Shown: positions 1 to 64,000 of the stretch, piece after piece
Numbering within the stretch: position 1 is the stretch's first letter
How the letters are laid out: the number at the start of each line of letters is the position of its first letter
Source of the DNA: Zeimonas arvi
GTDB lineage: Bacteria; Pseudomonadota; Gammaproteobacteria; Burkholderiales; Burkholderiaceae_E
Assembly (NCBI RefSeq): GCF_008039575.1
Contig: NZ_VDUY01000001.1
Span: forward strand, 62,001-126,000
Reading direction: 5' to 3'
DNA: 64,000 bases
Translations under genes and position numbers: made by a program
The notes under the pieces: model-generated
The model's database searches: none
What the model saw: the letters and a program-made list of their open reading frames with translations, nothing else
Told to the model about the DNA's origin: nothing

Positions 1-140
1 GCCGACAGAAGCGGCAAGACCGGCCGGCGCTCGGCACAGGAAACGCACAGCAGGAAAGACCAAGCTTAGCGGAGGAAGGCGCTTGCCGCCCGGTCAACCG
101 CACCCGGCATACCGCAATTCGAGCCGCGCACGATTCGCCT
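1..140. other. Noncoding stretch before repeat copy A
   Basis: No reading frame here has a plausible start, ribosome binding site and protein-like composition. The short open frames on both strands run into the GC-rich repeat that follows and look fortuitous. The window edge cuts the region, so it could include the end of an upstream gene, but nothing supports that. Confidence 0.4.
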
Positions 141-361
141 CGCGGCCGGGGGCCCGATGCCTGCGCCGCGTCCCGTGTGCGCTGGCGCGGGAGCGCAGCG
201 AAGACCCGGCGAGCGAAGCGAGAGCGGAACGCTGTCCGAGGCCCGCCGCAGGCGGGGCGAGTTGCGTTCCGCGACGGGGCTGAGCGCCCGCGCGACCAAG
301 CGTTTCCGCGAAGCGGACAGCGCACCCGGGACCCGGCGCAGGCATCGGGCCCCCGGCCGCG
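141..361 (+). repeat. Repeat copy A: conserved core between long inverted arms
   Basis: The outer arms 141-167 and 335-361 are perfect reverse complements over 27 bp, and the pairing continues inward to 183/319 with a few mismatches. The core (about 179-324) is nearly identical to 62198-62343 and to the reverse complement of the core at 61714-61929. Inside the core are a 9-bp pairing (224-232 with 264-272), a hairpin with stem 305-309/313-317 and loop GAA, and a C-rich/G-rich hairpin near 241-257. The arm sequence is unrelated to the arms of the other copies. The element starts 28 bp past the stop codon of the aminotransferase gene, which reads towards it. It could act as a terminator or mRNA 3' end, or be a mobile element inserted into a hairpin. 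Confidence 0.85.
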
Positions 362-388
362 CCGCGCAAAGTGCGCGCCGTGTCAGCC

Positions 389-1735
389 TTACTCGAGCGC
401 CGAAAGCACCTTCCGAAGCGTCGAAACGATGCGCTCGATGTGCGCCGACTCCAGGATCAGCGGCGGCGACATCGCGATCGTGTCGCCGGTCACGCGGATC
501 ATCAGCCCCTCGTCGAAGGCTGCGACCATCGCATCGTAGGCGCGCGCGCCCACCACGCCGTTGCGCGGCGACAGTTCGATCGCGCCGACCAGGCCGATGT
601 TGCGGATGTCGATCACGTTGGGAAGGTCACGCAGCGAGTGCATCGCGTCTTCCCATTCCTTCTCGAGCCTCGTGGCGCGAGTGAGCAGGCCTTCGCGCTG
701 GTAGATGTCGAGCGTGGCGATGCCGGCTGCGCAGGCGACCGGATGGCCCGAGTAGGTATAGCCGTGGAACAGCTCGATCATCCCCTCGGGGCCGTTCATG
801 AAGGCGTCGTGCACCTTGGCGGTGGCGAACACCGCGCCCATCGGGATCGTGGCGTTGGTGAGCCCCTTGGCGGTGGTGAACAGGTCGGGCTTGACGCCGA
901 AGCGGTCGGCCGCGAAGGGTGTGCCGAGCCGGCCGAAGCCGGTGATGACCTCGTCGAAGATCAGCAGGATGCCGTGCTTGTCGCACAGCGCGCGCAGCTT
1001 CTCGAGATAGCCCTTGGGCGGCAGCAGCACGCCGGTGGACCCCGCCACCGGCTCGACGATGACCGCGGCGATGGTCTCGGCGCCGTGCAGGGCCACCAGT
1101 CGCTCGAGATCGTCGGCCAGGTGGGCGCCCCAGGCCGGCTGGCCGCGCGAGAAGGCGTTGTGCTCGAGATCGTGCGTGTGGGGCAGGTGGTCGACCGCCG
1201 GCAGCAGCGCGCCGGAGAAGGCCTTGCGGTTGTTGACCATGCCGCCCACCGAGATGCCGCCAAAGCCCACCCCGTGGTAGCCGCGCTCGCGGCCGATCAG
1301 GCGGGTGCGCTGGGCCTCGCCGCGCACCCGATGATAGGCGAGCGCGATCTTGAGCGCGGTGTCGACGGCCTCGGAGCCGGAGTTGACGTAGAAGACCTTG
1401 TCGAAGCCCTTGGGCGCGATCTCGATCAGGCGGTTGGCGAACTCGAAGCCGATCGGGTGGCCGAACTGGAACGAGGGCGCGAAGTCCATCTCCTGCAGCT
1501 GGCGGGCGGCGGCCGCGACGATTTCCTCGCGACCATGCCCGGCATTCACGCACCAGAGACCCGAGGTCGCGTCGAGGATCTCCCGCCCTTCCGGCGTCTT
1601 GTAGAAGACGCCCTTGGCCGAGGACACCAGCCTGGGATTGGCCTTGAACTGCCGGTTGGCGGTGAAAGGCATCCACCAGTGGCTCAGGTCGACGGCGGCT
1701 TCTGCGGTCAGGCGCTTGTTCTCGGGGGCATTCAT
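389..1735 (-). CDS. Class III aminotransferase, beta-alanine (omega-amino acid):pyruvate type
   Basis: This is a PLP-dependent fold-type I aminotransferase of 448 aa, a usual length for omega-amino acid:pyruvate transaminases. The N-terminal HWWMPFTANRQFK stretch, the cofactor-phosphate motif NSGSEAVDTALK (about 118-129), the IFDEVITGFGR motif (about 259-269) and the Schiff-base lysine in TTAKGLTNA (Lys290) fit that subgroup. Such enzymes move the amino group of beta-alanine or other omega-amines to pyruvate, giving malonate semialdehyde and alanine. The start at 1735 is chosen because AGGAG lies 8 bases upstream; a longer frame to 1831 has no such site. It is divergent from argE and ends 28 bp before repeat copy A. 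Substrate specificity is inferred from family resemblance only. Confidence 0.85.
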   Translation of the reverse strand: MNAPENKRLTAEAAVDLSHWWMPFTANRQFKANPRLVSSAKGVFYKTPEGREILDATSGLWCVNAGHGREEIVAAAARQLQEMDFAPSFQFGHPIGFEFANRLIEIAPKGFDKVFYVNSGSEAVDTALKIALAYHRVRGEAQRTRLIGRERGYHGVGFGGISVGGMVNNRKAFSGALLPAVDHLPHTHDLEHNAFSRGQPAWGAHLADDLERLVALHGAETIAAVIVEPVAGSTGVLLPPKGYLEKLRALCDKHGILLIFDEVITGFGRLGTPFAADRFGVKPDLFTTAKGLTNATIPMGAVFATAKVHDAFMNGPEGMIELFHGYTYSGHPVACAAGIATLDIYQREGLLTRATRLEKEWEDAMHSLRDLPNVIDIRNIGLVGAIELSPRNGVVGARAYDAMVAAFDEGLMIRVTGDTIAMSPPLILESAHIERIVSTLRKVLSALE

Positions 1736-1898
1736 CGATGACTCCTGTGCGTGCGGGCTGGACGCTGAGGCAGCCGCCCGGGAATTGACGAAAAGGCGCC
1801 GGATTGCCGGTGCTTCCGGAGATTGCGCCATGGTAGCGCGCTAAACTGCGCCGACCAATCCCCGTAACGCCCCGACACTGCCGCAGGCATCCCGAAAA

Positions 1899-3077
1899 AT
1901 GACCGACAAGCGCCCGCAAGCCCCCCTCGCCACCCTGGAAAGGCTGGTCGCCTTCGACACCGTCAGCGCCAACAGCAACGCGGCGCTGATCGACTGGGCC
2001 GCCGAACGGCTGGAAGCCGTGGGCGCCAAGGTCATGGTCCAGCACGCGCCGGAGCCCGGCAAGGCCAACCTGTTCGCCACGATCGGTCCGGAGGACGTGC
2101 CGGGCCTGATGCTGTCGGGTCACTCCGACGTGGTGCCGGTGGCCGGCCAGGCCTGGACGACAGATCCCTTCGTGCTGACCCGCAAGGGCGACAATCTGTA
2201 CGCCCGCGGCTCGGCCGACATGAAGGGCTTCATCGCCTGCGTGCTCGACGCGGCGCCGCGCTTTGCCGCGGGCGGACTGAAGCAGCCGCTGCACGTCGCC
2301 CTCTCCTACAACGAGGAAACGAACATGCACGGCATGCGGCAGTTGGCCGGGCACCTGGCCAGCGCGCCGGTCAAGCCGGCCGCCTGCCTGATCGGCGAGC
2401 CGACCTCGATGCAGGTGGTGGTCGCCAACAAGGGCGCGGCGGGCTTCAAGGTCAAGGTGCGCGGCCACTCGGTGCATTCGTCGCTTCGCGACAGCGGGGT
2501 CTCGGCGGTCGAGATCGCCGCCGAGATCATCCACTTCGTGAGCGAACTGCAGCAGGAACTGCGCGCGGCGGCCCGCCACGACGGCTTCGAGTTCCCGCAC
2601 ACCAGCGTGCACGTGGGCCGCATCCAGGGCGGCACCGCCCACAACATCACCGCGAAGGACTGCGAGTTCCTGCTCGAGATCCGCGCCCTGCCCGGCCAGC
2701 GCGCCACCGACATCCTGGCCCGCATCCGGGCCTTCTGCGACGGGCTGGAGCCGGCCATGAAGGCGATCTCGCCCGAGTGCGGCATCGCGATCGAGGAGGT
2801 CTTCGACACGCCGGCGCTCGACGAACGCGGCAACACCTACCTGGCCAAGGCGATCATGCCGCTGTGCGGTCACTTCGTGCCGGGCCGCGTGAGCTTCGGC
2901 ACCGAAGCCGGCATCCTTCAGGACATCGGGGTGCCCACCGTCGTCTGCGGACCGGGCCGCATCGCGGTGGCCCACCAGCCGGACGAGCACGTCGAAGTCG
3001 AGCAACTCGAGCAATGCATGAAATTCCTGTTCGTGTTAGCCGAACGAATGGAGCAAGGCATTTCGCTTCGGGGCTGA
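1899..3077 (+). CDS. argE: Acetylornithine deacetylase (M20 family)
   Basis: This 392-aa protein has the M20 di-zinc peptidase pattern. The metal ligand motif SGHSDVVPV has His75, ARGSADMKG has the bridging Asp107, and SYNEETNMHG has the catalytic and metal-binding Glu pair 139-140. The residue before the pair is Asn where Asp is common. A lid/dimerisation domain follows (about 180-290), then the C-terminal metal half. ArgE releases acetate from N-acetylornithine in arginine synthesis. The length fits. Related M20 amidohydrolases are hard to separate by eye, so the exact substrate is somewhat uncertain. No strong ribosome binding site precedes the ATG. argG is also in the window but about 60 kb away. 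Confidence 0.8.
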   Translation: MTDKRPQAPLATLERLVAFDTVSANSNAALIDWAAERLEAVGAKVMVQHAPEPGKANLFATIGPEDVPGLMLSGHSDVVPVAGQAWTTDPFVLTRKGDNLYARGSADMKGFIACVLDAAPRFAAGGLKQPLHVALSYNEETNMHGMRQLAGHLASAPVKPAACLIGEPTSMQVVVANKGAAGFKVKVRGHSVHSSLRDSGVSAVEIAAEIIHFVSELQQELRAAARHDGFEFPHTSVHVGRIQGGTAHNITAKDCEFLLEIRALPGQRATDILARIRAFCDGLEPAMKAISPECGIAIEEVFDTPALDERGNTYLAKAIMPLCGHFVPGRVSFGTEAGILQDIGVPTVVCGPGRIAVAHQPDEHVEVEQLEQCMKFLFVLAERMEQGISLRG

Positions 3078-3117
3078 AAGGGCCGGCCGGCATCCCCGTG
3101 GATCGCCGACCGTTTGC

Positions 3118-3137
3118 CTGGTGTACTTGTATACCAG
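3118..3137. promoter_or_regulatory. Operator-like palindrome upstream of the tripartite transporter genes
   Basis: The 20-bp sequence reads CTGGTGTACT then TGTATACCAG, and 8 of 10 positions pair across the dyad. It lies 80 bp before the Bug gene, in the only sizeable gap before that operon. The TGTATAC core resembles sites bound by GntR-family (FCD) repressors, but no such regulator is adjacent, so the binding protein is unknown. Confidence 0.45.
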
Positions 3138-3216
3138 TACGATTGACGCCCGTTGCGCGCCGGCCAGGCCGGCCGCGAGCGATCGCAGCACAAACGACCC
3201 CAGAGGAGAACCGCAA

Positions 3217-4197
3217 ATGAAACGTCGCAACCTGCTCGGCGCGCTCAGCGCCACCGCAGCCGCCCTGAGCTTCGGCCTGGCCAGCGCGCCGGCCATGGCC
3301 GCCTGGCCCGAGCGCCCCATCCAGATGATCGTGCCCTGGGGCGCCGGCGGCGGCACCGATGCCGTGGCCCGCTTCATGGCGGCCGAACTCGAGAAGGAAC
3401 TGGGCCAGCCGGTCAACGTGGTCAACCGGACCGGCGGCAGCGGCGTCGTCGGCCACCAGGCCATCGCCATGAGCAAGCCCGACGGCTACACGCTGGGCCT
3501 GGTGACCGTCGAGATCGCGATGATGCGGCACGCCGGCCTGACCCAGCTGAGCTACAAGGACCTCACGCCGGTGGCGCTGGTCAACTACGATCCGAACGCG
3601 GTGTTCGTGCGGGCCGACTCCCCGATCAAGACCGCGCAGGATCTGCTCGACGCCGCCAAGGCCAATCCGGGCAAGATGAAGTCGGCCGGCACCGGCCAGG
3701 GCGGCATCTGGCACCTGGGCCTGGCGGGCATGCTGGTCGAGTCCAAGCTGGCAGGCGACGCCATCACCTGGGTGCCCAGCCAGGGCGCCGCACCCGGCCT
3801 GCAGGACCTGGTCGCCGGCGGCCTCGACATGGTCTCGTGCTCGCTGCCCGAGGCCCGCGCGCTGATCGACGCCGGCCGGGTACGCCCGCTGGTCCTGATG
3901 GACACCAAGCCCGACAACCTGTTCCCGAAGGTGCCGCTGCTCAAGGACGTCACCGGCAGCAACTGGACCAACGGCGCCTGGCGCGGCATCGCGGGTCCGA
4001 AGGGCATGCCGCAGGACATCGTGGACAAGCTGGCGGCCGCCGCCAAGAAGATCTACGACTCGAAGGCCTACGCAGACTTCCTCGCCTCGCGCGGCTTCGG
4101 CGCCACCTGGGGCGGTCCGAAGGAATTCGGCGACTTCATGGCCAAGGAAGACGAGTCCAAGGGCGCGGTCATGAAGGCCGTCGGCCTGGCGAAGTAA
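3217..4197 (+). CDS. Bug/TctC-family periplasmic solute-binding protein
   Basis: A 326-aa receptor for a tripartite tricarboxylate transporter. It has a basic N-terminus (MKRRNLLG), a hydrophobic signal segment ending in PAMA/AW near residue 28, and the family pattern WPERPIQMIVPWGAGGGTDA in mature lobe 1. It would bind a carboxylate in the periplasm and deliver it to the TctA/TctB membrane pair encoded next. The ATG at 3217 is preceded by AGAGGAGAA. A hairpin at 4214-4238 separates it from tctB. The ligand cannot be read from the sequence; Bug proteins bind dicarboxylates, aromatic acids, amino acids and nicotinate, among others. Confidence 0.9.
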   Translation: MKRRNLLGALSATAAALSFGLASAPAMAAWPERPIQMIVPWGAGGGTDAVARFMAAELEKELGQPVNVVNRTGGSGVVGHQAIAMSKPDGYTLGLVTVEIAMMRHAGLTQLSYKDLTPVALVNYDPNAVFVRADSPIKTAQDLLDAAKANPGKMKSAGTGQGGIWHLGLAGMLVESKLAGDAITWVPSQGAAPGLQDLVAGGLDMVSCSLPEARALIDAGRVRPLVLMDTKPDNLFPKVPLLKDVTGSNWTNGAWRGIAGPKGMPQDIVDKLAAAAKKIYDSKAYADFLASRGFGATWGGPKEFGDFMAKEDESKGAVMKAVGLAK

Positions 4198-4213
4198 GCG
4201 CCTGACAGCGCCT

Positions 4214-4238
4214 CGCGGCGGCCGCAACGGCCGCCGCG
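4214..4238 (+). terminator. Intercistronic hairpin between the Bug gene and tctB
   Basis: A perfect 10-bp GC stem (4214-4223 with 4229-4238) with a 5-base loop is followed by a pyrimidine run containing several T residues (about 4240-4258). It fits a partial terminator or a 3'-end stabiliser that lets the binding protein be made in excess of the membrane subunits, a common pattern in binding-protein-dependent transport operons. Confidence 0.55.
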
Positions 4239-4294
4239 CTCTCTCTCTTTCCGTTCCCTGCTCTCTCCGTTCCCCACCCTCCGAGGCCCGCGTC

Positions 4295-4756
4295 GTGCGC
4301 GTGAACGATACCGTCATCGGCGCAGTGCTGCTCGCGCTGTCGCTCGTCGTGCTCTGGCACGTCAAGGATTTCCCCGCGATCCCCGGACAGCCCTATGGCG
4401 CGGCCCTGTACCCGATCGTGGTTGCCGCGGGTCTGGCGATCGCCTCGGTGCTGCTGCTCCTGCAAGGGCTGCGCAGCGGCGAACCGGTGTTCGCTGCCCA
4501 GGCGACATCGCGCCGCGGATTGCTGGCGTTCGCCGTGACGCTGGGCTCGCTGTTCTTCTACGTGCTGGCTGTCGACGCGCTCGGCTTCATCGTCTGCTCG
4601 CTGCTGATGCTGTCCGCGCTGATGTGGAGCTACGGCGTGCGCGCGTCCCGGGTCGTTCCGGTCGCGATCGTGGCGACCCTCATCATCCACACCGGCTTCT
4701 ACAAGCTGCTCAAGGTCCCCCTGCCCTGGGGCCTGCTGCAGCCGATCGCCTGGTAA
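4295..4756 (+). CDS. tctB: TctB-family small membrane subunit
   Basis: A 153-aa protein with four hydrophobic segments (about 8-24, 40-60, 80-105 and 110-140), the layout of the small TctB subunit. It follows the Bug gene and precedes tctA, completing a secondary carboxylate importer. The start is GTG at 4295 with GAGG 8 bases upstream; a second GTG at 4301 is also possible. TctB proteins are poorly conserved, so the call rests on topology and position. Confidence 0.85.
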   Translation: MRVNDTVIGAVLLALSLVVLWHVKDFPAIPGQPYGAALYPIVVAAGLAIASVLLLLQGLRSGEPVFAAQATSRRGLLAFAVTLGSLFFYVLAVDALGFIVCSLLMLSALMWSYGVRASRVVPVAIVATLIIHTGFYKLLKVPLPWGLLQPIAW

Positions 4757-4774
4757 GCGCCCACGGAGCTCACG

Positions 4775-6259
4775 ATGGAAGCCGTACTCACTGCCCTGCA
4801 AATGGTCGCCAGCATGGACGTGCTGCTGGCGATGCTCGGCTCCGCCCTGTTCGGGCTCTTCGTCGGCGCCGTCCCCGGACTCACCGCCACGATGGCCACC
4901 GCCCTGCTGGTGCCGATCACCTTCTTCCTGCCGCCGATCCCGGCGGTGGCCGTCATGGTGACCGCCACCGCCATGGCGATCTTCGCCGGCGACATCCCCG
5001 GCTGCCTGGTGCGCATCCCGGGCACGCCTGCCTCGGCGGCCTACGTCGACGAATCCTATGCAATGACCCGCAAGGGCCAGGCCGAGACCGCGCTGGGCAT
5101 CGCGCTGGTCTTCTCGGCAATCGGCGGCCTGTTCGGCACCCTGGTGCTGATCTTCGCGGCACCCTCGCTGGCCGAGTTCGCGCTCCAGTTCAGCTCCTTC
5201 GAGTACTTCTGGCTGGTGCTGCTGGGACTCACCTGCGCGGTGTTCATCGCCGGCGACCAGCCGCTGCGCGGCATGGTCACGCTGTTCCTGGGCCTGCTGT
5301 TCGGCGCGGTGGGCCTGGAGAATCCGGCCGCGCACCCGCGCTTCACCTTCGGCAATGCCGACCTGCTGGGCGGCGTGAGCCTGATCCCCGCGATGATCGG
5401 GCTGTTCGCGGTTTCCGAGATCCTGCGCTTTTCGGTCGCGCCGACCCAGATCGACGCGGTCAAGGCCCAGGTGGGCTCGGTCTTCCGCGGCATGGGCGGC
5501 ATGATCATCAAGTACCGCAAGCAGACCCTGCGCGGCAGCCTTCTCGGGACCGCGGTCGGCGCGCTGCCCGGGGCCGGCGCAGACATGGCGGCCTGGATGT
5601 CCTACGCCTTGAGCCGGAAGACCTCGAAGGAGCCCGAGAAGTTCGGCACCGGCCACCCCGAGGGCCTGGTCGAGGCCGGCGCCGCCAACAACAGCGCGCT
5701 GGCCAGCGCGTGGATTCCCGCCCTGGTGTTCGGAATCCCCGGCGACTCGATCACCGCGATCGTGATCGGCGTGCTGTACATGAAGAACATGAACCCGGGG
5801 CCCACGATCTTCATCAACAGCCCCGAGAACATCTACGCGGTGTTCGCGGTGTTCATCCTGGCCAACCTGCTCATGCTGCCGCTGGGTTGGCTGTGCATCA
5901 AGGCCGCCACCCGGCTGCTGCGCACCCCGCGCAACATCCTGATGCCGGTGATCCTGATGTTCTGCGTGGTCGGTTCGTTCGCGATCAACAATTCCCCGTT
6001 CGACCTGTGGATCCTGATCGGCTTCGGCCTGCTCGGCTGGTTCCTCGAGGCGCACAGATTCCCCATCGCACCGGCCATCCTCGGAATGCTGCTCGGCAAG
6101 ATGCTCGAGGAGAACTTCATCACCTCGATGATCAAGTCCGAAGGCAATCTTCTGGGCTTCGTCGACCGGCCGGTGTCGGCTGGGCTCGCCGTGTTCACCG
6201 TGCTCGTCTGGGTGCTGTCGGGCTGGTTCGCGCTTAAGCGGCGAATGGCCAGGAACTGA
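4775..6259 (+). CDS. tctA: TctA-family large membrane subunit of tripartite carboxylate transporter
   Basis: A 494-aa polytopic protein with about 11-12 hydrophobic segments. It carries TctA family signatures: GAVPGLTATMATALLVP near residue 29, a GDIPGCLVRIPGTPASAAYVD stretch near 70, and a second glycine-rich copy LPGAGADMAAWMSYA in mid-protein. Both are thought to line the substrate path. It works with TctB and the periplasmic Bug receptor, driven by an ion gradient. The ATG at 4775 is 18 bp after the tctB stop, with GGAG just upstream. A GC-rich hairpin follows the stop. Confidence 0.92.
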   Translation: MEAVLTALQMVASMDVLLAMLGSALFGLFVGAVPGLTATMATALLVPITFFLPPIPAVAVMVTATAMAIFAGDIPGCLVRIPGTPASAAYVDESYAMTRKGQAETALGIALVFSAIGGLFGTLVLIFAAPSLAEFALQFSSFEYFWLVLLGLTCAVFIAGDQPLRGMVTLFLGLLFGAVGLENPAAHPRFTFGNADLLGGVSLIPAMIGLFAVSEILRFSVAPTQIDAVKAQVGSVFRGMGGMIIKYRKQTLRGSLLGTAVGALPGAGADMAAWMSYALSRKTSKEPEKFGTGHPEGLVEAGAANNSALASAWIPALVFGIPGDSITAIVIGVLYMKNMNPGPTIFINSPENIYAVFAVFILANLLMLPLGWLCIKAATRLLRTPRNILMPVILMFCVVGSFAINNSPFDLWILIGFGLLGWFLEAHRFPIAPAILGMLLGKMLEENFITSMIKSEGNLLGFVDRPVSAGLAVFTVLVWVLSGWFALKRRMARN

Positions 6260-6290
6260 CGCCGGGGCAGAAGAGGCGCTCGCCCCGGCG
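6260..6290 (+). terminator. Hairpin after tctA
   Basis: A 9-bp GC stem (6260-6268 with 6282-6290) and 13-base loop begin immediately after the tctA stop codon. No T tract follows, so it may protect the 3' end or assist Rho-dependent termination rather than act as an intrinsic terminator. Confidence 0.4.
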
Positions 6291-6397
6291 CGGATGACCA
6301 TGGCGCACTGCCTGACCCCGGAAAGGTCTTCCCGGCCTGTGCGACAATCGTCAGTTTTCCGGAACGCTGGGGCGTCACCGTCCCGCCGCTGCCTCTG

Positions 6398-7666
6398 ATG
6401 CTGCTCTGGGTTTCCATCGCGCTCCTGACCCTGGTCGTGACCGCGGCCGTGGTGTGGCCGCTCTTCTCGCGCAAGTCGATTGCGGTCGCCGACGACGATC
6501 TCGACCGACGGCTCGCGGTGTTCCGCGACCGCCGCGACGAGATCGGGCGCGAGCGCGACGCCGGCCGCCTCACCGACGCCGAGGCCGAGCAGGCGCTGGC
6601 CGACCTGCTTCGCCAGATGGCCGAGGAACTGCCGCCGGAAGCGATCGCCGACGCCGGGCAACCGGCGCCGCAGGATGCGCAGGCATCCCGCTCGCGTACG
6701 CCGAGGCTCGCGGGCCTCGCGCTCGCGGTGCTGCTGCCGCTGGTCGCGGTCGGCGCCTATCGCGCGGTGGGCTCGCCCGAGATCGCACTGGCCCAGCTCG
6801 AAGGCCGCTCCGGCGACCTCGCCGGCAGCCCCCAGGCGCAATTCGACGCGCTGGTGGCCGAGATCGAGGCGCGGCTGCGCGCGAACCCCAAGGACGGCGA
6901 GGCCTGGGCGGTGCTGGCCGAGGCCTACAAGATGATCGGCGATCACGGCGCCGCGATCGAGGCCTTCGGCAAGGCGACCGGCCTGCTGCCGCCCAATGCC
7001 CGCTTGCTTGCCGACTACGCCGAATCCACCGCGCTCGCCGCAGGCGGCGACTTCTCCGGCCGACCGACCGAGCTGCTCGAGCAGGCACTGGCCGCCGACC
7101 CGAACGACCCCAAGGCGATCGCGCTGATGGGCGCCGCGCGCTACCGGGCCGGCGACCTGCCCGCGGCGCGCCGCTATCTCGCCCAGTTGCTCGGCACGCT
7201 GCCGCCCGGCTCGCAGGATGCGACGCAGATCGGCGAGGTCGTGGCGCGGATCGACGCCGAACTCGCCGCGCGCGGCCAGACGCCTGCCTCCGGCGGGCAG
7301 CCTGCGGCGCCGACGGGCCCTGCCGTTCTGAGCGGCCGAGTGGAGCTCGCCCCGGCGCTGTCCGGCAAGGTGCCTGCGGGCGCCACGCTCTTCGTGATCG
7401 CCCGGGCGGCTGAGGGCCCCCGGATTCCGGTCGCCGTGCTGCGCCAGCCGGCCGATTCGCTGCCGCTGGCCTTCGAGCTGGGCGACGACAATGCGATGGA
7501 TCCCTCGCGCCTGCTGTCGACCGTCGGCGAGATCGTGCTGGAGGCCCGCATCAGCCCTTCGGGCGACGCGATGCGCAAGCCGGGAGACCTGATCGGCGAG
7601 ACGGTCGCGGCGAAACCGGGCAACACCGGCATCACCCTCGTGGTCGACCGGGTCGTCGAACAGTGA
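6398..7666 (+). CDS. ccmI: Cytochrome c maturation protein CcmI (CycH), TPR apocytochrome chaperone
   Basis: A 422-aa protein. Residues 1-25 form one membrane helix, followed by a charged helix (about 33-80) typical of the CcmI head, a second hydrophobic helix (about 100-122), TPR-like repeats (about 150-260) and a C-terminal beta domain (about 310-422) with PVAVLR and DDNAMDPSRLL. CcmI holds apocytochromes c for heme ligation by CcmF/CcmH. It precedes ccmA here, whereas the gene is often at the end of the cluster. Its stop overlaps the ccmA GTG by four bases. No clear ribosome binding site precedes the ATG. Confidence 0.9.
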   Translation: MLLWVSIALLTLVVTAAVVWPLFSRKSIAVADDDLDRRLAVFRDRRDEIGRERDAGRLTDAEAEQALADLLRQMAEELPPEAIADAGQPAPQDAQASRSRTPRLAGLALAVLLPLVAVGAYRAVGSPEIALAQLEGRSGDLAGSPQAQFDALVAEIEARLRANPKDGEAWAVLAEAYKMIGDHGAAIEAFGKATGLLPPNARLLADYAESTALAAGGDFSGRPTELLEQALAADPNDPKAIALMGAARYRAGDLPAARRYLAQLLGTLPPGSQDATQIGEVVARIDAELAARGQTPASGGQPAAPTGPAVLSGRVELAPALSGKVPAGATLFVIARAAEGPRIPVAVLRQPADSLPLAFELGDDNAMDPSRLLSTVGEIVLEARISPSGDAMRKPGDLIGETVAAKPGNTGITLVVDRVVEQ

Positions 7667-8295
7667 CCGCCGGTATCGCCGTGAGCGGACTGGCCTGCGC
7701 CGCCGGCATCCGGACGCTGTTCTCGGGGCTGGGCTTCGAGGTGCCGCCCGGCGACTGGCTCGCGCTGACCGGGCCGAACGGCACCGGCAAGACGACCCTG
7801 CTGCGCGCGGTCGCCGGCCTGGTGCGGCCCATCGCGGGCGAGGTCCGCTGGAACGGTGCGCCGCGCCGAGTCTCCTCGCCGGAGTGGCACGCCGCCTGCC
7901 TGTTCCAGGGGCACGCGGCCGGCTGGAAGGACAACCTGGCTGCGGGCGAGAACCTGCGCCTGCAGCGCGAGCTCGACGGCGCGGACCGCGCGCCGCCCCC
8001 CGCCGAACTGCTCGCCTGGGTGGGCCTGGCGCGCCAGGCGAAGCTGCCCTTCGGGCGGCTGTCGGCCGGCCAGCGGCGGCGCGTGTCGCTGGCCCGGCTG
8101 GCCGCATCCCAGCGTCCGCTCTGGCTGCTCGACGAACCGGCCACCGCGCTCGACACCGCCGGCCAGACGCTGTTCGGCGAGTTGCTCGACGCCCACCTCG
8201 CGCGCGGCGGGATCGCGATCGTGGCGACCCACCAGCGGCTGCCGGTGAGCAGCGCGCCGATCGAGCTGTCGCTCGGCGACTACGCGGGAGCCTGA
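7663..8295 (+). CDS. ccmA: Heme exporter ATP-binding protein CcmA
   Basis: A 210-aa ABC ATPase with Walker A GPNGTGKTT (37-45), signature LSAGQRRRVSLARL (about 126-139) and Walker B PLWLLDEPATALD. The NGTGK loop and short length match CcmA. With CcmB it forms the ABC complex that drives release of holo-CcmE from CcmC. It starts at GTG 7663, overlapping the ccmI stop (GTGA), which suggests translational coupling. Confidence 0.93.
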   Translation: MTAGIAVSGLACAAGIRTLFSGLGFEVPPGDWLALTGPNGTGKTTLLRAVAGLVRPIAGEVRWNGAPRRVSSPEWHAACLFQGHAAGWKDNLAAGENLRLQRELDGADRAPPPAELLAWVGLARQAKLPFGRLSAGQRRRVSLARLAASQRPLWLLDEPATALDTAGQTLFGELLDAHLARGGIAIVATHQRLPVSSAPIELSLGDYAGA

Positions 8296-8297
8296 GC

Positions 8298-9032
8298 GTG
8301 ACCTCGTCTTCGGACATGCCCGCTGGCCGCGCTCCGGAGATCCGCGACGCCCCGATCTTCGGCGTGGTCGGCGCCGTGGCCTGGGCCTGCCGGCGCGACC
8401 TGAAGCTGGCCGCGCAGTCGCGTGCCGAGCTGGCGGTGGTGCTGCTGTTCTTCCTGCTGGTGGCCAGCCTGTTTCCGCTCGCGGTGAGCCCAGACCCGCA
8501 ACTCCTGCGCGCCATCGCCTCGGGCATCGCCTGGGTGGCGGCCCTGCTGGCCACGCTGCTGGGCCTGCCCAGGCTGTTCGCGGCCGACTGGGCCGACGGC
8601 ACGCTCGAGCAGATCCTGCTGGCGCCGGCCCCCCTGCCGGCCCTGGTGGCGGGCAAGGTGCTGGCCCACTGGCTGGCCACCGGCCTGCCGCTGGTCCTGC
8701 TGGCGCCGCTGGCCGGCCTGCAGTTCGGCCTGCCGCCCGAGGCCATCGCGGTGCTGGTGGCGTCGCTGGCACTGGGCACGCCCATCCTTTCCTGGCTGGG
8801 TGCGGTCACCGCGGCGCTCACGCTCGGCGCGCGCGGTGGCGCCTCGCTGCTCGCCCTGCTGGTCCTGCCACTGGCGGTACCGGTGCTGATCTTCGGCGCC
8901 GGGTCGGTCGAATCGGAGATGGCCGGGCTGGGCGCGGGCGCGCACCTTTCGCTGCTCGGCGCCGGGCTGATCCTGGCCTGGCTGTTCGGCCCGTTCGCCG
9001 CGGCGCTCGCGGTTAGAATTGCACACGAATGA
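8298..9032 (+). CDS. ccmB: Heme exporter membrane protein CcmB
   Basis: A 244-aa polytopic protein with six hydrophobic segments after a hydrophilic N-terminus. It contains the CcmB pattern RDLKLAAQSRAE near residue 35 and DWADGTLEQILLAP near 100. It is the membrane partner of CcmA. The start is GTG at 8298, two bases after the ccmA stop, with GGGAG 7 bases upstream. The N-terminal extension of about 25 residues ahead of the conserved part is slightly longer than in most homologues. Confidence 0.9.
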   Translation: MTSSSDMPAGRAPEIRDAPIFGVVGAVAWACRRDLKLAAQSRAELAVVLLFFLLVASLFPLAVSPDPQLLRAIASGIAWVAALLATLLGLPRLFAADWADGTLEQILLAPAPLPALVAGKVLAHWLATGLPLVLLAPLAGLQFGLPPEAIAVLVASLALGTPILSWLGAVTAALTLGARGGASLLALLVLPLAVPVLIFGAGSVESEMAGLGAGAHLSLLGAGLILAWLFGPFAAALAVRIAHE

Positions 9033-9033
9033 C

Positions 9034-9783
9034 ATGACAGGCAGTTTCTGGTTCCAGTTCGCCTCGCCCGCGCGCTTCTATCCGCTGGCCGGCCGCATGA
9101 TCCCGTGGTTCGGCTGGACCGCCGCGGTGCTCGCGATCGCCGGGCTCTACGTGGGCTTCTTCGTCGCGCCCACCGACTGGCAGCAGGGCGAGTCCTACCG
9201 GATCATCTTCATCCACGTGCCTGCGGCGTGGATGGCGATGTTCATCTATCTGGTGATGGCCTTCTGGTGCGCCCTGTCGCTGGTGCTGAACACGCGGCTG
9301 TCGGCCATGATGGCGCAGGCACTGGCGCCCACCGGCGCGATGTTCGCCTTCGCGTCGCTGTGGACCGGCGCCTTCTGGGGCCGGCCCACCTGGGGCACCT
9401 ACTGGGTCTGGGACGCACGCCTCACGTCCACGCTCATCCTGCTCTTCCTGTATCTGGGCTACATGGCGCTGCGCGCCGCGATCGACGATCCCCGCCGGGC
9501 CGACCGCGCCACCGCGCTTCTTGCCCTTGTGGGCGTGGTCAACGTGCCGATCATCTACTTCTCGGTGCGCTGGTGGAACACGCTGCACCAGGGCGCCACG
9601 ATCTCGATGACCGCCGCGCCCAAGATGGCCGAGACCATGCTCACCGCGATGCTGCTGATGACCTTCGCCGCCTGGGCCTACGCGATCGCGGTTGCGCTGC
9701 ACCGGGTGCGCAGCATCATGATCGAGCGCGAGGCGCTCAACGACTGGGTGGCCGACCTGCGCCGCGCGGAGGGCGCGAAATGA
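9034..9783 (+). CDS. ccmC: Heme transfer protein CcmC
   Basis: A 249-aa, six-helix member of the heme handling protein family. The tryptophan-rich signature WGTYWVWDARLTSTLIL lies at about 126-142, with histidines in the flanking periplasmic loops (FIHVPAAWMAM and WWNTLHQGATI). CcmC loads heme onto CcmE. The ATG at 9034 is one base after the ccmB stop, and its own stop overlaps ccmD (ATGA). Confidence 0.95.
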   Translation: MTGSFWFQFASPARFYPLAGRMIPWFGWTAAVLAIAGLYVGFFVAPTDWQQGESYRIIFIHVPAAWMAMFIYLVMAFWCALSLVLNTRLSAMMAQALAPTGAMFAFASLWTGAFWGRPTWGTYWVWDARLTSTLILLFLYLGYMALRAAIDDPRRADRATALLALVGVVNVPIIYFSVRWWNTLHQGATISMTAAPKMAETMLTAMLLMTFAAWAYAIAVALHRVRSIMIEREALNDWVADLRRAEGAK

Positions 9784-9968
9784 GCGAATGGCTGGCGATG
9801 GGCGGCCACGGCTTCTACATCTGGAGCTCGTACGCGATGATGGCCTTGTGCGTGGCCGCCGAGATGTGGTCGCTGCGACAGCGCCGTAAGGCCGCATGGC
9901 AGCGCGTGGACGAAGCTCGGGAAGAACACGAGTCGGCCCGGCCGGCTCGCAGAACGGAAACCGAATGA
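9780..9968 (+). CDS. ccmD: Small heme-chaperone complex subunit CcmD
   Basis: A 62-aa protein with one membrane helix (about 12-32) followed by a basic, charged tail, the expected layout of CcmD. It overlaps ccmC and ccmE by four bases on each side (ATGA both times). The opening [19 protein letters not shown] fits the family, where an aromatic segment with a conserved tyrosine precedes the helix. CcmD helps release holo-CcmE from the CcmABC complex. Confidence 0.9.
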
Positions 9969-10432
9969 AACCGCGTCACAAGAGACTGATCCTGATCCTG
10001 GTGGGCCTGGCCGCGATCGGCGTGGCCGCCGCGCTGGTGCTCAACGCCTTCCGCAGCAACCTGGTCTTCTTCTACACGCCCAGCGAGATCGCCGAAGGCA
10101 AGGCGCCCGCCGGTCGGCCGTTCCGCGTGGGCGGCCTGGTCGAGACCGGCAGCCTGAAGCGCGTGGGCGACGGCACCAGCGTGGTGTTCGTGGTCACCGA
10201 CAGCGCGAAGTCGATCCAGGTGTCCTACACCGGCATCCTTCCCGACCTGTTCAAGGAGGGCAAGGGCGTGGTCGCGCAGGGCTCGATCCAGCCCGACGGC
10301 AGCTTCCGCGCCAGCGAGGTGCTGGCCAAGCACGACGAGAACTACATGCCGCCCGAGGCGGCCGAGGCGCTGGAGCGCGCCGGCCACCCGATGGACAAGA
10401 CACCGCAGTACCAGCAGTACAAGAAGCAGTGA
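9965..10432 (+). CDS. ccmE: Periplasmic heme chaperone CcmE
   Basis: A 155-aa protein with an N-terminal membrane anchor (about 8-27) and an OB-fold domain. The heme-attachment motif [13 protein letters not shown] contains the covalent heme-binding His123 and nearby Tyr127. It carries heme from CcmC to the CcmF/CcmH ligation complex. The ATG at 9965 overlaps the ccmD stop. Confidence 0.95.
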
Positions 10433-10484
10433 CCGGCGGGCGCGGCCGACCGCGCCGCCGCCGTCGCATCGAACAGGAGCAGCC

Positions 10485-12476
10485 ATGACTGCCGAACTCG
10501 GACATTTCGCGATTGCCCTGGCCCTGGCCGTGTCGGTCGCGCTGGGCGTGCTGCCGATGGCAGGAAGCTTCATGCGCGGGACCGCTGGCGCGCGCCTGAT
10601 GGCGGTCGCGCGGCCCGCCTCGCACGCGCTGTTCGCGCTCACGCTGCTCGGTTTCGGCTGCCTGATCGCGCTGTTCGTGAACAACGACTTCACCGTGTCG
10701 CTGGTCGCCACCCATTCCAACCTGCACCTGCCGCTGCACTACCGGGTCGCGGCAAGTTGGGGCTCGCACGAGGGCTCGATCCTGCTGTGGGTGCTGATGC
10801 TGGCCGGCTGGACCTCGGCTGTGGCGATGTTCTCCGGATCGCTGCCCGCGGCGCTGCGGGCGCGCATCCTCGCCACGATGGGCCTGGTGGCGATCGGCTT
10901 CCTGCTGTTCACGCTGTTCACCTCCAATCCCTTCGAACGGCTGCTGCCGCCGCCGGCCGACGGCCGCGACCTGAACCCGCTGTTGCAGGATCCGGGCATG
11001 GTGTTCCACCCGCCGCTGCTCTACATGGGCTACGTGGGCCTGTCGGTGGCCTTCGCCTTCGCGGTGGCGGGCCTGCTGGGTGGGCGCTTCGACGCGGCCT
11101 GGGCGCGCTGGGCGCGGCCCTGGACCACGGTGGCCTGGGCCTTCCTGACGCTGGGCATCGCGCTGGGCTCGTTCTGGGCCTACTACGAGCTGGGATGGGG
11201 CGGCTGGTGGTTCTGGGACCCGGTCGAGAACGCCTCCTTCATGCCCTGGCTGGTGGCCACCGCGCTGATCCACTCGCTGGCGGTCACCGAGAAGCGCGGC
11301 ACCTTCCGCAGCTGGACCGTGCTGCTGGCAATCCTGGGCTTCAGCCTGAGCCTGCTCGGCACCTTCCTGGTCCGCTCGGGCGTGCTCACCTCGGTGCACG
11401 CCTTCGCCACCGACCCCACCCGCGGCATCTACATCCTGATCTTCCTGGCCACCGTGATCGGCGGCTCCCTCACGCTGTTCGCCTGGCGCGCCCAGGCGAT
11501 CGGCAACGGGCCCTCGTTCGGCGCGGTGTCGCGCGAGTCGATGCTGCTGGCCAACAACATCGTGCTGGTCGTGGCCATGGCCGCGGTGCTGCTCGGCACG
11601 CTGTATCCGCTGGTGCTCGACACGCTGGGCATGGGCAAGATCTCGGTGGGCCCGCCCTACTTCGACACGGTCTTCCTGCCGCTGATGGCGCCCGCCTTGT
11701 TCCTGATGGGCATCGGCCCGCTGGCCCGCTGGAAGCGCACCGGAATCCCCGAGCTGGTTCACAAGCTGCGCTGGGCCTTCGTGGTGGCCGCGGTCGCTTC
11801 GCTGCTGCTGCCGCTCACCGTCGACGGCTTCCGGCCGATGACCAGCCTGGGCCTGATGTTCGCGCTGTGGATCGCCGGCAGCGTGGGGGTGGCGCTGCTC
11901 GACATGCTGCGCGGCCACGACGGCAAGCTGGCCCTGCGCCGTGCGCGGATGCATCCGGCGAGCGCCTGGGGCATGCACCTGGCCCACCTCGGGATCGCCG
12001 TGTTCATCGTGGGCGTGACGCTGGTCAACAGCTACACCGTCGACCGCGAGCAGCGGGCCCAGCCGGGCGACACGATCGCGCTTGGCGACTACTCGCTGCG
12101 CTTCATCGGCCTGGAGGACGTCAAGGGGCCGAACTGGGACGCGGTGCGCGGCACCTTCGAGGTGCGCAAGGCCGGCAGCGACAAGGTGATCGCGGTGCTG
12201 CGCCCCGACAAGCGCAGCTATCGCGCCTCGGGCATGGCGATGACCGAGGCCGCGATCGACCGCAGCCTGCTGCGCGACGTCTACATCTCGATGGGCGAGC
12301 CGGTGGGCGGGGACGCCTGGATCGTGCGTGCCCACGTGAAGCCCTTCGTGAACTGGATCTGGCTGGGCTGCCTGTTGATGGCCGCCGGCGGCGCATTCGC
12401 CATCGCCGACCGCCGGTACCGGCGCAAGACGGCCGTGGCCGGCGCCCGCGCGGGCGCCGCCGGCCAGGCGGCCTGA
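10485..12476 (+). CDS. ccmF: Heme lyase subunit CcmF
   Basis: A 663-aa polytopic protein with about 14-15 hydrophobic segments. The WWD signature GGWWFWDPVENASFMPW is near 242-258, preceded by SWGSHEGSILLW near 89, with histidines expected to coordinate heme. CcmF is the core of the cytochrome c synthetase, joining heme to the CXXCH cysteines of apocytochromes. The ATG at 10485 has AGGAG upstream. The length is normal. Confidence 0.95.
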   Translation: MTAELGHFAIALALAVSVALGVLPMAGSFMRGTAGARLMAVARPASHALFALTLLGFGCLIALFVNNDFTVSLVATHSNLHLPLHYRVAASWGSHEGSILLWVLMLAGWTSAVAMFSGSLPAALRARILATMGLVAIGFLLFTLFTSNPFERLLPPPADGRDLNPLLQDPGMVFHPPLLYMGYVGLSVAFAFAVAGLLGGRFDAAWARWARPWTTVAWAFLTLGIALGSFWAYYELGWGGWWFWDPVENASFMPWLVATALIHSLAVTEKRGTFRSWTVLLAILGFSLSLLGTFLVRSGVLTSVHAFATDPTRGIYILIFLATVIGGSLTLFAWRAQAIGNGPSFGAVSRESMLLANNIVLVVAMAAVLLGTLYPLVLDTLGMGKISVGPPYFDTVFLPLMAPALFLMGIGPLARWKRTGIPELVHKLRWAFVVAAVASLLLPLTVDGFRPMTSLGLMFALWIAGSVGVALLDMLRGHDGKLALRRARMHPASAWGMHLAHLGIAVFIVGVTLVNSYTVDREQRAQPGDTIALGDYSLRFIGLEDVKGPNWDAVRGTFEVRKAGSDKVIAVLRPDKRSYRASGMAMTEAAIDRSLLRDVYISMGEPVGGDAWIVRAHVKPFVNWIWLGCLLMAAGGAFAIADRRYRRKTAVAGARAGAAGQAA

Positions 12477-12489
12477 ACGGAGCGCTCAC

Positions 12490-13026
12490 GTGAAGATGCT
12501 CCGCCTGCTCCTGCCCGCCGCGCTGTTCGCGGTGATCGCGCTCTTCCTCTACAAGGGACTGGACCGCAACCCGCGCGAACTGCCCTCGGCGCTCATCGGC
12601 AAGCCCGCGCCCGCCTTCACCCTGCCGGTGCTGGGCCGCGAGGGCCAGCAGTGGTCGCCGCAGGACTACGCCGGCAGGGTCTGGCTGCTCAACATCTGGG
12701 GCTCGTGGTGTGCGGCCTGCCAGATCGAGCACCCGGTGCTCGAGGATCTCGCGAAGTCCGGCGTGGTGCCCATCGTGGGCCTGGCCTGGAAGGACAAGCC
12801 CGAGGCCTCCGCCGCCTGGCTGCGCCGCTTCGGCGACCCGTACGCGCTGGTGGTCAGCGACATCGACGGTCGGGCCGGGGTGGACTGGGGCGTGTACGGC
12901 GCGCCGGAAACCTTCGTCGTCGACAAGCGCGGCACCATCCGCTTCAAGCACGTGGGCCCGGTCACGCCGGAATTGCTGCAGTCGAAGCTGCTGCCGCTGG
13001 TCAGGGAACTGCAGGGGCAGTCGTGA
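12490..13026 (+). CDS. ccmG: Thiol:disulfide oxidoreductase CcmG/DsbE
   Basis: A 178-aa thioredoxin-fold protein with an N-terminal anchor (about 5-22) and active site WGSWCAAC (Cys74, Cys77). The acidic and GVYGAPETFVVD stretches are typical of CcmG. It reduces apocytochrome or CcmH disulfides in the periplasm before heme attachment. The start is GTG at 12490; an ATG at 12496 is a near equivalent. The stop overlaps the ccmH ATG by one base. Confidence 0.93.
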   Translation: MKMLRLLLPAALFAVIALFLYKGLDRNPRELPSALIGKPAPAFTLPVLGREGQQWSPQDYAGRVWLLNIWGSWCAACQIEHPVLEDLAKSGVVPIVGLAWKDKPEASAAWLRRFGDPYALVVSDIDGRAGVDWGVYGAPETFVVDKRGTIRFKHVGPVTPELLQSKLLPLVRELQGQS

Positions 13027-13607
13027 TGGCGGGCACCTCGTTCGAACGCGCGGCATCGAAGCTCGCCGCCATTCCGCTCGCCGCCGCCTTGGCACTCGGC
13101 AGCGCACCGGCGCTGCTGGCTGCAAGCGCACCCGCGGCGGCGCAAACCGCCAGCGGCCAGCCTTACCTGGCGCCCGGCACGACCGAGAGCCTGATCACCG
13201 ATCCGACCGACAAGGCCCGCTACGACAAGCTGGCGCACGAGCTGCGCTGCCTGGTCTGCCAGAACCAGACGCTGGCCGAATCCGACGCCTCGCTGGCCGC
13301 GGATCTGCGCAGGCAGGTCGAGTCGATGATCGTCGAGGGGCGAACCGACGCGCAGATCAAGTCCTACCTCGTCGAGCGCTACGGCGACTTCGTGCTCTAC
13401 CGGCCGCCAGTGCAATCGAACACCTGGGCGCTCTGGTTCGGGCCCTTCGCGCTGCTGGCCATCGGCGTCGCCGTCTGGATCGGGATCAACCGGCGTCGCA
13501 GGCTGGCGAACGCCGATGCGCCGGGCCGGCCCGCGCCCGTCGAAGGCGCTGGCGCGGCCACCTCGGCCGACATCGATCGGGTCCGCAGGCTGCTGGACGA
13601 GCGCTAG
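13026..13607 (+). CDS. ccmH: Cytochrome c maturation thioredoxin-like subunit CcmH
   Basis: A 193-aa protein. A signal peptide ends near residue 40 (AAAQ), followed by the redox motif RCLVCQNQ (Cys75, Cys78), a three-helix domain with SYLVERYGDFVLYRPP, and one membrane helix (about 138-158). It lacks the TPR half seen in long CcmH proteins because CcmI is encoded separately at 6398. It is the last gene of the ccm operon and is convergent with the MFS gene 54 bp away. Confidence 0.93.
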   Translation: MAGTSFERAASKLAAIPLAAALALGSAPALLAASAPAAAQTASGQPYLAPGTTESLITDPTDKARYDKLAHELRCLVCQNQTLAESDASLAADLRRQVESMIVEGRTDAQIKSYLVERYGDFVLYRPPVQSNTWALWFGPFALLAIGVAVWIGINRRRRLANADAPGRPAPVEGAGAATSADIDRVRRLLDER

Positions 13608-13661
13608 ACGCGGCCACGCCCGTTCTCAGCGGCGCCGCTCGCGGCCTGGCAGCGGGCGGCG

Positions 13662-14960
13662 TCAGCCCGACGCGCCGCCTGCCCCGCCACCCGATCGGCT
13701 GGCGGACACCGCGCGCGCGAAGCGTTGACTGTCGTGACCCCTGATCGCCGCGGCAATCGCCACGGTGCAGGCCGCAGCCACGCCCGTCGCGATCCAGGTC
13801 GAGGACCAGCCGCCGCTGTACTGGGCCAGGGCCGCGATCACCGGCGGCAGCAGGATCTGTCCGCTGGCCGAGCCCTGCTGCATCAGGCCCACCGTGGTGG
13901 ACACCGCGGCCGGATTAGGCGCATAGAAGGGCGCGGTGGCGAACAGTGTGCCGGGAATCAGCCCGCCCACGACGGACAGCACCACGATGGCCGCGTAGCG
14001 CAGTGCGAAGGGCGCCTCGGTGCCGAAGGCGATCCAGGCGCACAGGGCCATCGAGGCACCGGCGAAAGCGATCAGCGAATGGCGCTGGAAGCCCTGCTGC
14101 AGCAGCAGGCCCGCCGCCAGGTTGCCCGCGACGTTGGCGATGACCGCCAGCGCGGTCAGCAGCGCGCCCAGGGACTGAGCCACGCCGGCATCCGCATAGA
14201 CGCTCGGCAGGAAGCTGAAGATGCCGACGAACTGTCCGGCATAGAAAAGAAAGCAGAGCGCCAGCAGCCAGGGGCCGATCCGGATGACCGTGGCCCAGGC
14301 GTTGGCCGCGAGCGGCGCGCGGCCGGGCCCGGTCGCCGCCTCGGCCCCCGGCCGTGAACCGGTTGCCGACGCCGCCCCCGAGCCCGCCGGCGTACCCGGC
14401 TGGGCCCGCGGCAGCGCGAAGGCGATCATCGCGGCCCAGCCGATCCCTGCCAGGGCGGTACCCCACCACGCCGCGCGCCAGCCGGCAGCCTGCATCAGCC
14501 AGGGCGTCACCACCAGGGCCAGGCCCATGCCTGCCGGCATGTAGGCCGCCCAGGCGCCGAGCCAGCCCCTCAGTTGCGAGGCCGGCACGCACTGGCGCAG
14601 CAGGGCCGGCCCCGGCAGCACCGCCATCAGGAAGCCCGCGCTCTCGATCGCGCGGCTCGTGAAGAGCACCGCCGGCGAGCTGGCCATCGCGCCGGCGGCG
14701 CTGGCCGATCCCATCGCGAGCAGGCCGGCCGCCATGACCCGGCGCGGGCCGAAACCATCGGCGATCGCGCCGCCAGCGATGCCGAACAGCGCGCCGGCGA
14801 ACATGAAAAGCGAGACCATCCAGCTGACCTGCACCAGACTCAGGCCGAACTCGGCCTGCAGCGCGAGCAGCGCCGGGGGCAGCTTCCCGAAGTTCAGCGC
14901 GGCGACGATGCCGGTGCCGACGACGATCGCCGCCGAGCCGGTGCCGCCGCGCACCGTCAT
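13662..14960 (-). CDS. Major facilitator superfamily transporter
   Basis: A 432-aa, 12-segment carrier with an MFS loop 2-3 motif (GAIADGFGPRRVMAAG, near 67-82) and a long central cytoplasmic loop rich in Gly, Ala and Pro (about 195-222). It is translationally coupled to the upstream copper chaperone gene: the chaperone's stop and this ATG overlap by one base (TGATG). MFS proteins of the CcoA group import copper for cytochrome oxidase assembly, so a copper role is possible. The exact CcoA metal motifs were not recognised, and the substrate stays open. Confidence 0.75.
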   Translation of the reverse strand: MTVRGGTGSAAIVVGTGIVAALNFGKLPPALLALQAEFGLSLVQVSWMVSLFMFAGALFGIAGGAIADGFGPRRVMAAGLLAMGSASAAGAMASSPAVLFTSRAIESAGFLMAVLPGPALLRQCVPASQLRGWLGAWAAYMPAGMGLALVVTPWLMQAAGWRAAWWGTALAGIGWAAMIAFALPRAQPGTPAGSGAASATGSRPGAEAATGPGRAPLAANAWATVIRIGPWLLALCFLFYAGQFVGIFSFLPSVYADAGVAQSLGALLTALAVIANVAGNLAAGLLLQQGFQRHSLIAFAGASMALCAWIAFGTEAPFALRYAAIVVLSVVGGLIPGTLFATAPFYAPNPAAVSTTVGLMQQGSASGQILLPPVIAALAQYSGGWSSTWIATGVAAACTVAIAAAIRGHDSQRFARAVSASRSGGGAGGASG

Positions 14961-15550
14961 CAGTTCTTCGAGCCGGGCATCGCTGCGCCGTGCGGCACGC
15001 CCTGCTGGTGCATGCCGCTTCCGGCCGGGCCGCCCATGGCGCCCATGGACTCGACCTTGAAGGTCACCTCGACCTCGCCCGCCTTCTCGAAGCGCAGCTT
15101 GACCGGGAAGGACTCGCCCGCCTTCAGCGGCGCCGTCAGGTCGATGAACATCATGTGCAGGCCGCCCGGCCGCAGTTCGACACGCTTTCCGGTCGGCAGG
15201 TCGATGGCCGTAACCTCGCGCATGCGCATCACGTTGTTCTCCATGGACATCGAGTGCAATTCGACCTTGGCCGACACCGGCGAGGACGCGCCCATGAGCT
15301 TGTCGTCGGCCCCGGCATTCTCCAGCATCAGGAAACCGCCGCCCACGGCTGCGCCGGGCGCGGTGGCGCGCGCCCAGGGGCTGCCGATCGACACCTGTCC
15401 GACCTTGGCGGCTACGGCCATCGCTGCGCCGGCCTGGTTCTGCTGCTGCATGTGCTGCTGCATCGGCGCCTGGGCCAGCGCGATCGAGGCCACGGCGGAC
15501 ACGCCGAGTACGGCCAGTGTCTTGACGGAAAAAACGGAACGGGAATTCAT
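14960..15550 (-). CDS. Periplasmic copper chaperone PCu(A)C
   Basis: A 196-aa protein with a signal peptide ending near residue 27 (ALAQA), a Met/Gln/His-rich linker (30-45) and the PCuAC domain. The copper signature H-x10-M-x21-H-x-M is exact: His99, Met110, His132 and Met134. A Met/His-rich tail (from about 168) may bind extra copper. The family delivers Cu(I) to cytochrome c oxidase. It is the first gene of a two-gene operon with an MFS carrier, and lies one locus from the ccm cluster. Confidence 0.93.
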   Translation of the reverse strand: MNSRSVFSVKTLAVLGVSAVASIALAQAPMQQHMQQQNQAGAAMAVAAKVGQVSIGSPWARATAPGAAVGGGFLMLENAGADDKLMGASSPVSAKVELHSMSMENNVMRMREVTAIDLPTGKRVELRPGGLHMMFIDLTAPLKAGESFPVKLRFEKAGEVEVTFKVESMGAMGGPAGSGMHQQGVPHGAAMPGSKN

Positions 15551-15714
15551 GTCGATGCCTGCCGGATGAGGGTTGGCGGAGGAAGATCCGGCAACGGAGA
15601 TGCCGGATCGCAGGGAGCCATCGGAACGCGCTCGGCCCGCATTCTAGCTACCCGGACGCGGGTACATTGGACCTCGGTCAAGCAGCCGGCCGCACTTCGA
15701 CTCAATTCGCAGCC

Positions 15715-16512
15715 ATGCAGTTCACCGTCTACGCCGCAATCGGCGCGCTGATCGGCTTCTTCTCCGGCCTTCTGGGCATCGGCGGCGGCGCCGTCCAGAC
15801 CCCGCTCACCGTATTGGCATTCGAGGCGCACGGCCTGCCCCGGGAGCATATCGCGCACATCGCGGTGGGAACGGGCGTGGCCTCGATCGCCTTTACCGCG
15901 GCCGCCAGCACCCTGGCCCACCACCGGCACGGCGCGGTGGACTGGTTCCTGCTCGGCCGGCTCACGCCCGGGCTGCTCGCGGGCGGCTTCGCCGGCGGCT
16001 ACGTGGCCCAGCTGCTGCCCACCGCCTGGCTCGCGATCGTGCTGGCGGTGTTCATCGGATACGCCTCGGCCGCGATGGTCTTCGAGCTGCGCCCGGCGCC
16101 GCACCGGGGCCTGCCAGGGGCGGCAGGCCTGGCCGCCCTGGGCACCGCCGTCGGCATGATGTCGACCATGGTGGGCGCCGGCGGCGCGGTGCTGCTGGTG
16201 CCGGCGCTGACCTGGTTCAACGTGCCGTTTCGCCGCGCGATCGGGACCGGCGCCGCGATCGGCCTGCCGATCGCCTTCACCGGCACCATCGCCCACGTGC
16301 TGGGCGGGCTCGGCGAGCCCGGCTTGCCCGAGGGCGCGGTGGGCTACGTCTGGCTACCGGCCCTGGTTCCCTTCGTGATCGCCAGCATGCTGCTGGCGCC
16401 GGCCGGCGCGAGGCTTTCGCACCGGGTGCCGGCGCGCACGCTGCGCCGCGTGTTCGCCGGCACCATGTTCCTGCTGGCGATCCGGATGGCGTGGTCGCTG
16501 GCGCGGGGGTGA
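15715..16512 (+). CDS. TauE/SafE (TSUP)-family membrane permease
   Basis: A 265-aa protein with about eight hydrophobic segments. The glycine-rich entry motif GFFSGLLGIGGGAVQTP (about 14-30) has a second copy TVGMMSTMVGAGGAVLLVP in the C-terminal half, the two-fold repeat expected in the sulfite exporter TauE/SafE family. Members export sulfite or sulfonates or move other anions; many are annotated only by fold. The ATG at 15715 is chosen because the family homology starts there; a frame extension upstream has no support. It is convergent with the NlpC/P60 gene 8 bp away. Confidence 0.85.
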   Translation: MQFTVYAAIGALIGFFSGLLGIGGGAVQTPLTVLAFEAHGLPREHIAHIAVGTGVASIAFTAAASTLAHHRHGAVDWFLLGRLTPGLLAGGFAGGYVAQLLPTAWLAIVLAVFIGYASAAMVFELRPAPHRGLPGAAGLAALGTAVGMMSTMVGAGGAVLLVPALTWFNVPFRRAIGTGAAIGLPIAFTGTIAHVLGGLGEPGLPEGAVGYVWLPALVPFVIASMLLAPAGARLSHRVPARTLRRVFAGTMFLLAIRMAWSLARG

Positions 16513-16520
16513 GCGCGCGA

Positions 16521-17144
16521 TCAGACCCGCCGCACCCCCGAGAACCGAGGCCGCCAGTAACGCGCGTGCACGCCGTCGAGCCTGACCACCCCGCCGGTGG
16601 ACGGCGCGTGCACGAAGCGGCCGTTGCCCACGTAGATGCCGGCGTGCGAGAAGCGCCCGGCCGTGTCGAAGAGCACGATGTCGCCGGTGCGCACGGTGCG
16701 ATAGCGCACCGGCTGGCCGGCCTGCGCGATCTGCCTGACCGTGCGCGGCAGGGGATGACCCGCAGCCTCGCGAAACACGTAGACGATCAGTCCGCTGCAG
16801 TCGAAGCCGCCGTCGGGCGTGTTGCCACCGTAGCGATAAGGCGTGTCGACCAGGCTGAGCGCCAGGAAGGCGGCCTCGCGGGCCAGTTCGTCGGGAACGT
16901 TGCCGGGACCGTCGGCCGCGGAGTCGCCGGGCGCGGGCCAGGCGTCGGTCGGCGCAGCCGCTCGATACGACGGGCCCGAGGCGCAGGCGGACAACAAGGC
17001 CGCGCCGAAACCACCCAGCGATGCGAGCACGCGCCGGCGCGCAACAGACGGGGTTTCGGTCGTCATCCTGGACGTCATTCCGGACGGCATCACGGACTGC
17101 GAAACCGACGGCGAAGGCGACGAGTCGATCGATTCGATGGTCAT
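16521..17144 (-). CDS. NlpC/P60-family peptidoglycan hydrolase, probable lipoprotein
   Basis: A 207-aa protein. An arginine-rich leader (ARRRVLASLGG) leads into a hydrophobic stretch and the lipobox-like LLSAC (Cys54), so it is probably a lipoprotein and possibly Tat-exported. The C-terminal NlpC/P60 domain (about 90-205) has the catalytic Cys116 in GGFDCSGLI, His167 in RFSHAGIYVG and a third polar residue at His179. Such enzymes cut peptide bonds in cell-wall stem peptides. The start at 17144 is set by AAGGAA 8 bases upstream. Confidence 0.88.
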   Translation of the reverse strand: MTIESIDSSPSPSVSQSVMPSGMTSRMTTETPSVARRRVLASLGGFGAALLSACASGPSYRAAAPTDAWPAPGDSAADGPGNVPDELAREAAFLALSLVDTPYRYGGNTPDGGFDCSGLIVYVFREAAGHPLPRTVRQIAQAGQPVRYRTVRTGDIVLFDTAGRFSHAGIYVGNGRFVHAPSTGGVVRLDGVHARYWRPRFSGVRRV

Positions 17145-17255
17145 GGCGCGATTCCTTTCGTGCGGCGTTGTGACCATGGCCGAGTCTAGGTTGCATCGCC
17201 CGGACGAATCAAGCAGTCGCGCTACAGTACGAGCCCCGACCAGGAGACTTCCCAC

Positions 17256-18017
17256 ATGAACGCAACGAACGCCTCGCGCGTGATGATCGTGACCGGCGGC
17301 AGCCGCGGCATCGGCGCCGCCACCGTGGTGCTGGCCGCCAACCAGGGCTACGACGTGTGCTTCAGCTACGCCGGCAACACCAAGCGCGCCAAGGACGTGG
17401 TCGCCGCCGCCCACGGCGCCGGCGGCCGCGTGCTCGCGGTGCAGGCGGACATGTCCACCGACGCCGGCGTGCGCAAGCTGTTCGACGCCTGCGATGCCGA
17501 ATTCGGCGCGCCCGACGCGCTGGTGAACAACGCCGGCACCACCGGCCCGATCCGCAAGGTGGCCGACATCGACGCCGACACGCTGCGCGCGGTGTTCGAG
17601 CTCAACGTGACCGGCTACTTCCTGGCCGCGCGCGAAGCGATCCGCAGGATGTCGACCGCTCGCGGCGGCAAGGGCGGTGCGATCGTCAACGTGTCATCGC
17701 GCGCGGCGCCGCTGGGCGGCGGCGGCGAATGGGTGCACTACGCGGCCAGCAAGGGCGCGACCGACACTTTCACCATCGGCCTGGCGCGCGAGGTGGGTGC
17801 CGAAGGCATCCGGGTGAACGCGGTGCGCCCCGGCCTGATCGACACCGAGTTGCACGCCGCTGCCGGCGCGCCAGATCGCCTCACGCGGCTCATGAGCGGC
17901 GTGCCGATGGGCCGCGCGGGCTCGGCCGAAGAAGTGGCCGAGACCATCCTGTGGCTGGCCGGGCCGCAGTCTTCGTATGTGAGCGGGGCGTTGGTCGACG
18001 TGTCGGGGGCGCGCTGA
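17256..18017 (+). CDS. Short-chain dehydrogenase/reductase (classical SDR)
   Basis: A 253-aa Rossmann oxidoreductase with the nucleotide motif TGGSRGIG (13-20), NNAG near 91-94, catalytic Ser near 148 and YAASK (Tyr162, Lys166). The C-terminal YVSGALVDVSGAR is typical of 3-oxoacyl-ACP-reductase-like SDRs. The substrate is unknown. The ATG at 17256 has AGGAG upstream. Confidence 0.88.
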   Translation: MNATNASRVMIVTGGSRGIGAATVVLAANQGYDVCFSYAGNTKRAKDVVAAAHGAGGRVLAVQADMSTDAGVRKLFDACDAEFGAPDALVNNAGTTGPIRKVADIDADTLRAVFELNVTGYFLAAREAIRRMSTARGGKGGAIVNVSSRAAPLGGGGEWVHYAASKGATDTFTIGLAREVGAEGIRVNAVRPGLIDTELHAAAGAPDRLTRLMSGVPMGRAGSAEEVAETILWLAGPQSSYVSGALVDVSGAR

Positions 18018-18019
18018 AG

Positions 18020-18259
18020 GTGATAGACCTCCACGAGCTCCGCGCCGGCTTGGACCGGAGCCTGCCCCCCGGCAATCGCCCTGCCCTGCCGGTCATCGAC
18101 TTCCAGCGCGCTGTCCGCCCTTCGTGGTGCACGACTGAGTGGCCGACCGCTCGCCCGCACGGCACCAACCCGTGCAACCTGATCGACATGCACAGCAAGT
18201 ACGGGGCGGTGGCGGGGCTCGACGAGATGCGGGAAATCCTCGCGTCGCGCGGCCGGTGA
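18020..18259 (+). CDS. Possible small hypothetical protein
   Basis: In the 304-bp gap between the SDR and EcsC genes a GTG at 18020, two bases after the SDR stop, opens a 79-codon frame. Its third positions are almost all G or C, and the C-terminal half (MHSKYGAVAGLDEMREILA) looks protein-like. No ribosome binding site or recognisable family was found. It may be a genuine small protein, the relic of a longer gene, or chance. Confidence 0.25.
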   Translation: MIDLHELRAGLDRSLPPGNRPALPVIDFQRAVRPSWCTTEWPTARPHGTNPCNLIDMHSKYGAVAGLDEMREILASRGR

Positions 18260-18321
18260 CTCGGGAGATGCGGCCGGCATCGTGTTTCTCGTACCAGACA
18301 GAATGAATTCCTTGTCCACAC

Positions 18322-19140
18322 GTGAAACGCTTTAGCCTCGAGGCCATGACCCTGTCCGACTTCGACCTCCAGACCCTCGCGCAAGCCAGACGCCTGCTCG
18401 AGAACCCCGGCCTCGCCGTCAAGCTGGCCAACGTGGTGGGCAAGCCCATCGAGAAGGGCTTCGAGATGCTGCCGCCGCGCTGGCGCGACCAGGTGGGCGA
18501 GATCACCCACAAGGCGCTCGACGTGGCCTTGAAGACGGCGCTCGTCTCGATGCGCGAGCGCCCGACCGCCGCCCGCCCCCGCATGCACAAGCTCGCGGCC
18601 ACGGTGAGCGGCGCGGCGGGCGGCGCCTTCGGGCTGGGCGCCCTGGCGCTCGAGCTGCCGGTGTCCACCACGATCATCTGCCGATCGATCGCCGACATCG
18701 CCCGCGCGGAGGGCGAAGACCTGGAGCAACCCGAGGCGCGCCTGGCCTGCCTGGAGGTGTTCGCACTGGGCGGACCGGCCTCGTCCGACGACGCGTCCGA
18801 GACCAGCTACTTCGCGATGCGCGCCGCGCTGTCGCGCGCGGTTTCCGAGGCGGCCGAGCACCTGGCCACCAGGCAGGCCACCGACGCCGGCGCCCCGGCG
18901 CTGGTGCGACTGGTAGCGCTGATCGCCGCGCGCTTCAAGATCCAGGTGTCGCAGAAGGCCGCCGCGATGGCGGTCCCGCTGGTGGGCGCCGCCGGCGGCG
19001 CCACGCTGAACTACCTGTTCATCGATCACTTCCAGGAAATGAGCCGCGGGCACTTCGCGGTTCGCCGGCTGGAAAGAAAATACGGGGCGGGGGCGGTGCG
19101 ACGCGCCTACGAAGCCATCAAGCCTTCGCCAGCACCCTAG
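18322..19140 (+). CDS. EcsC-family protein
   Basis: A 272-aa protein with the EcsC pattern: an amphipathic N-terminal part, a glycine-rich membrane-inserting stretch GAAGGAFGLGALALELPVSTT (about 95-115) and a second glycine/alanine-rich segment (VPLVGAAGGATLNYLF near 220). The function is unresolved; the family is named after a protein encoded with a Bacillus ABC transporter. The start is uncertain: GTG 18322 or ATG 18346, neither with a good ribosome binding site. It is convergent with the LysR gene 4 bp away. Confidence 0.8.
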   Translation: MKRFSLEAMTLSDFDLQTLAQARRLLENPGLAVKLANVVGKPIEKGFEMLPPRWRDQVGEITHKALDVALKTALVSMRERPTAARPRMHKLAATVSGAAGGAFGLGALALELPVSTTIICRSIADIARAEGEDLEQPEARLACLEVFALGGPASSDDASETSYFAMRAALSRAVSEAAEHLATRQATDAGAPALVRLVALIAARFKIQVSQKAAAMAVPLVGAAGGATLNYLFIDHFQEMSRGHFAVRRLERKYGAGAVRRAYEAIKPSPAP

Positions 19141-19144
19141 AGCG

Positions 19145-20068
19145 TCACACACCCGATCGAGGGTCGCCGATCGGCCGGGCGCCGCCCAACAGCACCTCCC
19201 GCAACCGCTCCGCCGACGGCGACACCCCCTCCTCCCGCGTAACCACCGACAGCCCCAGCCGCCCGGCGGTGTCCACGCCCGACAGCGCCACGAAGCGCAC
19301 CCGGTCGTTGGCGTAGCCGGCGGCCACCGAGGGCACCAGCGCCACGCCCAGGCCGCTTCCCACCAGGCTGACCACCGTCTGCACCTGGGTGGCCTCCTGG
19401 CCAAGGCGCGGCGCGAAGCCGGCTTCGCGGCAGACCTTCTCCACCGTGCTGCGCAGGCCGGGCACCTGCGACTCGGAGAACAGCACGAAGGGCTCGTCGC
19501 GCAGCGCGGCCAGCCGAAGCCTGCGCCGGGCGGCCAGCGGGTGACCGGCCGGCAGCACCGCCACGAACTGGTCCGACTCCGCCAGGTCGATGCGCAGTCC
19601 TTCCTGGTCCGCCACCGGGCCGCGGATCGCGCCGATGTCGGCCCTTCCCTCGCGCACCATGTCGATCACGCTCAGCGTCGTGCCCTCCACCAGCTCCAGC
19701 CTCACCTTGGGATAGCGTTCGCGAAAGGCCGGCAGGCAGCGCGGCAGCAGCGAGTAGGTGGCCGAACCCACGAAGCCCAGCCGCAGCGCGCCCCATTCGC
19801 CCAGCGCGGCCAGCCGCGCGTTCTGACGGCCCTGCTCGGCATGGCGCAAGGCGCGCCGGGCCTCGGGCATCAATGCCTGGCCTGCGGCGGTGAGCCGCAC
19901 GCCGCGCGGCCCACGGTCGAAGAGCCGCGCGCCCACCGCATCTTCGAGCTTGCGGATCGACACGCTGATCGCGGGCTGGGCCAGGTAGAGCTGCTCGGCG
20001 GCGCGCCGGTAGCTGCCGGATTCGGCGATGGCGATGAACTGTTCGAGCTGGCGGAGTTCGAGTTGCAT
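19145..20068 (-). CDS. LysR-family transcriptional regulator (module I)
   Basis: A 307-aa regulator with an N-terminal winged helix-turn-helix (LEQFIAIAESGSYRRAAEQL and QPAISVSIRKLEDAVGARLF, about 7-50) and a periplasmic-binding-fold effector domain (about 90-295). It is divergent from the CoA-transferase gene at 20156, with a dyad fitting a LysR box between them. It probably controls the module I genes (20156-25204), with their acid or CoA intermediate as co-inducer. The start at 20068 is chosen because the conserved MQLELRQLEQF begins there. Confidence 0.88.
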   Translation of the reverse strand: MQLELRQLEQFIAIAESGSYRRAAEQLYLAQPAISVSIRKLEDAVGARLFDRGPRGVRLTAAGQALMPEARRALRHAEQGRQNARLAALGEWGALRLGFVGSATYSLLPRCLPAFRERYPKVRLELVEGTTLSVIDMVREGRADIGAIRGPVADQEGLRIDLAESDQFVAVLPAGHPLAARRRLRLAALRDEPFVLFSESQVPGLRSTVEKVCREAGFAPRLGQEATQVQTVVSLVGSGLGVALVPSVAAGYANDRVRFVALSGVDTAGRLGLSVVTREEGVSPSAERLREVLLGGARPIGDPRSGV

Positions 20069-20104
20069 GGCGGCAGATGCGTGACCCACGCGTGATCGTT
20101 TTTC

Positions 20105-20131
20105 ATTATCGCTCGTTTCTACTTCGATATT
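20105..20131. promoter_or_regulatory. Predicted LysR-type binding dyad, module I
   Basis: ATTATCG (20105-20111) and CGATATT (20125-20131) form an inverted repeat with one mismatch and a 13-base spacer, in the 87-bp gap between the divergent LysR and CoA-transferase genes. Its position and A/T-rich half sites fit a LysR regulatory box. Confidence 0.45.
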
Positions 20132-20155
20132 GGACAAGCAAACCTCGACGGATCC

Positions 20156-21415
20156 ATGATCGGCGCCATGTCACCGAACCCCGATCGTCCGCTGGCCCCG
20201 CCGGCAGGGCGCCCAGCCGCCCCCTCGACAGACCGCCCCGCCCCCGCCCTGGCCGGCGTCCGCGTCCTCGACCTCGGCTCGGTCGTCTTCGGTCCCTACT
20301 GCACGCAGACCCTGGCCGACTACGGCGCCGACGTGATCAAGATCGAGTCGCCCGAAGGCGACAGCACGCGCTTCACCGGCCCGGCGCACGAGCGCGGCCG
20401 CTCGGCGATATTCCTGGGCGTGAATCGCAACAAGCGCAGCGTGGTGCTGGACCTGAAGCGCCCCGAGGCGCGCGAGGCACTGCTGGCGCTGGTCGACTCG
20501 GCCGACGTGTTCATCCACAGCGTGCGGCCGCAGAAGCTCGCCAAGCTGGGACTCGACGCGGACACGCTGCGCGCGCGCAACCCGCGGCTGGTCTACGTGG
20601 GCCTGCACGGCTTCGGCGATGGCGGCCCCTATTCCGGGCAGCCGGCCTACGACGACATCATCCAGGGCATGAGCGGCATCGCCGACCTGATGCAGCGCCA
20701 GTCGGGCACGCCGGCCTACTTCCCGACCATCGCCGCCGACAAGACCTGCGGGCAGGTGGCCGCGCACGCGGTGCTGGCGGCGCTCTTCCAGCGCGAGCGC
20801 ACCGGCCGCGGCCAGGTGGTCGAGGTGCCGATGTTCGAGACGATGGCTTCGTTCGTGCTCGCCGAGCACCTGTACGCGCATCACCTGGGCGGCGAGGAGA
20901 TCGGCTATCCGCGCGTGCTGGCGCCCTGGCGCAAGCCTTATCGCACGGCGGACGGCTTCGTCTGCATGATGCCGTACACCAACGCGCACTGGCGCGCCTT
21001 CTTCGAGCACACCGGCCACTCGGAGCTGGCCGCCGACCCGCGCTTCACCGACATCGCCGCGCGCACCCGCAACATCGCCGAGCTGTACCGGCTCACCGGC
21101 GAGATCGTGGCCGCGCGCGACACCGCGCACTGGCTGGACCTGTGCGTGCGACTCGAGATCCCCGCGGCCCGGATGAACCGGCTCGAGGACCTGGAACACG
21201 ACCCGCACTTGCACGCGGTGGGCTTGTTCCAGGACCTGGAAGACGAAACAGGCCGCGCCTACCGCTTCACCCGCAACCCGGTGCGGCTGTCCGACAGCAA
21301 GGTGCCGCCGGTGCTGCCGCCGCGCCTGGGCGAGCACACCCGCGAAGTACTGGCGGAGGCCGGCCTGACCGCCGACGCGATCGAGCGGCTGCTCGCGAAC
21401 CCGAAAGCGGCGTGA
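20156..21415 (+). CDS. Type III (CaiB/BaiF) CoA-transferase, module I
   Basis: A 419-aa enzyme of the formyl-CoA transferase fold. It has an N-terminal VRVLDLGSVVFGPYCTQTLA motif (about 35-54), an ADVIKIESPEGDSTR nucleotide-binding stretch and a probable catalytic Asp195 in IAADKTCGQ. It would move CoA between a donor thioester and a free acid, activating the module I substrate. An N-terminal proline/alanine-rich tail of about 30 residues is longer than usual; ATG 20168 is a possible internal start. MaoC, Bug and acyl-CoA dehydrogenase genes follow on the same strand. Confidence 0.88.
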   Translation: MIGAMSPNPDRPLAPPAGRPAAPSTDRPAPALAGVRVLDLGSVVFGPYCTQTLADYGADVIKIESPEGDSTRFTGPAHERGRSAIFLGVNRNKRSVVLDLKRPEAREALLALVDSADVFIHSVRPQKLAKLGLDADTLRARNPRLVYVGLHGFGDGGPYSGQPAYDDIIQGMSGIADLMQRQSGTPAYFPTIAADKTCGQVAAHAVLAALFQRERTGRGQVVEVPMFETMASFVLAEHLYAHHLGGEEIGYPRVLAPWRKPYRTADGFVCMMPYTNAHWRAFFEHTGHSELAADPRFTDIAARTRNIAELYRLTGEIVAARDTAHWLDLCVRLEIPAARMNRLEDLEHDPHLHAVGLFQDLEDETGRAYRFTRNPVRLSDSKVPPVLPPRLGEHTREVLAEAGLTADAIERLLANPKAA

Positions 21416-21453
21416 GCCGCGAGCGCGCCCAAGCTTCACGAGGAGACTGAACG

Positions 21454-21933
21454 ATGAACACCCCCGCACCCGACAAGCCCACCGTGCTCGGCCACGGCTT
21501 CTACTGGCAGGACATCTCCGTGGGCCAGAAGTTCCGAACCTTCCGGCGCACCGTGACCGAGACCGACCTGGTCAACTTCATCAACACCACCGGCATGCTC
21601 GAGGCCATCTTCATCGAGGCGGGCTACGAACTGGGCGCGATCAGGGGCCGGCCGGTGCCGGCGGCGCTCACCTACTCGCTGATCGAGGGCTTCATCCTGC
21701 AGTCGATGATCCAGGGCACCGGCCTGGCGATGCTCGAGCTGCACAAGAAGATCCTCGGCCCGGTGGTGGTGGGCGACACGATCGGCGCCGAGATCGAGAT
21801 CACCGCGCTGCGCCCCACCTCGAAGAACAACCGCGCGATCGTCACGTCGCGCATCGACGTCTACAACCAGCGCAACGAGATGGTGCTGACCTATACCGCC
21901 ACGCGGATGCTGGCCGGACGGCCGGGCGCCTGA
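21454..21933 (+). CDS. MaoC-like (hot-dog) acyl-CoA hydratase
   Basis: A 159-aa single hot-dog domain of the MaoC/FAS1-like dehydratase group, with DISVGQKFRTFRRTVTETD near the N-terminus. The classic hydratase D-x4-H dyad is not obvious (the region reads NFINTTGMLEAIFIEAG), so catalysis is uncertain; it could be a hydratase, thioesterase-like or structural hot-dog protein. AGGAG lies just before ATG 21454. It lies between the CoA-transferase and Bug genes. Confidence 0.75.
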   Translation: MNTPAPDKPTVLGHGFYWQDISVGQKFRTFRRTVTETDLVNFINTTGMLEAIFIEAGYELGAIRGRPVPAALTYSLIEGFILQSMIQGTGLAMLELHKKILGPVVVGDTIGAEIEITALRPTSKNNRAIVTSRIDVYNQRNEMVLTYTATRMLAGRPGA

Positions 21934-21961
21934 CACGACACTTTCAACGGAGACACGCACG

Positions 21962-22942
21962 ATGACCACGATCCGCCGCACCCTCCTGAAGCTGGCCGCC
22001 ATCGGCCTGGCCGCCGGCGCCGCGCCCGCGCTGCACGCGCAGGCCGCCTGGCCCACCCAGCCGGTGAGGATGGTGATCCCCTTCCCGCCCGGCGGCCCCA
22101 CCGACCTGGTGGGCCGCGTGATCGCGCAGGCGCTTTCGGAGCAACTGGGCCAGAACGTGATCGTGGAGAACAAGCCGGGCGCCAACGCGAACATCGCGGC
22201 CGAGTTGGTGGCGCGTGCGCCGGCCGACGGCTACACCTTCATGTACAACACCTCGTCGCTCGCGCTGAGCGCGGTGCTCTACAGCAAGCTGAACTACGAC
22301 GCACTGAAGGACTTCGCGCCGGTGGCGCTCACCGCCGTGGTGCCGATGGTGCTGGTGGTCCACCCGAGCGTGCCGGCCAGGACCGTGCCCGAGTTCATCG
22401 AGCACCTTAGAAAGAATCCCGGCAAGCTGGTCTACGGCTCGGCAGGCAACGGCAACGTGACCCACCTGGGCGCCTTCCAGTTCCTGCAGGCCAACGGGCT
22501 CGACGCCACCCACGTGCCCTACAAGGGCAGCGCCCCGGCGCTGGTGGACCTGGCTGGCGGCCAGACGCAGTTCATGACCGACACGATCAACTCCGCCCTG
22601 CCCTACATCCGCGACGGGCGGATGCGCGCGCTGGCGGTGACCAGCGCCAGGCGCTCGCCGGTGCTGCCCGACGTGCCCACGCTGCAGGAGTCGGGCATGG
22701 CCGGCTTCGAGGTCGGCGCCTGGCAGGGCGTGGTCATGCCGGCCAAGACCCCGCCCGAGATCGTGAACAAGCTCAACGCCGAGATCGCGAAGGCGCTGAA
22801 AAACCCGGCGGTGCTCGAGAAGCTCGCCGCGCAGGGCGCGCAACCGCTGGGCTCCACGCCCGACGAGTACGGCGCCTACCTGCGCAGCGAGATCCAGCGC
22901 TGGGGCGCAGTGGCCAAGGCCACCGGCGCGAAGCTCGACTGA
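21962..22942 (+). CDS. Bug/TctC-family periplasmic binding protein, module I
   Basis: A 326-aa receptor with a signal peptide ending near residue 27 (ALHAQ), then AAWPTQPVRMVIPFPPGGPTD and the family's VENKPGANANIAAELV stretch. No tctAB genes lie beside it. It may work with the TctAB pair at 4295-6259 or another membrane pair, or act as a sensor. Its stop falls inside a 10-bp tandem duplication. Confidence 0.9.
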   Translation: MTTIRRTLLKLAAIGLAAGAAPALHAQAAWPTQPVRMVIPFPPGGPTDLVGRVIAQALSEQLGQNVIVENKPGANANIAAELVARAPADGYTFMYNTSSLALSAVLYSKLNYDALKDFAPVALTAVVPMVLVVHPSVPARTVPEFIEHLRKNPGKLVYGSAGNGNVTHLGAFQFLQANGLDATHVPYKGSAPALVDLAGGQTQFMTDTINSALPYIRDGRMRALAVTSARRSPVLPDVPTLQESGMAGFEVGAWQGVVMPAKTPPEIVNKLNAEIAKALKNPAVLEKLAAQGAQPLGSTPDEYGAYLRSEIQRWGAVAKATGAKLD

Positions 22943-22950
22943 GCTCGACT
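22931..22950. repeat. 10-bp tandem duplication at a stop codon
   Basis: The unit RAGCTCGACT occurs twice head to tail (22931-22940, 22941-22950), with a third partial copy beginning at 22951. The Bug stop codon TGA (22940-22942) spans the junction. It looks like a slippage event and adds bases only after the reading frame ends. Confidence 0.7.
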
Positions 22951-22994
22951 GAGCTCGCCCCGGCCCCCTGCCCGAGCCGCTTCCCGGACCCGCG

Positions 22995-24146
22995 ATGACG
23001 ATGCAACTCGATTTCGCCCCCGCCCGGATCCCCGACGTCGACGAGGCCTTGCGCCCGAAGATCCGCGCATTCATCGCCGAACGCATCGGTCGCTATCCGG
23101 CGGAGGTGCGCGCGCGCACCTGGATGGCCTTCGACGCGCAATTCAGCCGCGACATGGGGGAACACGGCTGGATCGGGCTGTCGCTGCCCGAGCGCTGGGG
23201 GGGCCAGGGGCGCGGCGCCTTCGCGCGCTACGTGGTCGTCGAGGAACTGCTCGCGGCTGGCGCGCCGGTGTCGGCGCACTGGATCGCCGATCGGCAGAGC
23301 GGCCCGCTGATCCTGAAGTACGGCACCGACACGCTGCGCGCGCGCCACCTGCCGGGCATCTGCCGCGGCGAACAGTTCTTCTGCATCGGCATGAGCGAGC
23401 CGAACTCCGGCTCGGACCTGGCCTCGGTGGGCACCCGCGCGCGCCGCGGCGACGGCGGCTGGATCGTCGACGGCCGCAAGATCTGGACGACCAACGCGCA
23501 CCGCTCTCACTACATGATCGCGCTGGTGCGCACCAGCGGCGCGGCCGAGGACCGGCACAAGGGATTGAGCCAGCTGATCGTGGATCTGGCGTCGCCGGGC
23601 ATCACCATCCGGCCGATCCGCGATCTTGCCGGTGACGCGCACTTCAACGAGGTCTTCTTCGACGACGTGTTCGTGCCCGACGACTCGCTGATCGGCAACG
23701 AGGGCGACGGCTGGAAGCAGGTCACCTCGGAGCTGGCCTTCGAGCGCAGCGGGCCCGAGCGGATCCTGTCGTCGATCGTGCTGCTGGACATGCTCGTTCG
23801 GCGGGTCGCCGAGCGGGCGAGCGGGGCCGCGCGCCACGACGTCGGCCGCGCAGTGGCCACGATGACCGCGCTGCGCAGCATGTCGGTGTCGATCGCAGCG
23901 CGGCTCGAGCAGGGCGAGGAACCGGTTCTCGAGGCGGCGCTGGTCAAGGAGCTGGGCACCACGCTCGAGCAGTCCATTCCCGAGCTGGCGGTTCGCCACC
24001 TGGGCGACGCCGAGGCGGCCCACGCCGCCGACGACCTGGCCCGCGTGCTGCACGACACCACGCTGCTCGCGCAGTCCTTCTCGCTGCGCGGCGGCACCCG
24101 CGAGATCCTGCGCGGCATGATCGCCCGCGGCCTCGGCCTGCGCTGA
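22995..24146 (+). CDS. Acyl-CoA dehydrogenase, larger partner of a pair
   Basis: A 383-aa flavoprotein of the acyl-CoA dehydrogenase fold. It has FCIGMSEPNSGSDLASVGTRA (the FAD/substrate signature, about 131-151), WIVDGRKIWTTNA, and the C-terminal SLRGGTREILRGMIAR. The usual YEGT catalytic glutamate position reads RGGT, but a glutamate in ELAFERSGPERIL (about 244-256) sits where isovaleryl-/long-chain-type enzymes place theirs. It is followed 14 bp later by a second, degenerate dehydrogenase, suggesting a heteromeric enzyme. Confidence 0.85.
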   Translation: MTMQLDFAPARIPDVDEALRPKIRAFIAERIGRYPAEVRARTWMAFDAQFSRDMGEHGWIGLSLPERWGGQGRGAFARYVVVEELLAAGAPVSAHWIADRQSGPLILKYGTDTLRARHLPGICRGEQFFCIGMSEPNSGSDLASVGTRARRGDGGWIVDGRKIWTTNAHRSHYMIALVRTSGAAEDRHKGLSQLIVDLASPGITIRPIRDLAGDAHFNEVFFDDVFVPDDSLIGNEGDGWKQVTSELAFERSGPERILSSIVLLDMLVRRVAERASGAARHDVGRAVATMTALRSMSVSIAARLEQGEEPVLEAALVKELGTTLEQSIPELAVRHLGDAEAAHAADDLARVLHDTTLLAQSFSLRGGTREILRGMIARGLGLR

Positions 24147-24160
24147 CCGGAGGCACGACC

Positions 24161-25204
24161 ATGTACGCAATGATCGAGGACAGCCTGGCGCGGATGCTGG
24201 ATGACGCGGGCGGCAAACTCGGGTCAGGCACGGATGCCACGCAGGCCGCCGATGCCCCGCGAGCGCTGCTCGCGCAACTGCACGAGGCCGGCATGCTCGA
24301 CCTGCTGGTCTCCGAGGACGGCGAGCCGCCGATGGCCTGGGCCGACGCCGCGCGGCTCTTTATGCTGCTTGGCGCGAAGGCGCCCGAGGCGCCGGTGGCC
24401 GACGCGATCCTGGCGCGGTCGCTGGTCGCCGGCCGGATCCAGGGCCTGCCGGCGTTCACGGTGCTGGCAGGGAACCTGGACGGCGATGCGCTCACGCTCG
24501 ACCGATCTGCCAGCGCCGCGCGCGTGAGCGGCACGGTGCAGGGCGTGCCCTGGGGCGCAGCGGCCGACGTGGTTGTCGCGCCCCTCTCCGACGGCATCGT
24601 CGTGCTCCCCCGCCCCGCCACGGTGTCCATCCGCGGCTTCGGCGTCGAGCCTCGCGCGGCCTGGACCTTCGCGGCAGCCGAGCCGCTCGCCGTGCTCGAC
24701 TGCCCGGCGGGCATCGCCACCGCCCTGCTCGCCTCGGCCACGCGCGCCGCGCAGATCGCTGGCGCGATGCGCGCCGCGCGCGAGCTCACGATCGGCTACG
24801 CGAACGATCGCGTGCAGTTCGGAAAGCCCATCGGCCGCCAGCAGGCGGTGCAGCACCGGATCGCGGTAATGGCCGAGCACTCGGCGTTGGTCGCCGCGGC
24901 CGCGATGCTGGCCTGGGCCGGCGACGGCCCGCCCGACTCGCCGGATCGCGTGGCCACCGCCAAGGGCCTGGCGAGCGAGTACGCCGGCGAGGTCGCCGCG
25001 GCCGCGCACGCGGTGCATGGCGCGATCGGATTCACCGAGGAATACGCGCTGCAGCGCCTCACCCGCCGGATGTGGCAGTGGCGCAGCGAGCACGGCGGCG
25101 CCGCGGCCTGCTTCGAGGCGATCGGCGCGCGGGTGCTTGCCGGACCGCAGGAGAGCGTCTGGGATCGCGTGGTGCGCTCGACAGACCTCTCAAGCCCGTC
25201 GTGA
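24161..25204 (+). CDS. Acyl-CoA dehydrogenase-like protein, smaller partner
   Basis: A 347-aa protein whose C-terminal half keeps the helical dehydrogenase domain (RELTIGYANDRVQFGKPIGRQ, then AVHGAIGFTEEYALQRLTRRM). The N-terminal and middle domains are reduced, and no intact FAD/substrate signature like the upstream partner's is visible. Paired dehydrogenase genes of this kind encode alpha2beta2 enzymes in actinobacterial steroid side-chain degradation. Its last 15 bp overlap the convergent LysR gene. The start could be ATG 24161 or 24170. Confidence 0.8.
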   Translation: MYAMIEDSLARMLDDAGGKLGSGTDATQAADAPRALLAQLHEAGMLDLLVSEDGEPPMAWADAARLFMLLGAKAPEAPVADAILARSLVAGRIQGLPAFTVLAGNLDGDALTLDRSASAARVSGTVQGVPWGAAADVVVAPLSDGIVVLPRPATVSIRGFGVEPRAAWTFAAAEPLAVLDCPAGIATALLASATRAAQIAGAMRAARELTIGYANDRVQFGKPIGRQQAVQHRIAVMAEHSALVAAAAMLAWAGDGPPDSPDRVATAKGLASEYAGEVAAAAHAVHGAIGFTEEYALQRLTRRMWQWRSEHGGAAACFEAIGARVLAGPQESVWDRVVRSTDLSSPS

Positions 25205-26140
25205 TACCGGCGCTCGCCCGCTCACGCGCCTGCCCTCGATGTCGCGATTCACGCTCGAGGCGGGCGGCCTGGCGATCAGAAGGTCGTACAAGGCTTGCGC
25301 CGCGAACGAGAACGGGCGACCGCGCGGCCGGACGATGAACACGCGCCGGACCAGGCCCTTGAACCTCAGCTCACGGTGAACGAGATCCGGGTGGTGAAAA
25401 TCGTAGAGATTGAACTCCGGGATCGCGGTGACGCCAAGCCCCGCGCGCACCATCCCGATCACCGTCGGTAGCTGTTCGACCTCCATGACAGCATTGGCCT
25501 GATATGGACGAAGCGCAGTTTCGAGGTAACGGCTGACGATGCTGTTCCTGACCTGATAGATCAGCCTCTCCTCGGCGAGGTCCTTCACCCTGATTCGCGA
25601 TGTCGACGCCAGCCGGTGATCGTGACGGCAAACCAGGTGGAAGCGATCCGTGCAGTATGCCGACGACTGGAGCTCGCTGTCATCGACCGATACCGTGGCG
25701 ATGCAAAAATCGGCCCGCCCACTGCGCACGCGGGCGATGCCTCGCTCTGACAGAACGTCGGCCACCTCGAGCCGAATGCCAGGATAGGTGCAATTGAATT
25801 CCGCCAGCAATGGCGGGAGCCAGCCCGCCGCGAGGGAGGGAAGCACCGCGACCGAGACTCGGCCGCGTCGGCGCTCGACATGGTCGCGTACGTCGTTCAG
25901 CGCCGACTCGAACTCCTGCAAGACACGACGAGCTGACGCCTCGAAGACCCGGCCCTCGGTGGTGAGCTCGACGTTTCGCGTGTCCCTGAAGAAGAGCCTC
26001 GCGCCGACGCTCTCTTCCAGAGCGCCGATCATCGCACTGAAAGCGGGCTGTGACAGATGGATCGCCTCAGCCGCTCGGGTGAAATTTCGCAGCTGAGCGA
26101 GCAGCAGAAACGCGCGAAGTTGCCGGGTCGATAGATTCAT
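25190..26140 (-). CDS. LysR-family transcriptional regulator (module II)
   Basis: A 316-aa regulator with a winged helix-turn-helix (RQLRAFLLLAQLRNFTRAAE, QPAFSAMIGALEESVGARLFF) and an effector-binding domain. It is divergent from the CoA-transferase gene at 26250, with a clean LysR box between them. Its third-base choice is less G/C-biased than module I, like the rest of module II. It overlaps the end of the upstream dehydrogenase gene by 15 bp in convergent orientation. Confidence 0.9.
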   Translation of the reverse strand: MNLSTRQLRAFLLLAQLRNFTRAAEAIHLSQPAFSAMIGALEESVGARLFFRDTRNVELTTEGRVFEASARRVLQEFESALNDVRDHVERRRGRVSVAVLPSLAAGWLPPLLAEFNCTYPGIRLEVADVLSERGIARVRSGRADFCIATVSVDDSELQSSAYCTDRFHLVCRHDHRLASTSRIRVKDLAEERLIYQVRNSIVSRYLETALRPYQANAVMEVEQLPTVIGMVRAGLGVTAIPEFNLYDFHHPDLVHRELRFKGLVRRVFIVRPRGRPFSFAAQALYDLLIARPPASSVNRDIEGRRVSGRAPVSRRA

Positions 26141-26154
26141 CGGTTTTTTGGATT

Positions 26155-26175
26155 AATTGATCAGAGAAACCAATT
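26155..26175. promoter_or_regulatory. Predicted LysR box (T-N11-A dyad), module II
   Basis: AATTG (26155-26159) and CAATT (26171-26175) are perfect inverted 5-bp arms separated by 11 bases, the classic T-N11-A layout of LysR-type sites. It lies 15 bp upstream of the LysR start and 74 bp before the CoA-transferase start, as expected for an activator site that also autoregulates. Confidence 0.6.
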
Positions 26176-26249
26176 TTACAGATTGCCCGACGCGTACCTA
26201 GAGTCCGTCATGAGCGTCAACCCGACGCCTTCGGAGGCACTGAACGGTC

Positions 26250-27482
26250 ATGCGAGAAATGGACGACGAGCGGACACCAGAAACGCACGGACCCCTGTCG
26301 GGACTGAGAGTCGTCGAGATCTGCAATACGATCGCGGGGCCGGCATGCGCGCGACTCCTTGCGGATTTCGGCGCGGACGTGACGAAGATCGAGCCGCTCG
26401 AAGGCGATGGCGTCCGGCAGATGGGCAAGCACTTCCAGGACGTATCCCTCTACGCCGCCACGATCCTGCGCAACAAGAAATCGGTCGCACTGGACCTCAA
26501 GTCTCCCGAAGGCAGTCGACTGGCCTTCGAGTTGATACGACACGCGGACATCCTCGTGGAGAACAATCGTCCGGGCGTGATGGAACGACTCGGTCTCGGA
26601 TTCGACCGCTTGTCCGAGGCGAATCCCGGACTCGTCATGGTCCGCATCAGCGGCTACGGGCAAACCGGGCCCTATGCGCAACGCCCTGGCTACGGCGCGA
26701 TCTGCGAGGCCTTTGGCGGCGTGCGGCACATGACGGGCGACCCTGATCGCCCGCCGGCGCGGGTGGCGCTCGCAACGACCGATTACCTCACCGCCGTGTA
26801 TGCGGCCCTCGGAGCCGTGATGGCGATCCACGAGCGCACCGGGAGCGGGAAAGGACAAGTGGTCGACGTGGCGCTCTACGAGACCGCTTTCTCGCAGATG
26901 GAATCCTACGTGCCTGCCTACGAGAAGACCGGCTTCGTCCCTGCCCGGGTCGGACCGAACCTGCCCACGATGGCGCCGAACAGTCTCTATCCGACTTCCG
27001 AAGGGGGCTGGATCCTCATTGCGGCCAACAGCAACGCGATCTTTGCCCGCCTGGTCGCGCTCATGGATCAGCCCGAACTGCTGGCGGACGCACGCTTCGC
27101 GTCGATTCAAGCCCGGGGGCGCCCAGACAACATGCGCGCGCTCGACGCGATCATTGCGGCGTGGACTTCCACGCTCGATGCGCAGTCGCTGGAAGCGCGA
27201 TTGCGAGAGGCCGAGGTGCCGACCTCCCGCGTCTACACGATCGCCGACATCTACGAGGACCCGCACTTCGCGGCCCGCGACATGCTCGTGTCGGTCCCGC
27301 ATCCCGCCCTGGGGCACACCACGCAGGTCGGGGTGGTGCCCAAGCTCTCGCGAACACCGGGTTCGATCCGGCACACCGGACACGACATCGGCGCCGACAC
27401 CTGCGAAGTCCTGTCCAGGCTCGGTGTGACCCGGCAGGAAATCGACGATCTGGTCGCCAAGCGGGTGGCCGGTTCGGCCTGA
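26250..27482 (+). CDS. Type III (CaiB/BaiF) CoA-transferase, module II
   Basis: A 410-aa CoA-transferase with LSGLRVVEICNTIAGPACARL (about 16-36), ADVTKIEPLEGD and the probable catalytic Asp178 in TTDYLTAVY. It closely resembles the module III enzyme at 36398-37600, with the same ICEAFGGVRHMTGDPDRPPA-type block, so the two probably act on related acids. The start at 26250 has GGAGG 12 bases upstream; ATG 26259 is an alternative. Confidence 0.9.
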   Translation: MREMDDERTPETHGPLSGLRVVEICNTIAGPACARLLADFGADVTKIEPLEGDGVRQMGKHFQDVSLYAATILRNKKSVALDLKSPEGSRLAFELIRHADILVENNRPGVMERLGLGFDRLSEANPGLVMVRISGYGQTGPYAQRPGYGAICEAFGGVRHMTGDPDRPPARVALATTDYLTAVYAALGAVMAIHERTGSGKGQVVDVALYETAFSQMESYVPAYEKTGFVPARVGPNLPTMAPNSLYPTSEGGWILIAANSNAIFARLVALMDQPELLADARFASIQARGRPDNMRALDAIIAAWTSTLDAQSLEARLREAEVPTSRVYTIADIYEDPHFAARDMLVSVPHPALGHTTQVGVVPKLSRTPGSIRHTGHDIGADTCEVLSRLGVTRQEIDDLVAKRVAGSA

Positions 27483-27534
27483 ATCCGGGCAGAGCCTCGC
27501 AGTCGAATCGCTCAACTCACGAAGGAGCCCTTCC

Positions 27535-29169
27535 GTGTCACACGCAGGCAGGTATCCCAGCACCGAGGCCGACATGCCGGCCGAATCGGCCGAATCCGCA
27601 GGGAATGCGCCTCGGACCTTCTCGGCCGATGGCGAATGGGCCGAGGAACTCCAGGAGCTCGCAGTGCGGCGGGCCGAAGCCGCGGCAATGGGGGGCGAGG
27701 AAGCACTCGCGAAGATGAGGGCGCAGGGTCGCATGAACGCGCGGGAACGCATCGCCGCTCTGCTCGACCCGGGCAGCTTCCGCGAGATGGGGCGAGTTGC
27801 AGGCAAAGGGCGGTACGACGCCGAGGGATTCTTCCAGGGCATCAGCCCCGTCAATGCAATCATCGGCAACGGGCGGATCGAAGGACGGAAGGTCGTCGTG
27901 TCGGCCGACGACTATTCGCTGCGGGCGGGATCCTCGGAAGCCACGATCTCGGACAAGTGGGTCTATGCGGAGCGCATGGCATTGACCCTCAAGATGCCGC
28001 TCGTCCGCCTGGTCGACACAGCGGGCGGCAGCGTCAAGCTGCTGGAGCAGCAGGGCAGCAGCAAGATCCCGGGGTACCCGAACTGGCCGGTCGTCGAACT
28101 CCTGCGCACCGTTCCTGTCGTTGGCGTGGCGCTCGGATCGTGCGCCGGTCTCGGGGCGATAAAGGTGCTCATGTCGCACTTCTCGGTGATGGTGCGTGAC
28201 CAGGCTCAGGTATTCGCCGCAGGCCCGCCAGTCGTCAAGCAAGCCTATGGCGTCAGCATCGACAAGAACGATCTGGGCGGCTATACGGTCCATCGGCGCA
28301 GCGCGCTCGTGCACAACGAGGCAAGCTCGGAGGAGGACGCGCTTGCCCAGGTGCGCCGATTCCTGTCCTACCTTCCTCGCAATGCCGCAAGACTGCCCAC
28401 CCGCACTGCATGCAGCGATGCGCCGGACAGGGCCGACGATTGGCTCAAGAACGCCATCCCGAAGGATCGCCGCAAGGTGTTCGATGCCCGCCGCATTCTT
28501 GCGTCGGTGTTCGACGAAGGATCGATCTTCGAGATCGGTCGATACCAGGGTGGGTCGGTGATCACCGCGCTCGCCCGGCTGGACGGCTATCCGGTGGGCG
28601 TCCTGTGCAGCGATCCCAGGGTCGCCGGAGGCGCGATGACGCTCGCCTCGGCCTGGAAGACCGAGCGCCACGTGAAGCTCTGCGACACCTTCGGCCTGCC
28701 GGTCATCAACCTGGTGGATCAACCCGGCAATGCCACCGGTCCGGAGGCAGAATTGCAGGGCACCTTGCTTGGTGCCGTGCGCGTGATGATGACGCTCGAA
28801 ACGATACGCGTGCCGTGGATGTCGATGATCCTGAGACGGGCGTTCGGAATGGCTGGCGGACTTCACGCGCCGAAGTACTTCCCCCAGCTCAATCATCGGA
28901 TGGCCTGGCCCTCCGCACGCTGGGGATCGATACCGATCGAAGGAGGCGTCGCCGCGGCATACCGCAGCGAGATCACGGCAGCGGACGATCCAGAGGCCCG
29001 ACGCCAGGAACTCGAGGCCTATTACCACCGCATCGGATCACCGTTTCGCACTGCGGAGAAGTTCGGAATCCTGGACATCATCGATCCCCGGGAGACCCGT
29101 TCGGTCCTCTGCGATTGGATCGAGGACGCCTACGAGGTACTCGAGGCAAATCGGCCGACTCAGCGATAG
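27535..29169 (+). CDS. Acyl-CoA carboxylase carboxyltransferase subunit, module II
   Basis: A 544-aa crotonase-fold carboxyltransferase (PccB/MccB type). The N-terminal half (about 90-290) carries ISPVNAIIGNGRIEGRKVVV and VDTAGGSVKLLEQQGSSKIPG. The C-terminal half (about 310-530) carries RKILASVFDEGSIFEIGRYQ and LVDQPGNATGPEAE. It would move carboxybiotin's carboxyl group to an acyl-CoA, needing a biotin carboxylase (31067-32425) and carrier (43742-43969) encoded elsewhere in the region. It is a clear paralogue of 38725-40305. The start is GTG 27535 with AAGGAG 7 bases upstream. Confidence 0.88.
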   Translation: MSHAGRYPSTEADMPAESAESAGNAPRTFSADGEWAEELQELAVRRAEAAAMGGEEALAKMRAQGRMNARERIAALLDPGSFREMGRVAGKGRYDAEGFFQGISPVNAIIGNGRIEGRKVVVSADDYSLRAGSSEATISDKWVYAERMALTLKMPLVRLVDTAGGSVKLLEQQGSSKIPGYPNWPVVELLRTVPVVGVALGSCAGLGAIKVLMSHFSVMVRDQAQVFAAGPPVVKQAYGVSIDKNDLGGYTVHRRSALVHNEASSEEDALAQVRRFLSYLPRNAARLPTRTACSDAPDRADDWLKNAIPKDRRKVFDARRILASVFDEGSIFEIGRYQGGSVITALARLDGYPVGVLCSDPRVAGGAMTLASAWKTERHVKLCDTFGLPVINLVDQPGNATGPEAELQGTLLGAVRVMMTLETIRVPWMSMILRRAFGMAGGLHAPKYFPQLNHRMAWPSARWGSIPIEGGVAAAYRSEITAADDPEARRQELEAYYHRIGSPFRTAEKFGILDIIDPRETRSVLCDWIEDAYEVLEANRPTQR

Positions 29170-29217
29170 CGCGAGCGGAAGGAATGAAGTGATCAAAGCG
29201 CACGAGAGGAGACCTGG

Positions 29218-30186
29218 ATGAACACGCTGATTCGAAAATCGCTGCTGGCAGTGGCTTCGCTGCTTGTCGCAGGCGCGGCAGCAGCACAGTATCCGGACAA
29301 ACCGATCCAGATCATCGTGCCATTCCCGCCGGGTGGCAGCGTCGACCCGATCGCCCGGGCCCTGCAGAATGACATGCAGGCCCGCCTCGGCGTCCCGCTG
29401 GTCATATCGAACCAACCAGGCGCGGGTGGGACTCTGGGAACAGCGAAAGTCGCCAGGGCAACGCCGGATGGATACACGCTGGGCATCACCACGGTAGGCC
29501 CGCTCACCACGCAACCGCACATGACGCAGTTGCAGTACGACATCGACTCTTTCGACTACGTCTGCCGAACGCATGTGACTCCGCAGGTTCTGGCCGTTCC
29601 CCTCGATTCGCCGCTTCGCACGCTGAAAGACTTCATCGAGTATGGCCGGAAGAACTCCGGCAAGATCACGCTCTCGTCGACAGGGATCGGGTCTCTGCCT
29701 CACCTCGCGGCGGTCGAACTGGGTCAACTGGGCGGCTACGAATGGGTGCACGTCCCGACCAAGGGTGACTCCGAGGCGTTGACACTCGCGCTTTCGGGGG
29801 ACATCACCGGGTGGATCGCCGGCGTCCAGACCTTCTCGCGGATGTCATCGAAGCTGAGAGCACTCGGAATCCTCGAGGAAGCGCGCAACCCGGCATTGCC
29901 CGACGTCCCTACTTTCAAGGAACAAGGTATTCCCCTGTCCTCGGCCGGCTGGGGCGGGCTCATCGCGCCAAAGGGAACCTCGCCAGCAATGGTCGCGAAG
30001 CTCTCCGACGCCTGCGCACAGGCATCCAGATCCCCCGAGTTCCTGAAGATCCTGAATACACTCCTCGTTCCGCAGGGCTATTTGCCGGCATCCGAGTTCG
30101 AGGCCTTCGTGAGGCAGGAATACGAGCGTTACGGAACGCTCATCAGGCAAACCGGCGCTGCACCGGAAAAAGGAAGCGCTCGATGA
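29218..30186 (+). CDS. Bug/TctC-family periplasmic binding protein, module II
   Basis: A 322-aa receptor with a signal peptide ending near residue 22 (GAAAAQ), then YPDKPIQIIVPFPPGGSVDP and the ISNQPGAGGTLGTAKVA stretch. It overlaps the amidohydrolase gene by four bases (ATGA), so the two are translationally coupled. No membrane subunits are adjacent. Confidence 0.9.
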   Translation: MNTLIRKSLLAVASLLVAGAAAAQYPDKPIQIIVPFPPGGSVDPIARALQNDMQARLGVPLVISNQPGAGGTLGTAKVARATPDGYTLGITTVGPLTTQPHMTQLQYDIDSFDYVCRTHVTPQVLAVPLDSPLRTLKDFIEYGRKNSGKITLSSTGIGSLPHLAAVELGQLGGYEWVHVPTKGDSEALTLALSGDITGWIAGVQTFSRMSSKLRALGILEEARNPALPDVPTFKEQGIPLSSAGWGGLIAPKGTSPAMVAKLSDACAQASRSPEFLKILNTLLVPQGYLPASEFEAFVRQEYERYGTLIRQTGAAPEKGSAR

Positions 30187-31022
30187 CGCCCTCCGAAGTG
30201 CCGGCAGGTGCCTGCGACTCGCACGTGCACCTCTATGGCCCATTGGACAGGTATCCGGTCGCGCCGCAGGCGGCCTATGCCGTGCCGGATGCAACGCCAG
30301 AAGAGTTCCTTTCGCTGCAGAAGGCGGCAGGGATTTCGCGGGCCGTCATCGTACATGCCGTCGCCAGTGGCCGCGACAACAGGCGAACGCTCGATGCCCT
30401 GTGCGAACATCCGGATCGTTTCCGTGGCGTGCTCACGCCGCCGCTCGCACTGCCGACGGACCAGCAGTTGGCCAACTGGGATCGAATCGGCGTACGGGGA
30501 ATCCGTTTCTCCTACACCGGATCGGCGCAACCCGGCATGAAGATCGACCTGGCGTTGGTCAGGCGGATTGCCGCCTTGGGCTGGCACGCACAGGTGCATA
30601 TCGAGCATGACCAGATCCTGGAACTCGAAGGCCTGCTCTCAGACTTGCCCGGGCGCGTGGTCATCGACCACATGGCCAGAATCCCCGCGACCGGCGCCGT
30701 GTCGAGCAAATCCTTCGCTGCCCTGCTGCGCCTTCTCGACCGCGGCAACGTCTGGGTCAAGCTGTCCGCGCCGATGAGACTATCGGCCGAACCCGGCCCG
30801 CCGTATCGCGATGTCGGTGAGATGGCCCGCGCCCTCGTCGATCATGCACCCGAGCGATTGGTCTGGGGATCGGACTGGCCTCACGTGAACTTCCCGGGCC
30901 CCATCCCGCGTTACATCGCGTTGCTGCAATTGATGGAGGACTGGGTACCGGACGTCGGGCTCCGGAAGCGCATCCTCGTCGACAACGCCTGCGAACTCTA
31001 CGGATTCCCGGTGCCCGGCTGA
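30183..31022 (+). CDS. Amidohydrolase-family metal-dependent hydrolase
   Basis: A 279-aa TIM-barrel hydrolase. HxH lies near the start (CDSHVHLYG, His14 and His16), followed by VHAVASGRDNR, a His in the AQVHIEHDQ strand, VIDHMAR and the terminal metal Asp in LVWGSDWPH. This pattern matches the group holding 2-pyrone-4,6-dicarboxylate lactonase (LigI) and 4-sulfomuconolactone hydrolase, so it probably opens a lactone. The substrate is not evident. It is the last gene of module II, convergent with the biotin carboxylase gene 44 bp away. Confidence 0.8.
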   Translation: MTPSEVPAGACDSHVHLYGPLDRYPVAPQAAYAVPDATPEEFLSLQKAAGISRAVIVHAVASGRDNRRTLDALCEHPDRFRGVLTPPLALPTDQQLANWDRIGVRGIRFSYTGSAQPGMKIDLALVRRIAALGWHAQVHIEHDQILELEGLLSDLPGRVVIDHMARIPATGAVSSKSFAALLRLLDRGNVWVKLSAPMRLSAEPGPPYRDVGEMARALVDHAPERLVWGSDWPHVNFPGPIPRYIALLQLMEDWVPDVGLRKRILVDNACELYGFPVPG

Positions 31023-31066
31023 GGCCTGGACGGCACCGTTCCTCCGCGTCGTTCGACGACTCTTGC

Positions 31067-32425
31067 CTAGACCGCCGCGCGCATCCGCTGCGTGACCACG
31101 GCCGCGAGCCCGGTGTGCACGGCCCCTGCCGCGAACTCCGGGCTCTCCAACACCGCGGCCAGGAAAGGCAGATTGGTCTTCAGGCCCTCGATCCGGAACG
31201 CGCGCACCGCCTCGAGTGCCTTGCGGATTGCCGCGGGCCGGTCCGCCGCATGCACGATCAGCTTGGCGATCATCGGATCGTAGTACGGCGTGACCCGGTC
31301 TCCCTCTGCAAAGCCGCTCTCGATCCGCACGCCCGCCATCTCGGGCGGCCGGAAGACTTCCAGCGGACCGGGCGACGGGATGAATCGCAGCGGATCCTCG
31401 GCGTAGACGCGCAACTGGATCGCATGTCCATTGCGCGGCAGCTGCATCGGGATCACGTCGGACAGGCGCTCGCCGTACGCGAGCCGGATCTGCGAGGCGA
31501 CGATGTCGACCCCGGTGATCTCCTCGGTCACGCCGTGCTCCACCTGCAGCCGCGTGTTCATTTCGAGGAAGCTGAAGCCGACCTCGGGCTCGTACAGCGT
31601 CTCGACCGTGCCGATGTTGTCGTAGCCCAGACCCTGCATGATCGCGGTGGCGCGATCGGCCATCGCGTCGGCGGTGGGCCCGGCCAGGCCCGGCGCGCCC
31701 GCTTCCTCGATCACCTTCTGGTGGCGACGCTGCACCGAGCAGTCGCGCTCGTACAGGTGCATCGCACTGCCGTGGCGATCAGCCAGCAGCTGGAACTCCA
31801 CGTGGCGCGGCTGCTGCAGGAGGCGCTCCACGTAGAGCTCGCCGTTGCCGAAGCTGCGCGCGGCGAGCGAGCCGGCGCGCTCGATCGCGGAGGCCAGCGA
31901 CGCCTCGTCGTGCGCCGCCAGCATGCCGATGCCGCCACCGCCGGCAGCGGGCTTGACCAGCAGCGGAAAGCCCACCGCAGCCGCGCGGGCCACGCGTTCC
32001 TCCGCGCTGCCCGACAGAACCTCGCTGCTCGGGCACATCGGCATGCCGTGCGCCTTCATCAGCACCTTGGCGCGCGTCTTGTGGCCCATCGCGTCGAGCC
32101 AGCGCGGACTCGGCCCGATGAAGGCGAGCCCGGCGTCGCGCACCGCCTGCGCGAACTCGGACTTCTCCGAGAGGAAGCCGTAGCCCGGGTGCACCGCGTC
32201 GGCTCCGCTGCGGCGCGCAGCCTCGAGCAGCGCACCGATGTCTAGGTAGCTTGCCGCCGCGGGCGCCGGCCCGATCGCGTGGGCCTCGTCGGCCTCCCGC
32301 ACGTGGGGCAACGCCGCGTCGGCCTCGGAGTACACCGCCACCGTCTTCACACCCAGGCCGCGCGCGGCACGGTTGACGCGGCGCGCCACCGCCCCGCGGT
32401 TGGCGATCAGGATTTTCTTGAACAT
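31067..32425 (-). CDS. Biotin carboxylase subunit of an acyl-CoA carboxylase
   Basis: A 452-aa ATP-grasp biotin carboxylase with no fused biotin carrier. The order is FKKILIANRG, HPGYGFLSE, KPAAGGGGIGM, EMNTRLQVEHG and a C-terminal AIQLRVYAEDP segment. It carboxylates the biotin on a separate carrier (43742-43969) for one or more carboxyltransferases (27535, 38725 and 42154). Several usual motif residues differ: NRGAV for NRGEI, GGGGIGM for GGGGRGM and QVEHGVTE for QVEHPVTE, so it is a divergent branch. It is the last gene of the module III operon, 4 bp after the cytochrome gene. Confidence 0.88.
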   Translation of the reverse strand: MFKKILIANRGAVARRVNRAARGLGVKTVAVYSEADAALPHVREADEAHAIGPAPAAASYLDIGALLEAARRSGADAVHPGYGFLSEKSEFAQAVRDAGLAFIGPSPRWLDAMGHKTRAKVLMKAHGMPMCPSSEVLSGSAEERVARAAAVGFPLLVKPAAGGGGIGMLAAHDEASLASAIERAGSLAARSFGNGELYVERLLQQPRHVEFQLLADRHGSAMHLYERDCSVQRRHQKVIEEAGAPGLAGPTADAMADRATAIMQGLGYDNIGTVETLYEPEVGFSFLEMNTRLQVEHGVTEEITGVDIVASQIRLAYGERLSDVIPMQLPRNGHAIQLRVYAEDPLRFIPSPGPLEVFRPPEMAGVRIESGFAEGDRVTPYYDPMIAKLIVHAADRPAAIRKALEAVRAFRIEGLKTNLPFLAAVLESPEFAAGAVHTGLAAVVTQRMRAAV

Positions 32426-32429
32426 GGGT

Positions 32430-33023
32430 TCACTTGCAGTCGGTCATGCATCGCTCGGCGATGAAATCCGCCTTCATCGGGCCGGGCCTGAAACCGTCGC
32501 GGTTCGGCATGCGCACCGCCGGCAGGCTGCGCGCGTCCATCGTCGCGTCGGCGCTCACGATACCGTTGGCGTGCAGCAGCCAGGCGGCCAGCGCGTAGAC
32601 CTCGTTGGCGCTCAGCGATTGCGGCTGGTCGTGCGGCATGGCTCGGCGCACGTAGTCGAACAGCGTGGGGGCGTAGGGCCAGTAGCTGCCGACCGTACGC
32701 ACCGGCTTGTCGGTGGCGAGCGTGCCCTTGCCGCCCACCAACCGGTCGGCCGGCTTGCCCTCTCCGTTCGCGCCGTGACAGGCCGCGCACTTCTGCGCGT
32801 AGATCGCCTTGCCCTGCGCCACGGTGCCCGAGCCGGCGGGCAGGCCGGTGCCGTCGGGGCTCACGTCGATGTCCCAGCCGCGCAGTTCCTCCGCGCTGGG
32901 GGCTCGGCCGATGCCGAAGGGCTTGCCGCCGTTCGCCGCGATGTGCTGGCCAGTGCCCGCGCAACCGGCCAGGAGGACGGCCGCGACGATCGTGGCGCCG
33001 ATGAAACCTTCACGCGTGGACAT
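32430..33023 (-). CDS. Cytochrome c subunit of sulfite dehydrogenase, SoxD/SorB-like
   Basis: A 197-aa exported monoheme cytochrome c. It has a hydrophobic leader with lipobox-like LLAGC (Cys21), the heme site CAACH (Cys79, Cys82, His83), and a distal MPHDQPQSLSANEVYALAAWLL segment carrying a candidate axial Met. It would take electrons from the adjacent sulfite dehydrogenase to the respiratory chain, after heme attachment by the Ccm system. GGGGAGG lies 7 bases before the start at 33023, and the gene overlaps the soxC-like gene by 14 bp. It is shorter than diheme SoxD. Confidence 0.85.
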   Translation of the reverse strand: MSTREGFIGATIVAAVLLAGCAGTGQHIAANGGKPFGIGRAPSAEELRGWDIDVSPDGTGLPAGSGTVAQGKAIYAQKCAACHGANGEGKPADRLVGGKGTLATDKPVRTVGSYWPYAPTLFDYVRRAMPHDQPQSLSANEVYALAAWLLHANGIVSADATMDARSLPAVRMPNRDGFRPGPMKADFIAERCMTDCK

Positions 33024-34266
33024 TCGTGACCTCCCCGTTGGCGCCGATCTTCCAGCTCTGGATTCCGTTGTAGTGGTAGAAGGTGTTCGACCCGCGCTCA
33101 TCGATCAGCCGCTGCCGCGTGGGCTGCACGTAGCCCGACTCGTCCACCGCCCGGCTCTGGAGGATCGTGGGCGAGCCGTCCCACTCCCAGGGCAGGCGAA
33201 AGCGGGTGATCGACTTGCTGAGCACCGGCTCCTGCAGGCGCGCCTCGCGCCAGCTGCGTCCGCCGTCCATCGACACGTCCACGCTGCGGATCTTGCCGCG
33301 TCCCGACCAGGCGATGCCGCTGATCTCGTGGAAGCCCTTTTCGCGCAGCGTCTGCCCGCCCGAGGGCGACAGGATCACCGACTTCGCATCCATCATCAGG
33401 GTGAACTGCAGGGCCGTGCCGTCGCGCTGCAGGTCGGTGTACTTGGAGGTCTCCTCGCGCGTGTGGAAGGGCTCAGCACCCACCTTCAGCCGCCTGAGCC
33501 ACTTGATGCTCAGGTTCCCCTCGATGCCGGGCAGCAGCAGACGCAAGGGATAGCCCTGCTCCGGGCGAAGCATCTCGCCGTTCTGGCTATAGACGAGCAT
33601 TGCATCGTCGAGCGCCAACTCGATCGGGACGCTGCGCGTCATCGCCGCGGCGTCGGCGCCTTCGGCCAGCAGCCAGCGGCCCTGGGGCTTGATGCCCACG
33701 TCGTCGAGGATCGTGGACAGCATCACGCCGGTCCACTCGGCGCAGCTCAGCAGGCCGTGGATCTCCTGAGCGGTCTTGCCGGCCGGCGCGCGCCATTGCG
33801 ACAGGCTGTTTCCCGAGCACTCGAGAAAGCAGGTGCGCGACACGGCCGGGTAGCGCATCAGGTCATTCATCGTGAGCAGCAGCGGGCGCGCGACGAGGCC
33901 GTGGATCATCAGCCGGTGCTGGTCGGGGTCGATCATCGGCACCCCGGCGTGATGACGCTCGAAGAACAGTCCGTTCGGCGTGATCGTGCCGTGCAACCTG
34001 TGGAGCGGCGTGCGGGTCGCGGTCGGGAATGCCGCGGGCGCCGAAGGCAGCACGCGCGCCACGTCCTTCACGTGGGGCGACGGCAGGCCGTAGGGCGGGC
34101 TCAGGAAGGTCCTGCCCTGCTCCTTCATCCACTGCGGCGTGTCGGGCGGCAGGTTGCCGGCCTGCGTGCCGGTCGCCCTGGCGGCCAGGCTCGCGCCCGC
34201 AGCCAGCGCGGGGACCGCGCCGAGGCGGGCGAGTGCCCGCCGCCTGTTTCCTCGTCTGTCTTCCAT
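33010..34266 (-). CDS. Molybdopterin sulfite dehydrogenase, SoxC/SorA-like
   Basis: A 418-aa sulfite-oxidase-fold enzyme. A twin-arginine leader (NRRRALARLG, residues 7-16) implies folded export. The Mo domain holds RTCFLECSGNS with the conserved molybdenum-ligating Cys150. The C-terminal dimerisation domain contains GIAWSGRGKIRSVDVSMDGG. It oxidises sulfite (or protein-bound sulfane in SoxCD) in the periplasm and passes electrons to the cytochrome encoded next. The start at 34266 has an excellent ribosome binding site (GGAGGAGGTGA). No soxXYZAB genes are nearby, favouring free sulfite oxidation. Confidence 0.9.
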   Translation of the reverse strand: MEDRRGNRRRALARLGAVPALAAGASLAARATGTQAGNLPPDTPQWMKEQGRTFLSPPYGLPSPHVKDVARVLPSAPAAFPTATRTPLHRLHGTITPNGLFFERHHAGVPMIDPDQHRLMIHGLVARPLLLTMNDLMRYPAVSRTCFLECSGNSLSQWRAPAGKTAQEIHGLLSCAEWTGVMLSTILDDVGIKPQGRWLLAEGADAAAMTRSVPIELALDDAMLVYSQNGEMLRPEQGYPLRLLLPGIEGNLSIKWLRRLKVGAEPFHTREETSKYTDLQRDGTALQFTLMMDAKSVILSPSGGQTLREKGFHEISGIAWSGRGKIRSVDVSMDGGRSWREARLQEPVLSKSITRFRLPWEWDGSPTILQSRAVDESGYVQPTRQRLIDERGSNTFYHYNGIQSWKIGANGEVTNVHA

Positions 34267-34337
34267 CTTCACCTCCTCCTCGTTGTCGGTTCTGCTGGCG
34301 CCGGCGCCCACGACCGCCATGCCTGCCCCGTCGTCGG

Positions 34338-35357
34338 TCAGCGCAGCAGCGCCACGCCGCCCAGCACCACTGCGGCGATGAACAGCGTCTCGCCGACGAT
34401 CATCACCACCGGCTGCCAGCCGAGTTCGGCCAACTGTCGGAAGGAGGTCTTCACCCCCAGGGCGGCAATCGCCACCACCAGGCACCAGCGCGACAGGTCG
34501 CCGAGCCCCGTGGCCACCGCTTTCGGGACGACGCCCACGCTGTTGAGCACCACCAGCGCGATGAATGCCACCAGGAAACCGGGCAGCAAGGGCGGGCGGG
34601 CGGCGGCCGGGGCTCCCGGATCCGCATGTGCGTCGTGCACGTTGCGATAGACCTGCGAGAAGATCACCACCACCGGCACAAGCAGCGCCACCCGCATCAG
34701 CTTGACCAGCGTGGCGCCGTCCCCCACCTCGGGCGAAATCATGAACCCGGCGCCGACCACCTGGGCCACGTCGTGGATCGATCCGCCCAGGAAGACCGCC
34801 GCGCCGCGCGCGTCCAGCGCCAGCGACTCGGCCAGCAGCGGGTAGAGCACCATCGCCACCGTGGACAGCGTGGTGACGCCCACCACGGTGAGCAGCGTGA
34901 AGCGCTGGTGATCCTTGCCTTGGGGAAGCACCGCCGAGATCGCCAGCGCCGCCGACGCGCCGCAGATCGCGACCGCGCCGCCGGTCAGCAGGCCGTCCGC
35001 CGCCTTGCGCCCGAGCAGGCGCGCCAGCAGCCAGCCGAAGAGGATCGTTCCGGCGACCGCGATCACGACGATGGCCGCGGGCATCAAGCCGAGGGCCGCG
35101 ATCTGCTCCAGGCCGATCCGCGCACCCAGCAGCGCCACGCCGAACCGCAGGATCTTCTTCGAGGCGAAGTCGATCCCCGCCTTCACGCGCGGCCCTTCGG
35201 CGGCGAAGTTGAACGCCATGCCGAACAGCAGCGCGAACAGCAGTTGCGGGCCATCGTAGCGCTGGGCCAGGAAGCTGGCGGCCAGCGCGATCGTGACCGC
35301 GGTCAGGACGCCCGGTGCCAGGCCGCGCACTCGGCTCGCGAGGTCTCGCGCGCTCAT
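34338..35357 (-). CDS. YeiH-family (UPF0324) putative sulfate exporter
   Basis: A 339-aa polytopic protein with about 10-11 hydrophobic segments. Family landmarks are ILRFGVALLGARIGLEQI near 69-86, GGAVAICGASAALAISAV near 125-142 and FLGGSIHDVAQVVGAGF near 188-204. The family is annotated as putative sulfate exporters, largely from such contexts. Its ATG directly abuts the stop of the hydratase gene (TAGATG), and the sulfite dehydrogenase genes follow 72 bp downstream. The location supports disposal of sulfate made from sulfite. Confidence 0.88.
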   Translation of the reverse strand: MSARDLASRVRGLAPGVLTAVTIALAASFLAQRYDGPQLLFALLFGMAFNFAAEGPRVKAGIDFASKKILRFGVALLGARIGLEQIAALGLMPAAIVVIAVAGTILFGWLLARLLGRKAADGLLTGGAVAICGASAALAISAVLPQGKDHQRFTLLTVVGVTTLSTVAMVLYPLLAESLALDARGAAVFLGGSIHDVAQVVGAGFMISPEVGDGATLVKLMRVALLVPVVVIFSQVYRNVHDAHADPGAPAAARPPLLPGFLVAFIALVVLNSVGVVPKAVATGLGDLSRWCLVVAIAALGVKTSFRQLAELGWQPVVMIVGETLFIAAVVLGGVALLR

Positions 35358-36401
35358 CTACGCCGCGCCCTTCGGCGAATCGCCGCTCACTTGCCCGGGA
35401 TGGATGCCCGTGCTCCGCTCTCGCAGCAGCAATCTCCCGGAGCCGGCGACGCGATACTCGTTGAGCGCTTCGAGGATCAGCAGGCGGCCGGCGCGCCGGC
35501 TTTCGCGGCTCTTCGCGCTGGCAAGGCGGCTCTCCGCGCGCACGCGCTCGCCCACCGCCAGCAACGAGTGCACCTCCACCGAGCTGCCGCCGTTGAGCAC
35601 GGGTCCGGTCGCCACGCCGAGGCGGGCGGCGAGGCCGCGGCCGATCTCGCTCGACCCCTCGCGCCCGGTCGCCCGGTCCGAGGGGTCGAGCGGGCGGCTG
35701 CCCGGCGGCAGCTCGATGGCGTGGATCGGAAACAAGGGCGGCGCGACCACGCATCCGTACGCGCTCTGGCGCCCGGCCACCGGATCGAACTGATGCGGCA
35801 GGCAGTCGCCGACCGCCTCCGCGAACAGGCGCAGGCGGCTCAGGTCCAGCGGATAGGCCGATTCGGCGGCATCGACGACCGTGCCGATCCGCTGCCGGAT
35901 TCCGGCAGGCACCCCTGCGTCGCCCGGGTCCGCGATGCTGCAGTCGAGCATCGAGGCCTCGGGCAGCTCGAGCGCCGGCAAGTCCTGCAAGGGACGGCCG
36001 TCGAGGCCCTGCAGCACCACCGCCCGCCCCCGGGTGCCGGCGGCCTGCTGGTCCAGGTTGAAGACCTCGAGCTCGACCTCGAGCAGGCGGAACTCGCCGC
36101 GCACCTCCGATCGGTCCACGCGGCCGCGTACCTCGAGGTGCTCGCCGACCCAGTCGGGCGAGGCGAAGGTGAAGTCCAGCCGCCAGATCCAGGCGTGCTC
36201 GCCGAAGGCCCGCTCGAGGAACTGCACCAGGAGGTGCTGCTTCAGGGCGCCGTTGACGACGCGCTCGCGCAACCCGGACGCCCGGGCGAACGGCAGGTCG
36301 AAGTGGATGCGGTCCCAGTTCTGCTGGGCCGCGCACCACCGGACCAGCCGGCTGGCGCCGAACCGCCCCTTGTGCAGGGACGGCAAGCCGGCCGCAGTCA
36401 T
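35358..36401 (-). CDS. Double hot-dog MaoC-type acyl-CoA hydratase/dehydratase, module III
   Basis: A 347-aa protein with two hot-dog domains. The first (about 1-125) has the hydratase-like block NWDRIHFDLPFARASGLRE and VVNGALKQHLL, close to the D-x4-H hydratase motif. The second (about 150-345) resembles FAS1-like dehydratase halves (PLDLSRLRLFAEAVGD, VVAPPLFPIHA). Here the catalytic-looking domain is N-terminal; many two-domain relatives have it C-terminal. It would hydrate an unsaturated acyl-CoA. The ATG at 36401 overlaps the CoA-transferase stop (ATGA). Confidence 0.8.
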   Translation of the reverse strand: MTAAGLPSLHKGRFGASRLVRWCAAQQNWDRIHFDLPFARASGLRERVVNGALKQHLLVQFLERAFGEHAWIWRLDFTFASPDWVGEHLEVRGRVDRSEVRGEFRLLEVELEVFNLDQQAAGTRGRAVVLQGLDGRPLQDLPALELPEASMLDCSIADPGDAGVPAGIRQRIGTVVDAAESAYPLDLSRLRLFAEAVGDCLPHQFDPVAGRQSAYGCVVAPPLFPIHAIELPPGSRPLDPSDRATGREGSSEIGRGLAARLGVATGPVLNGGSSVEVHSLLAVGERVRAESRLASAKSRESRRAGRLLILEALNEYRVAGSGRLLLRERSTGIHPGQVSGDSPKGAA

Positions 36402-37600
36402 CGGACCACGCCCGCCTGCCGGAGCGCTGCGATCCTTTCCTCGCCCAGACCGAGGGTCTCGGCGAGCACCGAGTCGGTGTCGGCGCCCAGCAGGTGCCCC
36501 GCCTCGCGGATCTCGCCCGGGGTCTCGCTGAGCCTGGGCACGATGCCCGGCAGGACCACCTCGCCGAGCCTGGGGTGCGGCACCTTGGCGAGCATTCCGC
36601 GCGCCGCGAAGTGCGGGTCGGCGAAGATGTCGGCGATCGTGTAGACCTTGGCCACCGGCACGCCCGCCTCCTGCATCCGGGCCACGATCTCGGCCGCGTC
36701 GTGCTGCGAGGTCCACGCCTCGACCATCGCATCCATCTCGTCGACCCGCTTGCCGCGCTCGATCTGGGTGGCGTAGCGCTCGTCGGCAGCCCACTCGGCG
36801 TGCCCCATCGCGGCGGCCAGCCTGCCGAAGATCGCGTCGTTGTTGGCGGCGATCAGCACGTAGCTGTCGTCGCGGCTGCGATAGAGGCTGTTGGGCGCGG
36901 TGTTCATCAGCCGCGGCCCCTGCCGCTTCGGCACCACGCCCAGCCGCGGAAAGGCCGGCACGTAGCTCTCCATCATCGAGAACGCGGTCTCGTACAACGC
37001 GGCATCGACCACCTGCCCCTTGCCGCTTCGGTGCCGCTGCTCGAGCGCGAGCATCGCGCCGAAGGCAGCGTAGACGGCGGTCAGGTAATCGGTGACCGCC
37101 AGCGCCACCCGGGCGGGCGGGCGATCGGGATCGCCGGTCAGGTGCCGCACGCCTGCCACCGCCTCGCAGATGGCGCCGTAACCGGGCAGGTGACTGTAGG
37201 GCCCGTCCTGCCCGTAGCCGCTGATCCGGACCATGATCAGGCCCGGATTGTCGCGGCTCAGTTCGTCGTAGCCCAGCCCCAGCCGCTCGAGCGTGCCGGG
37301 CCGGAAATTCTCGATCAGGAAATCGGCCGAGCGGGCCAGCTCGCGCACGAGCGCCTTCCCCTCGTCGGTCTTCATGTCGATGCAGACCGTCCGCTTGTTC
37401 CGCAGCATGCTGGCGCAGTACAACGACTCGCCGTGGTCCTGCAGACCCATGTTGCGCGCCGCGTCGCCCTCGGGCGGCTCGACCTTGATCACCTCCGCGC
37501 CGAAGTCCGCCATCAGGCGGGCGCACACCGGCCCCGCGATCGTCGAGCAGAGCTCGATGACCCGGTAGCCCGACAAGGGTCCCGAATTGCGTTTCGTCAT
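36398..37600 (-). CDS. Type III (CaiB/BaiF) CoA-transferase, module III
   Basis: A 400-aa CoA-transferase with LSGYRVIELCSTIAGPVCAR (about 9-28), AEVIKVEPPEGDAARN and probable catalytic Asp171 in AVTDYLTAVY. Long stretches match the module II enzyme at 26250-27482. It would activate the acid whose downstream steps are encoded by the hydratase and carboxyltransferase genes around it. It starts 14 bp after the Bug gene stop and overlaps the hydratase gene. Confidence 0.9.
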   Translation of the reverse strand: MTKRNSGPLSGYRVIELCSTIAGPVCARLMADFGAEVIKVEPPEGDAARNMGLQDHGESLYCASMLRNKRTVCIDMKTDEGKALVRELARSADFLIENFRPGTLERLGLGYDELSRDNPGLIMVRISGYGQDGPYSHLPGYGAICEAVAGVRHLTGDPDRPPARVALAVTDYLTAVYAAFGAMLALEQRHRSGKGQVVDAALYETAFSMMESYVPAFPRLGVVPKRQGPRLMNTAPNSLYRSRDDSYVLIAANNDAIFGRLAAAMGHAEWAADERYATQIERGKRVDEMDAMVEAWTSQHDAAEIVARMQEAGVPVAKVYTIADIFADPHFAARGMLAKVPHPRLGEVVLPGIVPRLSETPGEIREAGHLLGADTDSVLAETLGLGEERIAALRQAGVVR

Positions 37601-37614
37601 GTCGACTCAGCCCT

Positions 37615-38670
37615 TCAGCGCTTGGCGAGGCCCAGGTCGGTCAGCACCTCGCGAGTCTCCGCGTAGGCGTTCTCGAGCTCGGCCCGGGTATCGGCGGCGT
37701 TGCGATAGCGCTCGGCCCACTGGCGCGACTCTACGAAGGCCTTCCACTCGGGGTCGTCGGTGACCTTGCGGAACAGGTCCTCCCAGTACGCGACCGCGGC
37801 GGCCGGCACGCCCTTCGAGGTCATCACGCCCTGCGCGCTGTTGTACGTGGCGTTCACGCCCAGCTCTCGCCAGGTCGGCACGTTCGCGAACGGACCCTTC
37901 AGCCGCTCGGCCGAGGCAATGGCCAGCACCCGGATCTTGCCGGCGTTCATCTGGGCCAGGACGTTGGGCGTGGTGGATGCCATCACGTCGAGGTGGCCGC
38001 CCAGCAGGTTGGTCAGCGACTCCTGCGACGACTTGTACGGCACCACCGTCATCTTGCCGATGTCCACGCCCGCGGCCTTCAGCGGCTTGGCCGCGCCGAC
38101 GTGGATGTGGTTGCCGAGCGAGGTGGCCACGCCGAGCGACAGGCTGGTCGGGTCCTTCCTCAGCCGCGCGACCAGATCCATCGCGTCCTTGACCGGCGAA
38201 TCCTTCGCGACCGCGATGGTCACGAACTCGCCGAACAGCATCGCGAGCGGGGTCACCTCGGCCGGCCCGAACGGCACGTGCCCGATGATGTTGTTGGTGA
38301 GCAGCGAGTAGGTGATCACCGTCAGGTAGTGCGGATCGCCCGGGTGCTGCTCGAGCGGCGCCATCGCGATCCGGCCGGCGCCGCCCGGCTTGTTCTCGAT
38401 GATGATCGGCTGGTCGATCAGGCCGCGCTTCTCGGCGATGTTCTTGATCATGCGCACCGATTGGTCGAGCGCGCCGCCCGGCCCTGCCGGGATCGTGTAG
38501 AGCACCGGCTGGGTCGGCTTCCAGCCCTGGGCCTGGGCGACCGGCGCGACGCCGATCGACGCGAGCGCGATCAGCGCGCAGGCCGCGGCGGCGCGGCAGC
38601 CGAGCGCCGCCAGCGCCACGCGCCGGCTCGCGCGCTCGACTGCCGTTCTGACGCGATTGCATTGGGTCAT
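37615..38670 (-). CDS. Bug/TctC-family periplasmic binding protein, module III operon
   Basis: A 351-aa receptor with a long N-terminus (about 47 residues to the AQAQG cleavage region), then GWKPTQPVLYTIPAGPGGALDQ and the family IIENKPGGAGRIAMAPL block. It is slightly longer than its paralogues because of the signal region. GGAGA lies upstream of the ATG at 38670. A hairpin in the 54-bp gap before it may set its expression relative to the carboxyltransferase gene. Confidence 0.9.
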   Translation of the reverse strand: MTQCNRVRTAVERASRRVALAALGCRAAAACALIALASIGVAPVAQAQGWKPTQPVLYTIPAGPGGALDQSVRMIKNIAEKRGLIDQPIIIENKPGGAGRIAMAPLEQHPGDPHYLTVITYSLLTNNIIGHVPFGPAEVTPLAMLFGEFVTIAVAKDSPVKDAMDLVARLRKDPTSLSLGVATSLGNHIHVGAAKPLKAAGVDIGKMTVVPYKSSQESLTNLLGGHLDVMASTTPNVLAQMNAGKIRVLAIASAERLKGPFANVPTWRELGVNATYNSAQGVMTSKGVPAAAVAYWEDLFRKVTDDPEWKAFVESRQWAERYRNAADTRAELENAYAETREVLTDLGLAKR

Positions 38671-38699
38671 GGTCGATGTCTCCCTGTCGTTCTCGAAGC

Positions 38700-38719
38700 G
38701 CCGGCGCCCGAGCGCCGGC
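38700..38719 (-). terminator. Intercistronic hairpin in the module III operon
   Basis: An 8-bp perfect GC stem (38700-38707 with 38712-38719) and 4-base loop lie between the carboxyltransferase and Bug genes. No T run follows on the transcribed strand, so it may protect the upstream mRNA end or mark a processing site. Confidence 0.4.
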
Positions 38720-38724
38720 CGGTT

Positions 38725-40305
38725 TCAGCGCAGGCCGCGCTGCTTGGTGCCGGTCTGGCGGGCGCAAAGCTGCGCCGCGTCGACCAGCCAGTCCCGGATC
38801 GCGTCCCGGGTCTCCGCGGGCCGGATGATGTCCACGATGCCGAAGCGTTCGGCGGTGCGGAAGGGTGAACTGAGTCGGTGGTAGTAGGCCTCCAGCTCGT
38901 CGCGCCGCGCCTTCGGGTCGGCCGATGCCTCGATGTCCCGCCGGTAGGCGGCCGCGACGCCACCCTCGATCGGGATCGAGCCCCAGCGCGCGGTCGGCCA
39001 GGCCACCCGGTGGTTGAGCGAGCGGCCTTCGGGGCCGTGCTTGGGGCCGTGCATGCCGCCGCCCACGCCGAAGGCGCGCCGGATCATCACCGAGAACCAG
39101 GGCACCCGCGCCTGCTCGATGGCCGCGATCGCCCGGATCGCGTCGCGCATGGTCCCGGCGCGTTCGGCCTCGAGCCCGAACATCACGCCGGGCTGGTCCA
39201 CGAAGTTGACGATCGGGATATGGAAGGTGTCGCAGAGATCGACGAAACGCTCGGTCTTGCGCGCGGCCGCGGAGGTCAGCGCTCCGCCCATCACCCGCGG
39301 GTCGTTGGCCAGCACCCCGACCACCTGCCCCTCGAAGCGGGCGAGCATCGCGATGGTCGAGCCGCCGAAGAGCGGCGAGATCTCGAACAGGCTGTCCTCG
39401 TCGAAGACCGCCCGGAGGATCTTGCGCGGATCGTAGATGCGGCGCCGGTCTTCCGGCACCGCCTGGTCGAGCCAGGCCACCTGCCCCGGCGCCGGCGGCC
39501 GCGGCTCGGCGCTCGGCGGCGTCTCGAAGACGCTGGACGGCAGGTACGAGAGGAAGGCGCGCACCTGCGCGAAGGCGTCGTCCTCGGTGTCGGCGACGTT
39601 GTTCACGACGCCCGACTGCCTGGCGTGCACCTCCCAGCCGCCCAGCGCCTCCTTGTCGATGTCCACGCCGATGCCCTGCTTGACCACCGGGGGGCCGCCC
39701 GCGAACACCTGGGAGGCGCCGCGCAGCATGACCGAAAAGTGCGATGCCGCCACCTTGATCGCACCCAGGCCCGCGCAGGCGCCCAGCGCCACGCCCACCA
39801 CCGGCACGCGCGAGAGCAGCGAAATCGACGGCCAGGCGGAGTAGCCGGGGATCTTCGTCGACTGCTGCTGCTCGAGCAGCTTGACGCTGCCGCCGGCGGT
39901 GTCGACCAGCCGCACCAGCGGAATCTGCATCTCGTGCGCGTAGCGCTCGGCGTAGACCCACTTGTCGGAAACCGTGGACTCCGAGGAACCGCCCCGGATG
40001 GTGAAATCGTCGGCCGACAGCACGGCGCGCCGCCCGTCGAGCCGCGCGCTGCCGATCACCGCGTTCGACGGCGTGAACGATTCGAAGCGCCCTTCCCTGT
40101 CGTACCTGCCCTTGCCGGCCAGCGCGCCCATCTCGCGGAAGCTACCTGGGTCGGCCAGGCGCCCGATCCGCTCGCGCACGTTCAGGCGCCCGCGCTCGCG
40201 GTTCTTGAGGATCGCCTCGTCGCCACCCATCTGCAGCGCGCTCGCGCGGCGCGCGGCGAGCTCGGCGTAGCGGTCGTCCTGTGCATCCTTCGTCGGTTCG
40301 CTCAT
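38725..40305 (-). CDS. Acyl-CoA carboxylase carboxyltransferase subunit, module III operon
   Basis: A 526-aa two-domain carboxyltransferase. It has FTPSNAVIGSARLDGRRAVL and VDTAGGSVKLLEQQQSTKIPG in the first half, and RKILRAVFDEDSLFEISPLF and FVDQPGVMFGLEAERAGTM in the second. It is a close paralogue of 27535-29169 and more distant from 42154-43701. The ATG at 40305 overlaps the stop of the GntR gene, and GAGGA precedes it. It needs the biotin carboxylase at the operon's end and a biotinylated carrier. Confidence 0.88.
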   Translation of the reverse strand: MSEPTKDAQDDRYAELAARRASALQMGGDEAILKNRERGRLNVRERIGRLADPGSFREMGALAGKGRYDREGRFESFTPSNAVIGSARLDGRRAVLSADDFTIRGGSSESTVSDKWVYAERYAHEMQIPLVRLVDTAGGSVKLLEQQQSTKIPGYSAWPSISLLSRVPVVGVALGACAGLGAIKVAASHFSVMLRGASQVFAGGPPVVKQGIGVDIDKEALGGWEVHARQSGVVNNVADTEDDAFAQVRAFLSYLPSSVFETPPSAEPRPPAPGQVAWLDQAVPEDRRRIYDPRKILRAVFDEDSLFEISPLFGGSTIAMLARFEGQVVGVLANDPRVMGGALTSAAARKTERFVDLCDTFHIPIVNFVDQPGVMFGLEAERAGTMRDAIRAIAAIEQARVPWFSVMIRRAFGVGGGMHGPKHGPEGRSLNHRVAWPTARWGSIPIEGGVAAAYRRDIEASADPKARRDELEAYYHRLSSPFRTAERFGIVDIIRPAETRDAIRDWLVDAAQLCARQTGTKQRGLR

Positions 40306-41111
40306 CGTTCCTCGTCTCCAGTGCCGTTCTCCGAAGCGGCCGCCTCCCGCGCGGCGAGCTCCGCCTGCAGGGCGTGCATGGCCGCGTCCCGCGAGCCGCC
40401 GATCCGCCGGCGGACCAGCTCGGCGGCCTTCCCCGCATCGCGGCGGCGCGCCGCGCGCAGGATGGCGCGCCAGTCGCGCAGCGAGCGCTCGATCCCCCGG
40501 GCCGCGCCGAAGCCGAGCCGCGAATAGCGCAGCGTCTGCAGCGCGAGCGACTGCACCATGTCGAAGAGCAGGCCGTTGTCGCACAGCGCGCGCAGGCGGG
40601 TGGTGAGCCGGAAGGAGGCGAGCGCGTAGTCGTCGCGCGACCCCGACTTCGCCGCGGTCTCGAGCTCGGCCAGGCCGGTCGCGATCGCGTCGGCGAACTC
40701 CTCCGGGTGCGCCCGCACCATGCCCTCGTAGGTGGTGGCGATCAGCGATGCGCGCACCTCGAAGATGTCGTGCAGCTCCTGCAGGCTGTAGTCCGACACC
40801 TGCGCGCCCTTGCGCGGGACGACCACCAGCAGGCGGTCGCGCTCGAGCATGCGCAGGGCCTCGCGCACCGGCGCCCGGCTCACGCCCAGGACGGCGCAGA
40901 TCTCCTCCTCCAGGATCCGCTGGCCCGGCTTGAGCCGGTCGAGTGCGATCATGCCGGCGAGCCGGGCGGCGACCTGCTCCGCTATCGACAGCGAGGGCAG
41001 ATCGTGGTCGCCTCGCCGCAGCAGCACGCGCTGGATGTCGCGCATGAACTCGCTGGGCGGCTCGCGCAGTCCCGAGAGGTCGGGCAGGTTGGCTGTTCTC
41101 GGTTTTGCCAT
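40302..41111 (-). CDS. GntR-family (FCD-type) transcriptional regulator, module III
   Basis: A 269-aa regulator. The winged helix-turn-helix (about 40-105) includes KPGQRILEEEICAVLGVSRA and VREALRMLERDRLLVVVPRKG. The all-helical C-terminal domain (about 115-240) fits the FadR C-terminal class that binds carboxylates. It is the first gene of the operon it probably represses. The ATG at 41111 coincides with the transcription start expected from the promoter at 41118-41147, and no ribosome binding site is visible, so the mRNA may be leaderless. Confidence 0.88.
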   Translation of the reverse strand: MAKPRTANLPDLSGLREPPSEFMRDIQRVLLRRGDHDLPSLSIAEQVAARLAGMIALDRLKPGQRILEEEICAVLGVSRAPVREALRMLERDRLLVVVPRKGAQVSDYSLQELHDIFEVRASLIATTYEGMVRAHPEEFADAIATGLAELETAAKSGSRDDYALASFRLTTRLRALCDNGLLFDMVQSLALQTLRYSRLGFGAARGIERSLRDWRAILRAARRRDAGKAAELVRRRIGGSRDAAMHALQAELAAREAAASENGTGDEER

Positions 41112-41147
41112 TTGCGTATTATTGTCGACATTAATTAGAATTGGCAA
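41112..41147. promoter_or_regulatory. Divergent promoters sharing a GntR-type operator
   Basis: On the minus strand TTGCCA (41142-41147) and AATAAT (41118-41123) are 18 bases apart, a good sigma-70 promoter for the GntR operon. On the plus strand TTGCGT (41112-41117) and TAGAAT (41136-41141), also 18 apart, can serve the divergent Bug gene. The palindrome TGTCGACA (41123-41130) fits the FCD-type GntR pattern (TnGTnnACnA). It touches the minus-strand -10 box and lies in the plus-strand spacer, so one repressor could block both. Confidence 0.6.
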
Positions 41148-41191
41148 CTCGCCGTCGGCGACCGCCGCGCAACGAACAGGAGACGACTTCG

Positions 41192-42154
41192 ATGACTTCC
41201 GGACCTTCGCGCCGCCGCGCATTGAAGCAGGCCGCCGCCCTCGGCGCCCTGCCCGCACTCGCCAGCCTGCCAGCCTTCGCACAGGCCTTTCCGAGCAAGC
41301 CGATCCGTCTGGTGGTTCCCTACCCGCCAGGCGGCAGCACCGACATCCTGGCGCGGGCCTTCGCCGAGCCCTTCGCTCACGAACTCGGCCAACCGGTGAT
41401 CATCGAGAACCGTCCCGGCGCGGCGACCAACATCGGCCTGGAGATCGCGGCCCGCTCGCCGGCCGATGGCTACACGATCTACTTCGGCACCAGCGGGCTG
41501 GCATCGAATCCGCACTTCGGCCCGGTGCCCCCCGTGGACGTATTCAAGGACATCACCCCGATCAGCCTGGTGGCATCGATGCCCTTCCTGGTGGCCGCGC
41601 ACCCGAGCCTGCCGGCGAACTCGCCCAGGGAGCTGATCGAACTGGCCAAGGCCAGCCCCGGCAAGCTGATGATCAGCTCGGCGTCGCTCGAGACCCAGGT
41701 CAAGACGATCAACAAGCGCGCCGGCATCCAGCTGCTGCACGTGCCGTACAAGGGCGGCGCCCAGGCGACCAACGACGCCATCGCCGGCCACGTGAACCTG
41801 GTGGTCGCGCTGCTGCCGGTGCTGCTGCCGCAGATCAGGGCGGGCAAGCTCAAGCCGATCGCGATTTCGGCGCCGCGGCGCTCGCCGGCGGCACCAGAGA
41901 TCCCGACCTTCCAGGAGATCGGCGTGGACGGCCCGACACCGAGCTGGTTCGCGCTGTTCGTGCCGGCGGGCACGCCGGCGCAGGCGATCGGCCGACTCAA
42001 CGGCGCCGCGGTGGCGGCCGCCGCCGACAAGCCGCTTGTCGAGCGCACCCTTCAGCAGGGCATCGAGGTGCGCTCGAGCACCCCGGGGCAGCTCGCCGAC
42101 CTGCTGAAGCGCGACTACGAGACCAACTCGGTCCTGGTGAAGGAGCTCGGCTGA
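41192..42154 (+). CDS. Bug/TctC-family periplasmic binding protein, module III plus strand
   Basis: A 320-aa receptor with a twin-arginine-like leader (GPSRRRALKQAAALG), a signal end near residue 31 (AFAQA), then FPSKPIRLVVPYPPGGSTD and VIIENRPGAATNIGLEIA. It is the first gene of the plus-strand half of module III and ends in a one-base overlap with the next gene (TGATG). AGGAG is upstream of ATG 41192. Module III thus encodes two different Bug proteins on opposite strands. Confidence 0.9.
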   Translation: MTSGPSRRRALKQAAALGALPALASLPAFAQAFPSKPIRLVVPYPPGGSTDILARAFAEPFAHELGQPVIIENRPGAATNIGLEIAARSPADGYTIYFGTSGLASNPHFGPVPPVDVFKDITPISLVASMPFLVAAHPSLPANSPRELIELAKASPGKLMISSASLETQVKTINKRAGIQLLHVPYKGGAQATNDAIAGHVNLVVALLPVLLPQIRAGKLKPIAISAPRRSPAAPEIPTFQEIGVDGPTPSWFALFVPAGTPAQAIGRLNGAAVAAAADKPLVERTLQQGIEVRSSTPGQLADLLKRDYETNSVLVKELG

Positions 42155-43701
42155 TGAGCGCCGCGACCCCGACCTTCGACCAGCTGGAGCTGGAGTTCCA
42201 GGAGCGCGCGGCCCGGGCCCGTGCGATGGGCGGCCCCGCCAAGCTCGCGGCGCGGCGCGCGACGGGCCTCCTTAACGCGCGCGAGCGGATCGACCGCCTC
42301 GCCGATCCCGACTCCTTCACCGAGTTCGGGCTTTTCGCGCAGTCGGCCCGGGAGGCCGATCGGGAGCGCACCCCCGCCGACGGCAAGATCTCCGGCCTGG
42401 TCCGGATCGACGGGCGCCCGGCGGCGGTCGTCTCGAACGACTTCACCGTCATGGGCGCGTCGAGCGCCTCGACGAACAGCCGCAAGGTCGGGCACGTGAA
42501 GGACATCGCCACGCGGCGCGGCCTGCCGATCGTCTTCATCGGCGAATCGACCGGCGCGCGCATGCCCGACGTGATGGGCGCGCGCGGCATCGGCGCGGGC
42601 GACCGGCCGACGCAGTACCGGCGCATGCGCGAGACGCCCTGGGCGTCGGCGGTGCTGGGGCACTGCTATGGCTCGTCGTCCTGGTACGCGGCCCTGTCGG
42701 ACTTCGTCGTGATGCGCAAGGGCGCGGTCATGGCGGTGTCCAGCGTCAAGCTGACCTCGATGGCGATCAGCGAGGCGATGGAGCCCGAGGACCTCGGCGG
42801 CTGGCGCATGCACACCGACGTGACCGGCATGGTCGACCTGGCGGTCGACACCGACGAGCAGGCGATCGACGCGGTGCGCCGCTTCCTGTCCTACCTTCCT
42901 TCGCATCACCGGGAAGCGCCTCCGCTCGGCCCGTCCGGCCCCGAGCTGCGCCCCGACATCGACAAGGTTCGCCAGCTGCTGCCGCTCGAGCGGACCCGGG
43001 TCTACGACATGCGCAAGATCCTCGACTGCATCGTCGACCGGGGCTCGCTGTTCGAGATGAAGGCACGTTACGCGAAGAACATCGTGACCGCGCTGGCCCG
43101 CATCGACGGCCGTGTCGTCGGCATCGTGGCCAACAACCCGCTGCACAAGGGCGGGGCGATCGACGTCGACGCCTGCGAGAAGGCCACCTCCTTCATGGTG
43201 CTGTGCGACTCCTTCAACATTCCCCTTGTGTTCTTCGTGGACCAGCCGGGCTTCCTGATCGGCATCGAGGGGGAACGGCGGGGCGCGATCGGGCGGGTGA
43301 TGAACTGGATGAACGCGATTTCGCTCGTCACGGTGCCCAAGTTCTCGGTGATCGTGCGCAAGACCTACGGGCAGGCGGTGCTCAACATGGGCGGTGGCGG
43401 CAACGCCGACGTCGTGCTGATGTGGCCCAGCGCCGAGATCAACTTCATGGACCCACGGCACGCGGTCACCATCGTGCACGGCGTCAAGCGCGACGACGAC
43501 CCGGAGCGCTACGACGCGCTGCTCGACGAGATGGCCAAGGAGACCTCGGCCTACGAGATGGCCTCGCCCTACAACGGGCACATCGTGGTCATGCCCGAGC
43601 GCACGCGCGACACGCTGGCCGAGCTGCTCGACTCCGCCGGACTCCGGATGGCGGGCGGCGTGGGCGAGCACCTGATGCGGACCTGGCCGACCAGCTACTG
43701 A
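42154..43701 (+). CDS. Acyl-CoA carboxylase carboxyltransferase subunit, third paralogue
   Basis: A 515-aa two-domain carboxyltransferase with GKISGLVRIDGRPAAVVSND (about 75-95), FIGESTGARMPDVMGARG, RKILDCIVDRGSLFEMKARY and FFVDQPGFLIGIEGERRGA. It is clearly different from the other two carboxyltransferases here, so it probably takes another acyl-CoA or carries out another step. The biotin carrier gene follows 40 bp downstream. Some family members act as decarboxylases, and the sequence alone does not decide the direction. Confidence 0.87.
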   Translation: MSAATPTFDQLELEFQERAARARAMGGPAKLAARRATGLLNARERIDRLADPDSFTEFGLFAQSAREADRERTPADGKISGLVRIDGRPAAVVSNDFTVMGASSASTNSRKVGHVKDIATRRGLPIVFIGESTGARMPDVMGARGIGAGDRPTQYRRMRETPWASAVLGHCYGSSSWYAALSDFVVMRKGAVMAVSSVKLTSMAISEAMEPEDLGGWRMHTDVTGMVDLAVDTDEQAIDAVRRFLSYLPSHHREAPPLGPSGPELRPDIDKVRQLLPLERTRVYDMRKILDCIVDRGSLFEMKARYAKNIVTALARIDGRVVGIVANNPLHKGGAIDVDACEKATSFMVLCDSFNIPLVFFVDQPGFLIGIEGERRGAIGRVMNWMNAISLVTVPKFSVIVRKTYGQAVLNMGGGGNADVVLMWPSAEINFMDPRHAVTIVHGVKRDDDPERYDALLDEMAKETSAYEMASPYNGHIVVMPERTRDTLAELLDSAGLRMAGGVGEHLMRTWPTSY

Positions 43702-43741
43702 CGCACCCCCCTATTCGACACACCTGACAGGAACGCACACC

Positions 43742-43969
43742 ATGGCAAAAAGCATCAAGGTCCTCTCCGAGGTCACCGGCTCGGTCTGGAAGCTGCTCAA
43801 GCAACCCGGCGACGCGATCGCCTCGGGCGACGAGATCATGCTGATCGAGTCGATGAAGATGGAGATCCCGGTGGTGGCCGACGAGGACGGCACGCTTGCG
43901 GAGTTGCTGGTCGCGGAAGGCGACCCGATCCAGGAAGGCCAGGCGGTGGCCACGATCTCGGCCAGCTGA
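43742..43969 (+). CDS. Biotin carboxyl carrier protein (stand-alone biotinyl domain)
   Basis: A 75-aa single biotinyl domain with the motif ESMKMEIPV, where Lys39 is the biotinylation site, framed by symmetric beta hairpins (GDAIASGDEI and GDPIQEGQAV). It carries carboxybiotin between the carboxylase at 31067 and the region's carboxyltransferases. It is one of the shortest forms of such carriers, lacking any N-terminal linker. No ribosome binding site is obvious; AGGA lies about 9 bases before the ATG. Confidence 0.92.
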   Translation: MAKSIKVLSEVTGSVWKLLKQPGDAIASGDEIMLIESMKMEIPVVADEDGTLAELLVAEGDPIQEGQAVATISAS

Positions 43970-43987
43970 TTCGCGAAACCCTCCCGC

Positions 43988-44016
43988 TTGACACGGCGGC
44001 GGCAAACCGGTCTCAT
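43988..44016 (+). promoter_or_regulatory. Sigma-70-type promoter for the ABC importer operon
   Basis: A perfect TTGACA (43988-43993) is followed after 17 bases by TCTCAT (44011-44016, four of six matches to the -10 consensus). It lies in the 149-bp gap before the importer genes. The rest of the gap holds a GC-rich stem (about 43995-44003 with 44022-44034) and no reading frame, so the transcript would have a leader of about 95 bases. Confidence 0.55.
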
Positions 44017-44118
44017 CGCCGCTCCGCCGCCGCTTCGCGCGCGCGGCCTTCGCGCATCCGCGCGCGGCCCCGCCGAGAACCGGGGCGTCCAGAACGAACC
44101 GACGGGAGACGAAGCTCG

Positions 44119-44889
44119 ATGCGAAGGCTCGTGTCGGCAGGGATGTTCGCCCTGCCGCTGATCGCGCTGGTCGTGCTGTGGGCGATCGTGGTGCGCGCCT
44201 TCGACGTGAACCCTCGCCTGTTTCCGGGCGTCGGGGCGGTCGGCGCGGCCGCGATCGAATCGCTGGCCGACGGCTCGCTGCTCGCCCACGTGGCCGCGAG
44301 CATGTGGCGGGTGCTGGTGGGCACCGTGCTGGCGCTGGTCGTCGCGATCCCGATGGGCATCGCGATGGGGGTGAGCCCGGGCATCTCGAGCTTCTTCACG
44401 CCGATCTTCCGCTTCTTCTCGGTCCTGGCCGGCATCGCCTGGATCCCGATCGCCACGCTGTGGTTCGGCTACGGCTTCGGCGCGATCGTGTTCGTGATCT
44501 TCAACGCAGTCTTCTTCGTGGTCACCTACAACACGCTGCTCGGCGTGGCCAGCATCCCGATGCCGCTGCGCCACGCGGCGGCATCGCTGGGCGCCGGACC
44601 CTGGCAGCAGGTGACCCAGGTGCTGCTGCCGGGCGCGCTGCCCAACATCGTGACCGGCATCCGCACCGGCCTGGGCTTCGCCTGGCGCGGCCTGATCGCG
44701 GCCGAGATGATCGCCACCAACGTGGGCCTGGGCTACATGCTCTTCGTGGCGCGCGACTTCTACCGAACCGAGGTGATCGTGTTCGGCATGATCGTGATCG
44801 GCGTTCTCTGGCTGCTGATCGACCGGCTGTTGCTGGTGCCGCTCGAGCGCGCCACGATGGAGCGCTGGGGCATGGTGCGGGCGGCATGA
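44119..44889 (+). CDS. ABC transporter permease 1, nitrate/sulfonate/taurine type
   Basis: A 256-aa permease with about six hydrophobic segments and the coupling (EAA-like) loop AAASLGAGPWQQVTQVLLPG near 155-174, followed by LPNIVTGIRTGLGFAWRGLI, typical of SsuC/TauC/NrtB permeases. It overlaps the second permease gene by four bases. The ATG at 44119 has GGGAG upstream. Two different permeases imply a heterodimeric channel. Confidence 0.88.
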   Translation: MRRLVSAGMFALPLIALVVLWAIVVRAFDVNPRLFPGVGAVGAAAIESLADGSLLAHVAASMWRVLVGTVLALVVAIPMGIAMGVSPGISSFFTPIFRFFSVLAGIAWIPIATLWFGYGFGAIVFVIFNAVFFVVTYNTLLGVASIPMPLRHAAASLGAGPWQQVTQVLLPGALPNIVTGIRTGLGFAWRGLIAAEMIATNVGLGYMLFVARDFYRTEVIVFGMIVIGVLWLLIDRLLLVPLERATMERWGMVRAA

Positions 44890-45710
44890 GCGGCGTGCTC
44901 CGTGCCTGGAACCTGCGCGTGTGGGGCCCCTACATGCGCGCGACCGCGCGCTGGCCGGCGCTGCGCTCGATCGTTCCGTTCCTGCCCCTGCTCGCGCTGT
45001 GGTGGGCCATGGCCGAGGCCGAGGTGTTCCCGAGGGCCTTCTTCCCGGGGCCGGCCGAGGTCGTGGCCTCCTTCTTCACGCTCACCTACAAGGGCATCCT
45101 GCCCGAATACCTGTCCGACAGCGTGACGCGCCTGGCGGTGGGCGCCGCGGCAGGCGTGGCCATCGGCATTCCGCTCGGCCTGCTGGTCGGGCTCAGCAAG
45201 CGGGCGCACACCGCGCTGTGGCCGGTCCTGCTCTTCTTCCAGGCGATCGGCGACATCGCCTGGCTGCCGATCCTGCTGATCTGGTTCGGTTTCGGGCTCA
45301 CCACGATGACCTTCGTGATCGTGTACACGGTGCTGTTCCCGATCGTGCTGAACACTGTGCTCGGCGTGCGCTCGATCCCGCTGGACCTGCACCGCGCCGC
45401 GCGAAGCCTGGGCGCGTCGCCCGCCCGGGTGGTATGGGAGGTGGTGCTGCCCGGCTCGCTGCCGAACATCGTGACCGGTCTGCGCAACGGCCTGGGATAC
45501 GGCTGGCGCGCGCTGATCGCAGCCGAGATCATCGTGGGCACCAGCGGCATCGGCTTCCTGATGTTCGACGCGCGGCGCGCCGGCTCGGTGGTCGAGATCA
45601 TGCTGGGCATGATCGTGCTGGGCGTGCTCTGGTACATCGTGGACGCCTGGGTGCTGGCGCCGATCGAGCGGGCCACCGGCCAGCGTTGGGGAATGGTGCA
45701 AAGGCAATGA
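44886..45710 (+). CDS. ABC transporter permease 2, nitrate/sulfonate/taurine type
   Basis: A 274-aa paralogue of the preceding permease, with the coupling loop AARSLGASPARVVWEVVLPG and LPNIVTGLRNGLGYGWRALI. The N-terminal 25 residues are extra relative to permease 1. It overlaps both neighbours by four bases (ATGA at each end), so the transporter proteins are translationally linked. Confidence 0.88.
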   Translation: MSGVLRAWNLRVWGPYMRATARWPALRSIVPFLPLLALWWAMAEAEVFPRAFFPGPAEVVASFFTLTYKGILPEYLSDSVTRLAVGAAAGVAIGIPLGLLVGLSKRAHTALWPVLLFFQAIGDIAWLPILLIWFGFGLTTMTFVIVYTVLFPIVLNTVLGVRSIPLDLHRAARSLGASPARVVWEVVLPGSLPNIVTGLRNGLGYGWRALIAAEIIVGTSGIGFLMFDARRAGSVVEIMLGMIVLGVLWYIVDAWVLAPIERATGQRWGMVQRQ

Positions 45711-46465
45711 AGAGCCTCGTCCTGAAGAACCTCCAGAAGACCTACTTCGACCCGTACGCCGGCTCGCAGGTCACCGCGATCCGCGATGTCTCGCTCACCG
45801 TGCAGCCCGGCGAGTTCGTGTCCATCGTGGGGCCCTCGGGCTGCGGCAAGACCACCATCCTGAACATGGTCGCCGGCTTCCTGCCGGCCAGCGGGGGCGA
45901 GATCCTGGTCGACGGCCAGCCGGTGCACGGGCCCGGGCCCGACCGCGGCGTGGTCTTCCAGTCCTTCGCGCTCTTCCCGTGGAAGACCGTGCTGGAAAAC
46001 GTGGCCTTCGGCCCGAAGATGCGCGGCGTGGGCCGCGCCGAGCGCGAGGCCATCGCCCGCGAGTTCCTCGAGCTGGCCGGTCTCTCGCACGCAGCCGACC
46101 GCTACCCGAACGAGCTGTCGGGCGGCATGCAGCAGCGGGTCGGCGTGGTGCGCGCGCTGGCCAACCACCCCGACGTGCTGCTGATGGACGAGCCCTTCGC
46201 CAGCGTGGACGCGCAGACGCGAATGACCCTGCAGGAAGAGCTCACCCGGATCTGGCAGGAGCGGCGCACCACGGTGATCTTCATCACCCATGACGTGGCC
46301 GAGGCGGTGTTCCTGGCCAACCGGGTGGTCGTGCTGAGCAAGGGCCACGTGCTGACCGAGATCGAGGTGCCGCTGCCGCATCCGCGCCGCTGGGACGCGC
46401 TGATGGAAGACGAGCAGTTCAAGGGGCTGAGCGCGCTGGTGCTGCAGAAGGTGCGGTCGGCGTGA
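45707..46465 (+). CDS. ABC transporter ATP-binding protein, SsuB/TauB type
   Basis: A 252-aa ATPase with Walker A GPSGCGKTT (about 41-49), signature [15 protein letters not shown], Walker B VLLMDEPFASVD and switch FITHDVAEAVFLA. The PDRGVVFQSFALFPWKTVLENV stretch is typical of the nitrate/sulfonate/taurine importer ATPases. It energises the two permeases upstream. Confidence 0.92.
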   Translation: MKSLVLKNLQKTYFDPYAGSQVTAIRDVSLTVQPGEFVSIVGPSGCGKTTILNMVAGFLPASGGEILVDGQPVHGPGPDRGVVFQSFALFPWKTVLENVAFGPKMRGVGRAEREAIAREFLELAGLSHAADRYPNELSGGMQQRVGVVRALANHPDVLLMDEPFASVDAQTRMTLQEELTRIWQERRTTVIFITHDVAEAVFLANRVVVLSKGHVLTEIEVPLPHPRRWDALMEDEQFKGLSALVLQKVRSA

Positions 46466-46788
46466 TCCGGGCCATTCTCCGGACGACGCGAGGCCGCATC
46501 GTGCTCGGCGCCGTCGTGCTCTACCTGGCCTGGCAGGCTTGGCTGGGCATCGCCGCGCCGGGCAAGATCTCGCCCGAGATCGACCGCAGCAGGGCGAAGG
46601 TCAATCTGCTCGTGAGGCTGCCGTTCCGCCCGGAGCGCTTTCATGTTCTGATGTTCCAGAAGTTCGGCCGCGTGTCCGGAACGACCGACGATTCGGTCGA
46701 AGTACGGGGCGTCGAGCCGGCCAGTCTGAACGCGATCGCGCGGTATTACTGGGTATCGCGCGTCGAGCCACTTCCACCCGACCAGTAA
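46462..46788 (+). CDS. Small single-pass membrane protein of unknown function
   Basis: A 108-aa protein: a basic N-terminus (MIRAILRTTRGR), one membrane helix (about 13-32), then a soluble domain of about 75 residues with RLPFRPERFHVLMFQKFGRV. It starts at GTG 46462 overlapping the ATPase stop, and precedes the binding protein gene. No family was recognised. Its place inside the operon suggests an accessory role, perhaps with the receptor. Confidence 0.7.
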   Translation: MIRAILRTTRGRIVLGAVVLYLAWQAWLGIAAPGKISPEIDRSRAKVNLLVRLPFRPERFHVLMFQKFGRVSGTTDDSVEVRGVEPASLNAIARYYWVSRVEPLPPDQ

Positions 46789-46803
46789 GAAGAGGAGACG
46801 ACG

Positions 46804-47859
46804 ATGTTCAAGAGAGCGCTGTTGTTCGGCTGCGCGATGCTGATGGCGGTCGGCGTCCAGGCGCAGAACCTGGTGAAGGTCAAGGCGGGCATGGTCACCG
46901 GCATCGACCAGGTGGGCCTGCCGATCGCGCTCGAGCGCGGCTTCTTCGAGAAGTACGGGCTCGACGTGACGATCGCCCGGCCCTATGCCACCGGCGTGGA
47001 CGCGCTCAACGCCCTGCAGGCCGGCGAGAGCGAGATCGTGCAGGTGGGCGTGCCGATGATCGGCGCGGTGCTCCGCGGCATGGACCTGGTGGCGCTGGGC
47101 AACTACAGCGGCAATGCCACCAAGATGGGCTCCGACGCCACGATGGCGCTGATCGCACGGGCCGACTCGGGAATCGTCAAGGGCGACCTGAAGTCGCTCA
47201 AGGGCAAGAAGATCGCCGCCTCGTTCGGCACGATCAACCACCTGTACGCGCTGGCGCTGCTCGAGAAGGCCGGGCTCACGCCGAACGATGTCACGCTGGT
47301 CAATACGCCGCCGCCGGACATGACGGTGGCGCTGCTGTCCAAGGGCATCGACGCGTTCTCGGCCTGGGATCCGTGGCCGATCGTGGCGATCAAGGACGTG
47401 CCCGGCGCGATCGAGGTGATCCGCGGCGGCGACGTGATCTCCTACCTGGGGTTCAACGTGGCCACCCGCGCCTGGGTCGAGAAGAACGGCGAGACCATCG
47501 AGAAGTTCCTGGCCGCCGTGTCCGAGGCCGACAAGTGGATGCGCGCCAATCCCAAGCAAGCCGCCCAGGTCGCCACCCGTTGGATTCCCGGCCTGAAGCA
47601 GGAGATCGCCGAGGCGGCGATGGAGTTCAACATCCAGCAGGCCGACCGCCGGCTTTCGGCGAACAACTACCGCGCGCTGCACGTGGCGCAAGAGACGCTG
47701 CACAAGCTGGGTTTCCTGAAGTCGACCTTCGACGTGAACAAGCACATCGAGCCCAAGCACATGCTGGCGGTGATGCAGAAGTACCCGCAGCTGTTCTCCG
47801 ACCTGCCGGCGATCCCGGCGGATGCGGCAATCGGGCCGGGGTATCAGTTCAAGCCCTGA
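46804..47859 (+). CDS. ABC transporter substrate-binding protein, NrtA/SsuA/TauA-like
   Basis: A 351-aa periplasmic protein with a signal peptide ending near residue 21 (VQAQ), then VKAGMVTGIDQVGLPIALERGFFEKYGLDVTI, the usual opening of SsuA/TauA/NMT1-like receptors. The domain continues with NALQAGESEIVQVGVP and KKIAASFGTINHLYALALLEK. It would capture an organic anion such as a sulfonate; the ligand cannot be fixed by eye. GAGGAG is just upstream of the ATG. A strong hairpin follows the stop. Confidence 0.88.
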   Translation: MFKRALLFGCAMLMAVGVQAQNLVKVKAGMVTGIDQVGLPIALERGFFEKYGLDVTIARPYATGVDALNALQAGESEIVQVGVPMIGAVLRGMDLVALGNYSGNATKMGSDATMALIARADSGIVKGDLKSLKGKKIAASFGTINHLYALALLEKAGLTPNDVTLVNTPPPDMTVALLSKGIDAFSAWDPWPIVAIKDVPGAIEVIRGGDVISYLGFNVATRAWVEKNGETIEKFLAAVSEADKWMRANPKQAAQVATRWIPGLKQEIAEAAMEFNIQQADRRLSANNYRALHVAQETLHKLGFLKSTFDVNKHIEPKHMLAVMQKYPQLFSDLPAIPADAAIGPGYQFKP

Positions 47860-47864
47860 GGGAT

Positions 47865-47889
47865 TCGGGCGGGTGGCTCACCCGCCCGA
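47865..47889. terminator. Bidirectional hairpin terminator between convergent genes
   Basis: A perfect 10-bp stem (47865-47874 with 47880-47889) with a 5-base loop starts 5 bases after the binding-protein stop. The convergent GNAT gene ends at 47995. There is no T run, so Rho may be needed, but stem strength and position suit a shared terminator. Confidence 0.5.
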
Positions 47890-47994
47890 TACGCCCGGCG
47901 GATCGGCGAGCGACATGTCGCCGCGCGCGACACGCGCCTTGCCGAGACGTACAGAGGCCTGATCGGCCTCGGTGAGCGGCCTCAACGAGCGGCC

Positions 47995-50294
47995 TCAGTC
48001 TTCCCGCGCCGCCTTCCGCCTGCGGATCCCCAGCATCCACAGCAGCACCATCAGCGCCGCGAATCCGACGGTGAAGGCCGCGAACTTGAGCCCGCGCCAC
48101 AGCGCCGCGCCCGCCTCGGGGCTGTCGTCGGCGAACAGCTCGATCGTGTCCACGACCGGCTGGTAGATCTGGACCAGCGAGACCATCGCGAGGAGCACCG
48201 CGATGATCATCTGGCTCATGTCGCGGCGGTGCTGCCAGGCATCTTCCAGCCTGGAGTCGATCTCCTCGAGCCGCAGCTTCAGCGCGTCGCGCTGGTCGTC
48301 GGCGCCGCGCCCGGACAGGCCCAGTCGGTAGAGCTGGCGCTCGGTGTCGTAGTGGAACACGTTGGGCAGCCAGAGACCCTTCAGGTTGCGGTCGACCAGC
48401 TCGCGCGCGGTCTCCAGTTCTGGCAGGCGAACCTTGCCGTCGCCGAGGACCTCGGTCGCGCGAGCGCCGGCCTCGCGCAGCAGGTCCTCGTTCAGCACGA
48501 TCACCGCGTGCGGGACCAGCAGATAGGGACTGATGCCCACCGTGCCCACGGTGGCCTCGAGCGCGCGGTCGGCCTCGGTCACGTGGAACAGCGTGCGGCG
48601 ATGGATGCGGGTGAAGGCGTCGTCGCGCTCGAGCGTCGCAGTCAAGGTGTCCTCGGCCTCGGCCAGGTCGATCTCCTCGAAGTCGAAGATCCCGGTGACC
48701 ACGCCACAGGCCGCGCGCAAGAGTCCGGCCTGCCTGCCGTTCCAGTCGCCGACCTCGCCGCCGCGCATCGCGGCGATCGCGGCGGTCAGCGAACGCGGAT
48801 CGCCTGCGCGCTCGACCAGCTCGATCGTGCCGGCCACCGGCCGCGAGCCGCGGGGCCCGCCGCCCCCCGAGCGAGCCTGGCCATCCTGGCCCTCTCGTTC
48901 GACCTCGCCCGCGATGTCGATACCGACCAGCTGCCGAACCGCGGCCGGCACCAGCCCCTCCACGGTGCCCACCTCGGCGCCCTCGACCCGGAAGCGGATT
49001 TTCCGGTGCAGCTGGGTGTCCTCGGTCACCCCGTCGTACAGGTGGATCAGCTTGATCAGGTCGTACTCGTCGAACCAGTCGCCATCGGCAGGCCGCAGCG
49101 TGAGGTGCCAGACGGTGCGCCCGGCCGCCTCGTAGCGGGTGCGGTTCAGGTAACCGCGCACCCGGCGCTGCGGCGCGCCGCAGGCGATCGCCTCGCGGCG
49201 GCCTTCGGAGCGGTACTCGAGCGCCGTCGGAAAGTGGATCTCGATGTCGAGCTTCACCGAGTCGGGCGGCGCGTCCTCGTCGCCATGGGTGATGCAGTGG
49301 CTCAGGAAGGGCCGCGACGCCTGGAAGGCATAGGACAGCAGGTCGCCTTCCATCGAACCGAAGATCGGACACATCCGGTGCAAGGCAGGCTCGGCCGAGC
49401 GCGGTTCGTGCGACACGACGTGAAGGCAGACCGCGGCATCGGGGAACTCGAGCAGCGGCGCCTCGAGGCGCACCGCGGGCACATCGGGCCCGCACTCGAG
49501 CAGGCAGGCCTTGAGGTCACGGTCGTTCTCCGGATCCTCGACCCCCAGCGCGCGGTAGAACTCGACCAGGAAGGCGCGCAACGCCGCGGTGTCGAGCGGC
49601 GCAGCGTCGCGGTCGAGCCGCAGCAGCATCAGGTGATCGGCGCGCCCGTCTCCGCCGGGCAGTTCCGGCTGCACGTAGCCGACCTGCAGGCGCCGCGCGC
49701 CCAGCCGGGCCAGGATCGCAAGCCGGCGCCGGGCTGTGCGAACCGCAGCCGGGTTCGCCGGATCGAGCCGCTCGGGGCGCTCCGCCTCGGCGAGCGCCGC
49801 GGCGAGCGCGGCCCCGTTCGCACGCGCCGCGTCGCGCAGGCCGGCCAGCGCGCGCTCGGCCAGCGGGCGCGCGAGTCCGTGGCCGCGCGCCGCCGGATCG
49901 ATCGCGATGTAGGTCAGCAACCCGCATCGGCTCTGCGGGTAGTACTCGAACGCGACGCCGCCGAGGACCCTCTCCCGCCTGCCGCCGGCGCTGCGGACAT
50001 CGGCCACGCCCGTCACGCCCGTCACGCCGCCGCCAGCTTCGCCCGCGACCAGAACGGCCAGGTCCATCCAGGGCTCGTTCGCCGGCCGCACGTCGCTCAT
50101 CCGCGCGGGCCACTCGGCCGGATCCTCGCGCTCGGATGCGATCGGGAAGGCGGCATCGTAGACCCGCACGAAGCCCGCCATCAGCCGATCGAAACGCGCG
50201 CGGTCGGTGCGCAGCAGGCCGCGCAGGCTGACGAGCGCCGGCACGGCCTGCTCCGCGCCAGCCTGCCCGGCCTGCTCCGAATGCTTCCCTGGAC

Positions 50295-50298
<4 letters not shown>
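47995..50298 (-). CDS. GNAT-like domain fused to a large unknown region with C-terminal membrane anchor
   Basis: A 767-aa protein. Residues about 25-250 resemble a GNAT acetyltransferase, with [37 protein letters not shown] as strand beta4 and the acetyl-CoA loop. The middle (about 250-690) has no family I can name; one part (GGVTEDTQ to [10 protein letters not shown]) contains LIHLYDG and beta-rich sequence. The end has a charged helix, then two membrane helices (about 697-720 and 738-758) and a basic tail RRRKAARED. It overlaps the ABC ATPase gene by four bases (ATGA), making it the last gene of an exporter operon. An acyltransferase working at the membrane on an exported product is a guess. 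Confidence 0.7.
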
Positions 50299-51031
<733 letters not shown>

Positions 51032-51035
<4 letters not shown>

Positions 51036-52282
51036 ATCCGGATCGCCTGAACGGGGTCCATCTTCGCCGCGCGGCGGGCCGGCAGCGCGGCCGAGGCAAG
51101 CCCGACCAGCATCGCGATGCCGCAGGCGCCCAGCATGATGGAGGGATCGAGATCCACGGTGAACAGCGCGCTGCCATCGGCGTTGCGATAGACCTTGGAG
51201 AAGAACTGCAGCAGGCCCGCCGACAGCAGCACGCCGAGCAGCGAGCCGATCAACCCGTAGAGCCCGCCCTGCACCAGGAAGACCGCCATGATGCGCAATG
51301 GGCTCGCCCCCATCGCGCGCAGGATGCCGATCTCGCGCTGCTTCTGCACCACCGACACCACCAGCACGCTGGCGATGCCCACCGCCACGATCACCACCAC
51401 GAAACCGCGGATCAGTCCGTTGGACACGCTCTGGTTGCGCAACGCCGAGAGCAGCTGCGCGTTGGTGGTCATCCAGCTGTCGACCGAGAGTCCGGTCTGC
51501 GCGCGCAGCCGCCCGGCGATCTTTTCCGCGCCGAAGATGTCGGTCACCGCCAGGTCGATGTTCGAGATGCCGCCCGGCAGGTCGAGCAGGGTCTGCGCGA
51601 GCCGGATCGTCACGAAGACCCAGCGCCGGTTCAGGTCGCGATTGCCGATGTCGAAGAGTCCGGTGACGGTCACCAGCTCGTCGCGCCCCTCGGGCGTGAG
51701 GATGCGGATCCGGTCGCCCAGGCCCACGCCCAGGTCATTGGCCAGCTCGACACCGATCACCGCATTGGCGCCCGACACCTCGAAGGCGCCGCGCACCAGG
51801 TAGTCGTCGATCTTCACGATCCGGGCGTAGCGCTCGGGGTCCACGCCGGTCAGCGCGATTGCGCGGCTGGCCTCGCCGCGCAGCGCGAAGCCGGCGCCCG
51901 AGACCACCGGCGACACCGCCACCACGCCGGGCGTGGCCGCGGCGAGCCGAGCCACCGCCTCCCACTGGTCGACCGAGCGCAGGCGCTGCGCGCGCGGCTG
52001 CACGATCGCGGCAGTGTCCTCGGCGGGCAGCGACCGCAGCGCGACCTGGTCGGGCGGCCGGACCACGATGTGCGCCTGGCTGCCCAGCGTGCGCTCGATG
52101 ATCGCGTCCTGGAGCTGCGAGATCAGGTGGGTCAGAAACACGATCACCGCCACGCCGGCGGTCACGCCGGCCAGGATCAGGATCGTCTGCGCCCTGCCCT
52201 CGCGCAGGTAGCGCAGGGCGACCAGCCACTCGAAGGGCAGGCGGGGCAGGCGAAGTCGGCGCATGGGCGGGCTCGTGCGCAT
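51032..52282 (-). CDS. FtsX-like ABC exporter permease (LolC/MacB/DevC type)
   Basis: A 416-aa permease. The first membrane helix (about 27-50) is followed by a large periplasmic domain (about 55-285), then three more helices in the FtsX domain (about 290-400) with [20 protein letters not shown] and the closing [16 protein letters not shown]. With the HlyD-like adaptor upstream and ATPase downstream it fits a DevBCA- or MacAB-type exporter rather than LolCDE, which has no HlyD partner. The start may be 52282 or 52264 (MRRLRLPRL). Confidence 0.9.
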
Positions 52283-52315
52283 CGCGCCGGGGTGTCGGCG
52301 AGCGGCCGCGCACGC

Positions 52316-53566
52316 TCAGCGCGTGCCCGGCGCCTCTCCCATGTTCAGCCGGGCGCGCGGCCCGGGCAGGCGCACGCGCTCGCCGGCCAGCGCGCCGGAC
52401 TCAGGCGTGATCACCGGATCGCCCTCGGCCAGGCCCTCGACGATCTCGACGATGCCCACGCCGCGCAGGCCCAGCTTCACCGGCTGGCGCAGCGCCCGGC
52501 CGTCGCGCATCAGCAGCACGTGGGCGCCGGGGTTCGCGCCGGTTTCGGCGTCGCGGATCGCCCAGGCCGGCAGGACGAGCGCGCTGTCGCGCCGCGCCAC
52601 CACCATCTCGACCGACACTGTCATGTCCGGCTTCAGGAACTCGGGGGGCCGGGCGACCGCGAGCCAGACCTCGACGGTGCCGCGCTGCAGGTCGACCGAG
52701 GGCGCGACCCAGGTCAGCGCGGCTTCGAAGGGCCGCCCCGGAAAGGCGTCGGCCAGCGCGGAAGCCTTCTGGCCGGGCGCGAGCCAGCGCAGGTTCTTCT
52801 CGTCCACCGTGGCCACGATCCGGGTGGCGCCGGCGCGCGCCATCGTGAGCAGCGCGCGGCCCACCTGGGCGGTGTCGCCGGGCTCGGCGGCGCGGGTCAG
52901 CACGATTCCATCGGCCGGAGCCACCAGCACCAGCGTGTCCAGACGAGCCTCGGCGCTGGCCAGGTTGGCGCGCGCCTGCGCGATCCGCGTCCGCGCCAGC
53001 TCGGCCTCGATGCCGCCCTCGCGCGCGCCTTCGGCCTGCGCCTGCGCCGACGCCAGGGCCGCGCGGGCGGTGTCGACTTGCCGCTGGGCCTCGTCGACCC
53101 GCGACTGCGACACGTAGCCCTGGGCGACCAGCTCGCGGGCGCGCTCGAGCTCGCGCCGGGCGGCCTCGAGGTTGGCGCGCGCCTGCGCGAGCTGCTGCTC
53201 GGCCACCGGCCGCTGCACCCGCTCGAGCTGGCGCTGCCGGCCCTCGGCCTCGCGCAGCGCCGCCCGCGCCGCATCGAGCGCGGCCTGCGCCTCGTCGCTG
53301 CGCAGCCGCACCAGCGGCTGGCCGGCACTCACCCGATCGCCCTCGCGCGCCAGCACTTCCTCGATCCGCGCGGCCGACTGGCTGGAGATCGTGATGCGCG
53401 CCGGCGTGTCCACCCGTCCCGTGGCGACGATGGACTGCACCACCGGCCCGCGGGTCACGGCGACCACCTCGACTTCGCGCGCGCGCTGCAGCCCCCACAG
53501 CGCCAGCCCCGCCAGGACCACGCCGAGCACCACCCACCAGGGCCAGCTGCGCCGCAGGAGCTTCAA
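52316..53566 (-). CDS. HlyD/MacA-like periplasmic adaptor of the ABC exporter
   Basis: A 416-aa membrane fusion protein: an N-terminal anchor (about 7-26), a lipoyl half (VATGRVDTPARITISSQSAA), a long coiled-coil hairpin (about 85-200, heptads rich in Ala, Arg and Glu), the second lipoyl half (LVAPADGIVLTRAAEPGD) and beta-barrel domains. The preferred start is TTG at 53566 because it overlaps the stop of the aldo-keto reductase gene (TTGA) and leaves a short basic N-terminus before the helix. No in-frame ATG or GTG suits, and no ribosome binding site is seen. Confidence 0.82.
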   Translation of the reverse strand: MKLLRRSWPWWVVLGVVLAGLALWGLQRAREVEVVAVTRGPVVQSIVATGRVDTPARITISSQSAARIEEVLAREGDRVSAGQPLVRLRSDEAQAALDAARAALREAEGRQRQLERVQRPVAEQQLAQARANLEAARRELERARELVAQGYVSQSRVDEAQRQVDTARAALASAQAQAEGAREGGIEAELARTRIAQARANLASAEARLDTLVLVAPADGIVLTRAAEPGDTAQVGRALLTMARAGATRIVATVDEKNLRWLAPGQKASALADAFPGRPFEAALTWVAPSVDLQRGTVEVWLAVARPPEFLKPDMTVSVEMVVARRDSALVLPAWAIRDAETGANPGAHVLLMRDGRALRQPVKLGLRGVGIVEIVEGLAEGDPVITPESGALAGERVRLPGPRARLNMGEAPGTR

Positions 53567-54564
53567 CGGCGGCGACCGAAGAACGGATACTGCGGGTCGT
53601 GGTAGCCAGGCGTGGAGGCATGCCCCGGCACCACCAGCTCGTCGACGATCGCCTCGTCCGCGTCGGTCCAGGCGTAGTCGACCGCGGCGAAGTAGTCGCG
53701 GAACTGGGCGAGCGTCTTGGGCCCCGCGATCACCGAGCTGATCGTGCGATTGGCCAGCAACCAGGCCACCGCGAACTGCAGCAGCGTGATGCCGCGGGCC
53801 TCGGCGTGCGCCTTGAGCTTCTGCGCGATGACCAGCGACTCCTCGCGCCACTCGGTCTCGAGAATGCGCTTGTCGCCGCGCGCCGCGCGCGTGCCCTCGG
53901 GGGGCGCGCTGCCCGGCTGGTACTTGCCGGTGAGCACGCCGCGCGCCACCGGGCTGTAGGGCGCCACGCCCAGTCCGTGGTGATCGCAGGCCGGCAGGAC
54001 CTCGACCTCGGGCTGGCGGTTCAGCAGGTTGTAATAGGGCTGGCAGGCTGCGGGGGCCGGCATGCCGAGGTCACGCGCCAGGTGCACCAGCTCGGCGATG
54101 CGCCAGCCGCGGAAGTTCGAAACGCCCCAGTAGCGGACCTTGCCGGCGCGGATCGCGTCGTCGATCGCGCGCAGCGCCTCTTCGTCGTTCGTGCCGGGGA
54201 AGTCGCGGTGCAGGTACCAGACATCGAGGTAGTCGGTCTGCAGGCGGTCCAGGCTCGCGTCCAGCTCCTGGAGCATCCACTTGCGCGAGTAGCGGACCTG
54301 GTTCTTGCGGTCGCTCATCGCGTTGCCGACCTTGCTGGCCAGCACCCAGTCGTGCCGGTCGGCCTTCATCAGCCGGCCCAGGATGGCCTCCGAGGCACCC
54401 AGCGTGTAGACGTCGGCCGTGTCGACGAAGTTCACGCCATGCGCGCGACAGCAGTCGAGGATGGCCGCCGATTCCTTCTCGTCGGTCTGGTCGCCGAACA
54501 TCATCGTGCCCAGGCACAGTTCGGAGACCTGGAGGTTGCTGCGGCCGAGTCTGCGGTATTTCAT
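53563..54564 (-). CDS. Aldo/keto reductase
   Basis: A 333-aa (beta/alpha)8 NADPH oxidoreductase with the catalytic set in order: Asp and Tyr in DTADVYTLG (about 48-56), Lys in VLASKVG, and His in DVWYLHRDFP. A C-terminal VIAGPKTLAQFRDYF cofactor segment follows. It fits the broad YajO/YghZ-like group with unknown substrate. It is the first gene of the minus-strand operon with the exporter and the GNAT fusion, overlapping the adaptor start by four bases. Confidence 0.9.
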   Translation of the reverse strand: MKYRRLGRSNLQVSELCLGTMMFGDQTDEKESAAILDCCRAHGVNFVDTADVYTLGASEAILGRLMKADRHDWVLASKVGNAMSDRKNQVRYSRKWMLQELDASLDRLQTDYLDVWYLHRDFPGTNDEEALRAIDDAIRAGKVRYWGVSNFRGWRIAELVHLARDLGMPAPAACQPYYNLLNRQPEVEVLPACDHHGLGVAPYSPVARGVLTGKYQPGSAPPEGTRAARGDKRILETEWREESLVIAQKLKAHAEARGITLLQFAVAWLLANRTISSVIAGPKTLAQFRDYFAAVDYAWTDADEAIVDELVVPGHASTPGYHDPQYPFFGRRR

Positions 54565-54614
54565 GTCGCGGGATCCGTGTTCTTGTCAGGGAGAACCGCA
54601 ACATTAGCCGATCG

Positions 54615-54631
54615 CCGGGCGGATCGCCCGG
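54615..54631 (-). terminator. Short hairpin between the sigma factor and aldo/keto reductase genes
   Basis: A 7-bp GC stem (54615-54621 with 54625-54631) with a 3-base loop lies 21 bases past the sigma-factor stop. No T run is present. It may end the sigma-factor mRNA or lie in the reductase leader. Confidence 0.3.
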
Positions 54632-54651
54632 GACCGGTCAGTCAAGCCACC

Positions 54652-55188
54652 TCAGGTGAGGTGCGCGCTCATCCGCTCGGAGAGCCGCTTGCGGGCCCGG
54701 TGCAGGCGCACCCAGCAGTTCGCCTCGGTGATCTCCAGCTCGCGGCAGACCTCGGCGGTATCGGCGCCCTCGAGCACCTGCATGACGAAGACGTCCTTCA
54801 GCGTGCGCGGCAAGGCCTCGATCTCGCTGTGCAGGGCCTCGCCGAGCCGGTTCCGGGCCACCTGGCGCAGCGGGTCGTGGTAGTCGTCGTCCTGCTCCCA
54901 GGCCAGCCGCTCGAGCTCGCGATCGGAGTCGTCGTCGCTGTCGGCGCCGCCGCCCAGCGACACGTAGCGCCCTTCTCGCCGGAAGGTATCCTGGATCTTG
55001 TGGTTCAGGATGCCGATCAGCCAGGTGCGCAAGGCCGACTGCCCCTGGAACGACTCACGGCTTGCGAGCGCCGCGGCCAGGGCATCCTGGACGGCGTCTT
55101 CGGCCAGATTCTCGTCGCGGATCTTCCGGCGGGCGAATCGCAGCATCGCGCCGCGGTGGTCTGCCAGTTCGATCGGGGTCGGGGGCAT
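54652..55188 (-). CDS. ECF-type RNA polymerase sigma factor
   Basis: A 178-aa sigma-70 family protein with region 2 (MLRFARRKIRDENLAEDAVQDALAAAL, about 15-42; then LRTWLIGILNHKIQDTFR) and region 4 (LPRTLKDVFVMQVLEGADTAEVCRELEI, then WVRLHRARKRLSERM, about 126-175). The linker is acidic (DSDDDSDRE). No anti-sigma factor gene is adjacent on either side, and no other partner is evident. It is divergent from the response regulator at 55363. Confidence 0.88.
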   Translation of the reverse strand: MPPTPIELADHRGAMLRFARRKIRDENLAEDAVQDALAAALASRESFQGQSALRTWLIGILNHKIQDTFRREGRYVSLGGGADSDDDSDRELERLAWEQDDDYHDPLRQVARNRLGEALHSEIEALPRTLKDVFVMQVLEGADTAEVCRELEITEANCWVRLHRARKRLSERMSAHLT

Positions 55189-55277
55189 GTGTCTGTTCTC
55201 CTCTATGGAGCTTCGAAGTCTGCCCAGCGCCCCTTACCCCCCGATCACGGGAAGATCACGATTTGATAACGAATGCC

Positions 55278-55359
55278 GGCCACGGAGCGGCGCCGTGGCC
55301 GCCCCTGCCACCCGCCGTAAGCTGGCAAGCGCCCGGGATACGAAGCTCCCGGGGGTTTT
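55278..55359. promoter_or_regulatory. Two hairpins in the sigma factor/response regulator gap
   Basis: The first has an 8-bp perfect stem (55278-55285 with 55293-55300). The second has a 7-bp stem (55332-55338 with 55347-55353) followed by GGTTTT, like an intrinsic terminator, only 3-4 bases before the response-regulator ATG at 55363. The second could attenuate or hide the ribosome binding site of the two-component operon. The remaining 174-bp gap has no reading frame. Confidence 0.4.
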
Positions 55360-55362
55360 GCT

Positions 55363-56088
55363 ATGCTCGATTCGATGGAAAAGAAGATCCTGGTCGTTGA
55401 AGACCAGCGTGACATCGCCGACCTGATCGCGATGCACCTGCGCGATCTCGGCCACCGCGTGGACTGCGTCCACGACGGCCCGGGCGGCTACGACGCGGCC
55501 CGGTCGGGCCGGCACGACCTGATCGTGCTGGACGTCATGCTGCCGGGCCGCGACGGCCTGGACATCGTTCGCGCGCTGCGCATGGAGCGGGTCACCACCC
55601 CGGTGCTGATGCTGACCGCCCGTTCCACCGAGATCGATCGGGTGCTGGGCCTGGAGCTCGGAGCTGACGATTACCTGACGAAACCCTTCTCGATTCCCGA
55701 ACTGCAGGCCCGGGTCAAGGCGATGCTTCGCCGAATCGAGATGCAGGCGCCGGCCGGCGCTGCGCCCGACATCGACGAACGGATCGACGTCGGCGAGCTG
55801 GTCATCGACTGCGTGAGCCGCGAGGTCCGGATCAACGGCCGGCCGGTGGCGCTGACCGCCCGCGAGTTCGACCTGCTCGCCCACTTCGCGCGCAACCCCG
55901 GGCGGGCCTTCACCCGGATGCAGCTGCTCGACGCGGTCTGGGGCACCTCCTTCGAGGGCTACGAGCACAACGTCAACACGCACATCAACCGGCTGCGCTC
56001 GAAGATCGAGATCGACCCGGCCAATCCGCGCTACGTGCTCACCGTGCGCGGCGTGGGCTACCGCTTCACCGACGAGCGCGCGCGATGA
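55363..56088 (+). CDS. OmpR-family response regulator
   Basis: A 241-aa regulator: a receiver domain (about 5-120) with the acidic pocket VVEDQRD, phospho-acceptor Asp57 in LIVLDVMLPG and Lys in YLTKPFS, then a winged-helix DNA-binding domain (about 140-238) with LTAREFDLLAHFARNPGR and RYVLTVRGVGYRF. It overlaps the kinase gene by four bases. The start may be 55363 or ATG 55375 (MEKKILVVEDQ); the latter matches the usual receiver opening better. Confidence 0.92.
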   Translation: MLDSMEKKILVVEDQRDIADLIAMHLRDLGHRVDCVHDGPGGYDAARSGRHDLIVLDVMLPGRDGLDIVRALRMERVTTPVLMLTARSTEIDRVLGLELGADDYLTKPFSIPELQARVKAMLRRIEMQAPAGAAPDIDERIDVGELVIDCVSREVRINGRPVALTAREFDLLAHFARNPGRAFTRMQLLDAVWGTSFEGYEHNVNTHINRLRSKIEIDPANPRYVLTVRGVGYRFTDERAR

Positions 56089-57560
56089 AATCGCTGCGCA
56101 CCCGGGTGCTGCTGCTGATCGTGGGCTTCGGCCTGCTCATGGCCACCATGCTGGCCACGATCATGTACGCGTCGGTGCGCGAGTACTACAACGACTGGAT
56201 CTACGACAAGTCGAGCAGCTTCGCCGAGCGCATCCTCGAGGCGCACCCCAACCTGTGGCGCGACTACGAGGCGGACCCGGCCTCGTTCGGCCAGCAGCTC
56301 AGGCAGTACACGCTCTACTCGCCCAACACGGGTCTGTACCTGATCGACCAGAACGGCCGGGTGCTGGCCAGCGCCGGCGAGCCGCGGCAGTTCTGGGGCG
56401 AGTTCCGGGTGGATCTCGATCCGGTGCGCGAGGCGCAGGGGGGCGATCCCCGCCAGCCGGTCCACACCACCGACCCCGACCGGCAGGGCGACGTGTGCAT
56501 GGTGGCCGCCCGCCCGGTGGTGCAGGACGGCCGGACGATGGGCTGGCTCTTCGTGGTGCCGCGCCAGGCCAGCCTGGGCGAGCAGATGCCCGAGATGCTG
56601 CGCAGCTACGCGATCCGCACCACGGCCAAGGTGGCCCTGATGACGATCGCCATCGGCGTGCTGCTCACGATCGCGATGATCGCGCTGCTCACGCGGCCGC
56701 TCACCGCGCTCACCCGGGCCACCGAGCAGGTGCGCCGGGCGGGCTTCTGTGACGAGCTCTGCGAGAGCAGCTTCCCCGACCTGGATCGCGACGACGAGAT
56801 CGGCCGGCTCAGCCGCACCTTCCGCGATGCCTTCGAACGGCTCAAGCTCGAGACGGAGCGGGTGCAGACCACCGACGCCCGACGCCGCGAGATGGTGGCC
56901 AGCGTGTCGCACGACCTGCGCACGCCGCTCACCGCGCTGATCGGCCAGCTGGAGACCATCCGGCTCAAGGGCGAGGCGCTGTCCGACCCCGCTCGCCGCG
57001 AGATGCTCGAGCGCGCGCTGCAAAACGCGCAGCACCTACGCCGCCTCACCGAGGCGCTGGCCGAACTGGCCCGCCTGGACAACCCCGACTTCAAGGCGCA
57101 GCCCGAACCGATCGCGATCGGCGAGCTGGCCGACGACGTGGTCCAGCGATTCGCCGCCAGCGCCCAGGGCGCCGGCGTGACGCTGTCGGTCGACTACCCC
57201 GACGGCCTGCCGCTCACGCGTGTCGACGCGGCGCTGGTCGAGCGTGCGCTCTCGAACCTGCTCGACAACGCGCTGCGGGTCACGCCGGCCGGCGGCCGGG
57301 TCACCGTCAAGGTGCGGCCGGAGAAGGCCGGGGTGCGGGTCGAGGTGGTGGACACCGGGCCCGGCGTGCTGCCGGAGGACCAGCCGAAGGTCTTCGACCG
57401 CTTCTTCCAGACCAGCCGCGCGCGCGACCAACGTGGCGCCAGCGGCCTGGGACTGGCGATCGTCAAGCGCGTGGCCGAGCTGCACGGCGGCCAGGCCGGC
57501 CTGAGAAGCGAGCCAGGCCGCGGCTCCACCTTCTTCATCGAGCTGCCCCTGTCCGCTTAG
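56085..57560 (+). CDS. Membrane sensor histidine kinase
   Basis: A 491-aa kinase: a first membrane helix (about 8-28), a periplasmic sensor (about 30-180), a second helix (about 182-203), HAMP (to about 258), a HisKA domain with phospho-acceptor His276 in SVSHDLRTPLTAL, and an ATPase domain (N box LSNLLDNALRV, G1 VVDTGPGV, G2 GASGLGLAIV). The signal is unknown. It is translationally coupled to the response regulator before it and, by TAGTG, to dinB after it. Confidence 0.93.
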   Translation: MKSLRTRVLLLIVGFGLLMATMLATIMYASVREYYNDWIYDKSSSFAERILEAHPNLWRDYEADPASFGQQLRQYTLYSPNTGLYLIDQNGRVLASAGEPRQFWGEFRVDLDPVREAQGGDPRQPVHTTDPDRQGDVCMVAARPVVQDGRTMGWLFVVPRQASLGEQMPEMLRSYAIRTTAKVALMTIAIGVLLTIAMIALLTRPLTALTRATEQVRRAGFCDELCESSFPDLDRDDEIGRLSRTFRDAFERLKLETERVQTTDARRREMVASVSHDLRTPLTALIGQLETIRLKGEALSDPARREMLERALQNAQHLRRLTEALAELARLDNPDFKAQPEPIAIGELADDVVQRFAASAQGAGVTLSVDYPDGLPLTRVDAALVERALSNLLDNALRVTPAGGRVTVKVRPEKAGVRVEVVDTGPGVLPEDQPKVFDRFFQTSRARDQRGASGLGLAIVKRVAELHGGQAGLRSEPGRGSTFFIELPLSA

Positions 57561-58654
57561 TGGAAACCCGCCCCTCGGCGCCGGCCTGGCGCCGGATCGC
57601 CCATCTGGACATGGACGCTTTCTACGCGTCGGTGGAGCTGTTGCGCCGTCCGGAGCTGCGCGGCCGCCCGGTGGCCATCGGCGGCCACGGCGACCCGAAC
57701 AGCCGTGGGGTGGTCACCACCGCCACCTACGAGGCTCGTGCCTTCGGGATCCGCTCGGGCATGGCGCTGCGCCGCGCCGCCGAGCTGTGCCCGGCCTGCG
57801 TGTTCCTGCCGGTGGATTTCCCCGAGTACCGCCTCTGGTCGCGGCGATTCAAGGCCGCGATCGCCGAAGTGACCGTCCGGATCGAGGACCGCGGCATCGA
57901 CGAGGTCTACATCGACTTCAGCGACCTGATCGGCGTACGGATCGACGGCGGTCTGTCGATCGCGCGCGACATCCAGCGCCGCGTCTTCGAGGCCACCGGC
58001 CTGACCTGCTCGATCGGCGTGGCGCCCAACAAGCTGCTGGCAAAGATCGCGTCGGAACTGGACAAGCCGAACGGCATCACCGTGCTCGACGAGCTCGACC
58101 TGCAGGAACGGATCTGGCCGCTGCCGGTCAAGCGGATCAACGGCATCGGTCCGAAGGCCGACGCCCGCCTCGAGGAACTGGGCATCCGCACGATCGGCCA
58201 GCTGGCGGCCGCGCCGCGCGATTTCCTGGTCGCCCGGTTCGGCAGGAGCTACGGCGCCTGGCTGCACGACGCGGCGCATGGCAACGACGACCGCGCGCTG
58301 ATGCTCGAGAGCGAGCCCCGGTCCATGAGTCGCGAGACCACCTTCGAGCGCGACCTGCATCCGGCGCGCGACTTCCAGGCGCTGGCGGCGATGCTGGCGC
58401 GGCTGTGCCGCCAGGTGGCTGCCGACCTGCAGCGGCGCGGCTACGCCGGGCGCAGCGTGGGCGTGAAGGCGCGCTACGACGACTTCCGGATCGTGAGCCG
58501 CGAGCTGACGCTGGCCGAAGCGGTGGACGACGAGCGCGCGATCCGGCGGGCGGCCTTCGACTGCCTGAAGCGGGTGCCGCCCAGCCGGCGGCTGCGGCTG
58601 CTCGGGGTTCGGGTCGGCGCCCTTCAGTCTCGCGGGCCCGCGGCGACGCCGTGA
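57560..58654 (+). CDS. dinB: DNA polymerase IV (Y-family translesion polymerase)
   Basis: A 364-aa Y-family polymerase with LDMDAFYASVE (catalytic Asp17), DEVYIDFSD (Asp114, Glu115; preceding residue Gly where Ser is usual), the palm/thumb block GVAPNKLLAKIASELDKPNG, helix-hairpin-helix KRINGIGPKADARLEELGI and a little-finger domain from about 245. It copies past damaged bases with low fidelity. The C-terminus ends in ALQSRGPAATP with no recognisable clamp-binding QLxLF motif. It starts at GTG 57560 overlapping the kinase stop, so it appears to belong to the two-component operon. Confidence 0.93.
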   Translation: METRPSAPAWRRIAHLDMDAFYASVELLRRPELRGRPVAIGGHGDPNSRGVVTTATYEARAFGIRSGMALRRAAELCPACVFLPVDFPEYRLWSRRFKAAIAEVTVRIEDRGIDEVYIDFSDLIGVRIDGGLSIARDIQRRVFEATGLTCSIGVAPNKLLAKIASELDKPNGITVLDELDLQERIWPLPVKRINGIGPKADARLEELGIRTIGQLAAAPRDFLVARFGRSYGAWLHDAAHGNDDRALMLESEPRSMSRETTFERDLHPARDFQALAAMLARLCRQVAADLQRRGYAGRSVGVKARYDDFRIVSRELTLAEAVDDERAIRRAAFDCLKRVPPSRRLRLLGVRVGALQSRGPAATP

Positions 58655-58656
58655 AC

Positions 58657-58685
58657 GTGACCTTCATCTGATCGCGGCCGATAAT
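58657..58685 (+). promoter_or_regulatory. Sigma-70-type promoter before the second two-component system
   Basis: GTGACC (58657-58662, four of six -35 matches) and GATAAT (58680-58685, five of six -10 matches) are 17 bases apart, directly after the dinB stop. Transcription would start near 58692, just ahead of a strong leader hairpin. Confidence 0.5.
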
Positions 58686-58700
58686 GGGTCCGACACCACC

Positions 58701-58733
58701 ACAGGCGGCCCGACGGGGCCGTCGGGAGCCTGT
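58701..58733 (+). promoter_or_regulatory. Leader hairpin before the NarX-type kinase gene
   Basis: Nested perfect pairing is visible: ACAGGC (58701-58706) with GCCTGT (58728-58733), enclosing CCCGACGG (58709-58716) with CCGTCGGG (58719-58726). It ends 6 bases before the ATG at 58740, and no separate ribosome binding site is visible. The structure could limit translation of the kinase or end readthrough from dinB. Confidence 0.5.
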
Positions 58734-58739
58734 GACCGG

Positions 58740-60941
58740 ATGAGGACATCGAGCCCGCGCGCTTCGCCGGGCGCCAAGCTTCTGTGCGTTGCTCTCGCTG
58801 GCCTGCTCGTCTGCGTGGCCGCGGTCTTCTGGAGCACGCAGCAGCCCTGGCTCGGCCTGAGGCTCGTGCTCGGCTCCGGCGGCCCGGTCGTCGAGGCCGT
58901 GTCGCCGGATGGGCCGGCCGCGTCGCTGGCGCCCGGGGCGGCGCTGAGATCGGTGGGCCCGATCGCGCTCGAGGCAGACGACCTGATCGAGGAGCCCGAT
59001 TTCTTCCGCTACTACGAGCGGATGCAGCGCTTCTTCGCCCGCCAGTCCGCGCTGCACCAGCAGTTGTCCGGCGCGCCCGTGGCGCTGACCGTCGCGGACG
59101 CCGGCGGGGCCACGTCGGAGGTTCTGCTCCCGCCTGCCGAGAGCAGGCCGATCGCCGACCTTCCGCCCTCCTTCTGGTTCCAGCTGGCTTGCGGACTGGC
59201 CAGCCTGCTGATCGGCGCCTGGGTGTGGGTGCTGCGACCCACCAACTGGGGGGCGCGGATGTTCGCGCTCACCGGCGCCCTGTTCCTCGTGTCGGTCGCC
59301 AGCGCCGCGGTCTACAGCAGCCGCGAGCTGGCGCTCGACGGCGGCGCCTTCCGGCTGCTGTCCGGGCTCAACCACACGGGCTCGCTGGGCTTCGGCATGG
59401 CGCTGATCGCGATGTTCCTCTGCTATCCGAAGCGCATCGTGGCGCCGCGCACGCTGCTGCTGATCCCGGCGGTGTTCGTGCCCTGGCTGGCCGCGGACCT
59501 GCTCCAGCTCGCCCCGGACCAGCACTGGGGCATCCGCGCGCCGATCCTGCTGATGGTCGTCATCGCCTTCGCCTGCGCCGCGACGCAGTGGCGGCTCACG
59601 CGCAGCGACCCGCGCGCGCGGGGCGCGCTGCGCTGGATGAGCCTTTCGGCCACGCTGGGCTGCTGGCTGTTCGTCATCACCATCGTGCTCTCCAAGCTGT
59701 TCGGCTGGTTGCCGCCGCTCGACCAGGCCTACGCCTTCGGCTTCTTCCTGATCATCTACGTCGGCACCGCGCTGGGCCTGCGCCGTTACCGACTGTTCGA
59801 GCTCGACCGGTGGGCCTTCCGCGTCCTGCTCTGGATAGGCGGCGCGCTGGCGCTGCTCGCGCTCGACGCGATGTTGGTGCTCAGCCTGCGTCTGGCGCCG
59901 GCCCCGTCGCTGGGCGTCGCCGTGCTGATCGTCGGCCTGCTCTACCTGCCCGTGCGCAACCACCTCTGGAAGCGGATGGTCGATCGCAGGCGCCTTGCCG
60001 ACGACGAACTCTTCCAGGCGGTGATGCAGGTCGCGTTCACCTCGTCGCCCGACGAACGCGCGCAGGCCTGGCGAGCGCTGGTGCAACGGATGTTCGACCC
60101 GCTCGAGGTCGAGACGATCGGCCCGGGCCAGCCGGCTGGCCGCGCAAAGGCGGCTCAGGCCGACGCCGCGTCATCCGACGCGCCTGCCATCCTGAGCGAT
60201 GGCCTCGCCATGCGCCTGCCGCCGGTGGCCGCGTCGCCGGCGCTGCTGGTACGCTACCCCTGGCAGGGGCGGCAGCTCTTCGGCGTCGAGCAGGCGAAGC
60301 TCGCCGGCCAGGTCGTTGCGCTGATGCGGCACGCCGACGCGAGCCGCGACGCCTACGAGCGCGGGGTCGCCGAGGAAAGGCTGCGCCTGGCGCGCGACCT
60401 GCACGACGACCTGGGCGCACGTCTGCTTGCCAGCCTGAAGCGGCCCGACCTCGAATCGACGCGTCGCACGATCCGCGAGGCGATCGCCGAGATGCGCACG
60501 GTCGTGGCCGGGCTCAGTTCCGAGAGCGAGGACCTGGGCGCCTGCATCGCCAGCCTGAGGCACGAGACCGCATCGCGGCTCGACACCTCGGGCATCGAGC
60601 TCGACTGGCCGCTCACCGACGGGGTCGACGGCCTGCGGGTGGACTACCGGATCTGCAAGAACCTGAGCTCGATGCACCGCGAACTCGTCTCGAACGTCCT
60701 CCGCCACTCGCAGGCCGACCGCCTCGCGGTGTCCATCGAACTGAAGGATGGCCGGCTGGTCAGCCGGATCCGCGACAACGGCGTCGGCGGCGTCGAAGCG
60801 CAAGGCGACGGCAGCTTCGGCCTGCGCAACCTGCGCCGCCGGATCGACGAACTGCAGGGCAGCGTGTCGGTGCGCGACGCCGCGCCCGGCACCCTCGTGG
60901 AGATCGAAGTGCCGATCGCGACCGCCGGAGGCCGGCCATGA
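58740..60941 (+). CDS. Multi-pass membrane sensor kinase, NarL-partner (HisKA_3) type
   Basis: A 733-aa kinase. A first membrane helix (about 13-30) is followed by a PDZ-like extracytoplasmic segment (PVVEAVSPDGPAASLAPGAAL, about 50-70), about eight more helices (about 135-415), a cytoplasmic linker, the dimerisation box with His555 in ARDLHDDLGARLL, and an HATPase domain (N box HRELVSNVLRHS, G1 IRDNGVGG, G2 FGLRNLRRRI). The PDZ-like piece suggests sensing of a protein C-terminus or envelope state; this is inference. It overlaps the response regulator gene by four bases. Confidence 0.88.
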   Translation: MRTSSPRASPGAKLLCVALAGLLVCVAAVFWSTQQPWLGLRLVLGSGGPVVEAVSPDGPAASLAPGAALRSVGPIALEADDLIEEPDFFRYYERMQRFFARQSALHQQLSGAPVALTVADAGGATSEVLLPPAESRPIADLPPSFWFQLACGLASLLIGAWVWVLRPTNWGARMFALTGALFLVSVASAAVYSSRELALDGGAFRLLSGLNHTGSLGFGMALIAMFLCYPKRIVAPRTLLLIPAVFVPWLAADLLQLAPDQHWGIRAPILLMVVIAFACAATQWRLTRSDPRARGALRWMSLSATLGCWLFVITIVLSKLFGWLPPLDQAYAFGFFLIIYVGTALGLRRYRLFELDRWAFRVLLWIGGALALLALDAMLVLSLRLAPAPSLGVAVLIVGLLYLPVRNHLWKRMVDRRRLADDELFQAVMQVAFTSSPDERAQAWRALVQRMFDPLEVETIGPGQPAGRAKAAQADAASSDAPAILSDGLAMRLPPVAASPALLVRYPWQGRQLFGVEQAKLAGQVVALMRHADASRDAYERGVAEERLRLARDLHDDLGARLLASLKRPDLESTRRTIREAIAEMRTVVAGLSSESEDLGACIASLRHETASRLDTSGIELDWPLTDGVDGLRVDYRICKNLSSMHRELVSNVLRHSQADRLAVSIELKDGRLVSRIRDNGVGGVEAQGDGSFGLRNLRRRIDELQGSVSVRDAAPGTLVEIEVPIATAGGRP

Positions 60942-61702
60942 GCAGCGCAAGCCCCCTCGCGCTCGTCGTCGAGGACCTGCCCGAAGTCCGAGACTGGCTC
61001 GCCGACGCCCTGCGCCACGCCTTCGGCGAGATCGAGGTCGGCTGCGCCGGCACGCTGGCCGAGGCACGCGAATGGCTGGGCGCGCTGGGCGAGGACACGC
61101 AGGCCGCGGCCCGGTTGCGGATGGCGCTGATCGACCTGGGCCTGCCCGATGGCTCTGGTGTCGACCTGGTCCGGGAGATCGCGGACCGGCTCCCGCAGGT
61201 GCAGACGATCGTGGCCACGATCTACGACGACGACGCACACCTGTTCCCCGCGATCGCCGCGGGCGCGCAGGGCTACCTGCTGAAGGAGCAGGAGCCCGAG
61301 GCGCTGGCCCGGCACTTGCGCCTGATCGGCGAAGGCATGCCGCCACTGTCGCCATCGATCTCGCGCAGGATGCTCGCCCACTTCCGCGAGCGGGGCGCCC
61401 TGCCCGGCGGCGAAGCGGCGGCACAGGCTGGCGCGGCGCCATTCCGCGCCAGTGGCGACCCGCCGCTCGCGCAGCAGGCAGCCGCCGGCAGCGACGCCGC
61501 GATGGAGGCCATCACGCTGAGCCCGCGCGAGACAGAGGTCCTGTCCTACATCGGACGCGGACTGCGGGTGGCCGAGGCGGCGCGGGTGCTGGGGCTCACC
61601 GAGCACACGGTGGCGGGGTACGTGAAGACGCTGTACCGGAAGCTGAACATCTCGTCGCGGGCGGAGGCGGCGCTGGAGGCAGCCAGGCGCGGGCTCGTGT
61701 GA
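60938..61702 (+). CDS. NarL/LuxR-family response regulator
   Basis: A 254-aa regulator with a receiver domain (about 5-130) carrying VVEDLPE and phospho-acceptor Asp66 in ALIDLGLPDGSG, Lys in YLLKEQE, a flexible Ala-rich linker (about 150-185) and a LuxR helix-turn-helix (LSPRETEVLSYIGRGLRVAE to TVAGYVKTLYRKLNISSR, about 190-245). It is the partner of the preceding kinase. Repeat copy B begins 12 bases after its stop codon. Confidence 0.92.
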   Translation: MSSASPLALVVEDLPEVRDWLADALRHAFGEIEVGCAGTLAEAREWLGALGEDTQAAARLRMALIDLGLPDGSGVDLVREIADRLPQVQTIVATIYDDDAHLFPAIAAGAQGYLLKEQEPEALARHLRLIGEGMPPLSPSISRRMLAHFRERGALPGGEAAAQAGAAPFRASGDPPLAQQAAAGSDAAMEAITLSPRETEVLSYIGRGLRVAEAARVLGLTEHTVAGYVKTLYRKLNISSRAEAALEAARRGLV

Positions 61703-61713
61703 TGCGGTGCGCC

Positions 61714-61929
61714 GGGCGTTCGAGGTGGGGCCTACTTTCGGGCCCCGGCGCGCTGTCGCCTTCGGCGAAACGCTTGGTCGCGCGGACGCTCAGCCCCGGC
61801 CGCGGAACGCAACTCGCCCGCCTTCGGCGGGCTCAGACAGCGTTCCGCTCGCGCTTCGCGCGCCAGGTCTTCGCTGCGCTCCCGCGCCAGCGCACAGGGG
61901 CCCGAAAGTAGGCCCCACCTCGAGCGCCC
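61714..61929 (-). repeat. Repeat copy B: conserved core between long inverted arms
   Basis: The outer arms 61714-61746 and 61897-61929 pair over 33 bp with one mismatch, and 61720-61746 with 61897-61923 is perfect. The arm sequence is unrelated to copies A and C. The core between them, read on the minus strand, matches the other cores closely. Its small hairpins keep pairing despite base changes: stem 61756-61760/61764-61768 differs from copy A at two pairs, both compensated. The element starts 12 bases after the response-regulator stop, with the core antisense to that gene, the same relation copy A has to its neighbour. Confidence 0.85.
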
Positions 61930-62160
61930 TCGGGTCGCAACACTTTGGCACGGACCTGGCGCGCTCCGCGCGCCGTGCTGCGCACGGCCGGTTAGTTCAG
62001 CGCACGCGTCCCTTTAGCGCGCGTGCCCCCGCGACTGCGACGACTACCTTAACGACGGCACATCGAAGGCACCGGCCCCAACGGCCAGCCTCCACTCGTG
62101 CGGCCCCGGGGTCGGGCGAACGAAGCCAAGACAAGTTCAGCGGCGCGCCACGACCTTGCC
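61930..62160. other. Noncoding spacer between repeat copies B and C
   Basis: 231 bp with no supported gene; open frames crossing it are continuations of repeat sequence. It contains GC-rich partial palindromes. At 62102-62122 is a 21-base sequence whose reverse complement recurs at 62439-62458 with one base missing, forming an outer inverted repeat around copy C. Confidence 0.6.
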
Positions 62161-62379
62161 GGCGCGGGAGGGCAGGCGGCGGTTTGCGCGGGCGTGTGCG
62201 CTGGCGCGGGAGCGCAGCGAAGACCCGGCGCGCGCAGCGCGAGCGGAACGCTGTCTGAGGACCGCCGCAGGCGGGCCGAGTTGCGTTCCGCGACGGGGCT
62301 GAGCGTCCGCGCGACCAAGCGTTTCCGCGAAGCGGACAGCGCGCCCGCCCGCGCAAACCGCCGCCTGCCCTCCCGCGCC
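62161..62379 (+). repeat. Repeat copy C: conserved core between long inverted arms
   Basis: The arms 62161-62194 and 62346-62379 are perfect reverse complements over 34 bp, and differ wholly from the arms of copies A and B. The core (about 62198-62343) matches copy A with few substitutions, including the 9-bp long-range pairing and the GAA-loop hairpin. It lies inverted relative to copy B, 231 bp away, and just upstream of the argG promoter. It sits inside a further inverted repeat (62102-62122 with 62439-62458). Confidence 0.85.
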
Positions 62380-62403
62380 CCGCGCCAACACGAGCGCGCC
62401 GTC

Positions 62404-62409
62404 TATAAT
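62404..62409 (+). promoter_or_regulatory. Probable argG promoter -10 box
   Basis: A perfect TATAAT lies 80 bases upstream of the argG start, directly after repeat copy C. No good -35 box is found at the usual distance (that region is CGCGCC), so activator help or a different upstream contact may be needed. Confidence 0.5.
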
Positions 62410-62419
62410 TGAGGGTTTA

Positions 62420-62459
62420 GTTCGCCCGAACCCGGGCTCGTTCGCCCGACCCCGGGCCG
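62420..62459 (+). repeat. 20-bp tandem repeat in the argG leader
   Basis: Two head-to-tail copies of a 20-base unit (62420-62439 and 62440-62459) each contain GTTCGCCCGA then CCCGGGC, differing at two or three positions. They fall in the predicted 5' untranslated region between the TATAAT box and the argG ribosome binding site. The second copy also forms the right arm of the outer inverted repeat around copy C. Confidence 0.65.
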
Positions 62460-62488
62460 CACTCCTTCACACATCATTAGGGCGCCAA

Positions 62489-63763
<1,275 letters not shown>

Positions 63764-63781
63764 CGGGCGCGCGCCGCGACG

Positions 63782-64000
63782 ATGCCGCTCGTCACCGTCG
63801 CCGGCGCGCACCTCGCCTTCGGCCATGTTGCCCTGCTCGATGGCGTCGATTTCTCGATCGATGCCGGCGAGCGGGTCGCGCTGATCGGCCGCAACGGCAG
63901 CGGCAAGTCTTCCCTGCTGCGCGCGATCGCCGGCGTCTCGCAGCTCGACGACGGCGAGATCGTCCGCCAGGCCGGCATCTCGGTGGCCTGGGTGCCGCAG
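63782..64000 (+). CDS. ABC-F family ATPase, N-terminal part (cut by the window end)
   Basis: The first 73 residues show MPLVTVAGAHLAFGHVALLD, then Walker A LIGRNGSGKSSLLRAIAG and the GISVAWVPQ stretch, matching the start of soluble ABC-F proteins (Uup type), which act on ribosomes rather than in transport. It starts 18 bp after argG on the same strand. The rest lies beyond the window, so the subgroup is uncertain. Confidence 0.75.
   Translation, partial: MPLVTVAGAHLAFGHVALLDGVDFSIDAGERVALIGRNGSGKSSLLRAIAGVSQLDDGEIVRQAGISVAWVPQ

What the first reader, a model, noticed from the sequence alone, without database searches (positions are those of the whole stretch)
141..62379. Repeat family with a conserved core but copy-specific, self-complementary arms
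Seen directly: three copies (141-361, 61714-61929, 62161-62379) share a core of about 145 bp. Each is enclosed by a long inverted repeat (27, 27 and 34 bp perfect) whose sequence is different in every copy. A normal MITE or IS has conserved termini and a variable middle; this is the reverse. Inference: either the element inserts into the loop of pre-existing long hairpins, or its spread copies flanking DNA into an inverted duplicate. I cannot place it in a named family.
Basis: partly seen in the sequence, partly recalled or inferred. Interest (0 to 1): 0.82.

Follow-up and report, generated by a model that had tools for sequence, protein, structure and literature searches.

The report
Hairpin repeats with locus-made arms
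These bacteria carry scattered short DNA modules beside genes, and the DNA on either side of each module is kept as a long mirror-image pair that is nearly always unique to that place, apparently because one side is repeatedly copied from the other.

Summary
The window's three copies sit in 28-, 27- and 34-bp perfect arms that share no sequence, around one ~145-bp core. The genome has 15 copies. Of 51 copies in this genus with usable flanks, 45 have paired arms of 29-192 nt.

The arms are not fixed parts of the element. Orthologous copies in two species keep the gene end (90% identity) but differ in both arms together: 65% between species, about 91% pairing within a copy. A large indel is mirrored in both arms. 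At three loci the far side holds an inverted copy of the gene's own 3' end. Against this, one pair of distant loci in G005 does share its arms (89% over 109 nt).

Insertion into pre-existing palindromes is not supported as the rule: 53 of 58 fully read orthologous sites without core A have no long hairpin. Two coreless hairpins exist.

Best reading: a structured core primes fold-back copying of its flank during DNA synthesis, and repeated template switching keeps the arms matched. The mechanism is inferred from pattern. Selection for a hairpin is the main rival.

The parts
141..168 (+). copy 1, left arm (perfect, 28 bp)
179..323 (+). copy 1, core A
334..361 (+). copy 1, right arm; reverse complement of 141-168
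389..1831 (-). aminotransferase (NCBIfam NF052567, omega-aminotransferase AptA, over cut-off) whose 3' end faces copy 1; stop codon 65 nt from the core
61403..61702 (+). 3' end of a regulator gene with a LuxR/NarL-type C-terminus, just before copy 2; start not determined; NCBIfam hits are below their cut-offs
61720..61746 (-). copy 2, gene-side arm (27 bp)
61750..61893 (-). copy 2, core A (minus strand)
61897..61923 (-). copy 2, distal arm
62098..62145 (.). inverted, partly decayed match to the argG leader (62423-62462) on the other side of copy 3
   Evidence: score 24.5; 500 shuffles mean 12.7, max 21.5
62161..62194 (+). copy 3, left arm (34 bp)
62198..62342 (+). copy 3, core A
62346..62379 (+). 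copy 3, right arm
62423..62462 (+). argG leader segment that is mirrored at 62098-62145
62489..63763 (+). argG, argininosuccinate synthase

Best explanation
Each copy is a ~140-bp DNA core that can fold into a branched hairpin closed by GCGCTG/CAGCGC, placed next to a gene that lies on the core's 3' side. Inferred mechanism: during DNA synthesis through the gene-side flank and the core, the new strand folds at the core; its 3' end sits on its own gene-side flank and copies it before returning to the normal template. This writes an inverted copy of that flank on the far side. Repeated rounds keep the arms matched while their sequence drifts. The arms then belong to the locus, only the core belongs to the family, and the intergenic interior is the side that is overwritten. 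Shown by computation: conserved core, complementary arms that are locus-specific in nearly all copies, mirrored changes between orthologs, inverted copies of gene ends at three loci, other core types with similar anatomy. Inferred: fold-back during synthesis, its polarity, and the core as primer. Not explained: how cores reach new loci and what, if anything, they do for the cell.
For: (1) 45 of 51 copies have complementary arms next to the core; 2975 of 3156 aligned arm positions match. (2) In 11 orthologous pairs G000-G003: gene-end identity 0.90 and third positions 0.80 (9 pairs measured), arms between species 0.645 (shuffled 0.54), pairing within a copy 0.92 and 0.91 with the poorly paired L008 and L044- included, nearby intergenic DNA 0.61. 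So arms diverge about as fast as the DNA next to them yet stay paired (a twelfth pair was left out because one core is truncated). (3) At mmsA, G013 and G014 differ by a large indel present in both arms. (4) Inverted copies of the gene's own 3' end in the far flank: L020; L004 and its ortholog L034; L052 (above the 99th percentile of mismatched pairs) and its ortholog L037 (15 nt, read directly; not above controls). (5) The argG leader is mirrored across copy 3. (6) Core stems change on both sides at once: 137 two-sided against 4 one-sided cells, 99.4% paired. (7) Other core types (B, D, a single E locus; C less so) also have long paired arms; G002 showed no core A and no long hairpin in 200 kb. 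(8) Template switching that makes quasipalindromes more perfect is described in E. coli (PMC7202029, passages) and proposed for RNA stems and mitochondrial palindromes (PMC8794818, PMC6649704, abstract or passages).
Against: No experiment and no observed mutation event. 34 of 39 copies tested show no gene-end copy, and a fifth copy above the 99th percentile (L017) matches the gene interior, 147-199 nt before the stop, which may be chance; polarity therefore rests on three loci and the argG leader. At mmsA, G006 keeps only the distal arm: loss, or copying the other way. Coreless long hairpins exist in G012 and G015, so a core is not strictly needed. L053+ and L097 share arms, so whole hairpins can also be duplicated. 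Two B copies share 72% over 105 nt of arm and C copies share 82-89% over 34-44 nt. Mismatches at the core junction (T-T in the long-armed type) persist instead of being copied away. Arms usually end close to the stop codon (median gap 22.5 nt for 24 short-armed and 9 nt for 12 long-armed copies), which could mean selection on a hairpin. Gene conversion between arms would look similar.
Confidence: 0.55

Rival explanations
1. Selection for a stable hairpin (mRNA 3'-end stabiliser, transcription barrier, or protein site) keeps the arms paired through ordinary compensatory mutations; the sequence itself is free.
For: For 40 of 56 copies a gene ends on the core's 3' side, 47-84 nt away in G000 and G003 and up to 210 nt in long-armed species (the opposite orientation was not tested systematically, and copy 3 has a gene start there). 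Published surveys found stem-loops enriched at gene 3' ends (PMC1590033, passages).
Against: Arms change about as fast as nearby intergenic DNA; mirrored large indel; one-sided intermediates in the core are nearly absent; G-T pairs in the gene-sense strand are not favoured over A-C (16 against 31 when the first 8 pairs are skipped), contrary to selection on the mRNA; inverted copies of coding ends need a copying event; no run of four T within 25 nt after the distal arm in 45 of 45 copies.
Confidence: 0.22
2. The cores are mobile modules that insert into the tips of pre-existing long palindromes, or are carried inside inverted-repeat elements.
For: Coreless hairpins at orthologous loci in G012 (maoC) and G015 (mmsA); different cores (A, D-like or none) at maoC in different species; L053+ and L097 share arms bounded by GAACGTGTGAA, a word that also opens coreless inverted repeats in G005; the tip motif also sits in other hairpins (L016, L026, L027).
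Against: 53 of 58 fully read orthologous core-less sites have no long hairpin; none at luxR-argG in G001, G003, G010; in 264 kb of G000 no long coreless hairpin, though a 23-bp one lies elsewhere in G000 (L170); none in 200 kb of G002.
Confidence: 0.15
3. Assembly artefact: fold-back or chimeric reads made the palindromes.
For: Several metagenome contigs end in or near these hairpins (G008:C22, C37; G013:C8), and L058 and L033 look chimeric.
Against: Same structures in independent assemblies, including G003 (3 contigs) and G005 (4 contigs), with orthologous flanks.
Confidence: 0.03

Closest known systems
Quasipalindrome-associated template switching in E. coli (PMC7202029, passages; Ripley 1982 and Dutra and Lovett 2006 as cited there)
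   Same: an imperfect inverted repeat is rewritten into a more perfect one by copying the nascent strand
   Different: here a dispersed, conserved core marks the axis, arms reach 192 nt, and many loci are kept across species
REP / BIME elements (PMC3733652 abstract start and passages; PMC2817692 listing only)
   Same: extragenic, structured, near gene ends, often in inverted pairs
   Different: REPs are 20-40 bp; no RAYT-type transposase (Y1_Tnp) was found in G000, G003 or G005 (2 of 18 genus genomes over cut-off)
Long coding palindromes of nematomorph mitochondria (PMC6649704, passages)
   Same: long perfect inverted repeats whose arms evolve in concert; template switching proposed
   Different: mitochondrial and coding; no dispersed conserved core mentioned in the passages read
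Repetitive hairpin-forming elements of sponge mitochondria (PMC2800124, passages)
   Same: dispersed hairpin repeats in intergenic DNA
   Different: there stems are conserved and loops vary; here the reverse

Membership tests
REP / REPIN mobilised by RAYT | 20-40 bp palindrome with family-conserved stem and terminal tag | tested here: not met
   ~140-bp core with locus-specific arms; GTAG stands at the junction only in the long-armed type
REP / REPIN mobilised by RAYT | tyrosine transposase in the genome | tested here: not met
   PF01797: none in G000, G003, G005; 2 of 18 over cut-off
MITE / IS derivative | terminal inverted repeats shared by all copies | tested here: not met
   arms differ between loci and between orthologs, except one pair of copies in G005
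MITE / IS derivative | target-site duplication | not tested
   no recent empty site with alignable flanks was found
Product of quasipalindrome template switching | arms more alike within a locus than between orthologs, with mirrored multi-base changes | tested here: met
Product of quasipalindrome template switching | copying event observed, dependent on replication | not testable with these tools
   needs bench work
Known structured RNA (Rfam 15) | match over gathering score | tested here: not met
   0 matches in the window; five loci at permissive threshold gave 3 hits to two families (a microRNA and an IRES), all below gathering score
Intrinsic transcription terminator | GC-rich hairpin followed by a T-run in the gene sense | tested here: not met
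   no run of four T within 25 nt after the distal arm in 45 of 45 copies

The most novel reading that the evidence does not exclude
A class of bacterial element that builds its own stems out of host DNA: the core is a self-priming hairpin that drives copying of whatever flank it sits beside, so the element carries only the axis of a palindrome and each locus supplies the arms. More than one core type in this genus (A, the related B and C, D) shows the anatomy. Lack of the SbcCD hairpin nuclease may let arms exceed 100 bp.
Probability: 0.33. Interest if true: 0.87.

Novelty: new variant of a known kind. Interest (0 to 1): 0.73.

Why it matters
Long perfect palindromes are usually regarded as unstable in bacteria (recalled; SbcCD work in PMC3315005, passages, fits). 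Here a genus keeps many, at known places, with a readable history of paired changes. That gives a natural record of what looks like template switching over long tracts, a caution against reading paired changes as proof of selected RNA structure, and a test of whether a short DNA module can direct the rewriting of its neighbourhood.

Tried and rejected
Rfam at gathering and permissive thresholds: nothing credible. RAYT transposase: absent from the main carriers. Conserved spacer in the paired copies: apart from orthologs, spacers share only short or weak stretches (19-82 nt). RNA-level selection through G-U tolerance: the excess is on the opposite strand and weak (p = 0.04 skipping the first 8 pairs, 0.02 also trimming 5 outer pairs; p = 0.0001 untrimmed is inflated by fixed junction mismatches). 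Arm length against stop distance: correlated over all 36 copies (rho 0.66) only because two classes are mixed; not significant within either. Crude gene calling for orientation statistics was too poor for counts. SbcCD: SbcD over cut-off in 0 of 18 genus genomes, SbcC in 0 of 18 (that cut-off is passed by only 1 of 14 control genomes, so it says little), but SbcD is over cut-off in only 34 of 200 genomes of the order, so absence is common. A weak SbcD-like hit occurs in G000, G003, G007, G001, G010 and G004 and in none of the long-armed species, which is confounded by ancestry. A Maricaulis pattern hit (L069) was chance; the Limnobacter MAG copy (L084) lies beside the same gene end as L024 and may be a misnamed relative. 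In one search the second alignment compared the wrong copy of a pair and is not used.
Full report
Observation. Perfect arms are 28, 27 and 34 bp. The core is ~145 bp, on the minus strand in copy 2. The window is G000:C1:62001-126000. The genome holds 15 copies of the core plus one tip-only match. Of 61 genomes searched, 17 had some match: 12 of the 18 in the genus, and 5 outside it with matches of only 29-60 nt (at most 14 candidates per genome were scored). Named carriers found by a pattern scan include MAGs called Lautropia sp. SCN 70-15 and SCN 69-89 and several Burkholderiaceae MAGs.

Arms. 59 hits were extracted; 46 had clear core boundaries by a simple rule. A second pass compiled 56 copies (copies with identical core and inner arm were merged, which removed G014's). 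51 had at least 60 nt of flank on both sides, and 45 of these pair over 29-192 nt. In G000 and G003 paired arms are 29-62 nt. In G005, G006, G013 and G015 they are 71-192 nt, except one G005 copy with 37 (L042); G014's copy pairs over 100 nt. In an all-against-all comparison of the 45 arm pairs, one pair of non-orthologous copies shares arms: L053+ and L097 of G005, 89% over 109 nt, with the word GAACGTGTGAA at their outer ends. The remaining matches between different loci are 16-60 nt.

The loci are old, the arms are young. 12 of the 15 copies of G000 have an ortholog in G003 by their upstream gene. In 11 such pairs the gene end is 0.90 identical (9 measured), the arms 0.645 and 0.648, a shuffled baseline 0.54, the next intergenic stretch 0.61, while pairing within a copy averages 0.92 (G000) and 0.91 (G003). 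Alignments show blocks replaced on both sides at once. At mmsA a large segment is missing from both arms of G014 relative to G013. This is concerted evolution of the two arms.

Where arms come from. In L020, L052 and L037 the arm runs back through the stop codon and the far arm carries an inverted copy of the last codons; L052 and L037 are orthologs. In L004 and its ortholog L034 an older inverted copy of the gene end survives beyond the inner arm. These are three loci. Of 39 copies tested, 5 exceed the 99th percentile of mismatched controls: L004, L034, L020, L052 and L017, the last by a match inside the gene that may be chance; L037 does not exceed controls. A coreless hairpin at maoC in G012 also includes the gene end. 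In the window a 40-nt piece of the argG leader is mirrored at 62098-62145 across copy 3. The leader follows a TATAAT-like box seen in relatives (by eye); that the leader is the donor is the simplest reading, not proven. In the cored cases the donor lies on the core's 3' side. G006 mmsA, which keeps only the distal arm, is a possible counter-example or a loss.

Sites without core A. For eight genes, 60 orthologous gene ends were read; none holds the core A motif, and 2 are cut short by contig ends. Of the other 58, 53 show no ungapped hairpin of score 20 or more within 500 nt of the stop and 5 do. Of the five, two carry a different core (G011, G017 maoC), two are coreless (G012 maoC, G015 mmsA), and one is a 23-bp hairpin in G000 with the tip motif. 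The luxR-argG site lacks a hairpin in G010, G001 and, with the two genes apart, G003, so copies 2 and 3 look like gains in the window's lineage, though loss elsewhere is not excluded.

Other cores. A count of long hairpins found 20 in 400 kb of G005, 5 in 200 kb of G000, 2 in the window (its two neighbouring copies appear as one core-to-core pairing), 5 in 200 kb of G011, 4 in 100 kb of G003, 1 short one in 100 kb of G006, 0 in 200 kb of G002, and 1 and 0 in 200 kb of two other genera. In G005, by my reading, 13 of the 20 carry cores that I label A-D; 6 are repeats with shared arms and 1 is unassigned. B and C cores are related (about 72-83% over 84-156 nt) and D is alike in G005 and G000; the maoC core of G011 and G017 was put with D by eye; E is one locus in G000 and its G003 counterpart. 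D arms share nothing detectable, two B copies share 72% over 105 nt, and C copies share 82-89% over 34-44 nt of arm, with a shorter match of 27 nt in one pair. Neighbouring copies often form outward-facing pairs, sometimes of different types, with no common spacer.

Core structure. 32 cores align with 84% mean identity. A 40-pair fold holds in 99.4% of cells, with 137 two-sided against 4 one-sided changes; slid controls pair at 26-43%. Two of the five measures do not clearly exceed the shuffles (pairs changed on both sides 23 of 500, further pair types 210 of 500). Cells count sequences, not events, and the fold was derived from the same alignment. Loops and junctions are conserved and several stems vary, as in the outer arms.

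How it likely works. The order of events, the strand and the role of the core as a primer are inference. Template switching at quasipalindromes is described in E. coli and said to make imperfect repeats more perfect (PMC7202029, passages). It has been proposed to create and maintain RNA stems (PMC8794818, abstract and passages) and to explain long mitochondrial palindromes (PMC6649704, passages). SbcCD restrains palindrome-driven rearrangement in E. coli (PMC3315005, passages). SbcD is below cut-off in all 18 genus genomes but also in 166 of 200 of the order, so its lack is at most permissive.

Literature limits. Earlier surveys used arms of 6-30 bp with spacers up to 10 bp (PMC10434271, passages) or loops up to 100 nt (PMC1590033, passages) and would not have listed these as such. 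Ten keyword searches of the held library listed nothing that I recognised as this family; the library is open-access only, so absence from print is not established.

Verdict. A real, unusual repeat family. At most loci the arms seem to be made and remade in place. I rate the copying mechanism as most likely (0.55) and selection alone as second (0.22).

Noticed in passing
L129 and L131 (maoC downstream in G017, G011): A different conserved core (D-like by eye) with 72-100 bp paired arms stands at the site where other species have core A.
   Followed up: partly
G005:C1:180939, 266593, 280892, 169053: A repeat with shared arms containing GTTCACACTACGATCG and loops of 204-212 nt; a similar stretch lies inside the B-type hairpin at 367838.
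   Followed up: no
G005:C1:335489 (L053) and 2064476 (L097): Two distant copies share core and arms, bounded by GAACGTGTGAA, a word that also opens coreless inverted repeats at G005:C1:106111 and 344793.
   Followed up: partly
G000:C1:11726-13000 (L221:2227-3501): A 424-aa SbcD-like protein (below the SbcD cut-off) followed by a large SbcC-like ATPase; resembles YhaO/YhaN from recall; no such hit in the long-armed species.
   Followed up: partly
L016, L026, L027: The tip motif TGTCYGAG...GAGTT occurs in other hairpins and in other genera, so it may be an older, separate module.
   Followed up: partly
G008:C22, C37; G013:C8; G007:C168, C216: Metagenome contigs end in or near these hairpins, so draft genomes probably undercount them.
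   Followed up: no
L033 (G007) against L012: One arm looks exchanged with the partner copy of the pair, as expected from inversion between two cores or from misassembly.
   Followed up: no
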